The notes under the pieces were generated by a model that searched no databases, was not told where the DNA came from, and saw only the letters and a list, made by a program, of their open reading frames with translations. The position numbers and the translations under genes are program-made. DNA of 64,000 nt from Thuidium tamariscinum. Lineage: Eukaryota > Streptophyta > Bryopsida > Hypnales > Thuidiaceae. Positions 1-64,000 of the stretch are shown one piece after another. Position 1 is the first letter of the stretch. Every line of letters begins with the position of its first letter. Where the stretch lies: positions 5,706,501 through 5,770,500 of the forward strand of contig OZ019759.1 in NCBI GenBank assembly GCA_947034885.2, written 5' to 3'.

Positions 1-1590
1 GAACCGAAGCAACTACAATACGGACCTTGGACTCGACACGAGCAAGGCAAAACAACTCATTCATGTCGTCTCCAACTCAGTGTCGTCTTCTTCAAATAAC
101 ACACGGCACCTCCCAAGCAAGGATTACGTGAAATGTGCTAGAAAACGCCTACCTATTACACAAATGAACCTCACTAACATGGAAGGGACTACGTTCCCGC
201 GTCCTCGATCATGAACCGCAACACCACAGTCACTCCTGGAGAAAAAAGAAAGTGCACTTCACACTTACGTTCAGAGACATTGAATAAGTCGCTTGGCAAG
301 CGAAGAACCTACATTTATCATTAAATGCGAATTTATGTGACGTCAGACCTAAGCATGCACTCATTCTTCAACAGTAACGTAGTCATGATTTACAATACTC
401 TACCATTATCATTGACTCTCCAAATCACACTGCCGTACGTCAACAACAGTTGGAAACAAGGAAGCATGCCATCACTTGTCACGAAAAAACGTATGTTACT
501 CATTATCCGATCACCTGCATACCTTCACAGGGAGGCGTCATCCAATCTGTCATGTAGATCATGTCATCATACACTACGCAAAATCCTTGCGAAATATCCC
601 AGGGAGTCCTGCAAGTGATTTCCACTTACCACTTACGACTTCAGAGCATCAATCTCTCCGAAATACAAAGTCCAGAACTTCATCAAACCCCACGAGGACA
701 TTTTGATTTCCAAATTTTTAAAGACACCCACCATCATTCACTCCTCCCCCTTCAATAAATTCTCTTGAACTCTTCCCAATTTACTAGGCTGCCTAAAGTC
801 CGCGCATGGGAAAAATTACTGTCAACAGTGCAGGGTCAACGAAATAGGACAACCTTTTCGTCACAACATTTCTCGGTCTCAGAATGAGAGGAATTCCTCA
901 CAACAACATCGGCCTCATTGCAACAACATTTTCATTTAAATATATAGTAGTAACTGAATTCAACAACACCTGAATCGCTTTCATATATAGCTCTCGCTTC
1001 CTACCCACTGCGTCATCTCATACCCAACAACATGAGAGCTCCCCTTCTCTTCTTCAAAGCCCCTTTTTTCTCTCAATGTTGAGATTCCTAGGCACATGAC
1101 AACGACTCAACCACTGCCCACCTACACACTTTATTCCATTCATAACTGCAAACTCTACCATATCCTGAACTCATATGGAACCATATTACGTGTGAAGCCT
1201 CCACTTACATGTGGAATGCCTCACTCCGCGATGCTCTTGAAGTGCTCATCATGAGACCTCCATCACATCTATGCATCCTAAGCACTGCAGAGACAGCAAC
1301 ATCCCTCATGGTCAGAGTGTCTATAAACAGGTATTCCTCCAAACAGGCCATCTTTACCCATTCCTCGGCCTCTCAAAATCAGTAAAAAAATACTCCATGT
1401 ACTACGCAAAACTCTTTCCTTCATCTGCCCTATTCTGCCACTGAATTGAAACAAGAAGCAGAAGAACATCTTCAAAGACTACTGAATATGCATGCACTTA
1501 GGCTTCTGCACCAAATGTTCAACGAATTCTTGCCTGTTCGTGATAACTTTTACTCAACAGCGGTGTCTCAGTCCTCAAGCGTTCGTTGAT
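1..1590. other. No supportable gene
   Basis: Pyrimidine-rich plus strand with only short open frames. I see no convincing exon, RNA gene or repeat. It lies downstream of the minus-strand gene ending at 1592 and may hold its 3' untranslated region. Confidence 0.4.
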
Positions 1591-1591
1591 C

Positions 1592-2457
1592 TCAAAACTG
1601 TCCTCCCCACTTTGGAAGACTGCGCTGCACTGGACCCCCATTCTGTATGCGGCCTTTCTTCTTGTCTTTCACCACTCCACCCTTACAGTTCTTCTCCGCT
1701 TTCCTCGTACTGTCCTTCAATTCGGAGTTAGTGTTCTCTGTATCCTGAGATAGAGGCTGGATGAACTCCCCTAGCAACCTCGTTATTTGATCGATCGGTG
1801 GAATTTCTATGAGATGACACACGCACCACCAGACTAGCATGTTCGGCACACCTTCCGCTTGGTCCAGGTAGCTCACACTAGAACAAAACATGGTAAAAAA
1901 AACCCACGCGCGCATCCGATTTTGGGGTTTTTTTCCACGTTTTTGTGCGCATTTTTCTTTACGCGTTGCGCATAGTGAACAACCAACTTTGGCAGCAATT
2001 TCCCACTGCAATTCTTGGAGTTAGGAAGTGTGTCATATATCAATGGAAAGGTATTCAAAATACCTTTCCATTGATATATGACACACTTCCTAACTCCAAG
2101 AATTGCAGTGGGAAATTGCTGCCAAAGTTGGTTGTTCACTATGCGCAACGCGTAAAGAAAAATGCGCACAAAAACGTGGAAAAAAAACCCAAAATCGGAT
2201 GCGTGCGTGGTTTTTTTTACCATGTTTTGTTCTAGTGTCACTTGCTTAGGGAATCGTGAGTTCACGTCATACATGACAGGTGTATTTTTGTACAGAACTC
2301 TCACCATTGAAATCATCTGCTTCCCTTCTTTACAGAGTTCATTAGCTGAGTCCACACACCTTGACTTCCGATTGACACCAGCATTTGCTTCCGCCACCAC
2401 TTTCCCCGGAAACTTCGGATGCAAAACCCACACCCGCGTCCTTGTTTTTATTGGGTT
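1592..2457 (-). CDS. Terminal exon interrupted by a CACTA MITE
   Basis: It follows the acceptor GTGCAG at 2463-2458 in phase 0. The first part reads NPIKTRTRVWVLHPKFPGK and goes on to a short Cys/Lys-rich stretch ending near PKQ. The foldback element at 1876-2237 then breaks the frame. Beyond it, coding resumes with SYLDQAEGVPNMLVWW and ends in a Lys/Glu-rich tail and a TGA at 1594-1592. The element plus one TCA target copy is 365 bp, not a multiple of three, so the present allele should give a truncated or altered C-terminus unless the insert is removed or spliced out. Confidence 0.65.
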
Positions 2458-5400
2458 CTGCACAACACATGAAACCTGAAATCGTTGATAGTTTGTTCAT
2501 CCTTCAGTAGAAAACATGTCTAACGTACATGTGAATATGAACTGCTGCAGTCATGACATAAATATGCATCACAAGTCTTTCTGTTCCTTACACTCAGTTG
2601 TCAACCAGCTACATTGTAGTAACTGGAGTTAGCATGAAAAAAGAGCAACAGACACTATTCACAATTCCCTTCAATGAAATGAAATATCTCACCGAGTTCT
2701 TCGGACGCTTATAGAACTGCAACTTCTTCAAAACGGAAGCATCTACTTGAATGATCTTTTGCTTCTTCACAACTCCCCTACTACTTTTCCGATTTCCTTT
2801 CTCCTTGGCCTGCTTGTTCACAGAAATCCCACCGTACTGGGAGTCCAATTTCCGCTTCACTACTTCCCTTTGCAAAACTGGTGGCTCTTCTTTCTCGCTT
2901 TCGTCGTCCTCCTCTTCCTCAATACCGTCTGGTTCTTGCATCTCCTCCTCCGACCCGCACTCCAACTGCTCCTCCGAATCAGGATCACCTACATGCACAG
3001 GAAGGCCGGCATCGTTCGAGGAATTCCCTTTACTTCCTCCATGCTTCACATGACGACCACTTTTGCTCTGGTCTTTCATGACACTTTCCTCCTTCACATG
3101 CTCGTTTGCCTGCTTCTGAACTGGCCGCATTTCATTCTGATTCTGGAAGCCAACATTCAGACGCTTCCCGGATATCTTCAAAGAACTTCCTGGTTGTGTA
3201 GACTGTCCTTTCCATCCTTCAATCTCTTCTGTATACACTGCTTTTGATATGCTTGTGATGTCTTCCACTCCCCTACTCATCGTTCCCACAGGGCGGCTGA
3301 AATGCACTCCATCTGACGACCCATCTGATGACAGGAGAAGAGTCACTTCTTTTGAAACTACTGTCTTCCTCTCATTATTCTGCCTCACCTCCGCTTTTCC
3401 TTTTCCGATCACAGACTACCCTTTTGGTTCTGAGTCATTCACAGAGGCTTTGTTGTTGAATTTGGCCGGCGTCTCTTTCATTCCATCTTCCGCACCGGGA
3501 CTCTCCTCAACTAATTTCTGTTTGTCCGATACTCGTCTCAGCATATCTGAGTTCGAAACAGCCGATGGAGAAACTTCACTCTCCCGTTCAGCAATGGTAG
3601 GTCGGCGCAGACTACTTAGAACCTCTTCAGGTGTTCGACTCACAACCTTCATGGTTCTGAGACCTTCACTTTCCATTACATTGCCACCTGCTCTTCCATG
3701 CTCTTTCTGCAATGCTAATGATTGCAAGGACAAACATCTTGCTTCAAAACTGGACATTATCGTGTCCATTGCTCTATGCAGTTCGTTGCTAATGTCCGTC
3801 ATAGCGTGCCTCGGCTCTTTAATGACCGCCCCTGCTCTATTCGGATGACTGTTGGAGTCGAATGCCAATGAGTCCTGCCATCCACAAATTCCACTTTCAG
3901 CAGGATAAGAATTAGTTGAACTCATCATTTCTTCATAACGCCAAGAAATCATTCCTTCATTTCCCATTTCAATTCTATTAGCTTACCGATTTTTCCATGT
4001 TCTCCACACCTGACCCTCCATCCTTCCCATCAACGATGCCCACTTTCTCTCCTAACCACTCCGCAGGTGACTGAAGCTTCTTACCCTGTCACATTTCCTC
4101 GACGAACGGCAGTGCATGAGCCCACACCAGCAAACATGAATTATTTCTTTTCCATTGACCTTCAACTAAGACGCAGGAACTCATCAAGTACCGGAAGCAT
4201 CCAACGGTATCACAAGAATGAGTGCTAAAGATGTCAACAACTTCCCTTCACGGCGAAGTCCATTTGTATGCAACGGCAATAAATGTGCCATACTGAACAA
4301 GGACACTCCTGAACCAATCACTGACCCCCTCAATGCAGGCTACACTGTCTAGGTTCCTCAATGACGTTCACTGCCGTTCTATTGCAGTTTCAACATCACC
4401 AAATGAACTATCTTCCTCTTCCTCTGAATACCTTCTCCTACTGACTTCTCTCTGTTCTCAGTGTTTCCCTACTCTATGTAGTCCGACACATTGGAGTTCT
4501 CATATACACTGTGGTACACACATGAATTCATATCTTTCCGCACATACTGCATGCACGTATATTTTGACGCTCAACATAGAAACAACAATTACAAGGTCAG
4601 AAGATGTACCAATTTGAATTTCTCCATTGTCGCATTCTCCTTCTCTTTGCCGAATTCCTTCTTCCCATCTCCAGACTTCCAATAATCTATCAATTGCAAC
4701 CACACCGCTTGTTTACAGCTGTCCGGTTTCTTTTGTCCCCGTATTTTATCCACAATCTGTGGTATTCAGATCTACATCTCTTGAAGTAACCTTTCAAGTA
4801 TGATTCCACCATTCCAGCAGGCAAAGGCTCAGGCACCACAAATTGCCTTTCGACCTCCTCCATTATTTCATTCATTGTTTCTTGATCTGTGACATTTATG
4901 TAAGCGTCTTGCACTACAACGTGGGCGGCCAGCTTCAACGCATTGAAAAACTGAGATTTATAACGGACAATGTTACCATTTTCGTCTTGACCTACAGTCA
5001 CTTGCGGTACCCTACCCTCGGCAATGGCCGTTTTCACTTCCTTCAAGTACCTCTTCTCATCCTCTCTAAGAGCTTTTCTCTGTATTAAAGACTGAGGTGT
5101 TTTATACTTACTTGGAGTACCAGTGCTCTTTTGCGTACCACCGGTGCATTGTGAAGGCGTCCCTCTGTTTAAATTACCAACGCTGAACTTTGACGTCACA
5201 GGAGTCCTCTGCACACCTAAACTGTTGCTCCGAATTGATCCTTGCTGAGTTTTTGCTGACTATGGAGGTGGTGACTGCCATAATTCCGACGACTGAGGCA
5301 GCGGTGCTCGAATGTGCGTCTTCGTTATGTTGTTCCCTGAGGGGTCCACTGCGGCACTGGATACGACTTTGTCCTTCGCAAGAATGTCCTCACGTTGCTC

Positions 5401-7492
5401 CTCTTCCCTCACCCTACCACGAGGACAATACCACGATCTTCTATTGCTTGCGGGCTCTCGCGTAGACAAAGGACGTGGTTCTGCATTTCTTCTGATCCCC
5501 ACAAAACTTGGACCTCCTCGGAAATGTTCTTGGACCGTTGGGCCCACAGGCCTCTGATTCTGCCAATCCATGTTCGGATGAGCGCCCCCTACGTGTCCTA
5601 CTTGGGAGAACAGGAAACTGTCCGGCGGCTCGCCTTGAGTATGGCCCGAATACGATTGCGACATGCCACCGAAGTTCCCATTCGACAGAGGACTGTACGT
5701 CCCGCTACCTACTAAATGATGCATTGGATGCACCCCGAAGCCAAAACCTGGTCCGTAATTGGGCCACGCATGTTGCTGGCTGTAGGTAATCTGCGTGAAA
5801 ACATGGACAACTGTCACACACTACACATGAACTATTTCTACCATTCACACTTCCAAATTCAGAGAACAACTTCTTCTGCCATAACTCATTCCACCTGCAT
5901 GACAATGTCGTTCTACGGATTCTATGAAATGAACGCATCCACTCCGCTTACCTCAAATTCTAAAACATTTCTTAGCATGTGGAAAATGCTTTCACCTAAA
6001 GAGATGCCTACACATTTTATACACGGTACTATACATTTCACACAGGACGCTCTCCTCCACCGTCATGGAAGAAAAGAATGTCCTCTCTTACGCTAATCTA
6101 ACTACATCAAATAAGATTGGAAATCCCGCTTGTGAACTATACTTCTGCACCTCATGTGCTCAAGTAACGCATTCACCTTATTTTATAAACAAAAACACCC
6201 GCTCTAGTTCCTCGCTACAATCATTTTGTCCTCGAATAAAAATACATTCACTGCATTACATGCATAGGGCTCAAAGGCTGAGATTACTGTAAGTGAAGCA
6301 CAACTTCTCCTGATGCATTCCATGCTTCCAACGTGTTCTCTTTAATTCTTAACCTCTATTCATTCGAAATGTCATTTTCACATCCTAGAACTTTTTAACA
6401 TTCTCATAGGACTTCACAAACATGGACGTCGAACATTCATGCTATGCACTGCATGACCTTCATCTTTGTCTTCCCTGGCACTCCATTTCCACATTTCCAC
6501 TATGATCACACCGTAAAAAAACGACTACCGTTTATAGTGTCCAGACATAGAACGCGACCACAAACAAATATTCAAAAACCTCAGCATTCCGTCAAAGAAC
6601 CTTCATATTGCTCACTTGATGCGTTACTTGCATCTACACTAACTGTTCACTATGTGCATTTCATACTCTCTTACCCTGCACTTCCCTCGACTGAAATAGT
6701 CCGACAGTGGCTTAAATTTCTTTCTTCGTACTCAGCTCTCTGCTACAACTAGGTATAGTGACGACTTCATTCGCGAGACTGAAATTACCATGTTCCCGGA
6801 CCCACTTCTCCACTCTTCCATCTGGCAAACCTCTTCATAGGTATATCTTTGTGTCCCATCATTCTTTCATGAAACATTGCTTCCTGTCAGACTCTACGCT
6901 TCGCTCGCTGACTACCATTTCGTCATACCACACTACGTGAACACTGTAATACAGAACAGAGATACGTAGGCCGCTAATTAACACTCAATGTAACAATAAT
7001 ATAAGATGAAGACCTGATTTCTCACCTGGGGATACTGCATTGGAGGTGGTTGCATCCCTTCGAACGGGATGTACTGCACAGCAATATTGATGACATCGTC
7101 AAAATAAAAAAGAACATCAAGAATGACTACGAAGTTCTCTTATGATTTTCCCTCTCCATCATTTCCAATAACATCTGATTCACACTCATTTCACCGTGTC
7201 GAAGCAACGTACTTACCGGGGAATGACTGTACGTAGCGTTCTCCTAAGAGGACCCGTATAAAACTCGTGGCTGCCACAAAAAACAGAAAGTACATGGTCA
7301 TGTACAACATCCATTTCTTCCCGCAAAATCATTTCTTGCCCTCCTATGAACACAGAAGTACCTCTTCATGGCTCAACCTCTCACCTCTGCAGATGCTGGA
7401 ACCTGAGAGCCCACACACTCATCCAAAGAAAACTGTGTGTCTTTCACAATCTCATCGTCGGCAAGGTTCACAGAGTCTCCTTTGAAGTCCAT
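1592..7492 (-). CDS. Seven-exon gene of unknown function, with two in-frame TAGs and a MITE insertion
   Basis: Reconstructed minus-strand gene. Exons in order of transcription: 7492-7385, 7243-7217, 7073-7026, 5790-4717, 4070-3987, 3874-2693 and 2457-1592. All donors are GT (GTGAG, GTAAG or GTAAAC), all acceptors are AG, and all junctions are phase 0, so the frame stays open across them apart from two TAG codons (5260-5258 and 3418-3416). The last exon contains a 362-bp CACTA-type MITE. Removing it with one target copy leaves 501 nt, exactly 167 codons ending in TGA at 1594-1592. The ATG at 7492 is the most likely start, but exons may exist further upstream. A Pro/Tyr/Gly-rich N-terminal part is followed by a helical conserved-looking stretch, an acidic and basic middle, and a compact C-terminal module. 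I do not recognise the family. It is either a host gene or a spliced element-derived gene. Confidence 0.6.
1876..2237. mobile_element. CACTA-type foldback MITE (362 bp) in a coding exon
   Basis: A near-perfect palindrome with arms of about 180 bp around a 3-nt loop at 2056-2058. The ends are CACTAGAACAAAACATGG and its reverse complement, and a 3-bp TCA duplication flanks it (1873-1875 and 2238-2240). CACTA termini with a 3-bp duplication are the hallmark of the En/Spm (CACTA) superfamily. There is no coding capacity, so it is non-autonomous. Confidence 0.9.
2693..3874 (-). CDS. Long internal exon with one in-frame TAG
   Basis: 394 codons between the acceptor TGGCAG (3877-3875) and the donor GTGAGA (2692-2687). 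The N-terminal half is polar and helical (AMTDISNELHRAMDTIMSSF). The C-terminal half has an acidic run (GIEEEEDDESEKEEPP) followed by basic residues (RKSSRGVVKKQKIIQ), which suggests a nuclear protein. A TAG at 3418-3416 sits between EPKG and SVIGKGK, and the frame then runs on for about 240 codons with similar composition. The TAG could be Gln, a readthrough site or a nonsense mutation. Confidence 0.6.
3987..4070 (-). CDS. 84-bp exon
   Basis: 28 codons starting SPAEWLGEKVGIVDGKDGG, between the acceptor CTTCAG (4071 side) and the donor GTAAGC (3986-3981). Phase 0 on both sides matches the neighbouring exons, and the following intron is about 112 bp. Further short exons between 4.1 and 4.7 kb are possible: an acidic stretch near 4380-4450 looks coding but its borders are unclear. 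Confidence 0.5.
4717..5790 (-). CDS. Large exon, 358 codons with one in-frame TAG
   Basis: Starts after the acceptor CACGCAG (5793-5791) and ends at the donor GTAAAC (4716-4711), in phase 0. The first part is rich in Gly, Pro, Ser and Tyr (ITYSQQHAWPNYGPGFGFG). The last 130 codons form a compact, charged, probably helical unit ending GYFKRCRSEYHRLWIKYGDK, which resembles a DNA- or protein-binding helical domain, though I cannot name it. A TAG at 5260-5258 lies between SPPP and SAKTQQGS, with both sides clearly coding-like in the same frame. If translation ended there, the helical unit and everything downstream would be lost. Confidence 0.6.
7026..7073 (-). CDS. 48-bp exon
   Basis: Sixteen codons, YIPFEGMQPPPMQYPQ, between CAG (7076-7074) and the donor GTGAG (7025-7021). 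It is phase 0 and the Pro/Gln/Tyr-rich composition continues straight into the 5790-4717 exon. Confidence 0.65.
7217..7243 (-). CDS. 27-bp microexon
   Basis: Nine codons, ENATYSHSP, between CTTAG (7248-7244) and the donor GTAAGT (7216-7211). It is phase 0 and in composition joins the exons on both sides. Confidence 0.55.
7385..7492 (-). CDS. Probable first coding exon
   Basis: Begins with an ATG at 7492 (MDFKGDSVNLADDEIVKDTQ) and ends at the donor GTGAG (7384-7380), 36 codons. The same frame can be followed upstream to about 7530, but only through another TAG, so the true start is uncertain. Exon-like pieces at 7.68-7.75 and 7.81-7.87 kb could belong to the 5' part of this gene or to another gene; their frames conflict. 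Confidence 0.5.
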
Positions 7493-9783
7493 TCTTCCTC
7501 GAAACAACTATCCCCACTGTCTTTGCAGAGTCCTGTTCTTGCAAAACAAAGGCAAACAATGACTTCCAAAATCGATAATTTCTTGTACGCCGAATGAGCC
7601 TAACATGCAATGCCTTCGATATCCAAAAATTCCGGCTGTCGCGTATGCTGCAAACTGCTCTCACTTGTGCATAGATCAGAACTGCTCCTCGTAACAACAA
7701 AAGCGGCCGCCGCCAGAGGCGTGCACTCTCCACTTATGAGCGGACCAGAAAAGCAGGAGAAATTCCGGAGGGCTCTTCCACGTCCTCATTCCCTACCTAA
7801 CTTTCGCTACTCACCTGGCAATTTCTTTCGCCCACAAATAGACAGCTTCTTCTATTCTTATTTTGGCTGATGACATTGAATGCAGCTAACATTTCCACCG
7901 ATAGCGTGGGCCATCCCCACGTTCAGCCTTTGAATCCATGATCGACACCTCCTAATACTCCTGGATGGAATTCCCACTTCAAGGATAAAGGCATCAGCCC
8001 TTGCCATCCGTAACATGCGCTTCCTTCGCCTAATATACGGCTAATTTTCAATGAGCAAGTGTAAGATTTTCCCCGCAATAAGTCCTTCGTATATTCCTCA
8101 CGCTAACCCGCCGATTGATTACCTTCACAGGATGCAGCTTCCCTGTCCACTTGCCTCTTCTTGCGGAAATACCTCTGCATGCAACATCCACACTTATAAC
8201 TTCTGACAGGATCACTGAATTTAGTCCTTCAACCAACACCGTAATCTGTCTTACCATTGATCTCAGGATTCAACATTTCCTTAGAATATCTTCTCAACTC
8301 GTTCATCATGTTCTTCCTGGAATGGCCCATCTCACTTTTCCCGAACACCTTCTCATTACCGAATGCTCGCCACTGCGAAATTACGTAGTCATGCTATGAC
8401 TTGTCCACCTGCTCAAGAACACTAGGAATTACAAATTCTCTTACTAAAATACTTACGCCGCAGCTCTCTTCCTCTCGTTCCATGTCATTCTCCCTTACCA
8501 ATGGAATTTCTACATGTGCTTCCACAAAAGGAAAAGGAGTCACAATACTACAACATCACTATAACGGTTCCTTCTTTCCATGCCTTACAATGAATACAAC
8601 ACTATAGGCTCACACGGTCTCAGTGTTTCTGTCCCTACATGTTCAATCATGGGAAAACTGCTTAAATTGTGGACAAGCCACAATTCCGCATCTCATTGGG
8701 CCTACTTTCGTGAAAAACAAAGGCAGTGTTCCTTTACAAGTATCACTCCTACAACTAGTTCTAGTTTCTCCATTTACATGTCATGAATCAAAGATACAGA
8801 CGCTATTATGTAAGAATGGTTACAATTTCAATATTCATATTCAAATGTCTAACACAAAATAGCAACTGCGATAATACATAAGGCAAACCGGAAAGATTTT
8901 CCATATTGCCTCATACCCTGCCATTGAAATACTCGGGTGCACTGGCCCTTTCTCATCTTTCGCACGTTTAACTAGAGCTGCAACCAAAAAAAAAAAAAAA
9001 GGGCCGGTCGTGGTCACAGGTCAAGCCTGCTTTTTTCACCACCGACGTACGTCGGAGGTGAATACTAGCAAATACAACTTCAACTTCGGTGACAACATCA
9101 TTTTGTGCAAAAGAAAAAAATAAAAGATTTTTACCCGACTGCCCGCGTTGGAAGGTCTGCTCTCCCTGCCCCTCTGACACGACCACTGACAGGCACTCTC
9201 TCTTCGCCACGGATGTTGAAGCACCGATTCCCAGAATTTGCTGAAGCTGCATGCTGCATCTCAATTTTTTCACATCAGGTTATTCTGTCCCGATACTCCC
9301 CGTCTAAACTCGTGTGCACATGTTTTCCATTTCTTTTTTTCCCTTGCCGACAATTCATGTTCCTCATTTCCATGCCGGAGGGAAAAATCCATCCAACTTT
9401 ATTTCTCATGTAATCCATGTCTCCTCCACAGACACTTCTCATACATTTCTTGAACTACTCGTCAGCCATCGGTTGTTGGCCAGGGCGTTGCCCGCACCAA
9501 GGTAATTCCGTGGAAATTACCTAGTCATTCACAGAATGCGATAGCCGAGTCACGTCACAATTAGAACTCAACTGCATGCCCTTAACTAAAACAGCACACC
9601 CACTTTCTCTCTTTCAAGGTTCTGATGGGAGGACCTGGACATTTGGTACATAGCATTTCTTCGTAGAAGCTCAGGCATCAACGCATTATATAGACTACGG
9701 TCACTTTCATTTTTCCTATGCTCCGCTGAATGAAAGTTACCTGTCTAACACAGAAGACAATACTAATCTCTGACCCTATACTT
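7493..9783. other. Exon-like fragments only
   Basis: The minus strand has possible short exons with good splice signals, for example 7868-7813 ending CCAG|GTGAGT and about 7745-7677, and a 69-codon open frame ending at 8048. I cannot join them into one frame. A homopolymer A run lies at 8985-9000. Nothing else is supportable. Confidence 0.3.
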
Positions 9784-9931
9784 TCAAGGAAGTTCACTAG
9801 ACTACCTTCTGGACTTGTGTCTTTTGCCATGCTCTCCCCCAACAAAGTCTTGTTTCGTTTCAGATGAATCCTTCAGTCTCTCCAAGTCAGAACGTATTCT
9901 TTTCAATGTGCCCCGAATGTCGTCGAATATA
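9784..9931 (-). CDS. Probable exon, unknown protein
   Basis: After an acceptor CAG at 9934-9932, the frame reads IFDDIRGTLKRIRSDLERLK and continues polar to KRHKSRR. It then meets a TAG followed by SSELP and a TGA at 9786-9784. Alternatively the exon ends at a donor GTAGTC after 9806. The amphipathic pattern suggests a coiled coil. Its partner exons are not firmly placed. Confidence 0.45.
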
Positions 9932-10285
9932 CTGATGTGGTTCACTTTCACAATGCTAGATCTCAGTTGTTCACGTTCACTACAGCATTCGTCTTCCTAC
10001 TACTTCAATTTTGTTAGGAAAACGATAGTAAATGACACTAACGAACTGTTCACTACCTCTTGTACTCTTCATTTACAGAGCACTGACGCTTTCCGAATCA
10101 CAATGCACTCTGCCTTTCCAATGCTCTCATCATCAAACATGGATTCACTTTAGAAAGTAGAGGAAAAGAATGTGATGTCCTGGCCCCCCCATCAACGTAA
10201 AATCCGTTTATCACTTCACAATGCTACTACTGCAGAGCAAGTTCTCGATTCTATGAATATATTGCAAGTCTCGGCCTTCCCGTAC

Positions 10286-10364
10286 CTCCACAAGTTGCAT
10301 GAGCAAAGTCCCCTTCTCAGAAGCTGACAGTTTCTTCACATCGTCGAATTTCTCCATGAGTGCT
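10286..10364 (-). CDS. Probable short exon
   Basis: Between an acceptor CTCAG (10365 side) and a donor GTACGG (10285-10280). The frame reads ALMEKFDDVKKLSASEKGTL and then LMQLVE, a clean amphipathic helix pattern. It is probably part of the same minus-strand gene as the exon at 9.8-9.9 kb, but the connecting exon (perhaps near 10077-10147) does not fit in phase. Confidence 0.4.
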
Positions 10365-13300
10365 CTGAGATCAAAGTTTTATACATTATTTTCAAATATA
10401 TGAAGGCATAACAGAACGGCTTCACACTGCTCGGGAATCCTCTTCTCGACAGCATATCTACTCTTCGAAACTCAGTCAGCCGCACTCTTTTTTTAAAAAA
10501 GATTCCTATGTAATCGTAGAGCGAAATCGGTACCACTGACAATTCCCCTTAATATAGGACTCACTTCCGTATCACATAACTCTCTCATCCTATAAGCAAA
10601 TCCTACCCGCTCCGTAAGTCCTATCACCTATTCCAATTGGCTTCCAAGTCCCCAAACAGAAGCACCTATTCGATAACTGAAAATTCAGAGTGGACAACTA
10701 CATTTCACTGGAAATTACGCCCACGCGGTTGTAGCGAACAGTATTCAATACATACTCAGTGGACAGCACATTCCACTTCGCCACCGAAAACCCTCAAACA
10801 CCGAGTTCCAAGTACATTCAAAGCTGACTCCTACACAATGGAACAACGACTCCCTACTTCCATGCAAGTTGCACCTCACCTTAAATTCTTCCAGTCCTGA
10901 CCACGCCAAACCTTTCCGTAATCCTCCATCATGGCCCACACTTGCCTCACAGTTGCATCAAAAACTGTCCCCCATGTACATTGATTCCCCTTGTGCAGTA
11001 GCATTACAACTCGGCCTAGTACAAGTGCAATGCACAGCGTTCCTTTAATTCATTATGTTGATTTATGTTTTCCACTACATGAGTTAACCTAATCACTACT
11101 ACACAATTATCAGTACACCTACCGATTCAAGAAATTCAGTCGACGGTAATGTATTCATGCAATACATGCACTCCTTCCACTACGGGCAAAGAATGCAAGA
11201 AACATAATATAAGAAGTTCACTTTCCCACTTACCCATTTTGCTTGCTAGGAATCGTGCTCTCGACCTCTCGCAGTGCGAATAATGGGCAAAGCAATACAG
11301 CTTATACCCTTCCCAGAAATCCCTGGACCTGTTCATAAAAAAAAATGCATGACGCTTACGGAAGTCGTTTCGCCACTGTTCCCCTCCAAAATTGAACGTA
11401 CCATTGGCAACTCAGGACACGATGAAGACACTAACAAACGGAAAAAGTAGGGGTGCGCTCATTCAGTTTCTCGCAGACGTACCTGAAGTTTTCTTTGTCA
11501 AGTACATGTTTCCCTTCTCCTGTCAAAATTCTGCCTCCCTCGCACATGCGTTCCTCGCAAACTCCTTCAAAGCCCACCTCAATGTCGTCTACTCCTACCA
11601 TTCACAAATATAGCGACATCACGTTTCAGCACAAACCACTGATGACAACACTTCACTGAACAACAAATAAGACATTGGTTCCACTTCTGCAAGACTTCAT
11701 TTCAAAAACATTTCTACTATTTCCATTCCGTATCACAACATCAACTGAAGATGACTAAAACTGAGTGCTCCTGGAGCATTACCAATGTCTGCCCTAGCCC
11801 CACACATTGAAGTGCCCGAGACCCTCCCCGCTCCTAGGGTTTGAGGAATCCTCCGATCTCTGGGACGATTGAACATGAAATCTATGGTTCCAGGACTAAC
11901 TAATTCAGGTCCTCTGAGGTTCCACTTCTTCAATCATCCAATTTGATCTTCAACATTCCACCTCCACTTACACAAACACTTCCGACACAGAAGTCTTCTC
12001 GTGTTCCACTTCCTCAAACTTCGTTTAAGTACTCATTCTACCTTTGAAGTTTTCTTCCTAATCGGCAATTTGTTGCCCTTGATGGACGGGCTCTGCGAAA
12101 AGAAACTCCGCGACGAACACAGATGAAGACGTCAGTGAATAAAGACATTCCGAATCCTTAGTGCGCCACCTCCGGCGGATAAGTAACCCAACCGCAAGGT
12201 CAGAAACGTCAAGGTGACGACGTTGGGTACAAAATTCACCCTCATGCCAGAAGTGACCCTCAAAACGCTAAGTCGAACTTTGTCATCCATGGCCTCGGTG
12301 ATTTCACCCACTTATTGCCCCACCGGGACAAACCCTGGAATTTTTTAATTCATCCAATTTATTTTTCCGGGAAATTCTGAATACATATATGGAATCAGAG
12401 GCCATCAATTGCTTGGAAGGTGTGAACAAAATCACTAATATATGGCTCAGAATAGGGGGAAATTCAGTCAATCTTCTATTGACTGGGCCAATAAGGGGGG
12501 TACAGTACTACTCACTGCCCGTCTTCGACTTCCATACAAGGTCCACAACTCACAGTAGACAAACTCCTCACACATCTGGCACTACTATAATTCTTATTGT
12601 CATTATAATATTTTTAGTAATTATCGATTTTTCTTTTTCTGAAGTGGTCACGTCCACTTCAGCATTCTTAGAGCATCCTCACACATATGCAGAACTACAC
12701 GCAGAACGGGCAAGTAGCTGGGCCCAGCCATGTGAATTGGCTCATGGCACTTACGGGGAAGAAAAGAAATAGGTTTGGGCTGGCCAAATTTAGTGAAGGC
12801 TCTGCCAAATCACAATCCATCTCAAAATCGAGAGTCAAATTGGCATTCCTTTTCCTTGGCCTTCCTCCAAACTTTCAAGGCATTTCGAATCAGAAACAGT
12901 CTTCTTCCTCTCCAAATCTACTTAGGTGGCACCTCAAAATCCTAAGTACCTTGCTTTCAGTCCTGGTTGGATGTGTTGGACTGGGCCAAATTTTATAAAC
13001 CAGGCCTGCACTCATTTTGTGCCTCGACTATTGTCCCTTCGGCGGGCCTTTTGCCCGAGGCTAGTGTGGGGATGTTTTCACATCTACAAAACTGATTTCG
13101 CCTGTTGTTTTTGCATGACCTTCTCATCCTCACAAGACTGTGCATTCACTTATAATAAATTGTACCTATGCAATGGGCATGTCCACGACTATTGACACAA
13201 CTTTTCCAAAATAGTAAACTATGTTCCACATAAGAATGTCTAGCGTTCACTCTCACCATCTGAAGTGGACTAGCACAATTAACATTTTTTAACTAGGAGT

Positions 13301-14957
13301 TGACTAGGGCATTGTGTTCGGTATTCTATTCCAAATCTCTGTTAGCTTATTCTCTCCCTATGTAACTCTAGATCTCAAATTCCGAATATGAATTTTTTCT
13401 TACCAAAAAAAAAATGAACTTCTACTGCGTTTCCTTAGAGTAAATGGAACTTGCAAACCCTCCTTCAACGGCATGATGTTCTATTGCACCAAGATAACTA
13501 TCTATAATCCATAATATAAAGAACTATTTGTTAGCCATGGAAACACATGGATTATAATACTATGACAATAATTGCTTCCAACAAAATCTGAAATTCCTTC
13601 TGGAAGTGAAATCATTTCGAAAAAAAATTCCCTTTCCAACTCCACATACGATGATGAATGCAGTTGCTTCTGTAATACACTATAATATTCTATCTTTTAG
13701 TTGACCAGAATATGGGGTACGTGGTCTTCAGGGCTTCATACTAGAAGGCCCACAGCCACTTTGGATTTACAGAAATTTTAGCTTTGGAAGTGCTATAAAT
13801 GTAAATTTTACTAAGTAGGACACATTTTTGCCATACAATTTCCTAGTGAGCATGTTGTAGGTGGCATGCAGAAAATTTGAAGTTCTTAGACCAAATATAT
13901 TTGAAGATGAAAGTGTTCCAGTGTTTGAAAACAAGGGTGAACTTCCCCTATAAAAAAATTAAGGGTGAAATGGAGCTTCTACACCTAGGCTCCTGAAAAA
14001 AAAATTAAGTACTGAATGATTGAACATCAGCATACAATGTCATTGGTGAAAAAAATAACATTCAATTCACCCTGTGTGTTCACACACTGGCTTCAAAATG
14101 CCAAAAACGAGGTAAGAATACCTGCAAAGAACACACGTACAGTGCAACCTCCTTCTACTACAATGCCCCTCAGTCACTGAGAAGTTCTTCGACTCTTGTG
14201 AAATTTCTGCAACTACGATTGCGCAAACATGCAGAATTTTTGCATAAAAATTTATTGGAATTGGACAACGTATAAATAAGACACAAGCCAGCACAATTCA
14301 ATGAAGTTCCTAAACGGTGGGATTTCGAATTCTCAAGTGCTTTGAAACAATGTAAATAACTTCAATTGAATTTTAAATTTCACCACAATAACTACACTTT
14401 CAGGGGAGTAGAACCCAACAAATTTTCTTAAAATCAAACATTGATCCCAAAGGGGGTATAAGCCCTTGAACTTCCAACCCCGAAGTGCTCTTTCCTGAAT
14501 CACATCGAACCTCTGTGAACTTCAACAAGCTTCACAAGATCATCAATTTTGATTGATTTGACAGTTTCACCACACACACTAAAGCAATAGACGCAAACTC
14601 TCCCACAAGTTCCATTCAATTCAGATATTGTTTGCAAAACACGAAGTTCTTCGAATTCTATTTTAGGCTACTTCTTGGCCCCTTGGACGATTCACAGTTA
14701 AGAACACGTTTGACAATCCACAAAAAATTTAAACTGATTTTTCCGAGCAATACCCTTTACATTGTACACCTATACAAAACTCTCATTGCCAAATAGTACA
14801 TATACACATTGTACTTAACTTGTATAGTGTTCAACATTTTCTTAGCAACTTTCGTGAAGGGAATTGGAAAATACAAGTACTATTGGATCCAGTGCCTCAC
14901 ATACCTAACCCCTACCAACTTTTACCTTCCTAAATTACACTACCACTTTTTTGATAA
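10365..14957. other. Mostly non-coding, a few exon-like stretches
   Basis: A possible minus-strand exon at about 11933-11783 (contains GTIDFMFNRPRDRRIPQTLG and ends at GTAATG), and a 60-codon open stretch near 12310-12140. Neither can be joined to a gene. From about 13.2 kb the sequence becomes AT-rich with no gene that I can support. Confidence 0.3.
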
Positions 14958-15206
14958 CACTAGAAGAAAAACACTGAAATTCCTGTTAATTTCAACACAG
15001 TACGTCAGGTAGATTGTGATGAGACTGTGTTGCTGAAAACGCAGGAAAACCCTGAAAACGCTGAAAAAACGCTGAAAAAACGCTGAAAAACACAGAAAAC
15101 GCGTTTTTTTGTGTTTTTTTGTGTTTTTTCAGCGTTTTCGGCAACGCAGCCTCAACACAATCTACCTGACGTGTTGCGCTGAAATTAACAGGGATTTCTT
15201 CTAGTG
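14958..15206. mobile_element. CACTA-type MITE (249 bp)
   Basis: The ends are CACTAGAAGAAA and its reverse complement, flanked by a 3-bp TAA duplication (14955-14957 and 15207-15209). Inverted repeats extend inwards through CCTGTTAATTTCA and CGTCAGGTAGATTGTG to a core of CGCTGAAAAAA units facing GTTTTTTTGTG units. It shares the terminal CACTAGAA with the MITE at 1876-2237 but has a different interior. Confidence 0.88.
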
Positions 15207-15209
15207 TAA

Positions 15210-18200
15210 TGAGTCTCTCATTATTGTACTCATTTTTGTAGGAACTTCTTCCTTTGAAAACATTGAATTCCAAAGAATATCCCTGCAATACAAGAACTTC
15301 AATATAATAAATCATCATGATTCTAATTTCACATTACATTGTCAACTATACTAATACACTTCCAAAATTTGTTCTACGAATTACAAGAAGTGCACTCTGT
15401 AACTCCTTCAGGTTGTCTTCCATTTTTTTGTTCTTAAAACAAAAGGACATTTCTTATTCTTCGAAAGCATTCTTGGAGTATTACTTCAATCTTTTTGCAT
15501 TGTTCCTAATATGTTTCCTGCTTCACATGTCTTAACAATTCTTAATTGAAAAGAAACAGTGAATTCAGAAATACATTGACTGCAATCAAAAGGAACTCTA
15601 TTTTTTTTTCATAGCCTCAGACAATTTCTTCAATTGTTAAAATGTTACTTGTAATCATTAAATAATTACTTGTCTTCAATAAAGTTGTTCTATGAACTCA
15701 TCAATTCAGCGTGATTGCAAGAAACACTTGTACTTTTCTTTGTCCCATTCACCTTTAAGAGGTACTTCTGAGCTGATAACTTCTGCATTTTATGTCATTC
15801 CATTTGAAACTTGGAATGAAGGTGCCCATAGGAGTTTTACTTTGTATGTACAACTTTAATATTTTTAGAAAATTAGTTCACTCTTTCCAAATTGCGCCCT
15901 ATTCGGTTTCAACAATGGACAATTGAGAGGTTGTTAGTCCTCCTCTTCACCCAAACATTTTAATTTCAAGCTAAACATTGACATGCATCTTGCTCAACTC
16001 AATTTACATACGGACACAAAGAGGTTCTCTTAAAATACTCTATTGTTCGACCTGCACATCTCATCAAAGTGCCTGACTTGTTCAAGAATTACATGGAACT
16101 CGGAATGATGATATACCTCAAAATCCAAGAACCAAAGGTTTTTCCAAAACTTTCTACATGTCCATGTGTTAACTAATCACGGGGACATTTCGTAGGGTTC
16201 CTTTAAAATTTAATAAAACTTCCAAGTGTACACTACTATCTATGTGAAGGGCTTCATTACTCACAAATAATTCATGGATTAAAAAACAAAACGTCTAATC
16301 TTTTTCTAAATTAACCTCGTAAAATTTAACCTCTATAACCCCTATACTTTTAATTTCATACTCAGTATTATATGCATGCACTTGCTGTATTTTAACTTCC
16401 CATAGATGTAAGTATTTATGGTTTAATAAAAGATTACTAGAATTCAAAGTACTTTTTGTACATGCTATTTTCAATTTCAGTTCTCCAACTTGTAAATGAA
16501 TGATATTTACATGCAGATGTTTTCTAATCCATTCAATTTGAAATTCAATATTCATGTGAGTGGACAAATAGGGTGCACTGAATAACTTGCACATCGTTTT
16601 CAATAATGACGGCACAGAAACGGAGAACTGCATTCTATTATTTTGAGACACTGTGCAGTTGCTTGTGAATACATTGTCACTACTGCATGACTTCTTATCA
16701 TGGTGTTTTCATGATGAACTTATATTCAAAAAAAAAAAAAAAAAATTACAAGAAAAGTTTTGTTACATGGTAGAAGCTCTCTTCGTAAATGTAAGTATGG
16801 TAAGTATCCTCTACATTAATAAAATCATCTACGGAGCCCGTTAATAATAGGATTTTCTTACATGCTCTGAACAAGCTTCCCTCACACGGAATATTTGAAA
16901 TAAAAAAAAGAAGAGAAGTTGCCATTTCATGAGAACTTCTACTACCTTTCTACAATGAGTGTAGAGAAGACTTCAGAAGATGTCTACGTCTTGCATTTCA
17001 GGGATTGGCACTTCATAATGGCGATTTGAAATTGTTTTTTTCTTGGTTAAACTTACTATACAAGGACTTTCACAGAAGTAAAAAGAAAAGTATAAGTACT
17101 CCTTTGAAAAAAATTAATTGCATTTGACTTTAAGGACATTGTACGAAGCAGTTATTCCATCCGGCCAATTCTACAATAGCAATCCTCACTTTTTTTGGGC
17201 CATTGTTCCATTACAAAATCAATTTCAAATTTTATGAACGATACTACTTACGTACACACCTATATGACAAATGTACCTACAGAAGCAATTGGATATACAA
17301 CTTTGAAGTAAGAGAACTCCAGAACTACCAAACCCCAAGAACATACATACATTCGTGTGCCAAATACAATTACCTAGCCTAAATGATTGTTTCTTAAAGA
17401 AAGAGTCATCATTTGCAAAAAAAAAATTGGAAATGGTCATATTCCACATAAATTTTTTTCTAAAATTATTCTATTAAAAATGTAAGGAACGAGAACTTCA
17501 CTTTGTACAATTCCACAGCATTCAAAATGAACTTTTTTAAACAATTCAAATTGGAAGAGGTACAAATTTACTAAAAGACCATGTCCCCTATGTTTCATCT
17601 TCAAATAATTACAAAAAAACGGTACTCCATATTACTTCACATCTACAAACTGTATGTTCAGACACTCAATTCTTTGTACTAATATGTTTTCTGCATTTTG
17701 GATAAAACAATCCAAAATGTATGTACACTACATGATAGCTATAAGTACCTTCTATACAAATCTACAATCATTTGAAGTAAAAATTCACATGTGTAGGTCC
17801 AAAAATAGAGCAACTTCTGATGTGTCAAGCTTATAAAATACAAATTATCTTTGATATGTGCATAAGAGGGATCTACTTTCTGCTCACTCATTCTGGACCC
17901 AAAAAAAAAGGTGTACAGTAGTATTGTTTCAAAAAAGGCATCTTCGGATTAGGGAAAATGGATTTCCTTTCTTTACGCTTCGCAAATTTTTCTTTACTTT
18001 CAAGAAATCAAACATGGAAGTCTCTCTATACATTGCATTCTTCCTACATTACTATGAGACTTACATTATTATTATTTTTTTTTCAAAAAAAATAGACCAA
18101 TTGATTGAATGGGAAAAGTACATTGTAACCAAGGGCGAACCCAAGCAAAAGTGACGCTTACATTTTCAGAGGTCTGACTTTCAAGAAACACTGAATTCTC

Positions 18201-19170
18201 ATTGTTTTCATTATTATTTCTATTTCTCCACATCAAAAACAGAATCAAAGGTACCTTCAGTTAAAATTCATTCAATTCGGAATTCTGAAGCCAAAATATA
18301 AACTGTTTCTTACCCCGGCAGTGCACATGATTGTGAGTACATGAAGGGTAGTTCTTCTGTAATTTTTTTTATTCATTTAATTTTCATTATTATATTTAAA
18401 TTAAGAGTCAGGGCCTTCTACAATAAAAAAAGGACTACGTCCTAAGTTTTGGTTAATACCGCGAGTTACCATTGCTGTAAATATTAAATACTAAATATTA
18501 AATATTAAGAAAAAAAAGACTTTTCAAGTGTTGCCTCAAATTTCTGTTATGTCTGAGTGAGGTAGTCGGCTCTAATCTGAGTAAGTTCATCATGAAAGCC
18601 GATCACTGCCCACTTCTTTCCTAAACCTCTGGCTCAAAGAAACAGAAATTCAAGAAATGTAGGACTCAGTTCTCCAAATGCACTGACACTGCAACAAGTC
18701 AGAAAAAGAATCTCCTATCACAATTATCACATTTACCTTCCCGAAATTGCAATACCCTGAAAACTGAAGAGAATGGTCATGCATTCTATTGGTACGTTGA
18801 ATGTCTTACTAACGTACAGTTGCAGTAAATTGTATAGGAAATTCACAAGGGCAAGCACCTTATACTATAAGAAATTTTATTACAGAACTTGAAATTACTG
18901 TCACTTTGAACATAAGTTCCAAGCTTCACTTCTCCGAAACCTGGATGACAGTGACAAGACAGTAAGAACATGAGAAAACTGAACGACTGTTTTCTGAAGT
19001 GCGTTCGCTCGTACGTGGAATTCAATGTTCAGATACTGTGCACCTCCGCTAGTTCTGTCAATAAGAAGTCGATTTCTTGCAGAACGAATTGGCAGTTCGA
19101 AGATGAAGGCCTTGCACTACCTCTCTAGAGGTATTCACTTCCACAGGCAGTAACTTCTTGTAAGAAAAAA
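15210..19170. other. AT-rich, no supportable gene
   Basis: Many short open frames without splice or domain support. A poly(A) run lies near 16728-16744. I see no RNA gene or clear element. Confidence 0.4.
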
Positions 19171-19209
19171 CGAGGAGGTGATACTCCTTTGTTCCGAACA
19201 TTTTCTTCT

Positions 19210-19576
19210 TCGAGTTGCACTTAATCATTTTCACGAACTTCTCCAAAACAATGCGAACATCAAAAGGCGCGAACTCCTGCGAAATTCAGTGTACATTTCC
19301 TGCTGTCTAACGTCACAGTATGCACCTCGAACACCTACTTTGGCCTTTCCTCTACACATCTACTCTTACTCTGCTGACAGAGCACTCGTGCATACGGCAT
19401 TTACAGGTGTTATGGCTGACGAAATTTCGTGTGGACCCTTCTCGTTTGTTCCAATCAAAATCACTGTAATGTTCATACGAAAATCACTCCTCTGTGATTT
19501 TCTAATGTTCACCTCACTGGTACAGGACAATGTCTTCATTCTTCGCCACATAGTTGTCCTTCATTCTACGAAGACT
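19210..19576 (-). CDS. Coding-like host sequence left of the giant transposon
   Basis: A minus-strand frame runs from the transposon junction through MKDNYVAKNEDIVLYQ. A second frame (19551-19366, ending TSALSAE) continues across TAA and TAG codons into MCRGKAKVGVRGAYCDV and ends at a TGA near 19235. Composition looks coding, but the splice structure is unclear. It may be the continuation of the minus-strand coding-like sequence to the right of the transposon. Confidence 0.3.
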
Positions 19577-19584
19577 ACCTGGAC
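19577..19584. repeat. Left 8-bp target-site duplication
   Basis: ACCTGGAC, identical to 42280-42287. An 8-bp duplication is typical of hAT transposition. Confidence 0.93.
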
Positions 19585-19815
19585 CAGGGCTGTGCGGACG
19601 TCCAGCGTCCAATGTCTGGCACCCCGCGCACGTCCTATGACATTTGAATTTCGAAATTTAGTGCGCCCGGTAAAATACAGAGGCGGACGGCCGCCCCGGC
19701 AGCCAGCGTTGGAGGTCCCGTCCGACCGCCGGCGTCCGCCATGAAAGCGATCCCGTCCGCTCCGACCGAGCGCGTCCGCCACGCGTCCGTGATGGCGTCC
19801 GCATCGACCCTGATG
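19585..19815. repeat. Left terminal GTCCGCC/GGCGGAC array
   Basis: GC-rich subterminal region inside the left inverted repeat, with several GTCCG and GTCCGCC motifs in both orientations (for example near 19682, 19734 and 19775). It stands out sharply from the AT-rich interior. It is a likely binding region for the transposase or an element-encoded regulator. Confidence 0.8.
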
Positions 19816-22259
19816 AGAATGTCTGAAAAAGAAATTAAAACTTTTCACCGTATATGGTAACTAGTCAATTTAAGAGCTGAAATTGAATTTTGGGGAGGGG
19901 AAACGTCTTAAAATATTTTCCAGTAAATTGCCTTTGAAAGACAAGTGGAATTGACATCTAACCGAAATTGTTTTATAATTTTTGAAGTTTTGTGGAATTA
20001 GTTATGAATTTTTGAAGTTGAAAGGGCATAGGGCTTTGAAAACGCCCACCCCTGCAATGTACACCCTTTGTACATTGCTGAAGGCTACAAAAAGAAACAT
20101 GTACAAGTAGTGAAAGTAGGCGGTTTTAGGCGCATTGAACTTGCAATTGGTGGGGAAATTCATAATTAATTTTTGGAACAATGTACTTGATTACTTGAAC
20201 AAGTTAGCAAGAAGATCAACAAGTTCGTTTTCCCAAAAAAAAATTAATGATGAAGATTTTGATTTTATAATTCCTTTAGGCGTTAATAGTCAGTAGTCAT
20301 CAATGATGGCAAATGACCCTATTAAACTGATACTAAAAAAATTAATAATTTTGTTTCTAAATTCAAGAAATTTAAATTTTACTAGTAAAAACATTGAATA
20401 TTAAGTAGTATTAAAATAATTTTAAAATAATGATGAAAATAATAAAATAATAATAATCTTGAAAACAACATCTTTATGTGGTTACATTGATTCCACATTA
20501 ACCCCTAAAATTTAGGCATAAAAAAAGTGGATGTGCCTTGTTCAACTTTGATTCTAACTTTCAATATAGCCATTTTGGTATTTGACTTAAAATAAGAAAA
20601 TGAAGCTTGAAAACTTTTCTTTTTATTTGAACTTAAAATTTTGAAAAATTCCAAGAATTGAAAAATTTATTGCAATTGCAAGTTCTATGTGTTGAAATCC
20701 GTCAAGCACAATACATTGTCTTTTTCATTCATATTTATTCGTTTTAAGATCAATCCTTAATTTCAATTGCAATATTCAGTTTTCCATTTAACATTCATTA
20801 ATGGTGAAAATTTCAAACTATTCCAATATATAGTATAATTGATATAATTTTTTTAACTTTTTACTTTAAAATTATTACAATAATATGTAGTTTTCATGAA
20901 GCAATTTGTAGAAAAATAGAATATGTAGAAAGTAGAATTTTACAATAGAATTTCTCTTGATAATGTATAAAATCAAAAATTTAATTTTCTTTAATAGCCA
21001 AATTTGACTTTGAGGTCTTTGTTATTGTAGTTTTTGGTTCAAAATTTTTTAAAGGCAAATTGAAAATTATATATAGTGATCTCCATTTATACTTGTACCT
21101 TTGGAAGAAATTGAAAGTATTTTGGATTTTCTCTGCTAGTTTTCTTATATTTATTTTTAATTTTTGTAAAAAAATGATAACGATTAGAATTTTTCTCAAA
21201 ATCAATTGCTCCCATTTTTGGTTCAATTGATAATCAACTATTGTTTCAATTGATTTTGTTATTTTTGTTTCAATTAAAAATCTTCACAAAATCAATTGAA
21301 ACAAAAATATAAATTTTATATCGATAAAATTCATAGTTTCTACTCCATTTGGTCAAATATCATCCTTAAGCTAAAATAAGCATATCTTATTTTGTTCAAA
21401 CATCAATCTTATATTTTTATTACTTGAAACTATGAATTTTATATCACTATGAGGAAATTCAAATGATTTTGAGAGAAATTTAAGTCATCTTTTTAGTTGC
21501 AAATATTAATTGGTGGGGAAATTCACAATAAAATTTTGGAACAATGTACCCTATTACTTGAACAAGTTAACAAAAAGATCGACAAGTTGGTTTTCTTAAA
21601 AAAAATTTAATCATGAAGATTTTGATTTCTGACATTCCTTTCGGGACAAGTTTTTAGTATTTTGAAGTGCATTTGGGGCACGAATCCTTTTGGCTTTTGG
21701 GGTTAATGGCATTTTCGAATTTTGAATTATGATCTGTCCATGTCATGATTTTATTTAAAATTGCCATAAATTTCTCAGAGCTCTGCAAAAAGAATTTTGT
21801 CATTTGAATTTCATTTGTGAAACGTTTGTACACCTCTGAAAAATATATAACTCTCTTGAAGTTCACCCTAACATACTCAGATTGCAAGTCAGGGCGCTAA
21901 TAGGTACTTCTACCTTACTTACTATTTAGACCTTATAGGCTTATACATCATGCAAATTGTTACACAACCTTATCAAGTATCTATGTGCACAACAACATCT
22001 ACCAACAATAAATACTATTGATCTCATCCCCCCCCCATGAATACGTTTGTCTATCAAGTATCAAAGATCAAAAACATTAATAGCTGAAATTTTCAAATGC
22101 TTTCAGTAATTCAAAAAATATAATAGATTTCATTTGGGTTGCCATACATTGGTGCTCCGTATATATACTATGTATTATATATGCCGCACGTGTACATTCT
22201 CTCTATAACATAGACTACATATCATTCTATACTTACGTATGCTACTATACTATGCCGAT
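19816..22259. other. AT-rich left arm of the giant transposon
   Basis: No supportable gene. A stretch near 20145-20260 (including TTGGTGGGGAAATTCA) recurs near 21510-21620 as a diverged direct repeat. A C-tract lies at about 22028-22036. Confidence 0.5.
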
Positions 22260-23762
22260 CTATTCATACGAACGCCGAAAGTGTTCATTGGGAATAGGCC
22301 AGTTGAAAGTACTAGTCCAACGATTGATGATGCGTGCCAAACCGCCCGCATTCTCCGGGCCGTCTTTACAAGGGCGCTCCAAGTACGCACGAAATGACAT
22401 TGCCAACGCTTGGTGATCAAATTTGCTCATGCTTGTCGTTTCCATGTTCAACTTGTGGTACTCCTCTGACATGCAATCCCTGTTAATTGCCATGGCTATT
22501 TTGCACACCGCATACTCCTCCGTTGCAATGGATAAACTTGGAATTACTTGCACATTTTTGTCTTTTTCGTGCAAATATGCAATCTTCGAGGTCACCCACC
22601 AACGGTTTTGCAAAGCAGCATCCATCTCTTGTTTGGATGTGAACACGTACAATGACTTCGGTGGTTCTGTAACGTACGAAGTCATGCCCCAATCGCACAC
22701 TCCAATGTATACGCGCGACTCGTTCGCGGGAAAGTGCAACATAATGTTGTCCAGTGAAATATCATTGTGCAAATATCCTGCATCGTGCACCGCATGCATG
22801 ATATGCAACAACACCCATGCTAGCTCTGTACGTTTCTTCCGAAATCGTGCAAGATGACCCGCGGCAATGACATCCGCATCCGTTGGCGAGCTATATTGCA
22901 AGTGCATACCTATGTTGTCTGGATAAGTTCTATCCAAATGCATCATCTTCCGCAAGGTCCCGCCATTCCACCAATATGCATACCCTTCATTCCTCCTTGC
23001 ATGAACTGCATAAAACCATATCACTCCGGGATGGCCAATCCGCACCGCCATGGATTCGTTTTGGTGTTCCGCCTTTGCAAGATGAGGTAGCGTCTGCTGT
23101 ACATTAGATAGCTTTGCTGCAAACTCCCAATACTCAGGTATTTCACGGCATCCCCGAATTTGCACCCTCCGAATTGTTGCGTACCCGCCTTTGGTCACAA
23201 CATCATCACAATAAATCACGGTCGCCGTGTCTAGAAGTGCTATTAGATGCTTCCTGCCTTCCGTCAATTCAACCATTCCATCCTTGGTTTTCCACCAACC
23301 CATAGATCCTCGTCTGTTCCTGGCAGACGCGAATGGAGCACATCGGCCGACAAACAATTCAGCCCTTAGAATGACTTGTTGAAATGCAGCATCATGTTCA
23401 CGGTGATGCTTTCCATACTTCGTTAAGATGGCCTTTGCATTCCACAACGCGTCATGCACCTTATTTTTTAATAACTGCTCAAAGCCACTCTTATCCATTT
23501 CACTGTGCCATTGTAGAACAGAAACCGCATCCATCAACCGTTGCCACATGTCGTCCTTGAATTTTTTAGGACAGTCCTCATTGTAGCGAACATACTTCAT
23601 CTGCAAGGACATCGTGCTCTCCGATTCATAGAAGTCCACGATCACTTTAATCATCATATCATTGAATGCTTCAGAGGGCTTGTTTGCTTTTGCCTCCTCT
23701 TTAGATGGACCTACCACCTCCTCTAGTTTCCTTTTACCCGCCTTCTTTGTTCGTCCCATCAT
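22260..23762 (-). CDS. Protein-kinase-like protein of the giant transposon
   Basis: 500 codons plus TAG. The start is the ATG at 23762; a second ATG follows at once. The first 35 residues are basic (GRTKKAGKRKLEEVV), possibly a nuclear signal. A helical region of unknown type follows to about residue 200. A kinase fold then occupies the C-terminal half: a glycine-rich strand (KGGYATIRRV), an ATP-binding Lys near residue 217 (EFAAKLS), HPGVIWFYAV, the catalytic loop HNDISLDNIML near residue 332 (HRD replaced by HND, catalytic Asp and Asn kept), and DWG in place of DFG near residue 357. All core residues are present, so activity is plausible. Target unknown; it could modify the transposase or a host factor. 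This is the only gene of the element without an internal stop. Continuing past its TAG would add about nine further TAR codons before a TGA. Confidence 0.8.
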   Translation of the reverse strand: MMGRTKKAGKRKLEEVVGPSKEEAKANKPSEAFNDMMIKVIVDFYESESTMSLQMKYVRYNEDCPKKFKDDMWQRLMDAVSVLQWHSEMDKSGFEQLLKNKVHDALWNAKAILTKYGKHHREHDAAFQQVILRAELFVGRCAPFASARNRRGSMGWWKTKDGMVELTEGRKHLIALLDTATVIYCDDVVTKGGYATIRRVQIRGCREIPEYWEFAAKLSNVQQTLPHLAKAEHQNESMAVRIGHPGVIWFYAVHARRNEGYAYWWNGGTLRKMMHLDRTYPDNIGMHLQYSSPTDADVIAAGHLARFRKKRTELAWVLLHIMHAVHDAGYLHNDISLDNIMLHFPANESRVYIGVCDWGMTSYVTEPPKSLYVFTSKQEMDAALQNRWWVTSKIAYLHEKDKNVQVIPSLSIATEEYAVCKIAMAINRDCMSEEYHKLNMETTSMSKFDHQALAMSFRAYLERPCKDGPENAGGLARIINRWTSTFNWPIPNEHFRRSYE

Positions 23763-23904
23763 GATAAAAATCACGTCAGAACTTCGAAAAAAAGCAACAA
23801 GGGGGCCCCAATAATGTCACCCTTACTTTCCCTAGGAGGGGAACCAATGGAGACTTAAAAAGCCACCAAGCTTTCCACTCCACGCTTGCAAAATGCAAGG
23901 GAGA

Positions 23905-24245
23905 AAACAAGAGTGAGGGCGGACGGCCTAAACCGCCCCTCTTATACCCTGGCGGACGCCCTAAACCTGTGCGGACGACCCGACGAGGCGCTGTCCGCCG
24001 TCCGATCGATCGGACAGCGCGCACGCGTCCGCACGATCAGGCGGCCGTGGGATCGGGCGTCCACGCGATCGGACGACCGCGGACGGGCGGACGGATATGC
24101 GTCCGCCTCGTCGGACGGCAACAGTCCGTCCGCCGACGCAATGCACGTCGGAAACGCGTCCGCCCGATCGAGCGGACGGGAAGTCCGCCGTCCGATCGAT
24201 CCGACGGACGACCATGATCGGGCGGGTGCCGTCCGCCTAATCCAA
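23905..24245 (-). promoter_or_regulatory. Promoter array of the kinase gene
   Basis: A GC-rich block with many GTCCGCC, GGCGGACG and CGATCGGACG motifs directly upstream of the kinase start. On the minus strand GGGTATAAG (23949-23941) is a TATA-like box about 180 nt before the ATG, with a GGCGGAC copy on each side. Its composition matches the terminal arrays. Confidence 0.75.
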
Positions 24246-24249
24246 CGGT

Positions 24250-25565
24250 CTACTTTGTAGAAGGCCTTCATTTGAAATTTCACGTGAAGAAGGGTCAAAA
24301 AAATATGGAGAGGTTGAAATTTCTTAGAACATTTGTGTTCTATGACAAATTTCCATTTGGAAATTGAAATTGCCTATTTTTTATGAGATTCCAAAAAATA
24401 GGCTCCCTTGCGATATTTGGAGTTTTTTGCTAAGTGCCCTATTCATTTCAAATTTCATGTGAAAAGGGGCCGACAAAAATATGGAGAAGTTCGAATGTCA
24501 TAGGACATTTATTTTCTATGACTAATTTCCATGCCACATTTGAAATTTTCTAGTTTTGATTTTATTTCAAAAAATACGCCACGTAGCCATTTTTGTGTCT
24601 ACTTTGTAAATGGCCTATTCATTTCAAATTTCATGTGAAGACGGGCCCAAAAAAATATGGAGAGGTTGGAATGTCATAGGACATTTATGTTCTATGACTA
24701 ATTTCCATTCCACATTTGAAATTGTCTAGTTTTGATTTTATTTCAAAAAATACGCCACGTAGCCATTTTTGGGTCTACTTTGTAAATGGCCTATTCATTT
24801 CAAATTTCACGTGAAGACGGGCCAAAAAAAATATGGAGAGGTTGGAATGTCATAGAACATTTGTGTTCTATGACAAATTTCCATTTGGAAATTGAAATTG
24901 CCTATTTTTTATGAGATTCCAAAAAATAGGCTCCCTTGCGATATTTGGAGTTTTTTGCTAAGTGCCCTATTCATTTCAAATTTCACGTGAAAAGGGGTTG
25001 ACAAAAATATGGAGAGGTTGGAATGTCATAGGACATTTATGTTCTATGACTAATTTCCATGCCACATTTGAAATTGTCTAGTTTTGATTTTATTTCAAAA
25101 AATACGCCACGTAGCCATTTTTGGGTCTACTTTGTAAATGGCCTATTCATTTCAAATTTCACGTGAAGACGGGCCAAAAAAAATATGGAGAGGTTGGAAT
25201 GTCATAGGACATTTATGTTCTATGACTAATTTCCATGCCACATTTGAAATTGTCTAGTTTTGATTTTATTTCAAAAAATACGCCACGTAGCCATTTTTGG
25301 GTCTACTTTGTAAATGGCCTATTCATTTCAAATTTCACGTGAAGACGGGCCAAAAAAAATATGGAGAGGTTGGAATGTCATAGGACATTTATTTTCTATG
25401 ACTAATTTCCATTCCACATTTGAAATTGTCTAGTTTTGATTTTATTTCAAAAAATACACCACATAGCCATTTTTGTGTCTACTTTGTAAATGGCCTATTC
25501 ATTTCAAATTTCACGTGAAGACGGGCCAAGAAAAATATGGAGAGGTTGGAATGTCATAGAACAAT
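24250..25565. repeat. 176-bp satellite, about 7.5 copies of two types
   Basis: The spacing of the shared motif (G)GCCTATTCATTTCAAA is 172-177 bp. Two monomer types alternate: A (with CCTATTTTTTATGAGATTCC and TTTTTTGCTAAGTGCC) and B (with TAGTTTTGATTTTATTTC and ACGCCACGTAGCC). The order is A-B-B-A-B-B-B, then a truncated copy, which suggests a higher-order duplication. Each unit has a TTCACGTGAA (or TTCATGTGAA) palindrome and a hyphenated palindrome around TCATAGAACAT. It abuts the kinase promoter array. Confidence 0.9.
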
Positions 25566-26279
25566 TGGAGAAATTGGAATGTCATTGAATTTTGACTACG
25601 GATGAGGAATTAGGGCCTCTCTTATTTTATTCTCATAAAAATTCTAAATAGACATGCTAGAGATCACATAGGGAAAAAAAAACACGTGAAAGTTTCATTC
25701 AACCTCTTTGGACTACGGATGAGGAATTAGGGCCTCTCTTATTTTATTCTCCTAAACTTAAATAAACTAACATGTAAGTCTTCTATTTCTTTTATTCCCC
25801 AAATGACCAAGTATTGCCTTGACAATTTTCACAATTTTCAAAATTGGTCATCAAAATAATATTAGGTTCAAAGGCATAACAAGCATAACCCCAATCAAGT
25901 TTTTAGCTTATTAAATTCTACTTCACAATTCTAAGTTGTTAAAACTATGTTTCAAATATATGTTCGAGGAGGCATTATAACCGGAGTACTAGAAAAGAGG
26001 GGAAAACATTCCGATGCAATATTCATATTTAAATAATAACAATAGCTACACATTGGTTAAATTTAATACTACAGGTCAAAGGTCCCATCCATAGATCCAA
26101 TATTGTACTCACGCATTTCAAAAATTTGTATTTTCATAAATACTTATAGGTTTGTGAGTACCCCTCACCAACATTACAATACCATGATTGCCACCACCTA
26201 CGGTACATGGCAGTGGATTACAATCATTACACCGTAGTGCGGACTAGCCACTACAAGAGTGTAGTCTTTTTGTTGTACT
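25566..26279. repeat. AT-rich spacer with a 46-bp direct repeat
   Basis: GACTACGGATGAGGAATTAG and the following 25 bases occur at about 25595 and again at about 25710. Otherwise AT-rich with no gene; it includes the 3' side of the next minus-strand gene. Confidence 0.6.
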
Positions 26280-27353
26280 TCACTCGGAATCTGAGTCGGT
26301 ATCATCTCTCTGACTATGGCCTACAAAACTAGATCCATACACCCCCATATATGGTCCTCCACCATACACGTCTCCTGCTCTGCTTTCCGCTCCTCCTTGT
26401 CCATAGTTCCCGTAATGAGGCCCTCCAAAGGTTGGAGGAGGAACTGAATCTCCATAGTAGGAGCCTCCTTCATTTGAACGGCCATGGTAAGACCCTCCAT
26501 GATGCCCATAATTTCCATATGAACCACCTCCACTAGACCTCGAATGGTATTGGGAGCCTTCTTGGGTAGAAGGAGCATTGTGCGCGGTTCCGCGGCTTCC
26601 TCCTACGATTTGAGAACGACTTTGCCCACCTCGTGGGTCATGTGTACCACGTTCACGTCCATAGTACCCATCGTAACCATATTGTGGACCACGATCTTCT
26701 ATGCTTCTCCGCATTGCCTCACGCATTTCATACTCGTATTGAATGTCCTCTCGAGCTTCTCTACGTTCATGCCTCTCTCCACCGGCCACGGGTGCAGTAG
26801 CCTCTTCAACATCATCATCATCATCTGGGACGGGCTCCTCTACATCCGGCATCACTGTTGCAGGAAATCCAAATTGGCCTCGATTGGACCATTCGGGCAT
26901 GCAATCGCTTGCATTAGTCCAACTCGTATAAATGATTGCTTCGTTGCGATTGAGAGTCGCCACATCTTTTCCATATATTCTGCGCCAATCAACATCTTTG
27001 TGAAGTACAATCTCTGCCTAGACCATGGCCATGTTCGTATAATTCATGACATTTGGTTTGGAGTCACGTATATCAGCATTACGCGTCACTTCATCGTATC
27101 GGTGAACAAAGTGCCTACTGAGACACGTGGATGTTTGCCCTTCCCAACGGCGAACTTGTTGCGCTGCACGGTCCGATGCCCACAATTTGGCAATGTGCGT
27201 CATTTTCACGTACTTCTTGCACGTAGTGGCGGTCCAAACTTTCTTTGGTTCACTCTCCCATCCGGGTTCACCAACACACATTGGATCATTCCAATCCTCC
27301 CAATTTATACTTTGGGATTTCCCCTTGTTTCTCTTGTTTTCATCACGAGGCAT
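26280..27353 (-). CDS. Accessory protein: shared N-terminal domain plus Gly/Tyr-rich tail, one in-frame TAG
   Basis: 357 codons from the ATG at 27353 to a TGA at 26282-26280, with one TAG at 27020-27018 (codon 112). The first 130 residues match the start of the RING protein at 31774. Shared residues include the DP near residue 23, a GWE, CKKYVKMTHIAKLW, a Cys followed by HFVHR, and, on either side of the TAG, MAMV then AEIVLHKDVDW (partner: SMVYAELRLKRKVDW). The homologous frame therefore clearly continues past the TAG. The C-terminal 130 residues are low-complexity Gly, Tyr, Ser and Arg, with repeats such as GGSYGNYGHHGGSYHG, resembling prion-like or RNA-binding tails. The domain looks Myb/SANT-like in its spaced Trp residues, but I do not assign a family. 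Likely nuclear. Confidence 0.7.
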
Positions 27354-27619
27354 GGTGGCGTTGACTAAAATGAGAGCAACTGATGACTTCGTTCACACTA
27401 ATTCCAACAATAAGAAATCAAAATGCTTCAAAGTTACAGTGCGATGCAGTTTAGATGAAGTTGTAGTCCCTCAGAGCCTGATCATTACTTTAACTAAAGT
27501 TCGTGAAGCATTTTAGTGATGATTAATGAAGCACAACCGTTTGCACACAACGTCGAAAGGGGCGCGCAGAGCCACAGATTAAAATCGGGCACTGGATCAT
27601 CCACTCCGGAGGGAAACGG

Positions 27620-27975
27620 TTGTGGCCAAATGAGCCGTCCGCCCCGCTTCTTATACTGAGCCGTCCGCCCCCCACCGAGGCGGACAGCCAGATGCTCATC
27701 CGATGGCCGAGAGGCGGACGGCAGAATCAAGCGGACAGAAATCGGCGTCCGCTGGATCGCACGGACATCGGGCGGACTCACCGAGGGACGGACGACGCGG
27801 ACGGCGCCCGTCGGTGGCAGACGCAGAGACGGACGGACCGACGGGCGGACAGGCGGATGGGGGAACCGACAGGCGGACGGGGCACCGAGGGGCGGACGGT
27901 GGCATCGACGGGAGGACGGGGCACCGACGGACGGACGGGGGCACCGACGGAAGAGCGGACGGATGGGCGGGGGGT
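27620..27975 (-). promoter_or_regulatory. Promoter array of the Gly/Tyr-tailed gene
   Basis: Roughly 26-bp imperfect tandem units of the type GGGGCACCGACGGGCGGACG on the plus strand (GTCCGCC read in the gene's direction). On the minus strand a TATA-like box CAGTATAAG lies at 27658-27650, about 300 nt before the ATG, between two GGCGGACGGCTCA copies. Confidence 0.75.
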
Positions 27976-28818
27976 TTGAAACCCTCAAAGACCTAAGGTA
28001 GAAGCACCTATTACAGTCGAAGTTAGTTAGTTAGCAGTTTCCGCATAGTTGGAGGCACCTTTTCCTATAAAGAATATTTTTGTAGTATTGGCAACTAAAA
28101 ATCATGAATTTCCAAAAAAAAAAATTAGAATTTTTGGACGAGGCATCTAATTTCTGTGAATTTTCAAAGTAGGACTTAGTAGAGCACCTAAATCTGCACT
28201 CCTAGTAAATCTGCCTAGATTCTCACACCAAAATCTAAAATAATCAGAACCCACCAAGCACAACTAAAGTTTCAAGGTACTAGTGGGGACACTTTGTAAG
28301 AAACTCTAATGTCAAACTATGGATACACTGAAAATAATGGGTGCTTCTACCTTACATCGATACTTGAATTCTTGAAATTCATTGAGTAAGCATGTTACAC
28401 TGGTTTAGGTTCTGAAACCAGCCAAGTTGATGTTAAATCTTCTCGAAAATCAGAAATAAATGCTAGATTCTCTTTGCAATTTGCATGCATTTTGGGGAAT
28501 TTGAACACTTCATGGAATAACTATGACTTTAGGTTTCAATGTTCAAATTATATGTATCCAAAATTCACCTTAGGACTTGATAGAGAGGAATGATTTATAT
28601 TACCGTAGTACGTTTTCAATTTCAACAGAAATTAATTTCTTTTGGAAGAATTTGTAATTCTAGGAAATTATAATGATATTAGTCTTAAATATTGGAAATT
28701 GTCAATATCATTTGTTGAAATTCAGGTGATTCAAATTGTTCCAAACATAGTAACACACCTTCTATGACAATTGACAAAGGAATATTCAAATTTAATGAAA
28801 TTCCAATTGAAAGTTGGA

Positions 28819-29480
28819 ATCCTAAAGGGTCATTCACTTTTGGCCCTTGTGGGGAAACATGGGATTTGTGGTAGTACCTGCGGGCTGAAATTTCAAATTC
28901 GATCCTTGTTTTTAGTTTTTAAAAACTTCTTCAAAAGATAAAAAAATTGATTAACTTCCATGGAATGTAATTTTTTTCACAATTGATTCCCAATAACAAC
29001 ATCTATGATCCAATGAACTCAAAATATTGAAAATAAGGGACGGGGGGTTGAAAAAAACTAGAACAATCTCACCATTGAGATTATTGTGTTTCAATCCCAT
29101 GTTAGAGCTATTAATGATTTAGTTTTACTTTCAATCTTGGACTTACTTGTACTTAAGAATTTTTTGAATAATGAAAATCAAGCCTATTTTTCTTGAAATT
29201 TTTGTCTTAGACTTTCAACTCCCATCTAAGTTCTTCAAATTCCTTCAAAATTTTTAATTCAAGGTCCATACTCCGTACTCCATAGTTCCAAAAAATTCCA
29301 CGAATAGCGATCAAAGTCATCTGATATTTTTGCCACTTTTTCCTAGATAAGTAAAGTACAAGATCCTAAGGTTAGATCCAAAGAAAAGTATTTTCTTGGT
29401 TTTCTTATAGTGAACGCAGCAGAAATGACAGTTTTGAGTGGTTTGTAACAAAAAAATGGCCTTGGTCCTTTAAGGGTTAA
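28819..29480. mobile_element. Nested TTAACCCC-family element
   Basis: The left border AATCCTAAAGGGTCA and right border GGTCCTTTAAGGGTTAA face each other. The right interior (ACAGTTTTGAGTGG) matches the inverted left end of the element at 51625. Non-coding. Borders are approximate at the left. Confidence 0.5.
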
Positions 29481-30162
29481 CAATGAAGGGAGAGATTTAT
29501 ATTTTATAACCATATTTTATTGCAAGATATTCTCAACTCTCAAGTTCTAACTTGTAAGGGCCTAATATAACAATTTCTAAACAAATTAGATAAATGTATC
29601 ACCATACTTTCTACAATTCTACAGTTGGAAGATGGTGACATTCATGATTGCATTAGAGGATGAGTGAAATTTGAAAATGATGCAATTACACTTGAAAAAA
29701 GATTTCAAAATGTGAAAAATTATAGAATCCTTCATTTCAATGTAAGTGAATGTTAATATGAAGGAGTGTACTTCAAATGATTTTACCCCTTACTGCCTTA
29801 CTGGTTTGCATTTAGAAATATGTAAAGAGTATATGTTTTCTCTATTAAAGTAGGGTGCATACATTTTTTAAATTAATAATGTGTTGGATCCTTGAATCAT
29901 TCATCAATTTATTTTCACTATTTATTATTTTATATGACACCCATATTTCCATAATGCAAAAATGATGAAGAAGCTAGGGTTTAGGTTCTAGGGTTTAAGG
30001 TTTAGGGTTCGGGCTTGTCTACGCTCTACAAAAGTGGATGTCGGATAGGGTGTAGGGTTGAGGACTTACTTTCTTTAAAAAATTTAATGTGCAGAATGAA
30101 ACTCAATTTCACACATACATAATACATTGAACATTGGATGCTTTTTCCAACCCTTCCCATTT

Positions 30163-31162
30163 TTACCCCTAAAAGCCCGCACTTTTTTTTTGGGATGTAT
30201 AGAAATTTTGGATAGGTACCTACTACTTACGAGCAGGGATATCCAGATTTGAGGCTAAAATTTGAATGGAATTGAGTCAATTGACCAATGTGGGGGTGAA
30301 GAAGATCTGTCATATGCACCAAATTTTCATGGCATTTGAAAATACTGGTCAAAGGTTATAGCCTAATATGTTACTTTTTTTTATAACAGGGCATTTCATG
30401 CAAATCAGAGAAAATCACTTATTTCATAAACAAGAATTCCACAAATTCTTTTTCTAGAGTTTTGAATACGCGTGAAGTTCTGAATCATTCCATTTTGATG
30501 AATGAGTCAAAAGTGATGTGGATTTTCTGTTTCCAGGTAATTTTGGATTTCCTACTCTAAAATAAACTTTGAAATCCTTTATCTTACCCAACTTCCAATA
30601 TTTTTGGACGAAAAAAAAATCGTAGGATGTAGATACATTATTACAACATTTCGAATTTGCAACCACTGGAAATTTGGGATTGGAAATTTTCAATTCCATA
30701 TTTCAACTGTAAATAATGTAGTGCGTTTTATCATTCTCTACTACTACGTATTTACTAATTTTTTCCTATACGTTGTACTATTCCAAATGATTTGAAAATT
30801 TTTAAGCATGTGCCCAACTTCTGTAGGAAAACAAATCCAAAGAAGCACGACCATTTAGGTCATTTTTTCATAGAAATGTGAGCTTGGGAAGTGCAGCTGC
30901 CTTGCTTTTCGGCTTTCGCAGTGTAAAAAAAATGATTTCAGTTAATTTGAATGCTTATATCTTGTAATCCACTCGGTGGAAATGTTTGAAATTTTTACCA
31001 CATGCTTTTGATACTATACAATACAATATCCTACGATCAGATATGTCAAAAAAAGTTTTTTTCCAAAGATTCTGGTACTTGTACTAGAAATGGCAGTTTT
31101 GGTTTTTTGGAGGCAATTGGAGCGCTTTTGGTGAAAGTATATTGACGGTCCTTTAAGGGTTC
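30163..31162. mobile_element. Nested TTAACCCC-family element, about 1.0 kb
   Basis: Begins TTACCCCTAAAAGCCCGC and ends GGTCCTTTAAGGGTT. The interior (AGTGCAGCTGCC and a nearby CATTTAGGTCATTTTTTCAT) matches the element at 40868-41817. Non-coding. Confidence 0.6.
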
Positions 31163-31264
31163 AAGCTTTAAATATGACTTCTGGAGAACCCAATGTTCAC
31201 TTTGGACTTGTGGAATCCAATGTCGATTTTTCACTTCTGGAATCCAATGTTCAGTTTGGACTTG

Positions 31265-31545
31265 AAATCTGAGCGGTCGGCAAGGCGGACGCCTTTGTCG
31301 GACGCCCAGTCGGTCGTCAAGGCGGACGGGCAGGGCTGAAGGGCGGACGGGGGGCGGTCGGCAGAGCGGACGGGCGGATGGGCGGCGGGGCGGTCGGACG
31401 ACAGGTCCGCCGGACGGGACTGTCGTCGGACGACCCGAGGTCCGGGCGGATGCCCCGTCCGGCGACGGTCCGCACTGGCCGTCCACCGGTCCGGTGCCGG
31501 ACCTGTCTAGGTCTGGCGGCGGACGGGTATATGGTCAGACGGCCC
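31265..31545 (+). promoter_or_regulatory. Promoter array of the RING gene
   Basis: A GC-rich block with repeated AAGGCGGACG, GGGCGGACGGG and CGGTCGG motifs. A TATA-like GGGTATATGG at 31525-31534 directly follows a GGCGGCGGAC copy and lies about 245 nt before the ATG at 31774. Confidence 0.75.
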
Positions 31546-31773
31546 CTTCATTTTCCCTTACTTCTTCTCTCCTCACGAAGTGCCCCAAGTTGGATGTGCT
31601 GTCTATTGCCACGTGTCAGTGCGTGGTGCTAGTTGCTCCTACTTGGCGGAGAGAAGGGGTCCATTACTTTTTCACGTCGAAGCTTTGACCGATTGTATTA
31701 CGAAGACACGTTTCATACCCTCCGGTTCACAGAATTTTGATTTGCAAGGGCTTGTAAATTCGGATTCTCTAAC

Positions 31774-34700
31774 ATGGCTACAAACAGCGGTGCAGGTACT
31801 GATGGGATGAATTCAGGAGGTGACCAGAGAAAGCGAAATAAAGCAAAGGGGACTACACATGGACTACACTATGAAATTTTGGATGATCCGAACATCATAG
31901 CAGAGAGCGGTTGGGAAAATGAGACCGCAGATTATTGGACCTCCAAACTATGTAAGCAGTACCTTAAAATGTACCACATCAACAAGTTGTGGCCTCGGGA
32001 TGCACACGCACGCCAAACTGCGGATTTCAACTGTAAACCACACGGTTGCATTGACCCGCACTTTGTCCATCGAGCGACAGAGGTGTGGGGGGCCATGTTT
32101 GGCCCTAAACCAATGTCTAAAGGGTACATCAACTACAGCTTGGCGTCCATGGTGTATGCAGAACTGAGATTGAAACGCAAGGTGGATTGGAGCACGTTCC
32201 AAACAACAAAGAAGAATCCTCTACTGCTGCAGCAAAATCAAAAGGATATTCCTGATTCCTGGCCAACGACGGCGCAGAGGGTACAACCAAGCTTACAAAA
32301 TCCAGCAACGCCTACAACGATGGCCTCAGTAAGCGCATGTGCGAAACCGCAGTTGGATTCGAGGGAGACAACATCGAAAGTTATGGACGTTTCTGCGGTT
32401 CATGTGAATGACCAAAACAAATCTCCCAACCGGGAAGAGCTTGTCAACAAAAATGGTGGCTTGTCTTCTCCGAAGACAGAACCCACGGATGAAGAGGTTG
32501 CAGGGGCCAATGTCACAATTGGACATTATGTAGACAGCGGTGTTTTAGATAGTTTGGGATATGCAGCTCCAAATCCACAGTTGCCAACATCGGAGAGCCC
32601 ATTGTGTACTCCAATCACTCAAGAGGACCTGTCAAGAACGAATGTGCAACAACCCAATGCTGCAAAGACGAATGTGACAGTGGATACATATGAGTTTATA
32701 AAAAAGTATCCACATTTGTCAAGTTTAGACTCGACTAGCTTCAAGAATCTTGTTGCAATGCCACAGATTCCGCATTTGGAAGGCTTGCTTGACCTTAGTA
32801 TGAAGTGGAAGACAATTGAAGAACGTTTGTTTCCATTTGAGCAACGAACTCAGCAGAATGAGCCGGAAAGCAGTACTCCACCGAAGAAAGTATATAAACC
32901 CGCTGACTTTCCACATGCCGCTTTGGCATTGACAAGAACTGCCACATGGATAGATGAATTGGCTCCAAGGGTTGGTGCGTTTGCCGATGAATTAGCGTCC
33001 CTAGCTCCTACACTATTGAGCGGTGCGACGGCTTTCCTGCACTTCACCGATCAAATGTTACCAATTCTCACGTCTGCGATTCATTGTGAAGAAAGTCACG
33101 CTCAATTGAGGCAGGAGCTAAAAGAAAGAGGAAGAGATATTATACGGTTGAAGGTTGCGCTCACCAGTGAACTTGAAGAAGAGAAACGCGAGGACAGGAT
33201 TCAAAGGATGGCTCAATCATTGAAATATATTGAGCCAAGTCAAGGGACTCAAGGTAGCGATCAACTCTCTCTTCCAATGGACAAGGGCAAAGCTCATGTC
33301 GAGCCAGAGGAACGAACTTTGCCGATTGGCCGTAAAAGTTGGCTTGACTTGCAAAAAGAACTGGACCAGTCCAATGCCGAAAAAGCCCTTCTTTAGTCCA
33401 AGTTGGATCAAATGATACGAATGCAGGCCATGGATGAATATTTGCCTAGGAGCGGATCGGAGTCTCGTTGGTTGGGATGGGTACAAAAACTTCAAGACCC
33501 ACCCTTGTTAGCAGCTCGAGAAATGAATAAGCTTCGTACGATTGCATTGAAGGGTAACGATGAATGCAATGCTGTTGAGAAACATTTGAAGAAGTTCGAG
33601 AGCGAGGTGGATCGCCATCCAATTGAGAGTGCTTCAATCACATGTTGGGGAAACACAGATGCTATGATGGAGCGCTTGAACCACACAAAGAAAACGGAGG
33701 GTGGAAATATCAATTGGGCCTTGGAAGTAGAGGAAGGATGGGTCCCTTACCAAACGCTTTCAGCACACATCAACAAGGAGAAGCGTGTTATGCATAATTT
33801 TGATGCAGGTCATAAAATGTTGGATGGTATTTGTACAATTTGCCAATACGGTTTTGGACCTGAAGGAGCCATAACCTTGGGCCACTGTGGCCACACTTTC
33901 CACGTGCGGTGCATCATTCAAGCATCAATGTTTAGCTCGGTTTGTGCCCAATGTCGTTCTCCTTTGAGTCCTAGGTTTTATGAATTGTTTGGACTCTTGG
34001 ATGTTATGCCCCCCGGCCAGGAATACAACAGGTGGACCCTTCCATTGGACCAAGGGCCATACGAATTTGTGAATTATAAGCATTGGGGCAAACCTCTACA
34101 ATGGAACCCAACAGAACGGAAGCATGCATTGTACGATGACATCCGTGGTCCAGTGGATGCTTTCAATTGGATGACCCAAACGAACGAGGTGGAAATACGT
34201 GCCCGTTCAATTGACGATGATGAGGGTCGTGAATTGTTTTGTCACAACATGGGGGGGCATTGGAGCGTGCAACGTAATAAGTTCTTCTGGTTTCCAGAGA
34301 AGCACGTGGAGAAAACGGAAGGTGGAGAATGGGTTGTCGTGGAGGATTCAGAAGAATTCAAGGAACAATATGCGGCATACGACCACGGTTTGATAGGTCG
34401 GGCGTTGTTGTTGTCAAAGTTGGAAGAAGCTGTCGAATATCGTGCTTCCGTGGACATAGATGTGGAATGGAACACAAGCGAACCAATGGTGGAGGTGGTG
34501 GAGGCGTTTGACCGGCGGGTTGGAGAAATCATAAAGCAGTGGAGGACACTTCTATTCGAAGGATGTACAACCGAAAAATCATTGAATGAATTCTCATTTG
34601 AAGTGGCCAACAAAGTGGTAGACGAGGTCTTACTTCGATTGCAGTCTACTTTGTCAGCCTTGAAGTTGAAGTCTGTGGATTTGACTCCCAAAAGAGAGAA

Positions 34701-34920
34701 GAAACGGAAGTTGGAAGATGATGATGATTATACAGTGGACACGGCAGAAGCATTCAAAGTAGTTGAGCGGACTAACAAATCCGCACGACTAGCTGGCCCT
34801 GAAACGGCTGAAAGCCCTGAGGCCCAAGCTCGTCGAGAAAGTCTAAGAAGTGCAGCTCGACGCACTAAAGATGAATCGTCTCGTGGTTCGGGAGAGGGTA
34901 GTAGTAGTAAAACAAAGTAG
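31774..34920 (+). CDS. Coiled-coil RING-H2 protein (putative E3 ubiquitin ligase), one in-frame TAG
   Basis: 1,048 codons from the ATG at 31774, with one TAG at 33394-33396 (codon 541). The frame is the same on both sides, and the TAG falls inside a coiled coil (LDLQKELDQSNAEKALL, then SKLDQMIRMQAM). Order of parts: the N-terminal domain shared with the 26280-27353 protein (residues about 20-140); a Ser/Thr/Pro-rich linker; a helical region (about 370-460); coiled coils (about 440-560); and a RING-H2 finger near 687-735 (CTICQYGF, GHCGHTFHVRCI, CAQCRSPL), with all eight metal ligands in a Cys3-His2-Cys3 pattern. A basic/acidic segment KREKKRKLEDDDDY, probably a nuclear signal, lies near the C-terminus. 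It ends in TAG at 34920; if UAR is sense, the next TGA is at 34951-34953. A ligase encoded by a DNA transposon could act on host silencing factors or on the transposase. Confidence 0.75.
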
Positions 34921-34953
34921 ACATGGACCTATACGTCTTGTATGAGTTTTTGA

Positions 34954-35890
34954 TTGAACCATCGTATTGTATGGACTATGGATGGTTAGATGGTGATGTG
35001 GATTTTAGAAGGATAGAGCAATACTAGGTAAATGTACACGGAATATGCTTTGACTTATTATCGGTTTTTAATATGAACATATATATGGAATTATTTATCT
35101 ATCTATTCATTTATCTATCTATTTATGTATGTATCAATTAGTCAATGTACGTATTCACTATGCACAATACTTTTTGATGTGGAATGTATGCTATTAGAGG
35201 CATGGTATTGGATGTAAGAAATTGTGATTGAATATTATAATCTTTGAATTCTTAATTGATTTTGATTTTTTTTGTTTTTGTATATGATCTCTGATATGCC
35301 TAGTTTCAATTGGCACGGTTACCATGCAGAAAAAGAAATATACAACTTATAAAAATGTTTGTTGTTTGTTCAATTTGAACAAATTCGTCGATGCTCAAAA
35401 GAGGCCTTGGACATACACTAGAGGTGTTTTCAGTAAAATATTATTTTCAGTAAACATGTATAGTTGTCAAAAAATTTCTAAGAACTACTTCCGTCGGTAG
35501 ATTTGAAGTTGCTTTGTATGAGCAAATCCTTAGAACTTGAAATTTGGCATACATATTATCAACACTGAGATGATCTCATGCCAAGAATTTCATGGCCAAA
35601 TTTTTATTTCTCAATCTCTGCTTCTTTGGGAGGGTGTCAAAGTTGGTAGCATTGGAATTTTAGACACAACCACACATGTACGTAGATTTAAAAAAATCTT
35701 TTTCCGGGCAAATCTTTTGGCCTTGAAATTTGACGCATGTGTTATGAACATAGAGACGATCTTGTGCAGAAAATTAAATGTAAAAATAACAATTTTTGAG
35801 CCCTAGGGAGGGTGTCAAAGATGGCAGCAGCAGGGGATTTTTTTTCCATGTGATAGCAAGAATTCGTAAATGAAGTAGACCTTACTGTAT
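34954..35890. repeat. Non-coding spacer with simple repeat and direct duplication
   Basis: A CTAT/ATCT-type simple repeat at about 35094-35130. A diverged direct duplication (TTGAAATTTG at about 35535 and 35725, followed by GGGAGGGTGTCAAAG at about 35625 and GGGAGGGTGTCAAAG again near 35806), about 185 bp apart. No gene. Confidence 0.6.
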
Positions 35891-35904
35891 ATGTTTTACG
35901 CACG

Positions 35905-36085
35905 GCTAGTCCGCTTGGACCGAAGTCGCCGTCCGCCCCCGACCGAACTGGCCGTCCGCCCCGACCGAACTAGCTGTCCGCCCCGACCGATTTTGCCGTC
36001 CGCTTCGATTCAGCGAGTGTTGCAACGGGTATTAGACTGTCCGCCCCAACGGTCAACTGCGCTCAGTTTACTATAAGTAGACTGA
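35905..36085 (+). promoter_or_regulatory. Promoter array of the transposase gene
   Basis: Three to four tandem units of about 24 bp, GCCGTCCGCCCCGACCGAAC, then a TATA-like CTATAAGTAG at 36071-36080, about 230 nt before the ATG at 36306. It is shorter than the other arrays but has the same core GTCCGCC. Confidence 0.8.
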
Positions 36086-36305
36086 GAGAAGTCATTTGTA
36101 AGCACTCCTGATGAACTGAACACTAAGATTTCCAAGGGCTAGGCGCTGCAAATTTATTTGTGTCCCTTGCTTGGTAATGCATAGTTTGGTGGAAGGGGGG
36201 GCTTTCATTTTGAAGGCTTTTTGCACTCAGTGCTTATTTGATTGTGGACTTTTACAACATAGTGCTAACGTTACCAATTACAATTGAAGGGAAAAAGAAT
36301 TCAAT

Positions 36306-39300
36306 ATGAGCAAAGACTTCACCACTTGGTACACGATCCCGGAAACAAACAAAATACAATGCAAGGCTTGCAAGTGTGTGTTCGCCCAAAAAACTAGCCA
36401 TATGTTGAGCCACTTGGGATACGAAGGCCCTACGGGACAGCGTGATAGGGGCATCGGCTTGTGCTCGCAGTTGACATCCACAACAAAATCCTTATTTGTT
36501 AATTGCAAAGGGCTGTTTCCCAAAAGACCTGTTGCGGACGGAACGGATGGCAACGACATGCCAATGTCCACAAGCAATCTTTTGAATGATAGGGGCACGC
36601 CGTGTTCTACGCAAGAAGATTCATGCACCACACCGGAAGAAGTGGTCGCTGTGGGTTCACAAATAACTCCAAATACGGAATCAGGTGGTAATCGGCATAC
36701 TTCGAGGGCATCAAGCAGTAGGCCTGCAACGCAGAGTAGGCTAGTGGATGGATTTGATGAAGTCAACAGACGCAAATTACATGCAACGTGGGCTCATTTT
36801 TTTTATTCGGCGAATATACCATTTTCAGTAGCTCGGAATCCAGCCTTTCGGGAAGCGGTGAAGTTGACGGCTGAGTTTAAAAAGTCCTACACTCCTCCAT
36901 CATACAATGATCTGCGACATAAATTGCTTGATCAAGCGAAGTCAGATATTCAAACGAAGTTGCTTCTGAGGACTGAAGACAGTGTGAGGAAGTTCGGAGC
37001 AACACTGTCTTTTGATGGATGGAGCTCGGTGACAAACCGTCCATTAATAAATGCAATGCTCATATCTTCAGCAGGTGAACAATTCCTTGGATCGGTGGAT
37101 ACGAGTGGACAGAAGAAGACAGCACCGTATGTGGCTTCTATCTTGGAAGAATTCACAGAGCAAGTGGGCCCCAAGAATGTAGTGCAAGTGACTGCAGATA
37201 ATACCAATACAAACCCCGCAGCATGGAATTTGGTGTCCCATAAATATCCACACATATATTTTCAAGGATGTGTGGTGCATGCCTTAAACTTGTTGCTTAA
37301 GGATTGGGCAAAGCAGCCATGGATCAAAGATTACGTGAAGGTTGCCGAGGTCGTTGTCAAATTCTTCAGGAAGAGGCACATGCCACTTGCCATATTTCGG
37401 AAATACGAGACGAGGTTCAGTTTGTTGAAGCCGTTGGAAACAAGGTTTGCTTCTTATTTCATCATGATTGACCGCTTGTTGGAAGTGAAGGATGCGTTGA
37501 AGCAGAGTGTGGTGGATCCACAATGGGTGGCGTACGTGAACACATTGGATGATAGAGACAAAGGCAAATCATAATCGCAATCAAGGAACGTGTACAATAC
37601 AGTTGTGGATGAGCATTTCTGGAACCGGTTGACCAATGTGCGGGAACTGACAGCCCCAGTTGTATTCGGTCTACGTGATTTGGATGCAAAGACGTCGTGC
37701 ATGGGGAAGGTATTGCATATTATGCGGAATTTAGAAAAACATGTGTTTGGTCTACGAGGAGCACCTTTTTGTTTGGACCTTGACCGAGCAATACCACTGG
37801 AGGAGTACTTCGTAAAACGACGAAAGTTGGGGGAGACAGACCTCCATTATGTAGGCGCTCTTTTGAACCCGTATCTTCTCCACGACAAAGAACTAGCCGA
37901 CGATCAAAATGCAACAGAGAGATGCAAGAACGTTCTAACGAAGATATGTTCTACCGAAGAGTACGCGAAGGTGGTGAAGGAATTTGTAGCCTTCTGCTAT
38001 AGGGAACCTCCATTCGATACCATGTTGGAGCCACAAGAACAAATGTTGTCGGCCCATGCTTGGTGGGATTTTGAAGGTGCATGTGGGAAGCTAATTGCTC
38101 CCATTGCCAAGAGGATTTTGGCCCAACCGGTGTCATCATCTGCATGCGAACGAAATTGGAGTAGCTACTCTTATGTTCACAACAAATCTCGGAACAAATT
38201 GGCAACAACCGAGGCAGCGGACTTGGTGTATGTGTACACCAATTCAAAAGTTGTAGGCGCATCGAAGAACAAGGATGAGAAGAAATGGTATAGAGACAAT
38301 GTGGACTACGAGTCCTCCGATGCGGGAAGCGATGCGGAAGACATCGATGATGGACTTCATCCACTTGACCAACGGGATGAAGGTGACGAGGACAATGACA
38401 TGGACAATTTGTATGACGAAACGTACCGTAGTCCTAGTCCAATGAATGATGGGTGGAGAGGCAATAATTCAAGCATCTATGACTTTCACTCCGATGAGGA
38501 GAATGATGGGTACGGTGAAGATGAACCTCGTATAGCAAGATTCGTGGATGGATCCGGATTTTTGAATAGCGAATCTATTCTATCGCAGAAGGAGGACGCT
38601 TTTGTAGAGATAGCGGAGGCGGATGGGACAACGCTTCCCGATGGTGGGGATGGTGGCACGGATGAAGGCATTCGTATTTGTCAATCTCCATCCACAGGAG
38701 GGGTTCAAGAAAAGGATAATGATGAAGAAAATGATGGAGAAAGGGGTTGTACGGACAATGACGAGGTCCCGATCAATACAATTGCAGTAAAGGAAAATGG
38801 TATTGAACGTGTAGAAGAGGCCGAGAATCCAAGCTTTGGCAATACACTCAAACGTAGAGAAGAGCTCATGCAAGATTCCCCAAAACCACCTCGGAGCGGT
38901 GCACCGGGTGCCATATTTGGAACTAGTAGCCAAAATCCGGACGGTTCAAGGAGCCTAGGGCTTGGACATCGGCTTGTTAATGTTGGCAAGGCAAAGCAGC
39001 CTTGCATCGAATTTACTGCCACTGTATTATCATCCACCGATGATGACGGAGATGTGACATTGGCACAGATGAAACGTAATTTAGCTTTGCACACCGCACC
39101 GCCACGATGCAATCTGAAATCAGCAACCTCTCCACCGCAATCTTCGAGGGCCACAAACATAATCGTTCATGGATGTCCCCAGGCAGTGAAATTAGAGGTC
39201 AAAGTAGGCAATGAAGGTAATAAAAAAAGACCTATGCAGCCTTTTGCGGTTTCACCAGTGAAGAAATTGAATGCAGGTAGAACCCCCCTTCATACATGCC

Positions 39301-39566
39301 TACCTGTTGCGAAGAGGAAAATGAAACCGGTCGCGTGTCTAAATTCTAGGGAAGAAATGAGCAAAGCCATATTGAAAGTAAAAGAGGAATACAAGAAGCC
39401 AATCAAGCGAAGGAAAGCAAAGAGAAGTAAGCAAGTAGAAGGCGCAGGATCTTCATCAGATGGTATGGTGAACACATCGAGCGATGAAGACGTAGGATAC
39501 AGACGAGGATGCGAGAGTAGTGGGGCAGAGGTGAAAGGAGATGATGATTATTGTCCTTCTAATTGA
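36306..39566 (+). CDS. hAT-family transposase, one in-frame TAA
   Basis: 1,086 codons from the ATG at 36306 to a TGA at 39564-39566, with one TAA at 37572-37574 (codon 423). A BED-like zinc finger lies near residues 17-40 (CKACKCVF, then HMLSHLGY). The DUF659-type catalytic region shows SFDGWSSVTNRPLINAM and VQVTADNTNTNPAAW followed by GCVVHALNLLLKDW, giving the first two catalytic Asp residues and the hAT CxxH motif. The dimerisation region near residue 612 has SSACERNWSSYSYVHNKSRN. On either side of the TAA the text is DDRDKGKS and SQSRNVYNTVV, in the same frame. After the dimerisation region there is an unusual acidic tail of about 440 residues rich in Asp, Glu and Gly, with a basic C-terminal patch (KPIKRRKAKRSKQ). 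It should bind the element's ends and cut and join them, acting in the nucleus. Confidence 0.88.
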
Positions 39567-39784
39567 AGGGATGTAAGCTTAGGGCTTTAGATGCTCATAT
39601 ATACCAAGAATAGGTGATTACCATTTGTTGTTGAGGAAGACTTTAATAAACAAGGTTTGTTTTTGTCTTTCATGAATGGTACAACATCTTTGCTAAATCG
39701 GAGTATTGGACATCAAATGCAATATGAATGTTTAAATGTGCGCCTAAGGGACTGTAGTTTCACGAATGGGAATCGAAGAAAACC

Positions 39785-40730
39785 TAAACCCCTAAAGTTC
39801 CATGACTATGTATTCCCTAAAACGCTCGAAAACTACCATTTCTAGTACAACTACCAATTTCCTTGATAAAAACATTTTTTGATACATGTAACTATAGGAT
39901 CTTGTAGTATAATGTCTACAAAACATGTGGTAAAAATTTCAGAAAATTCCACCATGTGGATCAAAAGATATAAGCATTCAAATTCCCCTAAACCATTTTT
40001 TCAGTCCTGCAAAGAATCGGGCAGCTACACTTCACAAGCTCACTTCTCAAGGAAAAAATGTTGAAAATGGTGGTGCCTCTTTGAATCCAGTTTCCTAAAC
40101 AAGATGGAGATATGCTCAAAAAATTTCATGTCATTTGGAATTGTACAACATATAGGAAAAAAATAGTAAGTAAAAAGAAGTAGAGAATGATTCATAATAC
40201 TAAATTGTTAAGAATTTAATTATAGAATTAGAAAATGATAATCCCAATGGTTGTAATGTTGTAATAATCAATCTACATCCTAGGGTTTTATTTATTTTTT
40301 TAAATATTGAAATTTGAGTGAAATAAACAACTTCAAAGTTTCTTTGATAGTGGAGAATCCATTACTGCCCGCAAACAGAAAAACCTCATAACTTTTGACT
40401 CTTTGATTGAAATGGAATGATTCAAAGCTTTCCACTTATATATACATGTAGAAAACCAGTTTAAAATTTTCATTTTTTAAAAAAGTGATTTTTTCTGATC
40501 TTTTTTTAGTCCCGAAGACCTGAACTGCCCACTTACCAAAAAAAGCAACATATTAGGCCATAACTTTTGAGTCATATCTCCAAATGTCATGAAATTTGAT
40601 ACACATGAAGATATTCCTCGCCCTACCTTCTATTAAAATTTGAGCCCAAAATATTCAAATTTCTAATCACACGTACCTGCCCAAAATTTCTATACGGCCC
40701 CTAAACGCATGTTGGTCCTTTAGGGGTTAA
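39785..40730. mobile_element. Nested TTAACCCC-family element, about 0.95 kb
   Basis: Starts TAAACCCCTAAAGTTCCATG and ends GGTCCTTTAGGGGTTAA. Interior motifs (TACCATTTCTAGTACAAC and CATAACTTTTGACTC) recur in the neighbouring copies. Non-coding. Confidence 0.65.
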
Positions 40731-40867
40731 AATGTTAAAATATTTGCCTAAAATCTAAGGGGTTGTAGGTTCACAAATCCTAATTCAATTTCAATATTGA
40801 AATGTTTAAATGTATGGTTAAGGGGTTGAAGGTTCATGAATGGGAACCTAAAGAAACATTGAAATGT

Positions 40868-41817
40868 TTAACCCCTAAACGCCCAAACTGCATTTTTTGG
40901 CAACATAGCAATTTTGGGCAGCTCACTACGAATGGAGTTTTTAATTTTTTTCTTTGAAATTCTCATACAACGTGTGTTCGAGGAGTAACTTTAAGGCCCA
41001 ACAATTTTCATAACTTTTGACAACATGAATAAAAAGTTATTGCATGATATGTGATTTCTTTTGCTCGGCGGGCAACCCGGGCAGCTGAAAACTTCTTCAG
41101 AAATCACTTTTTCTAAAATTTGAAATTTGAAATTCATTCTTTAGATTTTTATCTACTTGGAAAGCTTTTAATTATTCCATTTTGATTTGTGAAATGAAAG
41201 TTATGGGAGTTTTAGTTTGAAGGTAGTTTGTGGGAAGTTATGGAATCTCTACTCCAAAATAAACTTTGAAGTCCATTATTTTATTCAATTTTTAATATTT
41301 TTGAAAAAAATTAAACACATTAGGTGAAGATTGTCTATTACAACATTACAACCATTGGGATTGGAAATTTTCAATTTCAAAAATTAATTATTACTATTTT
41401 TATATTTTGATTCATTTTCTACCTCTTTCTACTTACTAATTGTTTTCTACATGTTGTAGAACTCCAAATGATTTGAAATTTTTTAGGCATGTAGCTTACT
41501 TGACTAAAAGAATGAATCGAAAGAGTAACAACCATTTTGGACTTTTTTTCATACAAAAGTGAACTACTGAAGTGCAGCTGCCCAGATTTTCGCAGGGACA
41601 AAAAAAGCATTTTTGACAATTCAAACACTATTATCTTGCAATCTATACGGTGAAAATTTCTGAAATTTTCTCCACATATTTTCAAACTAGTTTACTATAA
41701 GATCCTACGGTTACATTTGTCTTAAAATGTTTTTAAAAAAAGATTTTGCTGTTGTACTAGAAGTGGCAGTTTTAAAGTGTTTTTGGCAAAATATAGTCAA
41801 ATACATTTAGGGGTTAA
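40868..41817. mobile_element. Nested TTAACCCC-family element, about 0.95 kb
   Basis: Starts TTAACCCCTAAACGCCC and ends TTTAGGGGTTAA. It shares AGTGCAGCTGCC and GTACTAGAAGTGGCAGTTTT with the copy at 30163-31162. Confidence 0.65.
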
Positions 41818-41937
41818 ATATTCCCTTAGGACGTTGTACGTACACAAACCTGAATCCCAAGAAATATGTGAATGTTAAAGAACACTATGAACCCCCCTAA
41901 GACCCGAGGTCGAGGGTTGAAAAATAAAAAGGGGTCC

Positions 41938-42279
41938 ATCTAAAGCCGTCTGCCGTCCGCCCATTCCCCCGCCCCGTCCGCCAACGCACCGCCCGTCCGC
42001 CCATTCCGCCGTCCCGTCCGCCACTCCGTCCTCCTGTCCGCCATCGCGTCCACCTGTTGGTCCTCTCGTCCGCCGTGCCGTCCGCCAAAAGTCCCGCCGT
42101 CCTCGCAAATTCAACGGCCCCCGACCGTCCTGCTTCCCCGTACTCGACGTCCGACAGTCCGTCCGCCGGGAAAAACGCCGTCCGCCACGGTAATTTGGCC
42201 GTCCGCTGCGCCCCGCTGCGTCCGGACGTCTGGATTTTGGGCGTAATTTCCCAAAAGACGTAGAGTCCGCACAACCCTG
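41938..42279. repeat. Right terminal GTCCGCC array
   Basis: More than ten CCGTCCGCC-type units at roughly 18-bp spacing (41945-42190), ending in the right inverted repeat GTCCGCACAACCCTG (42265-42279). Most copies are in one orientation. Confidence 0.85.
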
Positions 42280-42287
42280 ACCTGGAC
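42280..42287. repeat. Right 8-bp target-site duplication
   Basis: ACCTGGAC, identical to 19577-19584. Confidence 0.93.
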
Positions 42288-42511
42288 CGTCCGAAAAGTG
42301 TGAAAACCATTCACAAACATGAATGCAACAATACATTTTCCCTTCAAAAGGAAATTACACATTTCAGGTGCCAATACACTCTCCTATAAATACCTGTTCA
42401 ATACACGATCCTTGAATTCTCTCTGCATGTTCCGGTGAGGGTTTACTTCAATTCCTGCTCACAAAGCAGCAACTCCACTAACTTCGTGTCATTCAAGTGC
42501 CACCCACCAGT

Positions 42512-43147
42512 TCAATCTGTGGACGGCATTGCAGAGACATTTTTGTATCCCCAAGGACAAGAAAACCTTTTAAAATACACCCACTCCGACCTCCGCAATC
42601 CTGATTAACTGACCCGTTACTCCAGTACTGCGGAATGGTCATTCCGACTTCCACCATGGAAGTTGACCGCCTTTGTTGAACGCCCTTCACGACTTCCACC
42701 GACGTCTCTGTCGTTTCCACTACATGCATCCATACGCTTTCCTGCATTACCAAGTGTGCTAGAATTAACACTGCGATTGTGTACCTTGCAAGTGCCTCCC
42801 AATGAGTGCCTCGGCTTATCTAATGCCAATGAAACTGGACTGCAGAAGTCGTCACTGTCTGAACTGTCAATTGGTGTCTCCGGCCGCAAAATACGCACTT
42901 CCTTTGAATCTTGCCTTCCTGATCTCCTGGCATATGTTTTCGTGTCCAAAATGTTTGGAACATTACAGTAACCACGACCTCTAGACTGACACAAAGGAAG
43001 AAAGACATCAACACTAGAAGAAGCTGTGGAACGCCTTGATTTAAAGGGTGACGGCTAGAAGACCTCGTCACTAGACTGCGGACTGAATTGGTGGAAGTGC
43101 TTACGACCTCGCAGGTCCATGAATTCCTTCTCGTCCTCTTCCACCAT
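42512..43147 (-). CDS. Coding-like host frame with TAG and two TAA codons
   Basis: From an ATG at 43147 (MVEEDEKEFMDLRGRKHFHQ) the frame runs through a TAG at 43057-43055 (SSDEVF then PSPFKSRRSTASSS). It continues to SAVLE, passes TAAs at 42619-42617 and 42607-42605, and ends SGLRRSEWVYFKRFSCPWGY ... PSTD with a TGA at 42514-42512. The Ser/Arg-rich text is coding-like throughout. It is 225 bp from the right end of the giant transposon, on the same strand as the coding-like sequence on the left flank. Function unknown; borders may be splice sites. Confidence 0.45.
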
Positions 43148-43149
43148 TG

Positions 43150-46100
43150 AAATCAATAATCCAGACTCCTTGCCGAAATACACAACCTACTCTCACTTTC
43201 CAGAATCACGACTACTCCAACAGTGCATGTTGAAACGCTCAAAGTATGGAAGGAGCTCTCTCTACAATATGAATGACAACGACTCTCCAGGTTTGCGTAT
43301 CATTAGCATGACTTCTTGGAAGACAGGAAGCCATGGGCAACGACATTATACAGCGGAGGGACCCACTGTGCAGAAGTGCTTCGAGATTGTGCACAGAAAC
43401 TCTCTTGCAATCCCTTGCCCACGTGGAGCCCCCCCACATAGAAGTTTCTGCAAGTCAGTATAAAACCCTGCTTTCCTACGGCAATAGATGAGCTTCGCAG
43501 AAATTCAACGAAAATAACTACTGCACTGACTAATATATTTCCCACTATAACGAAATTCTAACAACCTACTAGTCAGCAACAAAACAGTGTAGGTCTAGTA
43601 CATTTGAACTACCTCAGTGATTTTATTGGAAAAAATGACATGCAGTGCTCGAGAAACATTCTTGCACTTCATGAGCAGTGAGGCAGGAGGTTTCAATCTT
43701 CAAAAACGAGAAGGATTCACTTTCCTGGAAAACTACCGACCACGACCACATCTACTACCAGCATGAACCTTCGTGAAGACGGTACAGTACTGTAGTGGTC
43801 CCACCTACGGACTGAGATTCCTCTTGTCCTTTATTTATGTACATCTAAAAATATCAGCACTATGGACCGAAAGGCTGTTTCGCCTGCGAGAGTTAGGTAT
43901 TCCCTACTATACCTGGAGAAGGAATGATATCCTTTGTCTTCTTTCCTGCTAAAAACAGGAGAGGCGCCGCTATAATCTTTTTTTTTTAAATACAAGAGAT
44001 TCTGCCATTTCATTTTTTTTTTAAAAAGGAACAAGAAAATGAGAAAAAAGAGAAGACGGGTACATACAATTGATTTTGCTGTCCGCTTCTGTAGAAACAC
44101 AGTCAAGGGACGATGGTCCTCAAACTTCAGCCTGAACCCCGAAACGCCGAAACTGTAACCGATGATTTCAAGGCTCATTGTTTGTCAATGACTTGGTGCC
44201 ACTCTGTAGGCAAATGTCTATGAAAAATGTTAATATACTTTCTGAGAGATGAAACGACATGTCCTTCTTACTGAACACTTCACTCATAATTTTATGAGTG
44301 AAAATGTATTCTATGAAAATCCCTTCACAAAAACTGAAAAAACAATCTTTTCAAGTAGATGATTCTTTTGGGAAATCTGGAAATTTCACCATGTATGAAG
44401 ACGTCAATGACAAACGTCATGGTGTCCAAAGATTTGGAAAATATAGCAAAGATTTGGAACATATAGCAGAATCTCCATATGCAATACAAAATTCAAGTTC
44501 ACAATGTTTGTCATGCTTTAAGTAGATTTGCAAAATATAGCCAAACTTCAAATGCATTTACAAATTGAAGTTCAATATGTCTGTCATGGTCTAAATACAT
44601 TTGCAAAATATAGTGAAACTTCAAAATGCCATTACAAATTCAAGTTCACTATGTCTATGACAATGTCAGTGGATTTGAAAAATGTAGCCAAAGTCCAATA
44701 AGCAATTACAAATTCAAGTTCACTATGTCTGGACAGTGCACATAGATTTGGAAAATTTAGCTGAAGTTTGAAATGGAATAATTATTTCAAGTTTACAAAA
44801 TTTTTGTAAATTCTAATCAGAGAAAAAAATACAATGCAGGACATCCATTTCATTAGTTGCGGTCAAAGTCATAGAATGCCACATCGAATGTGGAATTGCA
44901 CATTCAATGAATTCCTCAGAACACATGACTATGGCAAATACTACCATGCGTTTAAATCATTGAACAATGAAATTGTAATGAAAACAACTGTACTTAGAGG
45001 AGGATTCCAACAAAAACTTCTACTACTTGTTGCATTTCCTTCATTTCTTGGGGATAAATTTTATATTTTAAAAAGCATTTCAAGGAAATTGAAGTAATAT
45101 CACTTATACATACACCTCCTACATGGAGGTATCTTGATGTTCTAGAAGAAGAAAGAACCTTTCTCTATGGAATTCCACATGACATAAAAACGACTTATTC
45201 AAGATCCCTGCAGGTGGACGGTGTATTACAAGACCATATCTTCTTACTCTCATTTCAACTGTTTTGAACACAGTACTCCTCAATTACACGAATCCCTAAA
45301 CTACCTCAACTATAGGAATCCCTAAACTATCGAGTGTGTTGTTCCATGACTACTAGTATTTCAAAATGATGTTATCTTTGACAATTATGAAAAAATTGAA
45401 GAATGCATATTTCTTATAAACGTATTTCTATGTTCTTAACTTATTTTGTAAACTTTCCATTCTTGTGAACCGTAGAAGCTTCCATAGCCTGTGGACAAAT
45501 ATGAAAACGTGTATTGTAGATATTTTATTTATGATTTACGTTTATGTTAATAAAAAATTTCATAGTTCGGGTAGCTGTAAGAAGAATATTTGAAGCACGT
45601 GCTATGAATTATAAAAAAAATACAGAATATGTTGCTTGCCTTTTAAATTAGTATGAATTTCATTCAGTTTCAAAGAAGCAAACGAACTGAGCTCTGAAAG
45701 ATTCACTTCACTTCACTCAAACTCTTTCCAAAAATTAAACTACAACATGAAATTTCACAGAAAAATGATTGGAACTTCCACATAGTTCACTAATCCACTT
45801 CTATTTTTTTTCTCTCTATGTTCCTTATTCTTTTCTTTAAGAGTTCTATTTCATTTTTTTTCCTTCTAATTATTCTATTTCATAATTCTATTTTACGTTT
45901 TCTCTTTTTCTTTGAATTGTAACTATCCTATTGCAGGGTTCCATTTGAGGTTACCCATTTTTTTTCTTCTAATTACTCTAATTGAAGATTGAATTGTAGG
46001 TTTCCATTCCTTTGATTTCTTCACATTACTCTTCTCTACGCTTCAATTTCATTTTCTTTCTCTCTACCATTCCAATTCTTCACTTGTAGGACAAGAACTG

Positions 46101-47960
46101 TAGGTTCTCCATTTACAAATGTCTTCTATGTTTTCTACATTAGGGTTTTATATTATTTTTATAATTTATGTATGTACCAAAAGTAGTATCTAAATAGCAT
46201 GCTTCGAATGCATTTGTATATTTACAATTCCATTGCGAGTCATGGTATTCTTCATAATTTATTAGTATGTTTACCTAATTCTTTGATATTCACTCTTTGT
46301 CTTTTGCATCAATTGATATGCAAGATTTTTTGGAAAGATGTTTTCTTCTGCAAAGTGCTGTGTTTATTCAATTCACATTCTCTCATTGTATATACAACCT
46401 TCAATTTACAAATAATGAAATGCTCATGAAGATGCTAAATAAAATGTATATGTTTATTACCCACCTCTTCAATCAATTGCTATATAGGATACTTTTGTAA
46501 GATATAAGATGTATAGATATTCAGAATTATTCTGCAAAATTTTTTATTACATTGATTTACATTTTCTCATAGTATTTGCACAACTTCAGACAAAGAGAAA
46601 ACTACTTGAATATTATGATTGAATACAATTTTTATATGTTCATTTATTGTCTTCTTCATCAATTACTTTGTAGGCACCATTTTTAAGATGTATAAATATT
46701 AATAAGCATTCTGCAAAAAAAAATTCATTACTTAACATGTTCTCATATTTTTACGAAAACCTCTCATTTGGAGACACTGAATAATTTGCGAAACCTAGTT
46801 TTCTTTGTAGTTTCAATATGTACTTTGCTTTAGCTACCTTAGTTACAGGAATGTTTTGTCCATGAAGTACAAATATCTTACCATGAAGACAGGAAGTTCG
46901 CATTGAATCCCGACACTGATTTCACTAACTGCAGTAGTGAAATTTCATAACACCATTCACTTTATTTTGGAAATATTTTTTAATTAAAAAATATTATGCA
47001 TAATCTTGAATATTGTAAAAGTTGATGTACATTTATTGATATTTTTGTTGGTCATACCTTCCAGCATAAATTATAGTTAATCATTGAGTTCTTATTGGAC
47101 ATGGAATTTTGTTATTCCTCTCTTCAATTAATGTAATTGAGAGTACCACGCAATTTGGGTGAGGTCGATGATATGGTCCTATCATAGATGATGTGCATAT
47201 AAATTTGTACTACCATCAGTAAGGTCTAATTCCATGAGAAATTCCTTGAATGTATTTAAGTTAAGTATTGAGAGTATTCGGCATTCTTCCTAGGTGGTCC
47301 TCTCTAATCAACTTTAGGATCATTTTAAATAATTGTTTCAGAATTCTACACTTGATAATGTCAATGACGTAAAACGTAGAATTCCTTCCTAAATGTTTTG
47401 GACTTCCCTCCTCTAAATTTGTAATTTGTAATTGAATTACCTAAAAAGAGAAGGAAACAAATTTTAATTTTATAGAGTTACATGTGTTACTACTGGATCT
47501 CTAAAACCCTAAAATAATCCAACTGAAATGGAAACCTAAACCCTAAAATAATCCAATTGCAATTTTCTTTGAATTTCAAAAAAAAAGAAATTTAATTGGA
47601 ACTCGCGATTTCTCAATATTCTTAATGTTCACAACACTGTATTTATACATAGACACGGTAACTTTTCTTACACCAAAATGATTGTCTCTATAATGTTTGC
47701 ACATGCTGTAATTTTAAGATTTGTAGAGATCACTCTCTATTTGATAGTATTCTTTCTTCATTTCCGAATCAGAGAAATTCTGGAAATAAAATTTTCCGCA
47801 TAGAAATCTATAATTCCTGTGAAGTGCACAGGACATGCACTTCCATCTCTCAAAAATGAAAAAGAAAATTTTCATACCCATCTGATAACGAAATGGCCAA
47901 AAACTCAGCAACAAAGAGTTCCACCTGAAATTCGTAGTCATATGCCCGGCGTTTTAGGGT
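43150..47960. other. AT-rich, no supportable gene except a tandem repeat
   Basis: Short open frames only. Pyrimidine-rich tracts at about 45800-46100. The repeat at 44431-44775 is listed separately. Confidence 0.4.
44431..44775. repeat. Diverged 74-bp tandem repeat, about 4.5 copies
   Basis: GATTTGGAAAATATAGC-like starts occur at 44431, 44524, 44599, 44672 and 44745, most 73-75 bp apart. Each is followed by ACAAATTCAAGTTCACTATG-like sequence. Confidence 0.7.
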
Positions 47961-48786
47961 TCATCCCTAAGTGCTGAGGTCACCATTTCATGGTTGCTGA
48001 CTAACTGCGGGCTGCACTTTCGGCCACAAAACAAACTTTTATGCAATTCGTGTTTTTCAGAACCTGAAAATATTGGACTCTGTTTCAACAACTTCATTCA
48101 AAACTAAGATCTAAGGTGTGTACACCCAAAAGCGCCCTGTTCCTAAAAGTGCCATCTACAATGCACATACATTTTCGAAATCAGTTATGTTCACAGGTTT
48201 TAGATGGCGCTTTCAGAAACAGACTTCGACTATTAATAACTTTTGCATTCGTTATCCAAATCTTGCGTTCTTTGGTGCGTTGGAACATGCTTTTACCTGC
48301 CAATTAGACTACATAAAAATTTGAACTAATTAATAGTAGGAACTAGGCTCAATATAAATAAGTGGCGCTTTTGGGTGTATGTACCTTACACAATCAAACC
48401 AAATTGACAGCAAAAAAAAAGGGAATATCGTACGAAGTGTATGAAACTGCTTAGAGTTCAAGAACTTCCTATTTGGAGGAAGTACTGATGCTCTCATTAA
48501 TAAATATTTCTTATTAGTTAACGAATAAATGAAACTATAGTTTTGACCAAGAGAAGAAAATTCAAATCCTAAAAATAGAATTTCAATTTATGGTAGGTTC
48601 TTAAAGTTATATCTTCCAAATTCATTTACAAATAATCCAAATTTTTTTTTCACGGACTGTATGGGTACTTCCTACTTGTTCTGGTTTACATTATCTTCTT
48701 TGATACTAATTGGAATGAAGTTTTAACACTTATATTTTATAACTCATTTGTGTTTTGTCCTAACCGTTTGGGCTTTCACAGGTGAA
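47961..48786. mobile_element. Diverged TTAACCCC-family element split by a TA MITE
   Basis: The left end ATCCCTAAGTGCTGAGGTCACC and right end TTTGGGCTTTCACAGG correspond to the ends of the copy at 56239-57086. The interior (AAACTAAGATC and CTTATATTTTATAAC) is shared with the copies at 51147 and 56239. It is interrupted at 48114-48386. Confidence 0.55.
48114..48386. mobile_element. TA-flanked MITE, 273 bp (Tc1/mariner-like)
   Basis: Inverted repeats AGGTGTGTACACCCAAAAGC and, at the other end, the reverse complement of AGGTACATACACCCAAAAGC, flanked by TA (48112-48113 and 48387-48388). The host copies at 51147 and 56239 lack it at the same place (AAGATCA-TA-GGTC), so they serve as empty sites. 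Confidence 0.8.
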
Positions 48787-48789
48787 TTA

Positions 48790-51146
48790 GGTAACTAAAG
48801 TTGAGTATAAAAAAAGAAATTATATTTGAAGAGCTCTCCCTGAATATCCATTTCAGTACAAAGTAGAGAACCTTCATTTCATTCGTTGAGCTTCGACTTC
48901 TGCAATGTACTGTGAAGGGGGATTTTCCAAGTAGTTGAATTCCTCGGAATTCACATGGATGACAAATTCTGCTATCAGATCCTTATTCACTGTATGAAAA
49001 AGGAACTTTCTTCTAGCTTTCACTAAGAAAATATGTACGACAGTCTTCTTAACTGAATGCAGAATGCCTCTTAAAAAAGGGAATGAGAAATTGGAAATTT
49101 TTTACCAAAAAAAACAAGAATGACACAATGACATTTCTGTTGTCGTTTATCCCCTGAAGTCAAAATAAGGATATAAAATGGCTACTACGTTAATTAACCC
49201 CTAAAGGACCAAGAGTCCCCTTGGAGGACTTCAAGAACTCGGGCAGGTACTTGTGGCTTCAATTTTTAATGAATTTTTTTGAAATTTTCACATAAGATAG
49301 AAAGAATGATTACCTCCGTGGAATTTTTTTTTAAAAATTGGTGGCCGGGAGCAAAAGTTATGCCATCTTAAACATAATTTTCGTGTCGCCGGGCAGAAAA
49401 ATAAATATAAATAAACTTTAAAATTAAAAAATTAATTTTGTTTTCTTATAGATTTTATTTTTGTCTACAAGTCAAGATTTGATTCATTCCATTTGGATTA
49501 GTAATGTGAAAGTTATGAACAATCTAGTTTTTCGAGCAATCTAAGTATCTTCTTCAAAAAATAACTTATTGGATTCATTTGTGAATGCAAATTTCAAATT
49601 TTTTCAAAAAAAATTGTTGGACAAGGTTGATTTTGTTTGCTAGAACTATCTCACCATTGGGATTATTGTGTTTCAATTCTTTCTATGAGACATATGCAAT
49701 TCAGTTTTTCTTTCAATTTTAGACCTACATCTACTTCACAGTTTTTTAAAGAATGAAAAAAAATCTGTATTTTGTGAATTTTTTTTCCTAAGTGACTAAC
49801 TCAATTTCTCAATAGAAAAAAATTTAAATTCAAGGTCTGTAGTGAAAAAAAAATTACGTAAATGGAGGACAAAGTCATTTTAATTAATTTATTAATTAAT
49901 TTTAATTTACACTTCTTCTTATTAAATTATTTTCTTGCTTTTATATGATTTTTTTAAGAATTTTTGGGCATCAATTAATTAATTCAATTTTTTCGAAATA
50001 CACAACATCAAAACATTAGTGGGGAAAATTTTAGAGAACAATTCCAGGGGATGTTGAAGACTGCACTAATTCTTCCAATGTTGAGATTTAGTATTCTATG
50101 GACATGGTTGTAATTACACTAAACGTACTCCAGAACTACAGATTGTTTATATTGAACTGTATTTCTTTAAAGCAATGAAGTACTAAAAATTGGTCAGTTG
50201 TTATTGACAGCATTTATGAATTATTTAGGGAAGTTCTCGTAATGGTTCAATGTATTGAAGAAAGTATAATGTTTGCACGCATTGTAGTTGGAAATTTAGA
50301 TTTGAAATTAATCCATATTACCACAACAACATATAGCCATTGCCAAAACGGCAGTTTCACAAAATATATTGATATAGAAAGCATTCGTTTATTATTAAAA
50401 TTGTGAAGAAACTTTCTCTAACTGAAGCAACTTCAGCATATTCAATACTTTAAAGAAATATAGTAAAAATATGTGTTTCTGTAAGCATGCTTGAAACAAT
50501 ATTGAAACAGCATTCCCTCATTTGTATGTACTGACAAAATAATAGCTTAGGTACCGAAAATGTGTAACAGCTATGATTTTGGTAAGAAATCCATGCAACA
50601 TTGATGGGGTCGTCGCAAGAAACACTTACCTTTTCTGCATCAAAACGGCTCAAGATAAGTGAGTCTCTAGAGTCATATGACCCTTTCAAATACATTTTTT
50701 TCTTTTTAAAAAAAAAGGAGAATTTAATTACCACTGACAATATTATGTCTTCCGGTATTGACACCTAAGAATTTATCTCCTAAATGTTATAGACACTTGA
50801 AAATATAATGAAAATAGCTCTTGTTCCCTTCAGTTGGTAAGAACATGAAAACAAAATTGAAAATGAGAATTGAAAATCATTTTCTTCTCCAAGTACATGT
50901 GCTCCTTTTACAACAAATTCCATCTTCGGAGAACAGAAACTCCAGTTTCTACACTTATGCTACGTCTTCCAATTTGACGACATGTGGAGGTTGAACAATA
51001 TAGTACTTTCAAACAATCTTCTTGTGGTCTGTTATAACCGTACGTGATGTTGTCCGATGCCAATTTCCAGTTTAGAATTTGCATTTTTCGGTCTTATAAT
51101 AGGCAGTCAGAAGTTCCCTTCACCAAGATGTAATGCTTCAGTAAAA
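48790..51146. other. AT-rich, one solitary TTAACCCC end
   Basis: A left end TTAACCCCTAAAGGACC at 49194-49210 continues with sequence matching the inverted right part of the element at 51625-52543 (GAGTCCCC, CCGGGCAG). No matching right end was found. No gene. Confidence 0.45.
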
Positions 51147-52897
51147 TTAACCCCTAAGCGATGAAACGACCCTTTCCTGGTCGGTCACTGAGTTCGGGCA
51201 GAATTACCGGGCCAAAGGAAAAAAAAAGTCGAATTTCATTTCCCAGTGCTAAGAAATTTGGGTTCTCTTTCGACATTTATATTCAAAACTAAGATCAGTA
51301 TGGTCCAAAAACAGTTATAGCAAAAAAAAGGAGAAATAATGCTACCTGTCAAGAATTGCTTAGTATTGAAGAACTTACTATTTTGGGGAAGCGCAGATGT
51401 TGTCGTTAGTAAAAAGTTTTTAATTTTAACAAATTCATGAGAACCACAATTTTGAGCAGTGCAAAATTTTTTCAAATCATAGTATTAGAAATTGGGTTTT
51501 CGGTGACTTCTTAAAGTTATACCTTCCAAATTGATTAGAATGTAATATATATATTTTGAGGAATTTTGATCATATGGATACTTTCTACTTCCTGTGCTTC
51601 ACTTTATCTTATTTGATGCGAATGTAACCCCTAAAGGACTGAGGCATTTTTTGGCTTGAAACCACTCAAAACTGCCATGTTTGCTACTTCTTCCCTTAAA
51701 AAAAAACAACAACAATTTTCTTAAAATCCAACCGTAGGATCTTCTAAATTACTTTTCTGAAATCATGTGGTAAAAATTTCATGAAGTTTGGCCGTACAGA
51801 TTGGAAGATAGTAGCATTGACAGTTGGAAAAAAACGTTTTTTTGAACTCTGACTTGCAATTTCAGATGACTGTGACTGCCATTTGTTGAATGTTTTTGCA
51901 CTATGGACCATGAAGTTAAAATTTTTTATTTTGAATATTGAAGTTGGGAATTAGGGGAAAAAACTTTCATAAAAAAATACTTGATTTTCATTCATTAAAA
52001 AATTGTTAAGTAGAAGTAGGTCCAAGATTGAACAAAACACTAAGTTGTTCATAACTTTAAGATGTAATTGAAAAACCATGATCCCAATGGTGACCTTATT
52101 CTTGAAAACATCCTTAACCATAATAAAAAAGAAAATCTGAAAAATGAGAAAAATTGCAATCAAAAATGAATTCTATAAGTTATTTTTTGAAGACGGTGCT
52201 TAGATTGCCCATTCTCTGTAACTTTCTCATTATTTGTCCAAATGAAATGAATCAAAGCTTCAGATGTAGAACAAAACATAATATTTGAGAATTTTAAAAC
52301 AATATATATAGATATATATATTTTGTGTTTTTTTTTCTGCCCGGCGAACTGCTTCTTGGACTTCGAATGGCATGACTTTTGCTTACAAGCACCAATTGAA
52401 ATAAAAATTACATTTCTGGAAAGCTAACATGATTTCCTATCTTCAAAGAAAGTTTCAAAAAATCATAGAAAAAATCCAGGTCACAGAAGCTTGCCCGAAA
52501 TTTCAAGAGTCCCCCGAGGGGACTCTAGTCCTTTAGGGGTTAAAAAATGTTGTGAACCTTATATTTTATAACACATTTGTATGTTGTCTTAATCTCTTCG
52601 GATTCTACAGGTTGAATACTTAGGCAAATTTTCATGAATCAATAAGAAACACAACTTTCACCAATCCCAAGAAATTTGAAATCCAAAGAATAAAAATTGT
52701 TTTTCTGGGGAATTTTTGAAGTCTTCACTCCAGACCACATTTAAAAATAATATAATTTTTTTTTCTTTCAGTGTATGCATACTTTCTCTTTTGGCGCCTT
52801 ACATTATCTTCTTTGGTAATAACTTAAATGAAGTTGTAACACTTATATTTTATAAGACATTTCTGTTTTGTCCTAACCCCTTCGGCTTTTAGGGGTT
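51147..52897. mobile_element. TTAACCCC-family element carrying a nested copy
   Basis: Left end TTAACCCCTAAGCGATGAAACGACCC, right end CTTCGGCTTTTAGGGGTT. Same subfamily as 56239-57086. It is split by the element at 51625-52543, which inserted after TTTGATGCGAATG. Confidence 0.65.
51625..52543. mobile_element. Nested TTAACCCC-family element, 919 bp
   Basis: TAACCCCTAAAGGACT at the left faces AGTCCTTTAGGGGTTA at the right, a 16-bp perfect inverted repeat. Its interior is related to the copies inside the giant transposon. Non-coding. The target duplication is not resolved. Confidence 0.75.
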
Positions 52898-54465
52898 GAG
52901 TAACTAAAATGAGTCGTGGCTTTCAGGAGTACTCAGTTCTATTTCTGTGGAACTCCGGTTCAGTGTTTGGAAAAGAATTGGGAACTGGACTTCCATATTT
53001 GTGGGATGTCAGTAGGAACAGTGTGGGACCTGCAATTTCACATAGAAAACGATGTCTGTTGCTCTTCCAAGTATCTTTTTTTTTTTTTTTTTTTTTGGAG
53101 GTCTTCCAAGTATTCAATGAGAAGACTCCAAGACTGTGGAAAAGAAGTGTCTCAGATAAATAAAAATCAAAGAACGAGGGATGACAAAAAACAGTTCACG
53201 TTGTAGGGTTCCAAACATCTGAAGGGCTTGTCATGGCCATAAGTGAATGACATACCAAAAAATAAATATAAAACAATAGTAACAGCCGTTTTACATCATC
53301 GTCTCTGTAACTTTGTCTACATACCTCTACCCATGAAACTATGGATTGAAAGCCAACGTGAATCTGTTATCCTAAACAACTGAATAAGCTGTACATCACT
53401 CATCTATCATGTGAATTATATACCATGAAACTGTGAATTCAAAGGAAGCATGAATCTTTTATCACGAACCACTGAAGAAGGTGCACATAATTGTTTCGAT
53501 ACTGACTGTGTCTCCAAGTAAAAAACGTCCTCTTCGAATCACCTTCTGGCAGGCGAACTCAATTACACTCATATTTCATTTCAGTCAGCAAGCAGCATTA
53601 CAGTCCTCTGCACTAACTTCATGACAGGAGCCTTGGAAACAAACATGTATAGAGTAAGTCAAAGTGAGTGTTTCACATTGCTTCCAATTTATTGAAATTG
53701 TAAAGGAGAATTGGGGATTGCAACAACCATACGTCAAATGTCATGTAGGATATAGTAAGAGGGAATCAGGAGTCAGGACACCTCCAAATCCAGAGCAGTC
53801 TCCGTTAGGGTTTAGGCTGGACAGAATTCCTTGTAAAAAAACTAAAAGCATGTCACCCAGTCGTTAAAACACCAGTCAGGAAGGAACTGAAAACCTAAAG
53901 ACAGGTGACTTCACGGAGATTTCGCTCTATGTTGAGCAGTATCTACTCTGCACTGTGCAAGTGCAAATAGTTACGTTTACAGTAGTGGCAAAGTGCAATC
54001 CACAGCAGTTTCCCTAAAGTTAGATGCGACATATGTGTATGAAATTTCTGTGAGAAAACAAAGTTCAGATGCACTGCCAATTCTTTTTTTAGCAGCAACT
54101 CACTTTTTGACCCGCCGGTAAAACAATCTCCTAGATTACCGTATATAGGGTTCAAGTATGGAAACCCAACACTTGGCGGCCCCTTCAGAATTCCATTTGC
54201 ATACAGAATGAATACAAATATGTAGACTTTGTACTATCATGAAATTACTAGGTAACAAAGCATGTTGAATGTGCATGGTGGTTATAAAAATAGACCAAAT
54301 TGAAAGTCCAGAGCTCTTAGTCTCAGTCCTCAAAACCTCCACAATACTGTTGTGGACTACTTCTCCTGTGTCAAGAAAAAGGAAAGCCTTCACAAAGTCA
54401 AGGAAAGGGTATTGAACTATCTACAGAACCTCCTGCAGGTGCAAAAACTAACTATCGATAATTAC
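52898..54465. other. No supportable gene
   Basis: A T18-type homopolymer at about 53077-53095. Some moderately GC-richer sequence near 53.7-54.2 kb, but no exon that I can define. Confidence 0.4.
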
Positions 54466-54472
54466 TACTTAC

Positions 54473-54956
54473 AGAAAACGACGAACTTTGTACACCAATT
54501 CTTGAACCTCCCGGAAGCCCGCTGCCGCATGTCTTCCACTCCCCGATGACTTCCACTTTCGCTGGGACCCGCATATCCTTCCACGAAAATTCGGCTTGTC
54601 AAACAACCTCGCATTGGGGATGCATCCTCCAATTACACGCCACGAAATCGTGAAGAGTGACGAGTGCAGGGCACGTGGTGCGCGGCGGCGCTTCCTTGCT
54701 GCGATGCGGCATTCCTGACACGAGTGACTTCGAAGACGTTGAAGCACGCAAGGATAAATTGCAAAGTGTCTCCCTTGAAGATGGAGTAGTAGCGCATGAA
54801 CTGCTTCCATCCTCTAGTAATTGATACATGCGGTTTATTCTTCATGTAGTAGACGTTGACTTTCATACGCCACATTTGCATGCCGTTCTGTATTTTCACT
54901 TCAACTTGCGACTTGAAGCGGTCGCCAAATTGGCGCACAAATTCCGCGGGAATAGT
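54473..54956 (-). CDS. Exon encoding a plant-type B3 DNA-binding domain, one in-frame TAA
   Basis: Acceptor CGCCAG (54957 side) to donor GTAAGT (54472-54467). The first 80 codons have the B3 pattern: TIPAEFVRQFGDRF (strand and helix 1), VEVKIQNGMQMWRMKVNVYY, HVSITRGWKQFMRYYSIFKG and DTLQFILACFNVFEVTRV. This matches the family order of target-binding strands, GW-x-x-F helix and GD turn. B3 domains are plant-lineage transcription factor domains. A TAA at 54635-54633 follows HSSRFRGV; coding-like text (LEDASPMRGCLTSRIFVEGY) continues in frame to the splice donor. A competing open frame overlaps this tail, so the tail is less certain than the domain. Confidence 0.7.
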
Positions 54957-55179
54957 CTGGCGACAAGCAAAGCAGAGTACAGAACAAGAAATTCATCAGC
55001 ATTGCTTCAAAACTCCGCCAAACAGACTTCCTTCTACAGTGGATGCCCTCCCTTCTTTGAACTCTCTAGCATGCACTGAATCTCCCACGAAAATGTATTA
55101 CGACACTCTTTTGCGATAGTTAGGAACAGAGCGTGACAATAGCACTTGGTGATGAACACCGTGGAGTACGAAAAGGAGC

Positions 55180-55794
55180 TCAGGCAGAAATGTAAGCGCA
55201 CAAACAAGGTAATGAACTGACTACGCAATTCGGTGACGACTTCGTCATCGTCCTCACGAAAGACCTCGCTGCCGCCATTGTAACAAGATAGAACTTCGCG
55301 ACACTGTACTGGGAGGAGGAAAACAGCTTCTCGCAGGAGCTTCGAAGTCGCGGAGGAGAAAGAGCGACAGAAACAGGGGAGGAATGAGCAAGTCGCGGAG
55401 GAGAAAGAGCGCCAGAAGTAGGGGAGGAATGAGCAATGTGGCTATGCCCATCCTCTGAGGCGAGGAATTATATGTGGCTGGGAATTTCCTTCCCAAATTG
55501 AAGCACTGTGCTCTCACCGTCAATTTGATGATACTTGCCCTCATTTTTTTCCAATGAATCCACTGAGTATTCATTGCGATGGATCTCCAGAGATCCAAAT
55601 AAATAAAATTTCGCGATTCTTGTTTCCCAGTGGTACAGGATGTGACATTTCCAAAATCCGAGATAATCAAGACACGCAATTTTCATCATTGGAGACCTCA
55701 CGTCGACTTGACAGGAGTAGTTCCCCGAATTCTCCCTGAACTCATTCGAGCACCACTGAACGGAATTCACTCCCGGAATTCCCCCAGAACTCAA
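55180..55794 (-). CDS. Coding-like frame upstream of the B3 exon, one in-frame TAA
   Basis: The frame (VDVRSPMMKIACLDYLGFWK and onwards) ends at a TAA at 55470-55468 after PSHI. It then stays open for 95 more codons (FLASEDGHSHIAHSSPTSGA onwards) to a TGA at 55182-55180. It contains an in-frame 45-bp tandem duplication (55345-55434). A competing frame reads REDDDEVVTELRSQFITLFV at 55256-55200. It could be the 5' part of the B3 gene or a separate gene; borders unknown. Confidence 0.35.
55345..55434. repeat. 45-bp perfect-length tandem duplication
   Basis: AAGTCGCGGAGGAGAAAGAG starts at 55345 and again at 55390. The copies differ at a few positions and keep the minus-strand frame. Confidence 0.8.
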
Positions 55795-55799
55795 CCTAT

Positions 55800-56238
55800 A
55801 CGGGTTTTATCTTCAACATATTCGAACAGCACTGGCGCATCTCGTCCTACAGAATCGTGTTTTGCAAAGGAAATAGCTGTTCGAAATTTTCAGTGCAAGA
55901 TGATCACTGTGTATGCATTGTGGAAAAATTTGGTTGTCTCGGTCCTCAAAGTATATGAGGCCGTCAGAGTTCCCCTTCTCTGTGGAGTACCTCGCTCGAA
56001 GCACCAGGGTCTCACACTGAGCCTGGGAGAGCTGTATGAGGAGGGCAAGCTTAAACAGCACGCTGAATAGGGAATTTTGGGACAAATTCTAAAAAGGAAT
56101 TTTATTTCAAAATTCAAGTGCAGGCTGCATTTGTAATGTATTAAGGGTGTACACGGAAGTTCAGTTTGAACAATGCTGTCTGTCACTAGAATTTACACAC
56201 ATTGTGAAATGTTCAATTTCTCTCAAATAATTTTCTAT
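55800..56238. other. No supportable gene
   Basis: Overlapping open frames on both strands at 55.8-56.1 kb, none with a recognisable domain or splice support. Confidence 0.35.
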
Positions 56239-57086
56239 TTAACCCCTAAGTAAGCGCTCAAACGACCATTTTCTGGTCGCTGCCAGACTTCGGGCACAAT
56301 TTTTGGACAAAAAAAAAACCTTTTTTCAAATTTTTTTATTTTCAGTTTTGAAAAAATTGGGTTTTCTTTCAACATTGATATTCAAAACTAAGATCACTAC
56401 GGTCAAACAAAAGTTATAGCAAAAAAAAGGAGAAATAGTACAAAGTGTCTAAAATTGCTTAGTGTTGAAAAACTTACTAGTTGGGGGAAGTACTGATGCT
56501 CTCATTAGTAAATAATTTTAATTTTTTAACAAATCAATAAAAACCACAATTTTGACCAATCAAAAAAAATTTCAAATTGTAAAAATAGAAATTGTATTTT
56601 TGGTGAATTTTTGAAGTTATATATTCAAAATTCATTTGAAGAGACTCTATAAAATAAAATAAAATTTTGATCATATGGATACTTTCTACTTTTTGTGCTT
56701 TACATTATCTTCTTTGATGCTAACTTCAAAAAAGCTGTAAAGCTTATATTTTATAACACATTTGTATTTTGTCTTAATCCCTTGGGCTTTATGAGGTTGA
56801 ATATTTTGCATTTTTTAACAAATCAATAAAAAACACAATTTTGACCAATAAAAAAAAATCAAATTCTAAAAATATAAATTGTATTTTTGGTGAATTTTTG
56901 AAGTTATATCTTCAAAATTCATTTAAAAATAATATATAAATTTTTTTTTCACTTTGACTGTATGGATACTTTCTACTTTTTGTGCTTTAAATTATCTTCT
57001 TTGATACTAACTTCAAAAAAGTTGTAATGCTTATATTTTATAACACATTTGTGTTCTGTCCGAACCCCTTGGGCTTTTAGGGGTTA
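56239..57086. mobile_element. TTAACCCC-family element, 848 bp, with internal duplication
   Basis: Left end TTAACCCCTAAGTAAGCGC, right end GGGCTTTTAGGGGTTA. The right half contains a roughly 290-bp tandem duplication (AACAAATCAATAAAA at about 56528 and 56818; TTTTATAACACATTTGT at about 56750 and 57036). Confidence 0.7.
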
Positions 57087-60000
57087 GAATTATCTTTTCT
57101 TCATTTCCTCCTCATACAAGGCATTAGAAATTGATTCTCTTCAGAATAGATCTGAGAATTCTGTGAAGTGCTTCAGAAATGCACTTGCATCGATGGAAAG
57201 ACATATAAAACTTATGTGGTCCTATACGGTATGGAATTCAGTGACCACTGTCCACTCAGGTGGCTTTCATGGCTTGTCCTTTAAGGGATTGTAGAGTAAT
57301 ATAATTTCTTTTTTACAGGATTCTTTCAAAACAGTTCTCACAAGAATTTCTGTTGAAGTACACATGTTCAAAATGTTTGATTGACATGGAAGTAGTTACT
57401 TTTCATTTCTTTTACTGAGGTTTCATTTAATTACTATAACACGTTATGTCTCATACATTTTTAAAGAAGATATAGTTTTACATGTTTATCATTGGTCATG
57501 CATGTGCAATGCCAATTCATAGAGTTCAGTGATTATGCAGGAATACTGCTGAACCTAACATGCAAATTGGTATAAAGTTGAGGATATTAAGAGGAGAGCA
57601 CAACATGGCAAACAAACAGTGCACTTGGAACAGGAAGCCAATTGTGGTCAATTCATGAGAGCGCCCCACACCCAGAAGCCCCAGAGGCCACACTTTGAGG
57701 TGTCACTGTGTGCTGTGACTCTTAGAAACGACAGAGCAGCACATTAATCCCACTTAGAATGGATGAGAATATGGATGATTCGTTCAGTTGTACACTCTGT
57801 CGATCTGCATTGCTTGATCTATGGAACTTCCCATTTTCCACTGCAAAGTTCAGAGTACGGTAACAGTACCAGGATTTCAACATTATTATTATTATTATTA
57901 TTATTTTAATTTTACAAAATATCTTTATAACCATGAAACCAAATTTCATGCTAAGTGTGAATAGTGGATTTCAGTAGGTGTTTCACTGGATGTCAACTGC
58001 ATGACAAAGACCAAAACATCGATTTATAATACCTATCCCTTATGAATTCATAAGCCTTTTTTTTCATTAAAGTGTTATCTTTTTGGAAGACATTTTTTTT
58101 CTGTACGACAGAAATGACAATTTCAATTAGAATCCTTCGTATGTCCTGCACTTCACTGTAGGATTTCAATTTCTTAGACTTCATTTTACGTAATTTAACA
58201 TACAGTGTGAAGGAATAACGAAATAAGAGCATGTACCTTGAGAATGGAGAATGTACAATGCATCGAATATAGCTTACATTATTCAATATTTGTGTTTGAA
58301 ATCGAAGAGAACGTTGCGATGTCAATGTGACTTTATTACTGAAGTGATATTTTAATTTAATTAAAATTCATTTTCATCATAAATACAATTACATTTTTTT
58401 TTCTTAAAGTTTTTAGATGAAAGCAGGTTTCCGAATGTTCACTTATAAAGTTAACAACTTCATTGTTACCTCAATTTCTTGAAAGCTTTCCTATGATTTT
58501 CTTTTGTGTTTTTTTTGGTGTACACGAATTCACATGAAAGAGACATTTCTATAGGTTTATTTTGATATTTCTATTTCTTTTTTTAATTTAATCCTACTTT
58601 GACCTTGTATATATATTTAAATAAAGGGTGCACAACTTCTACAATCAGTACTCTTATTGAAAAAGAACTACCATATTCAAATTTCTTTTTTACATGTATG
58701 TGTTAAAAATGTGTGTGTAATTAATGAATAGAGAAATGAATTTTGATGGGTCAAATCACACTGTAATGTACCACAAAAGGGATCAGACACACCAAAATCT
58801 GCAATGTAACTTCTTTCAATCTATTGTTTTCTAATGCTAATCTACTAATTTAGATACTTTAGTCCTTTTTGATTAGAACTTCAAGTCATGTTAAGACTAA
58901 TAGTATTTTATTCTTAAAAAAAAAAAATTCTTTACTAAAAATCCAATTGTACTTGAATTGTCAATGCGTCAGCTTTTTAAATGGACAAAAAGGAGTCTAA
59001 TTTCTAATGAATTATAATGTGATTGAATCCAAAAAAGTCATATATGTATATATTCATATGATAGAGTAGAAAAGGACATTTTTGACACAAATTGATTATA
59101 TTTTATTTTCTATAATATTCAAAAGTAAGAAGTTTTGAACGTTTTTTTCAATACATAAAATAATCCAAATGATGATTGTGTTAGAACAAAAAGTGTATAT
59201 ATTATTGACATCTAGGTCTCTATATTATTATTTTTTGAAATTAAATGTTTAATTTTATTCTTAGAACAAATTAATACTTTGTCAATAATCAATTAATTGA
59301 TTAAAAATTATAATATTTTTAGTTTAAGAATAATTTTCATAAAATTCTTTTTTATAACTATATACTTGATAAGAATAAAAAATTCTGATAAAAAATCCTT
59401 TTTAAGTGCTATATTGTAAAAAAATTCCTAAATTTAGCTTGATTTACATCTATTTAAGGATTTTTTTCATGAATTTTTTTTTCAAAATCATCGAAAAAAT
59501 CCATAGCAATACTATCCATCTATTATTTTCTTTTTAAAATGACAACATCAAAGTAATTTAAAGCTTTGAGACTTAAAAAAAGGACTCTAGTCATGTCCTA
59601 GTAAAGTAATGCCTTTGGTACCTTTCAGTGTGATTTGACCCTGATATCATGTTTTTATTCCTTGCTTTAAAAGCTTTCCCTTTTCCCTAAGTTTTATGTT
59701 TTCTCCTCGCCATTCCCCCTTCCCGAAACCATCTTCTTGCCTTTTTCAGTGGAAATAGGCCCCCACATACACTGCAACACACTGCACACGCACACCCCAT
59801 AAAAATAGGCACTCAACCTTTAAGAAAAATAGGCCCCTTTGAGTTATTTGTGAAGTCCCCCCACATAAGGCATGACTTCCTTTCAAGTGGAGAAGGACAT
59901 TTCAGTTGAAATGTACAACTTTTTTGCAAGAAATTATTGTGACACACTTTAAAAGCGGTGACGGAACTTGAGTAGGCACCGTTTTCATGGAAATACATGA

Positions 60001-63000
60001 TTCAAACGTACTTGTATTTTACAAGTTTCAACCCCTAATGCCTTGAGGTGCGTTTCTTGGCATTGAATAAAATTTTGGGGTTGCTCACTAGGAATGCAAT
60101 TTTCTTTTTTTGCTGACATCTTCGCAGAAGATGTGCAAAAGGATGAGCTAGTTGGCCCAATTGTTATGGTACCTTTTCATTGTGTGGTTCAAAAAAAGGG
60201 GCATGGTGTGTCGTTATTATGATGAAGGGGGCAGCAACATCATTTGAAAAAACTTATGTGAAAAACCTTGTTGTATTTAGTTGAATTCATAATTTGATTG
60301 TGCAGGTTCTTATAGGCAAAGGAAGCTTTGTGTCATTCAATGTGAAGAAGGAGTCAGTCCGTACTTTAACATTCTAGTTTCCCATTACGTATAGTTTAAT
60401 AAATTAGATACCTTCTTCAAACTAAAATTGTTCATAATTATTGACTCGTCCTTCCAAATGGGATGAAACAGAGCTTTCAATGTCTGTAAAAAACGGAAGA
60501 ATGAATATGAAATGCCACTTTTCGAAAAAGTTGTTGGAAAAAGTTGTTTCAGGTGCACTTATTGTCCCCTTAGTAAAGAGAAGCACATATCATGCTATAG
60601 TTTTTGAACAACAAAATTAGAAGGTACGAAAATTGTCAAGCCTTACAGCTAATCCTTGGGCACACGTTCTGTAAACATTTTAGGGGAAAAAAACAAGAAC
60701 TCCATTTTTATGGAGCTGCCCAGGAAATATATATAATGCCAATAAACGCACCTGAAGTCTTCAGAGGTTTTCTCAACCGCCTTGTTGAAAGAGCTCATTG
60801 GTTTAAAGCCCAATTTAGAATGCCGTAGGAATTACTCAAATTTTAGATGCTATTTTTAATATGAATGCAAAAAAACAGAAATTTAAGAAAAAAAGGGACA
60901 ATTCCCTAATGAAAAAGAACAAGGTAAGAGACCACAGAGAATGCAGTAAGAAGTGGAGCACGTCGTTTTAATTTTATATCACGACGAACAATTGTTAGAA
61001 GACTTCTCTACGAACTTAATTCTCAACAAAGCAAGGCTAATGACCGCATTTGAATCAGACTAAATGCAATCATAACATTAACAAATTTGAAATGTTACAT
61101 GCTGCTTTCATCAATGTAAATGTTGTGTGAATACGGTGGGCACTTCTTATAGTGCTCTTCATTGAATTGCTCTCCTTTGTTACCATAATTAGTAGTTGTT
61201 CATTATGTTTTATCTTCTTTCATAATGCAATAATTTATGATTTAAAAAAAAAGGGAGTTCTGTCACTGGTTCAATTATTATATTTTTTTTTTGACACAAA
61301 GAAAGGGAACCTTTACTGGAAGACAAAATAAAATACAAACATCCAAACGCATGTGTAGTGATTATGTGATAGAGAGAAGTATGGAGAAATGCGTTTCAAT
61401 TATTAGTAATGTTGTTTTAGAAATGGAAACTTTTGTCTACCTAATATTGTATTCCCTAAGTGCCTGGTATTCACAAAGAGAATTTCACTAAGGCATTGAA
61501 GTTCACCTATATTTTTATGTAGGTAGTCTTTCACCGAAATATACAGGAATTCTTATGTCTGATGATTATGGCAAGGTTTATTCAATATGATTTCGTACCA
61601 TGGAAGCAATGATACTTCACATCACGCAGGGCTCCGAACTCTGCTTGCAATGATTTCAGAAATCTCCCATGAGTGCTTTGTTTGAATTTGATGATGCCAC
61701 AAATTTGCACATGATTCTGTCTGATGGAACTGTGTGCCCTCCACGAGCAGTGAATATCCACTGTATTTTCAAAAAGAAAAAAGAAAAAAAGAAAGTCCAC
61801 TATATTCAAAGTATGCAATGAGAAAGTCAGATGCTCTCTTTATCAGTCAGTGTGGCAGAAGGAAAGAAGGAAGTCAATTACGTTGGTTTATATTACTACT
61901 TGAAATTAATTTAATTTCTAAGGGATCTGAAATGGTATGTGGCAGAGAAGGTAGGTTTTCTGCATTCAATTGTTGATTACTATTCTAACAGTGAAAAGTA
62001 CGATGCTTTTGGCAAAAGCCTTTCTCAGATTGACCTCAACCCAGAAAGGTTCATTATGTTTTCACCAGGAATGCTCATGAACTAGCATTTCTAATGCAAG
62101 TGCTACTCTTTCTGTGAAACACATTGTTCACTCATGTAACCATAAGATCTGGTGTTGATGTGGTTTTAAAGAATGTGGAGTTAAATTTTGAAATAGTCAC
62201 ACTGTAAATTGCAAGATATAAGCATATGAGCTGACAAAAATGGTTTTTTCCTCCCTCGAGAATCCGGAGAGAAGCAATTAATAAGGACTCGTTCGTGTGA
62301 AAGAGAAGTAGAAATGTTGGTTACTGTAGGAATTCATACTTCAATGCAAGTTGGCTGCATTATAAAGAAGTTTGAAAACATTTGGAATTGTACAACGATT
62401 GAATAAAATGAGTAAGTAAAAAAGAGTAACAAATGAGTGGAATCACTGAATTTTGAAGTTTGTATTCATGATATTGGAAATTGTCAATCCCAATAGTTGA
62501 AACGTTGTTATAAACAATGTGCACCTACTTTTTTATATTTTCATTCTCGACATATGAAGAATTTGAGTATATGAAGCATTTCTTTTTTTTTTGAATTCTG
62601 AAGACTCTATATCTGGCCACGCACTACCCCAATTTAACCACTCAACAACCGCCGAGTCACCGTGGAGGAGGAAGCAGGTTCTGCATTTTTTTCTTCAACA
62701 AAGACCATTTGAGGAAGCGACTGTTCTTTTGTTGTAAACAATTTAAAATAATGATGTGAAATGCAACCAAAGTCAATATCGAAGTTATCCCACGATACAA
62801 ATTCTGAGCAAGGCAATGTAATGTCCACAGCATGTCGAGACAATGTAGACTTCCTAAAATATATATATACAATAATGCAGTCCAATTCTTCATCAGCATC
62901 ATGGTGCACAATGTTAAGTCAAGTACCCCCAAAAAATAGAGGAGGAACTCATCTTTTGCTATCTAGAGATTGTTCAGAAGCCATTCATCGACCACAGAAC

Positions 63001-63184
63001 ATCACCCGCATTGTTCCTAGTTGAAATCTTTTTAACTTTTGACTCATTGATTGGAATGGATTGACTCACAAGTTCCCAGGTTTGTATAAATGTGGATAAC
63101 CAATTTGAAATTGTACTTCTACGAAAATATATCCTAAGAAGTTGTCGCAGCTGCACATGGTGTTCGCCGAGTAAAGAAAATAAC
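57087..63184. other. AT-rich, no supportable gene
   Basis: An ATT simple repeat at about 57881-57905, several homopolymer runs, and short stretches resembling the TTAACCCC elements (for example 60028 and 62380-62500). No gene, RNA or complete element is supportable. Confidence 0.4.
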
Positions 63185-63190
63185 ATATAT

Positions 63191-63434
63191 GGTCAATCTC
63201 GTTAAAATGGCGGTATTCCGAGTGCCATTTTTCCATATTCTAGTGCCACTTTTTCATATTCCATGTGCCCCTTTGACAAATTTCAACTGTCATTTTGACA
63301 TATTTTGTGTACCATTATGACATAGATGCATAGTGGTAGAGGAAAAAAATGTGCCATTTTAACGGAATGTTGTGCCATTTTAACGGAATATCATGCCATT
63401 TTAATGGACTATCGCCATTTTAACGAAATTGACC
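63191..63434. mobile_element. Foldback MITE, 244 bp
   Basis: The ends GGTCAATCTCGTTAAAATGG and the reverse complement of GGTCAATTTCGTTAAAATGG (one mismatch), flanked by ATATAT on both sides (63185-63190 and 63435-63440). The interior is made of TGCCATTTTAACGGAAT-like and TGCCATTTTTCCATATT-like short tandem units. Confidence 0.75.
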
Positions 63435-63524
63435 ATATATCCTGCCATTCCTTCTTAACTCCATAAGGATGGACGCATTACTTGGATTGGAAACCACTCG
63501 GAATTGCCATATCTAGTCAATTGT

Positions 63525-64000
63525 GACTAATGCTCTTAGAAGTCATTAATCACATTAGTCATAATTTGTCAAGTCTCCCTAATTACATGCCTTCTCCAAT
63601 TTGGAATTGTTCCAGAACTTCCCAACCCTTGGAAAAGGTTCCAAATAAGCAATTCATGAAAAAGAATTGGAAAAATAGAAGACCAACCATTTTCAAATTG
63701 AAATGAAGGGTTTAGGCAATCAAAAAATTGTTGAAATATCCCAAAGTGTCCAATGATTATAACAACTTCCACATAGTTGCTTCTTACCATCTTAAACATA
63801 CGTAAAAAGTTTTGGAAAATTTCACACATCCCATCAAAAGCTTCGCCTAATTCTTTCAATTTTGACTAATGTGACTAATACCCCCCAAGGGCATTAGTCA
63901 CGTTAGTCACAGTTTGCCCAAGTCTCCCTAATTACGTGCATTCTCCAATTTGGAATTGTCCCTGAACTTCCTAGTACTTGGAATAGGTCCTAACAAAGCA
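63525..64000. repeat. Two direct copies of a TTAGTCA repeat, running off the window
   Basis: CACATTAGTCATAATTTGTC at about 63551 is matched by CACGTTAGTCACAGTTTGCC at about 63899, each followed by related sequence (AAGTCTCCCTAATTAC). The copies are about 348 bp apart; the second is cut by the window end. Confidence 0.65.

Follow-up and report, generated by a model that had tools for sequence, protein, structure and literature searches.

A 22.7-kb hAT transposon with kinase-like, RING and Gly/Tyr-tail genes in the moss Thuidium tamariscinum

hAT cut-and-paste transposons are usually pictured as a transposase between two ends. A 64,000-bp stretch of Thuidium tamariscinum DNA (contig OZ019759.1, positions 5,706,501 to 5,770,500; hereafter the window) raises the question of why a hAT transposase gene should lie with three further genes in a block of 22,695 bp between 15-bp inverted ends and a perfect 8-bp duplication. 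What the window contains is very probably a four-gene hAT DNA transposon, about 22 kb long and decayed in this copy, whose genes serve the element itself. The whole block is found repeatedly as a unit, bounded by inverted ends and 8-bp duplications, in numerous colinear copies, and there is at least one derivative that is short and non-autonomous.

Ends, target duplication, and empty site

The inverted ends and the perfect 8-bp duplication described in the original prediction are borne out (Table 1). Both ends of the window copy match the end pattern with zero mismatches and agree with each other at 14 of 15 positions (one of 15 differs), and two matches were obtained in 0 of 100 shuffles, even when two mismatches were allowed. 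The short inverted ends have the CAGGG-type look that is usual for hAT ends, being CAGGGYTGTGCGGAC in the subfamily of the window copy (A) and CAGGGATGACG / CAGGGTTGACG in a diverged subfamily (B). The 8-bp duplication is perfect in all four copies whose ends were read as a pair (the window copy, a copy on C4, a B copy, and an 870-bp derivative). On C1, a right and a left end lie 65 kb apart with unlike flanks, and this stretch is read as recombination between copies. Empty sites, the search for which had been suggested as a check, were sought with the window's two flanks joined without the element. This query matched the two flanks in the window itself and a single related site, C11:13655844-13655986. 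The site has 78% identity to query bases 56–198, a range spanning the junction, and 143 bases match 143, which by length implies no net gap.

Table 1. Features of the element in the window (GTCCG/CGGAC core counts per array are compared with shuffles, 1,000 for the left-end array; TATA positions are relative to the ATG).
Feature	Position	Strand	Remarks
Left copy, 8-bp target duplication ACCTGGAC	19577..19584		Related empty site known
Left terminal inverted repeat	19585..19599	+	Pattern match, recurs genome-wide
Left-end GTCCG/CGGAC array	19585..19815		8 cores; shuffle mean 0.9, max 5 of 1,000
Kinase-like gene, 500 aa, open	22260..23762	-	FAAK, HND, and DWG motifs invariant between A and B
GTCCG/CGGAC array upstream of kinase gene	23925..24245		19 cores; shuffle max 6; TATA at -184
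176-bp tandem repeat, 7.5 copies, non-coding	24247..25563		Related repeats in C4 copy
Gly/Tyr-tail gene, 357-codon frame, single in-frame stop 27018-27020	26280..27353	-	N-terminal domain common with RING protein
GTCCG/CGGAC array upstream of Gly/Tyr gene	27630..27980		18 cores; shuffle max 7; TATA at -302
GTCCG/CGGAC array upstream of RING gene	31265..31540		15 cores; shuffle max 6; TATATGG at -246
RING gene, 1,048-codon frame, single in-frame stop at 33394, RING-H2 finger 3′ of stop	31774..34920	+	
GTCCG array upstream of transposase gene	35900..36070		6 cores; shuffle max 5; TATA at -234
hAT transposase gene, 1,086-codon frame, single in-frame stop at 37572	36306..39566	+	DUF659 and hAT dimerisation domains, long C-terminal extension
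TTAA-bounded stretch, CCCCTAAA ends	40868..41817		Partly related to 30443-31100 and to DNA outside the element; inside C4-colinear part
Right-end GTCCG/CGGAC array	41930..42279		15 cores; shuffle max 6
Right terminal inverted repeat	42265..42279	-	Pattern match
Right copy, 8-bp target duplication ACCTGGAC	42280..42287		Identical to left copy

The four genes and their proteins

A hAT transposase gene and three more genes, each a single frame, are present as predicted, with two gene limits corrected. The kinase-like and Gly/Tyr genes run leftward and the RING and hAT genes rightward, all pointing away from the centre. One in-frame stop interrupts each of three genes (RING, Gly/Tyr, and transposase), and the kinase-like gene alone is open. 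Three of the four proteins can no longer be made in full from the window copy, which could move only with the help of others. An altered genetic code with TAA/TAG read as an amino acid, suggested by the presence of one stop in each of three genes, was rejected because the stop sites are sense codons in most A loci (28 of 30 loci for hAT and 26 of 29 oriented loci for Gly/Tyr, both totals including the window) and because those B frames that were read are open. Short introns around the stops were dropped because the frames run on in phase past them.

The transposase matches the Pfam domains DUF659 (E = 2.9e-34 in A and 2.5e-35 in B) and Dimer_Tnp_hAT (5.4e-8 and 2.4e-9), all above cut-off, and in both subfamilies has the candidate catalytic motifs DGW, ADN, and CERNW, which may contain the hAT D, D, and E residues. 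zf-BED scores 15.5 bits in the A transposase, below its cut-off of 20.6, and no Pfam match to this domain is listed for the B transposase. To judge from its zf-RING_2 scores (32.3 bits in A and 31.4 in B; cut-off 27.3), the RING protein carries a RING-H2 zinc finger, with putative ubiquitin ligase activity. In the kinase-like protein, the FAAK, HND, and DWG motifs are candidates for the AxK lysine, the catalytic Asp loop, and the DFG-like Asp of eukaryotic protein kinases, but the protein scores below the Pkinase cut-off of 31.7 in both A (22.9) and B (25.8); PDB sequence searches gave weak matches for this protein and nothing for either transposase half. Homology (E = 5e-25) links the first part of the Gly/Tyr protein with the beginning of the RING protein, and this common N-terminal domain has invariant Cys and His residues. 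Nothing in Pfam reaches its cut-off for the domain; zf-C3HC comes closest, scoring 17.0 bits in the Gly/Tyr protein of B where 22.2 are required. A PDB profile search with the domain returned a single match at chance level. Predicted folds were poor for the kinase (mean pLDDT 35.5) and the common domain (34.3).

Large DNA viruses often carry kinase and RING genes, and the presence of such genes here would fit a virus–transposon hybrid of the kind known from Teratorn, in this case with helpers derived from a large DNA virus that uses a hAT transposase. However, in the four genes of A and B, Pfam shows nothing above cut-off for a capsid, a polymerase, or packaging, and three queries found no relative in viral contigs; such a hybrid is exceedingly improbable. 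One query found no relative in bacterial and archaeal contigs. The sole viral hint is a DNA_pol_A_exo1 match in the B kinase, which lies below the Pfam cut-off.

Recurrence of the gene set in two subfamilies

Other copies with the same ends, anticipated in the original prediction, exist genome-wide: the A end pattern has 182 matches in the host genome and 0 in the control. The expected recurrence of gene order is also seen, since all four genes occur in the window's order (kinase -, Gly/Tyr -, RING +, hAT +) in 30 of 113 A groups. Single genes, uninformative on order, make up 35 of the 113, and the remaining 48 are shorter runs in the same order with three exceptions (RING before kinase; two kinase pieces; one large head-to-head group). 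When counts are anchored on RING, all three partner genes stand where expected, and on the expected strand, for 36 of 67 A matches, and 5 of 67 lack any partner. The C4 copy aligns colinearly with the window along stretches of 5.5 and 16.6 kb (95.8–95.9% identity) and has its own perfect duplication; its RING and hAT frames are broken by 1-bp length changes. Partial A copies are common.

The four genes are also found in subfamily B, where their proteins are 43–62% identical to those of A, and its ends and gene order differ. The B order (Gly/Tyr +, kinase -, RING +, hAT +) is complete in 52 of 97 groups and is agreed with by 95 of the 97, 12 of those 95 being single genes. Of 217 B ends, the first 100 include 22 forward–reverse pairs less than 60 kb apart; 16 of the 22 span 21.7–22.7 kb, and 15 of these 16 hold all four genes. 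The same 100 ends comprise 73 of the left type and 27 of the right type, and therefore many left ends stand alone. One B copy (C2:46661344-46683782) is 22,439 bp long, and all four of its frames are open in the parts that were read; the B RING frame has 1,194 codons. One of the two subfamilies has multiplied so recently that three further loci equal the score of the query kinase.

These copies bear on the idea of an accidental composite, in which unrelated nested transposons mimic one unit. Some repeats are indeed common with the surroundings, as AT-rich stretches inside the element are related to DNA outside it, but the colinear copies have one outer duplication, and the B end pairs of 21.7–22.7 kb (in the first 100 of 217 ends) also speak for a single unit, so that a composite is hardly credible.

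Between A and B, dN/dS is 0.17 for the kinase, 0.21 for Gly/Tyr, 0.25 for hAT, and 0.30 for RING; these ratios are rough because dS, at 1.2–2.05, is near saturation. Within A, the ratio is 0.265 for the first half of hAT (30 copies) and 0.36 for the Gly/Tyr N-terminus (28 copies). Between the window and C4 copies, Gly/Tyr has a ratio of 0.88, which derives from few changes. Because the set recurs in A and B at ratios of 0.17–0.30, the four genes look like the element's own, moved together and maintained by selection, rather than a random capture. This supports the multi-protein hAT lineage proposed in the original prediction, the genes recurring together in both subfamilies at dN/dS <0.31. In its wording of a "cargo-bearing or multi-protein" lineage, "cargo" is the weaker word, as the evidence points to genes working for the element.

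Motif arrays, proposed working, and comparison with known elements

CG-containing GTCCGCC arrays lie at both ends of the element and upstream of all four genes. Six arrays, amounting to 1,700 of 22,695 bases, contain 81 of the 89 GTCCG/CGGAC cores, with array limits set after the clusters had been seen and counts inflated by tandem duplication. The promoter design said to be shared by the four genes is confirmed as an array of cores with a TATA-like box 184–302 bp before each ATG. In B, arrays are found at both ends, before hAT, and before Gly/Tyr, and the motif varies by subfamily (GTCCGCC in A, GTCCGCA more in B). The 870-bp copy, which is gene-free, is filled with arrays.

The arrays also bear on whether the three additional genes are passenger cargo, that is, host genes caught by chance and carried by a hAT element, perhaps to the benefit of the host. 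Kinases and RING proteins belong to families that are common in hosts, and the ends can bound other DNA, as 13 of 24 A end pairs (including pairs of 4.5–10 kb and one of 23 kb) hold no listed gene match. Chance capture is nevertheless very unlikely, given that the element's own arrays precede all four genes, that two of the extra genes (Gly/Tyr and RING) are related to each other, and that two subfamilies have diverged with the same set and every gene in it has a low dN/dS. The genes may still have had an old host origin.

In the proposed working, the hAT transposase, with a BED-like N-terminus and a candidate DDE core, would cut and paste by binding the inverted ends and the adjoining GTCCGC arrays. 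Because the same arrays precede every gene, an element protein may also bind there and control the four promoters together; candidates are the transposase and either of the Gly/Tyr and RING accessory proteins with their common N-terminal domain. The kinase, RING, and Gly/Tyr proteins would be helpers that keep the CG-containing arrays unsilenced by the host or tune the transposase, a role modelled on VANC of VANDAL elements or TnpA of Spm. Shared promoter control and anti-silencing are put forward tentatively, as less likely than not. Taken further, and as a possibility of the speculative kind, a hAT lineage may have turned into a small self-regulating genome, in which one DNA motif marks every promoter as well as the mobile ends, the element's own kinase, ubiquitin-ligase, and prion-like Gly/Tyr proteins jointly hold CG-containing sites open against host silencing and gate transposition, and motif and reader shift between subfamilies.

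In two subfamilies of one genome, a fixed four-gene set is thus kept in a 22-kb unit, and what a transposon gains from its own kinase and ubiquitin ligase becomes a directly testable question. If the helpers counter silencing, the element would stand beside VANDAL/VANC as a case in a different transposase superfamily. The findings suggest that large gene-rich plant DNA transposons may be annotated as "host" kinases and RING proteins. Searches of open, peer-reviewed papers for hAT elements of large or giant size, with cargo or several genes, and for hAT in mosses, ferns, and Chara, listed nothing describing such an element.

The element resembles maize Ac/Ds in its hAT transposase, short non-autonomous derivatives, 8-bp duplication, and CAGGG-type ends; Ac has one transposase gene. 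The Ac element is 4.6 kb long and its subterminal AAACGG repeats bind transposase (PMC3260210). Subterminal repeats are likewise present in the moss element, with transposase binding as their proposed role. The moss element differs from Ac in its length of about 22 kb, its four genes, and the recurrence of its end motif before every gene. VANDAL elements are defined by a transposase of the MULE superfamily. For Arabidopsis VANDAL21, which encodes the anti-silencing protein VANC, two papers describe short motifs in dense, tandemly evolving, mostly non-coding arrays, with motif variants that differ by VANDAL subfamily (PMC5735166; PMC10398659). The moss element is similar in having several genes of its own, dense non-coding arrays of a short motif, and variants by subfamily; it differs in its hAT rather than MULE transposase, Pfam names no VANC-like protein among its products, and the array role is putative. 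Spm/En encodes TnpA and TnpD, and its accessory protein binds subterminal repeats and promoter, as is proposed here; the differences lie in the CACTA transposase and 3-bp duplication of Spm/En. None of the four genes, whether of A or of B, matched a tyrosine recombinase in Pfam. The Starship elements of fungi are likewise very large and gene-rich, but they combine a tyrosine recombinase captain with many genes of variable cargo, whereas the moss element has a hAT transposase and a fixed set of four genes.

Ends, Insertion Site, and Genes of the Element

The two ends of the 22,695-bp element (Table) are the sole matches to the end pattern in the window when up to two mismatches are allowed, and two such matches occur in none of 100 shuffled windows. 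The perfect 8-bp duplication of the original prediction is present, with ACCTGGAC beside both ends, and the proposed search for empty sites was successful: when both flanks were joined via a single duplication copy and searched against the host genome, the query recovered its two source flanks in the window plus a single further, related site (C11:13655844-13655986), which is 78% identical to query bases 56–198, junction included. Judged from the match lengths, 143 bases correspond to 143 bases, so that a net gap is absent and the site represents an empty site within a related stretch. The element is a hAT transposon by its transposase, ends, and duplication.

Table. Ends and genes of the element in the window copy, with TATA-like boxes relative to each gene
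Feature	Position	Strand	TATA-like box	Details
Left end	from 19585	+		CAGGGCTGTGCGGAC; pattern match
Right end	42279-42265	-		CAGGGTTGTGCGGAC; pattern match
Kinase-like gene	22260-23762	-	-184	500 aa, without stops
Gly/Tyr gene	26280-27353	-	-302	exactly one in-frame stop
RING gene	31774-34920	+	-246	exactly one in-frame stop
Transposase (hAT) gene	36306-39566	+	-234	exactly one in-frame stop

Three domains score above the Pfam cut-off, namely a RING-H2 finger, DUF659, and hAT dimerisation, and a protein-kinase match in the kinase-like gene lies below it; the window RING and transposase genes were scanned as two pieces each, split at the stop, and Gly/Tyr as its second part only, with the versions from subfamily B (diverged relatives, see below) scanned whole. 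Gly/Tyr and RING are homologous at their N-termini: the alignment covers 162 columns at 36% identity (E = 5e-25), and the Smith–Waterman score of 235 compares with 52 at most among 500 shuffles. Two of the three accessory proteins therefore have a module in common. It contains Cys and His residues that are invariant across A (the window element and near relatives) and B, and Pfam offers a single hint to its identity, zf-C3HC, which scores 17.0 bits (cut-off 22.2) in the Gly/Tyr protein of B.

Two side observations concern other window features. Two stretches, 49194-52543 outside the element and 40868-41817 inside it, are bordered by TTAA and CCCCTAAA and seem to belong to a repeat family whose target site is TTAA. 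An open stretch at 54633-54992 (-) matches the Pfam B3 DNA-binding domain (30.3 bits; cut-off 30.1) and is possibly a host exon or a relic; the presence of this domain suggests that the host is a plant.

Copies of Subfamilies A and B in the Host Genome

In the host genome (363.2 Mb, 19 contigs), the A end pattern occurs 182 times and its reversed control 0 times. Protein searches gave at least 71 kinase, 77 Gly/Tyr, 67 RING, and 65 transposase matches belonging to subfamily A, counting best-scoring candidates only, where one broken gene may yield two matches. The expected recurrence of the gene order was found: 30 of 113 A position groups have all four genes arranged kinase-, Gly/Tyr-, RING+, hAT+, 35 hold a single gene, and the remainder are shorter runs in the same order with three exceptions (RING before kinase, two kinase pieces, and a large head-to-head group, one each). 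Of the 67 RING matches, 36 are accompanied by each of the other three genes with side and strand as expected, and five by none of them. Among 100 listed A ends of the 182, 24 forward–reverse pairs lie less than 60 kb apart; eight enclose all four genes, three enclose three (two of these with one left end in common), and 13 have no listed gene match. An A copy on contig C4 (22,138 bp; own duplication CTTTTGTC) is colinear with the window element in two blocks, of 5.5 kb (95.8%) and 16.6 kb (95.9%), separated by a break within a 176-bp tandem repeat.

Pairs of A ends without listed matches to the four genes, including C3:26288373-26296137, C3:26752167-26760642, and C5:9000891-9023989, span 4.5–23 kb and may be large non-autonomous copies or carriers of other genes.

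A second set of matches constitutes subfamily B, with identities to A of 57–58% (kinase), 69–74% (Gly/Tyr N-terminus), 51–52% (RING second half), and 59–60% (transposase first half). A 22,439-bp B copy, in the pieces read, has four open frames, ends CAGGGATGACG and CAGGGTTGACG, and duplication ATTAAGGC; its RING frame is open over 1,194 codons, with the start at the edge of the piece read. Its gene order is Gly/Tyr+, kinase-, RING+, hAT+, which compared with A indicates that the gene set was retained and Gly/Tyr moved and reversed. When B-query matches were grouped with the B matches from the A Gly/Tyr search, 52 of 97 groups were complete and 95 (12 of them single-gene) were consistent with the B order. 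For the B end pattern there are 217 occurrences, against 1 for its control. An initial count from 42 chosen ends gave 18 pairs, of which 16 have all four genes, 15 of these measuring 21.7–22.7 kb; among the first 100 listed of the 217 ends there are 22 forward–reverse pairs closer than 60 kb, 16 of them of 21.7–22.7 kb. These 100 ends (C1–C5) comprise 73 left-type and 27 right-type, so that many left ends lack a listed partner. The B kinase query scores equally (1171.1 bits) at four places including its own, a sign of recent multiplication or duplicated segments.

On C7, facing copies of the element at 25394048 (-) and 25469088 (+) are 99.95% identical over the 4,266 bases compared, and those at 28339740 (-) and 28374696 (+) 99.94% over 3,333 bases, all of them inside the element; each case represents either an extensive inverted duplication or an error of assembly. 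At C1:21379247 and C1:21485414, 106 kb apart, the left-end outer flank GCTGACTC equals the right-end flank in reverse complement, and the flank of the nearer partner end (L006) differs from it; inversion through recombination between two copies is likely.

Relics of a third lineage comprise three kinases (62% to B; 4–6 stops each), all on C11, and six RING genes (60–62%), four on C11. At C11 2.63–2.64 and 3.36–3.37 Mb, the kinase, RING, and hAT relics retain the order K- R+ H+. Besides these relic kinases, C11, the window's 17.5-Mb contig, carries the six A transposase matches of at most 90% identity; as a guess, it may have low recombination, for example as a sex chromosome.

Selection, Arrays, and Proposed Functions

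Nei–Gojobori dN/dS between A (window copy, stops skipped) and B is 0.17 for kinase, 0.21 for Gly/Tyr, 0.25 for transposase, and 0.30 for RING, at dS of 1.2 to 2.05. Within A, the ratio is 0.265 for the transposase first half (30 copies) and 0.36 for the Gly/Tyr N-terminus (28 copies). Between the window and C4 copies, it is 0.31 (kinase), 0.38 (RING), 0.39 (hAT), and 0.88 (Gly/Tyr), the last being the sole ratio that fits less well, with few changes behind it. The RING and hAT frames of the C4 copy are broken through 1-bp length changes.

The element contains 89 GTCCG/CGGAC cores, 81 of which fall within six stretches totalling 1,700 of its 22,695 bases, located at both ends and upstream of each gene; every stretch has more cores than any of its 1,000 shuffled versions, its limits having been drawn after the clusters were seen. 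As predicted, the four genes have a common promoter design, an array and a TATA-like box preceding each. In B, arrays lie at both ends, before hAT (13 cores), and before Gly/Tyr (merged with the left end), and the two promoters read have TATA boxes at -263 (hAT) and -220 (Gly/Tyr). The base 3′ of GTCCGC is C at 37 of 54 A sites and A at 17 of 34 B sites, counts that are non-independent owing to tandem duplication; in the B hAT promoter it is C four times and A twice. A single A derivative of 870 bp, flanked by a perfect duplication and lacking any gene, is filled by 33 cores, as expected if the transposase requires the arrays.

The element recurs as a unit bounded by duplications, has common arrays, and carries four genes of low dN/dS. 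No published description of such a fixed four-gene set, of this size, or with arrays before every gene was found among the abstract openings of the open-licence literature, and hAT as a whole word has no match in the text of a giant-transposon review (PMC6431247). We regard it as very probable that this is a four-gene unit whose genes serve the element. The transposase would bind the ends and arrays, the arrays upstream of genes would tie expression to that same binding, and the kinase, RING, and Gly/Tyr proteins would aid the element. In Ac, subterminal motif repeats are bound by the hAT transposase, according to PMC3260210, providing a model for the subterminal arrays as predicted transposase sites. 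The closest model is VANC of Arabidopsis VANDAL elements, an anti-silencing protein that, according to PMC5735166 and PMC10398659, recognises short motifs densely arrayed in non-coding VANDAL sequence and strips silencing marks. A combination of anti-silencing and coupled control can be put forward tentatively for the element, with the balance of probability somewhat against it.
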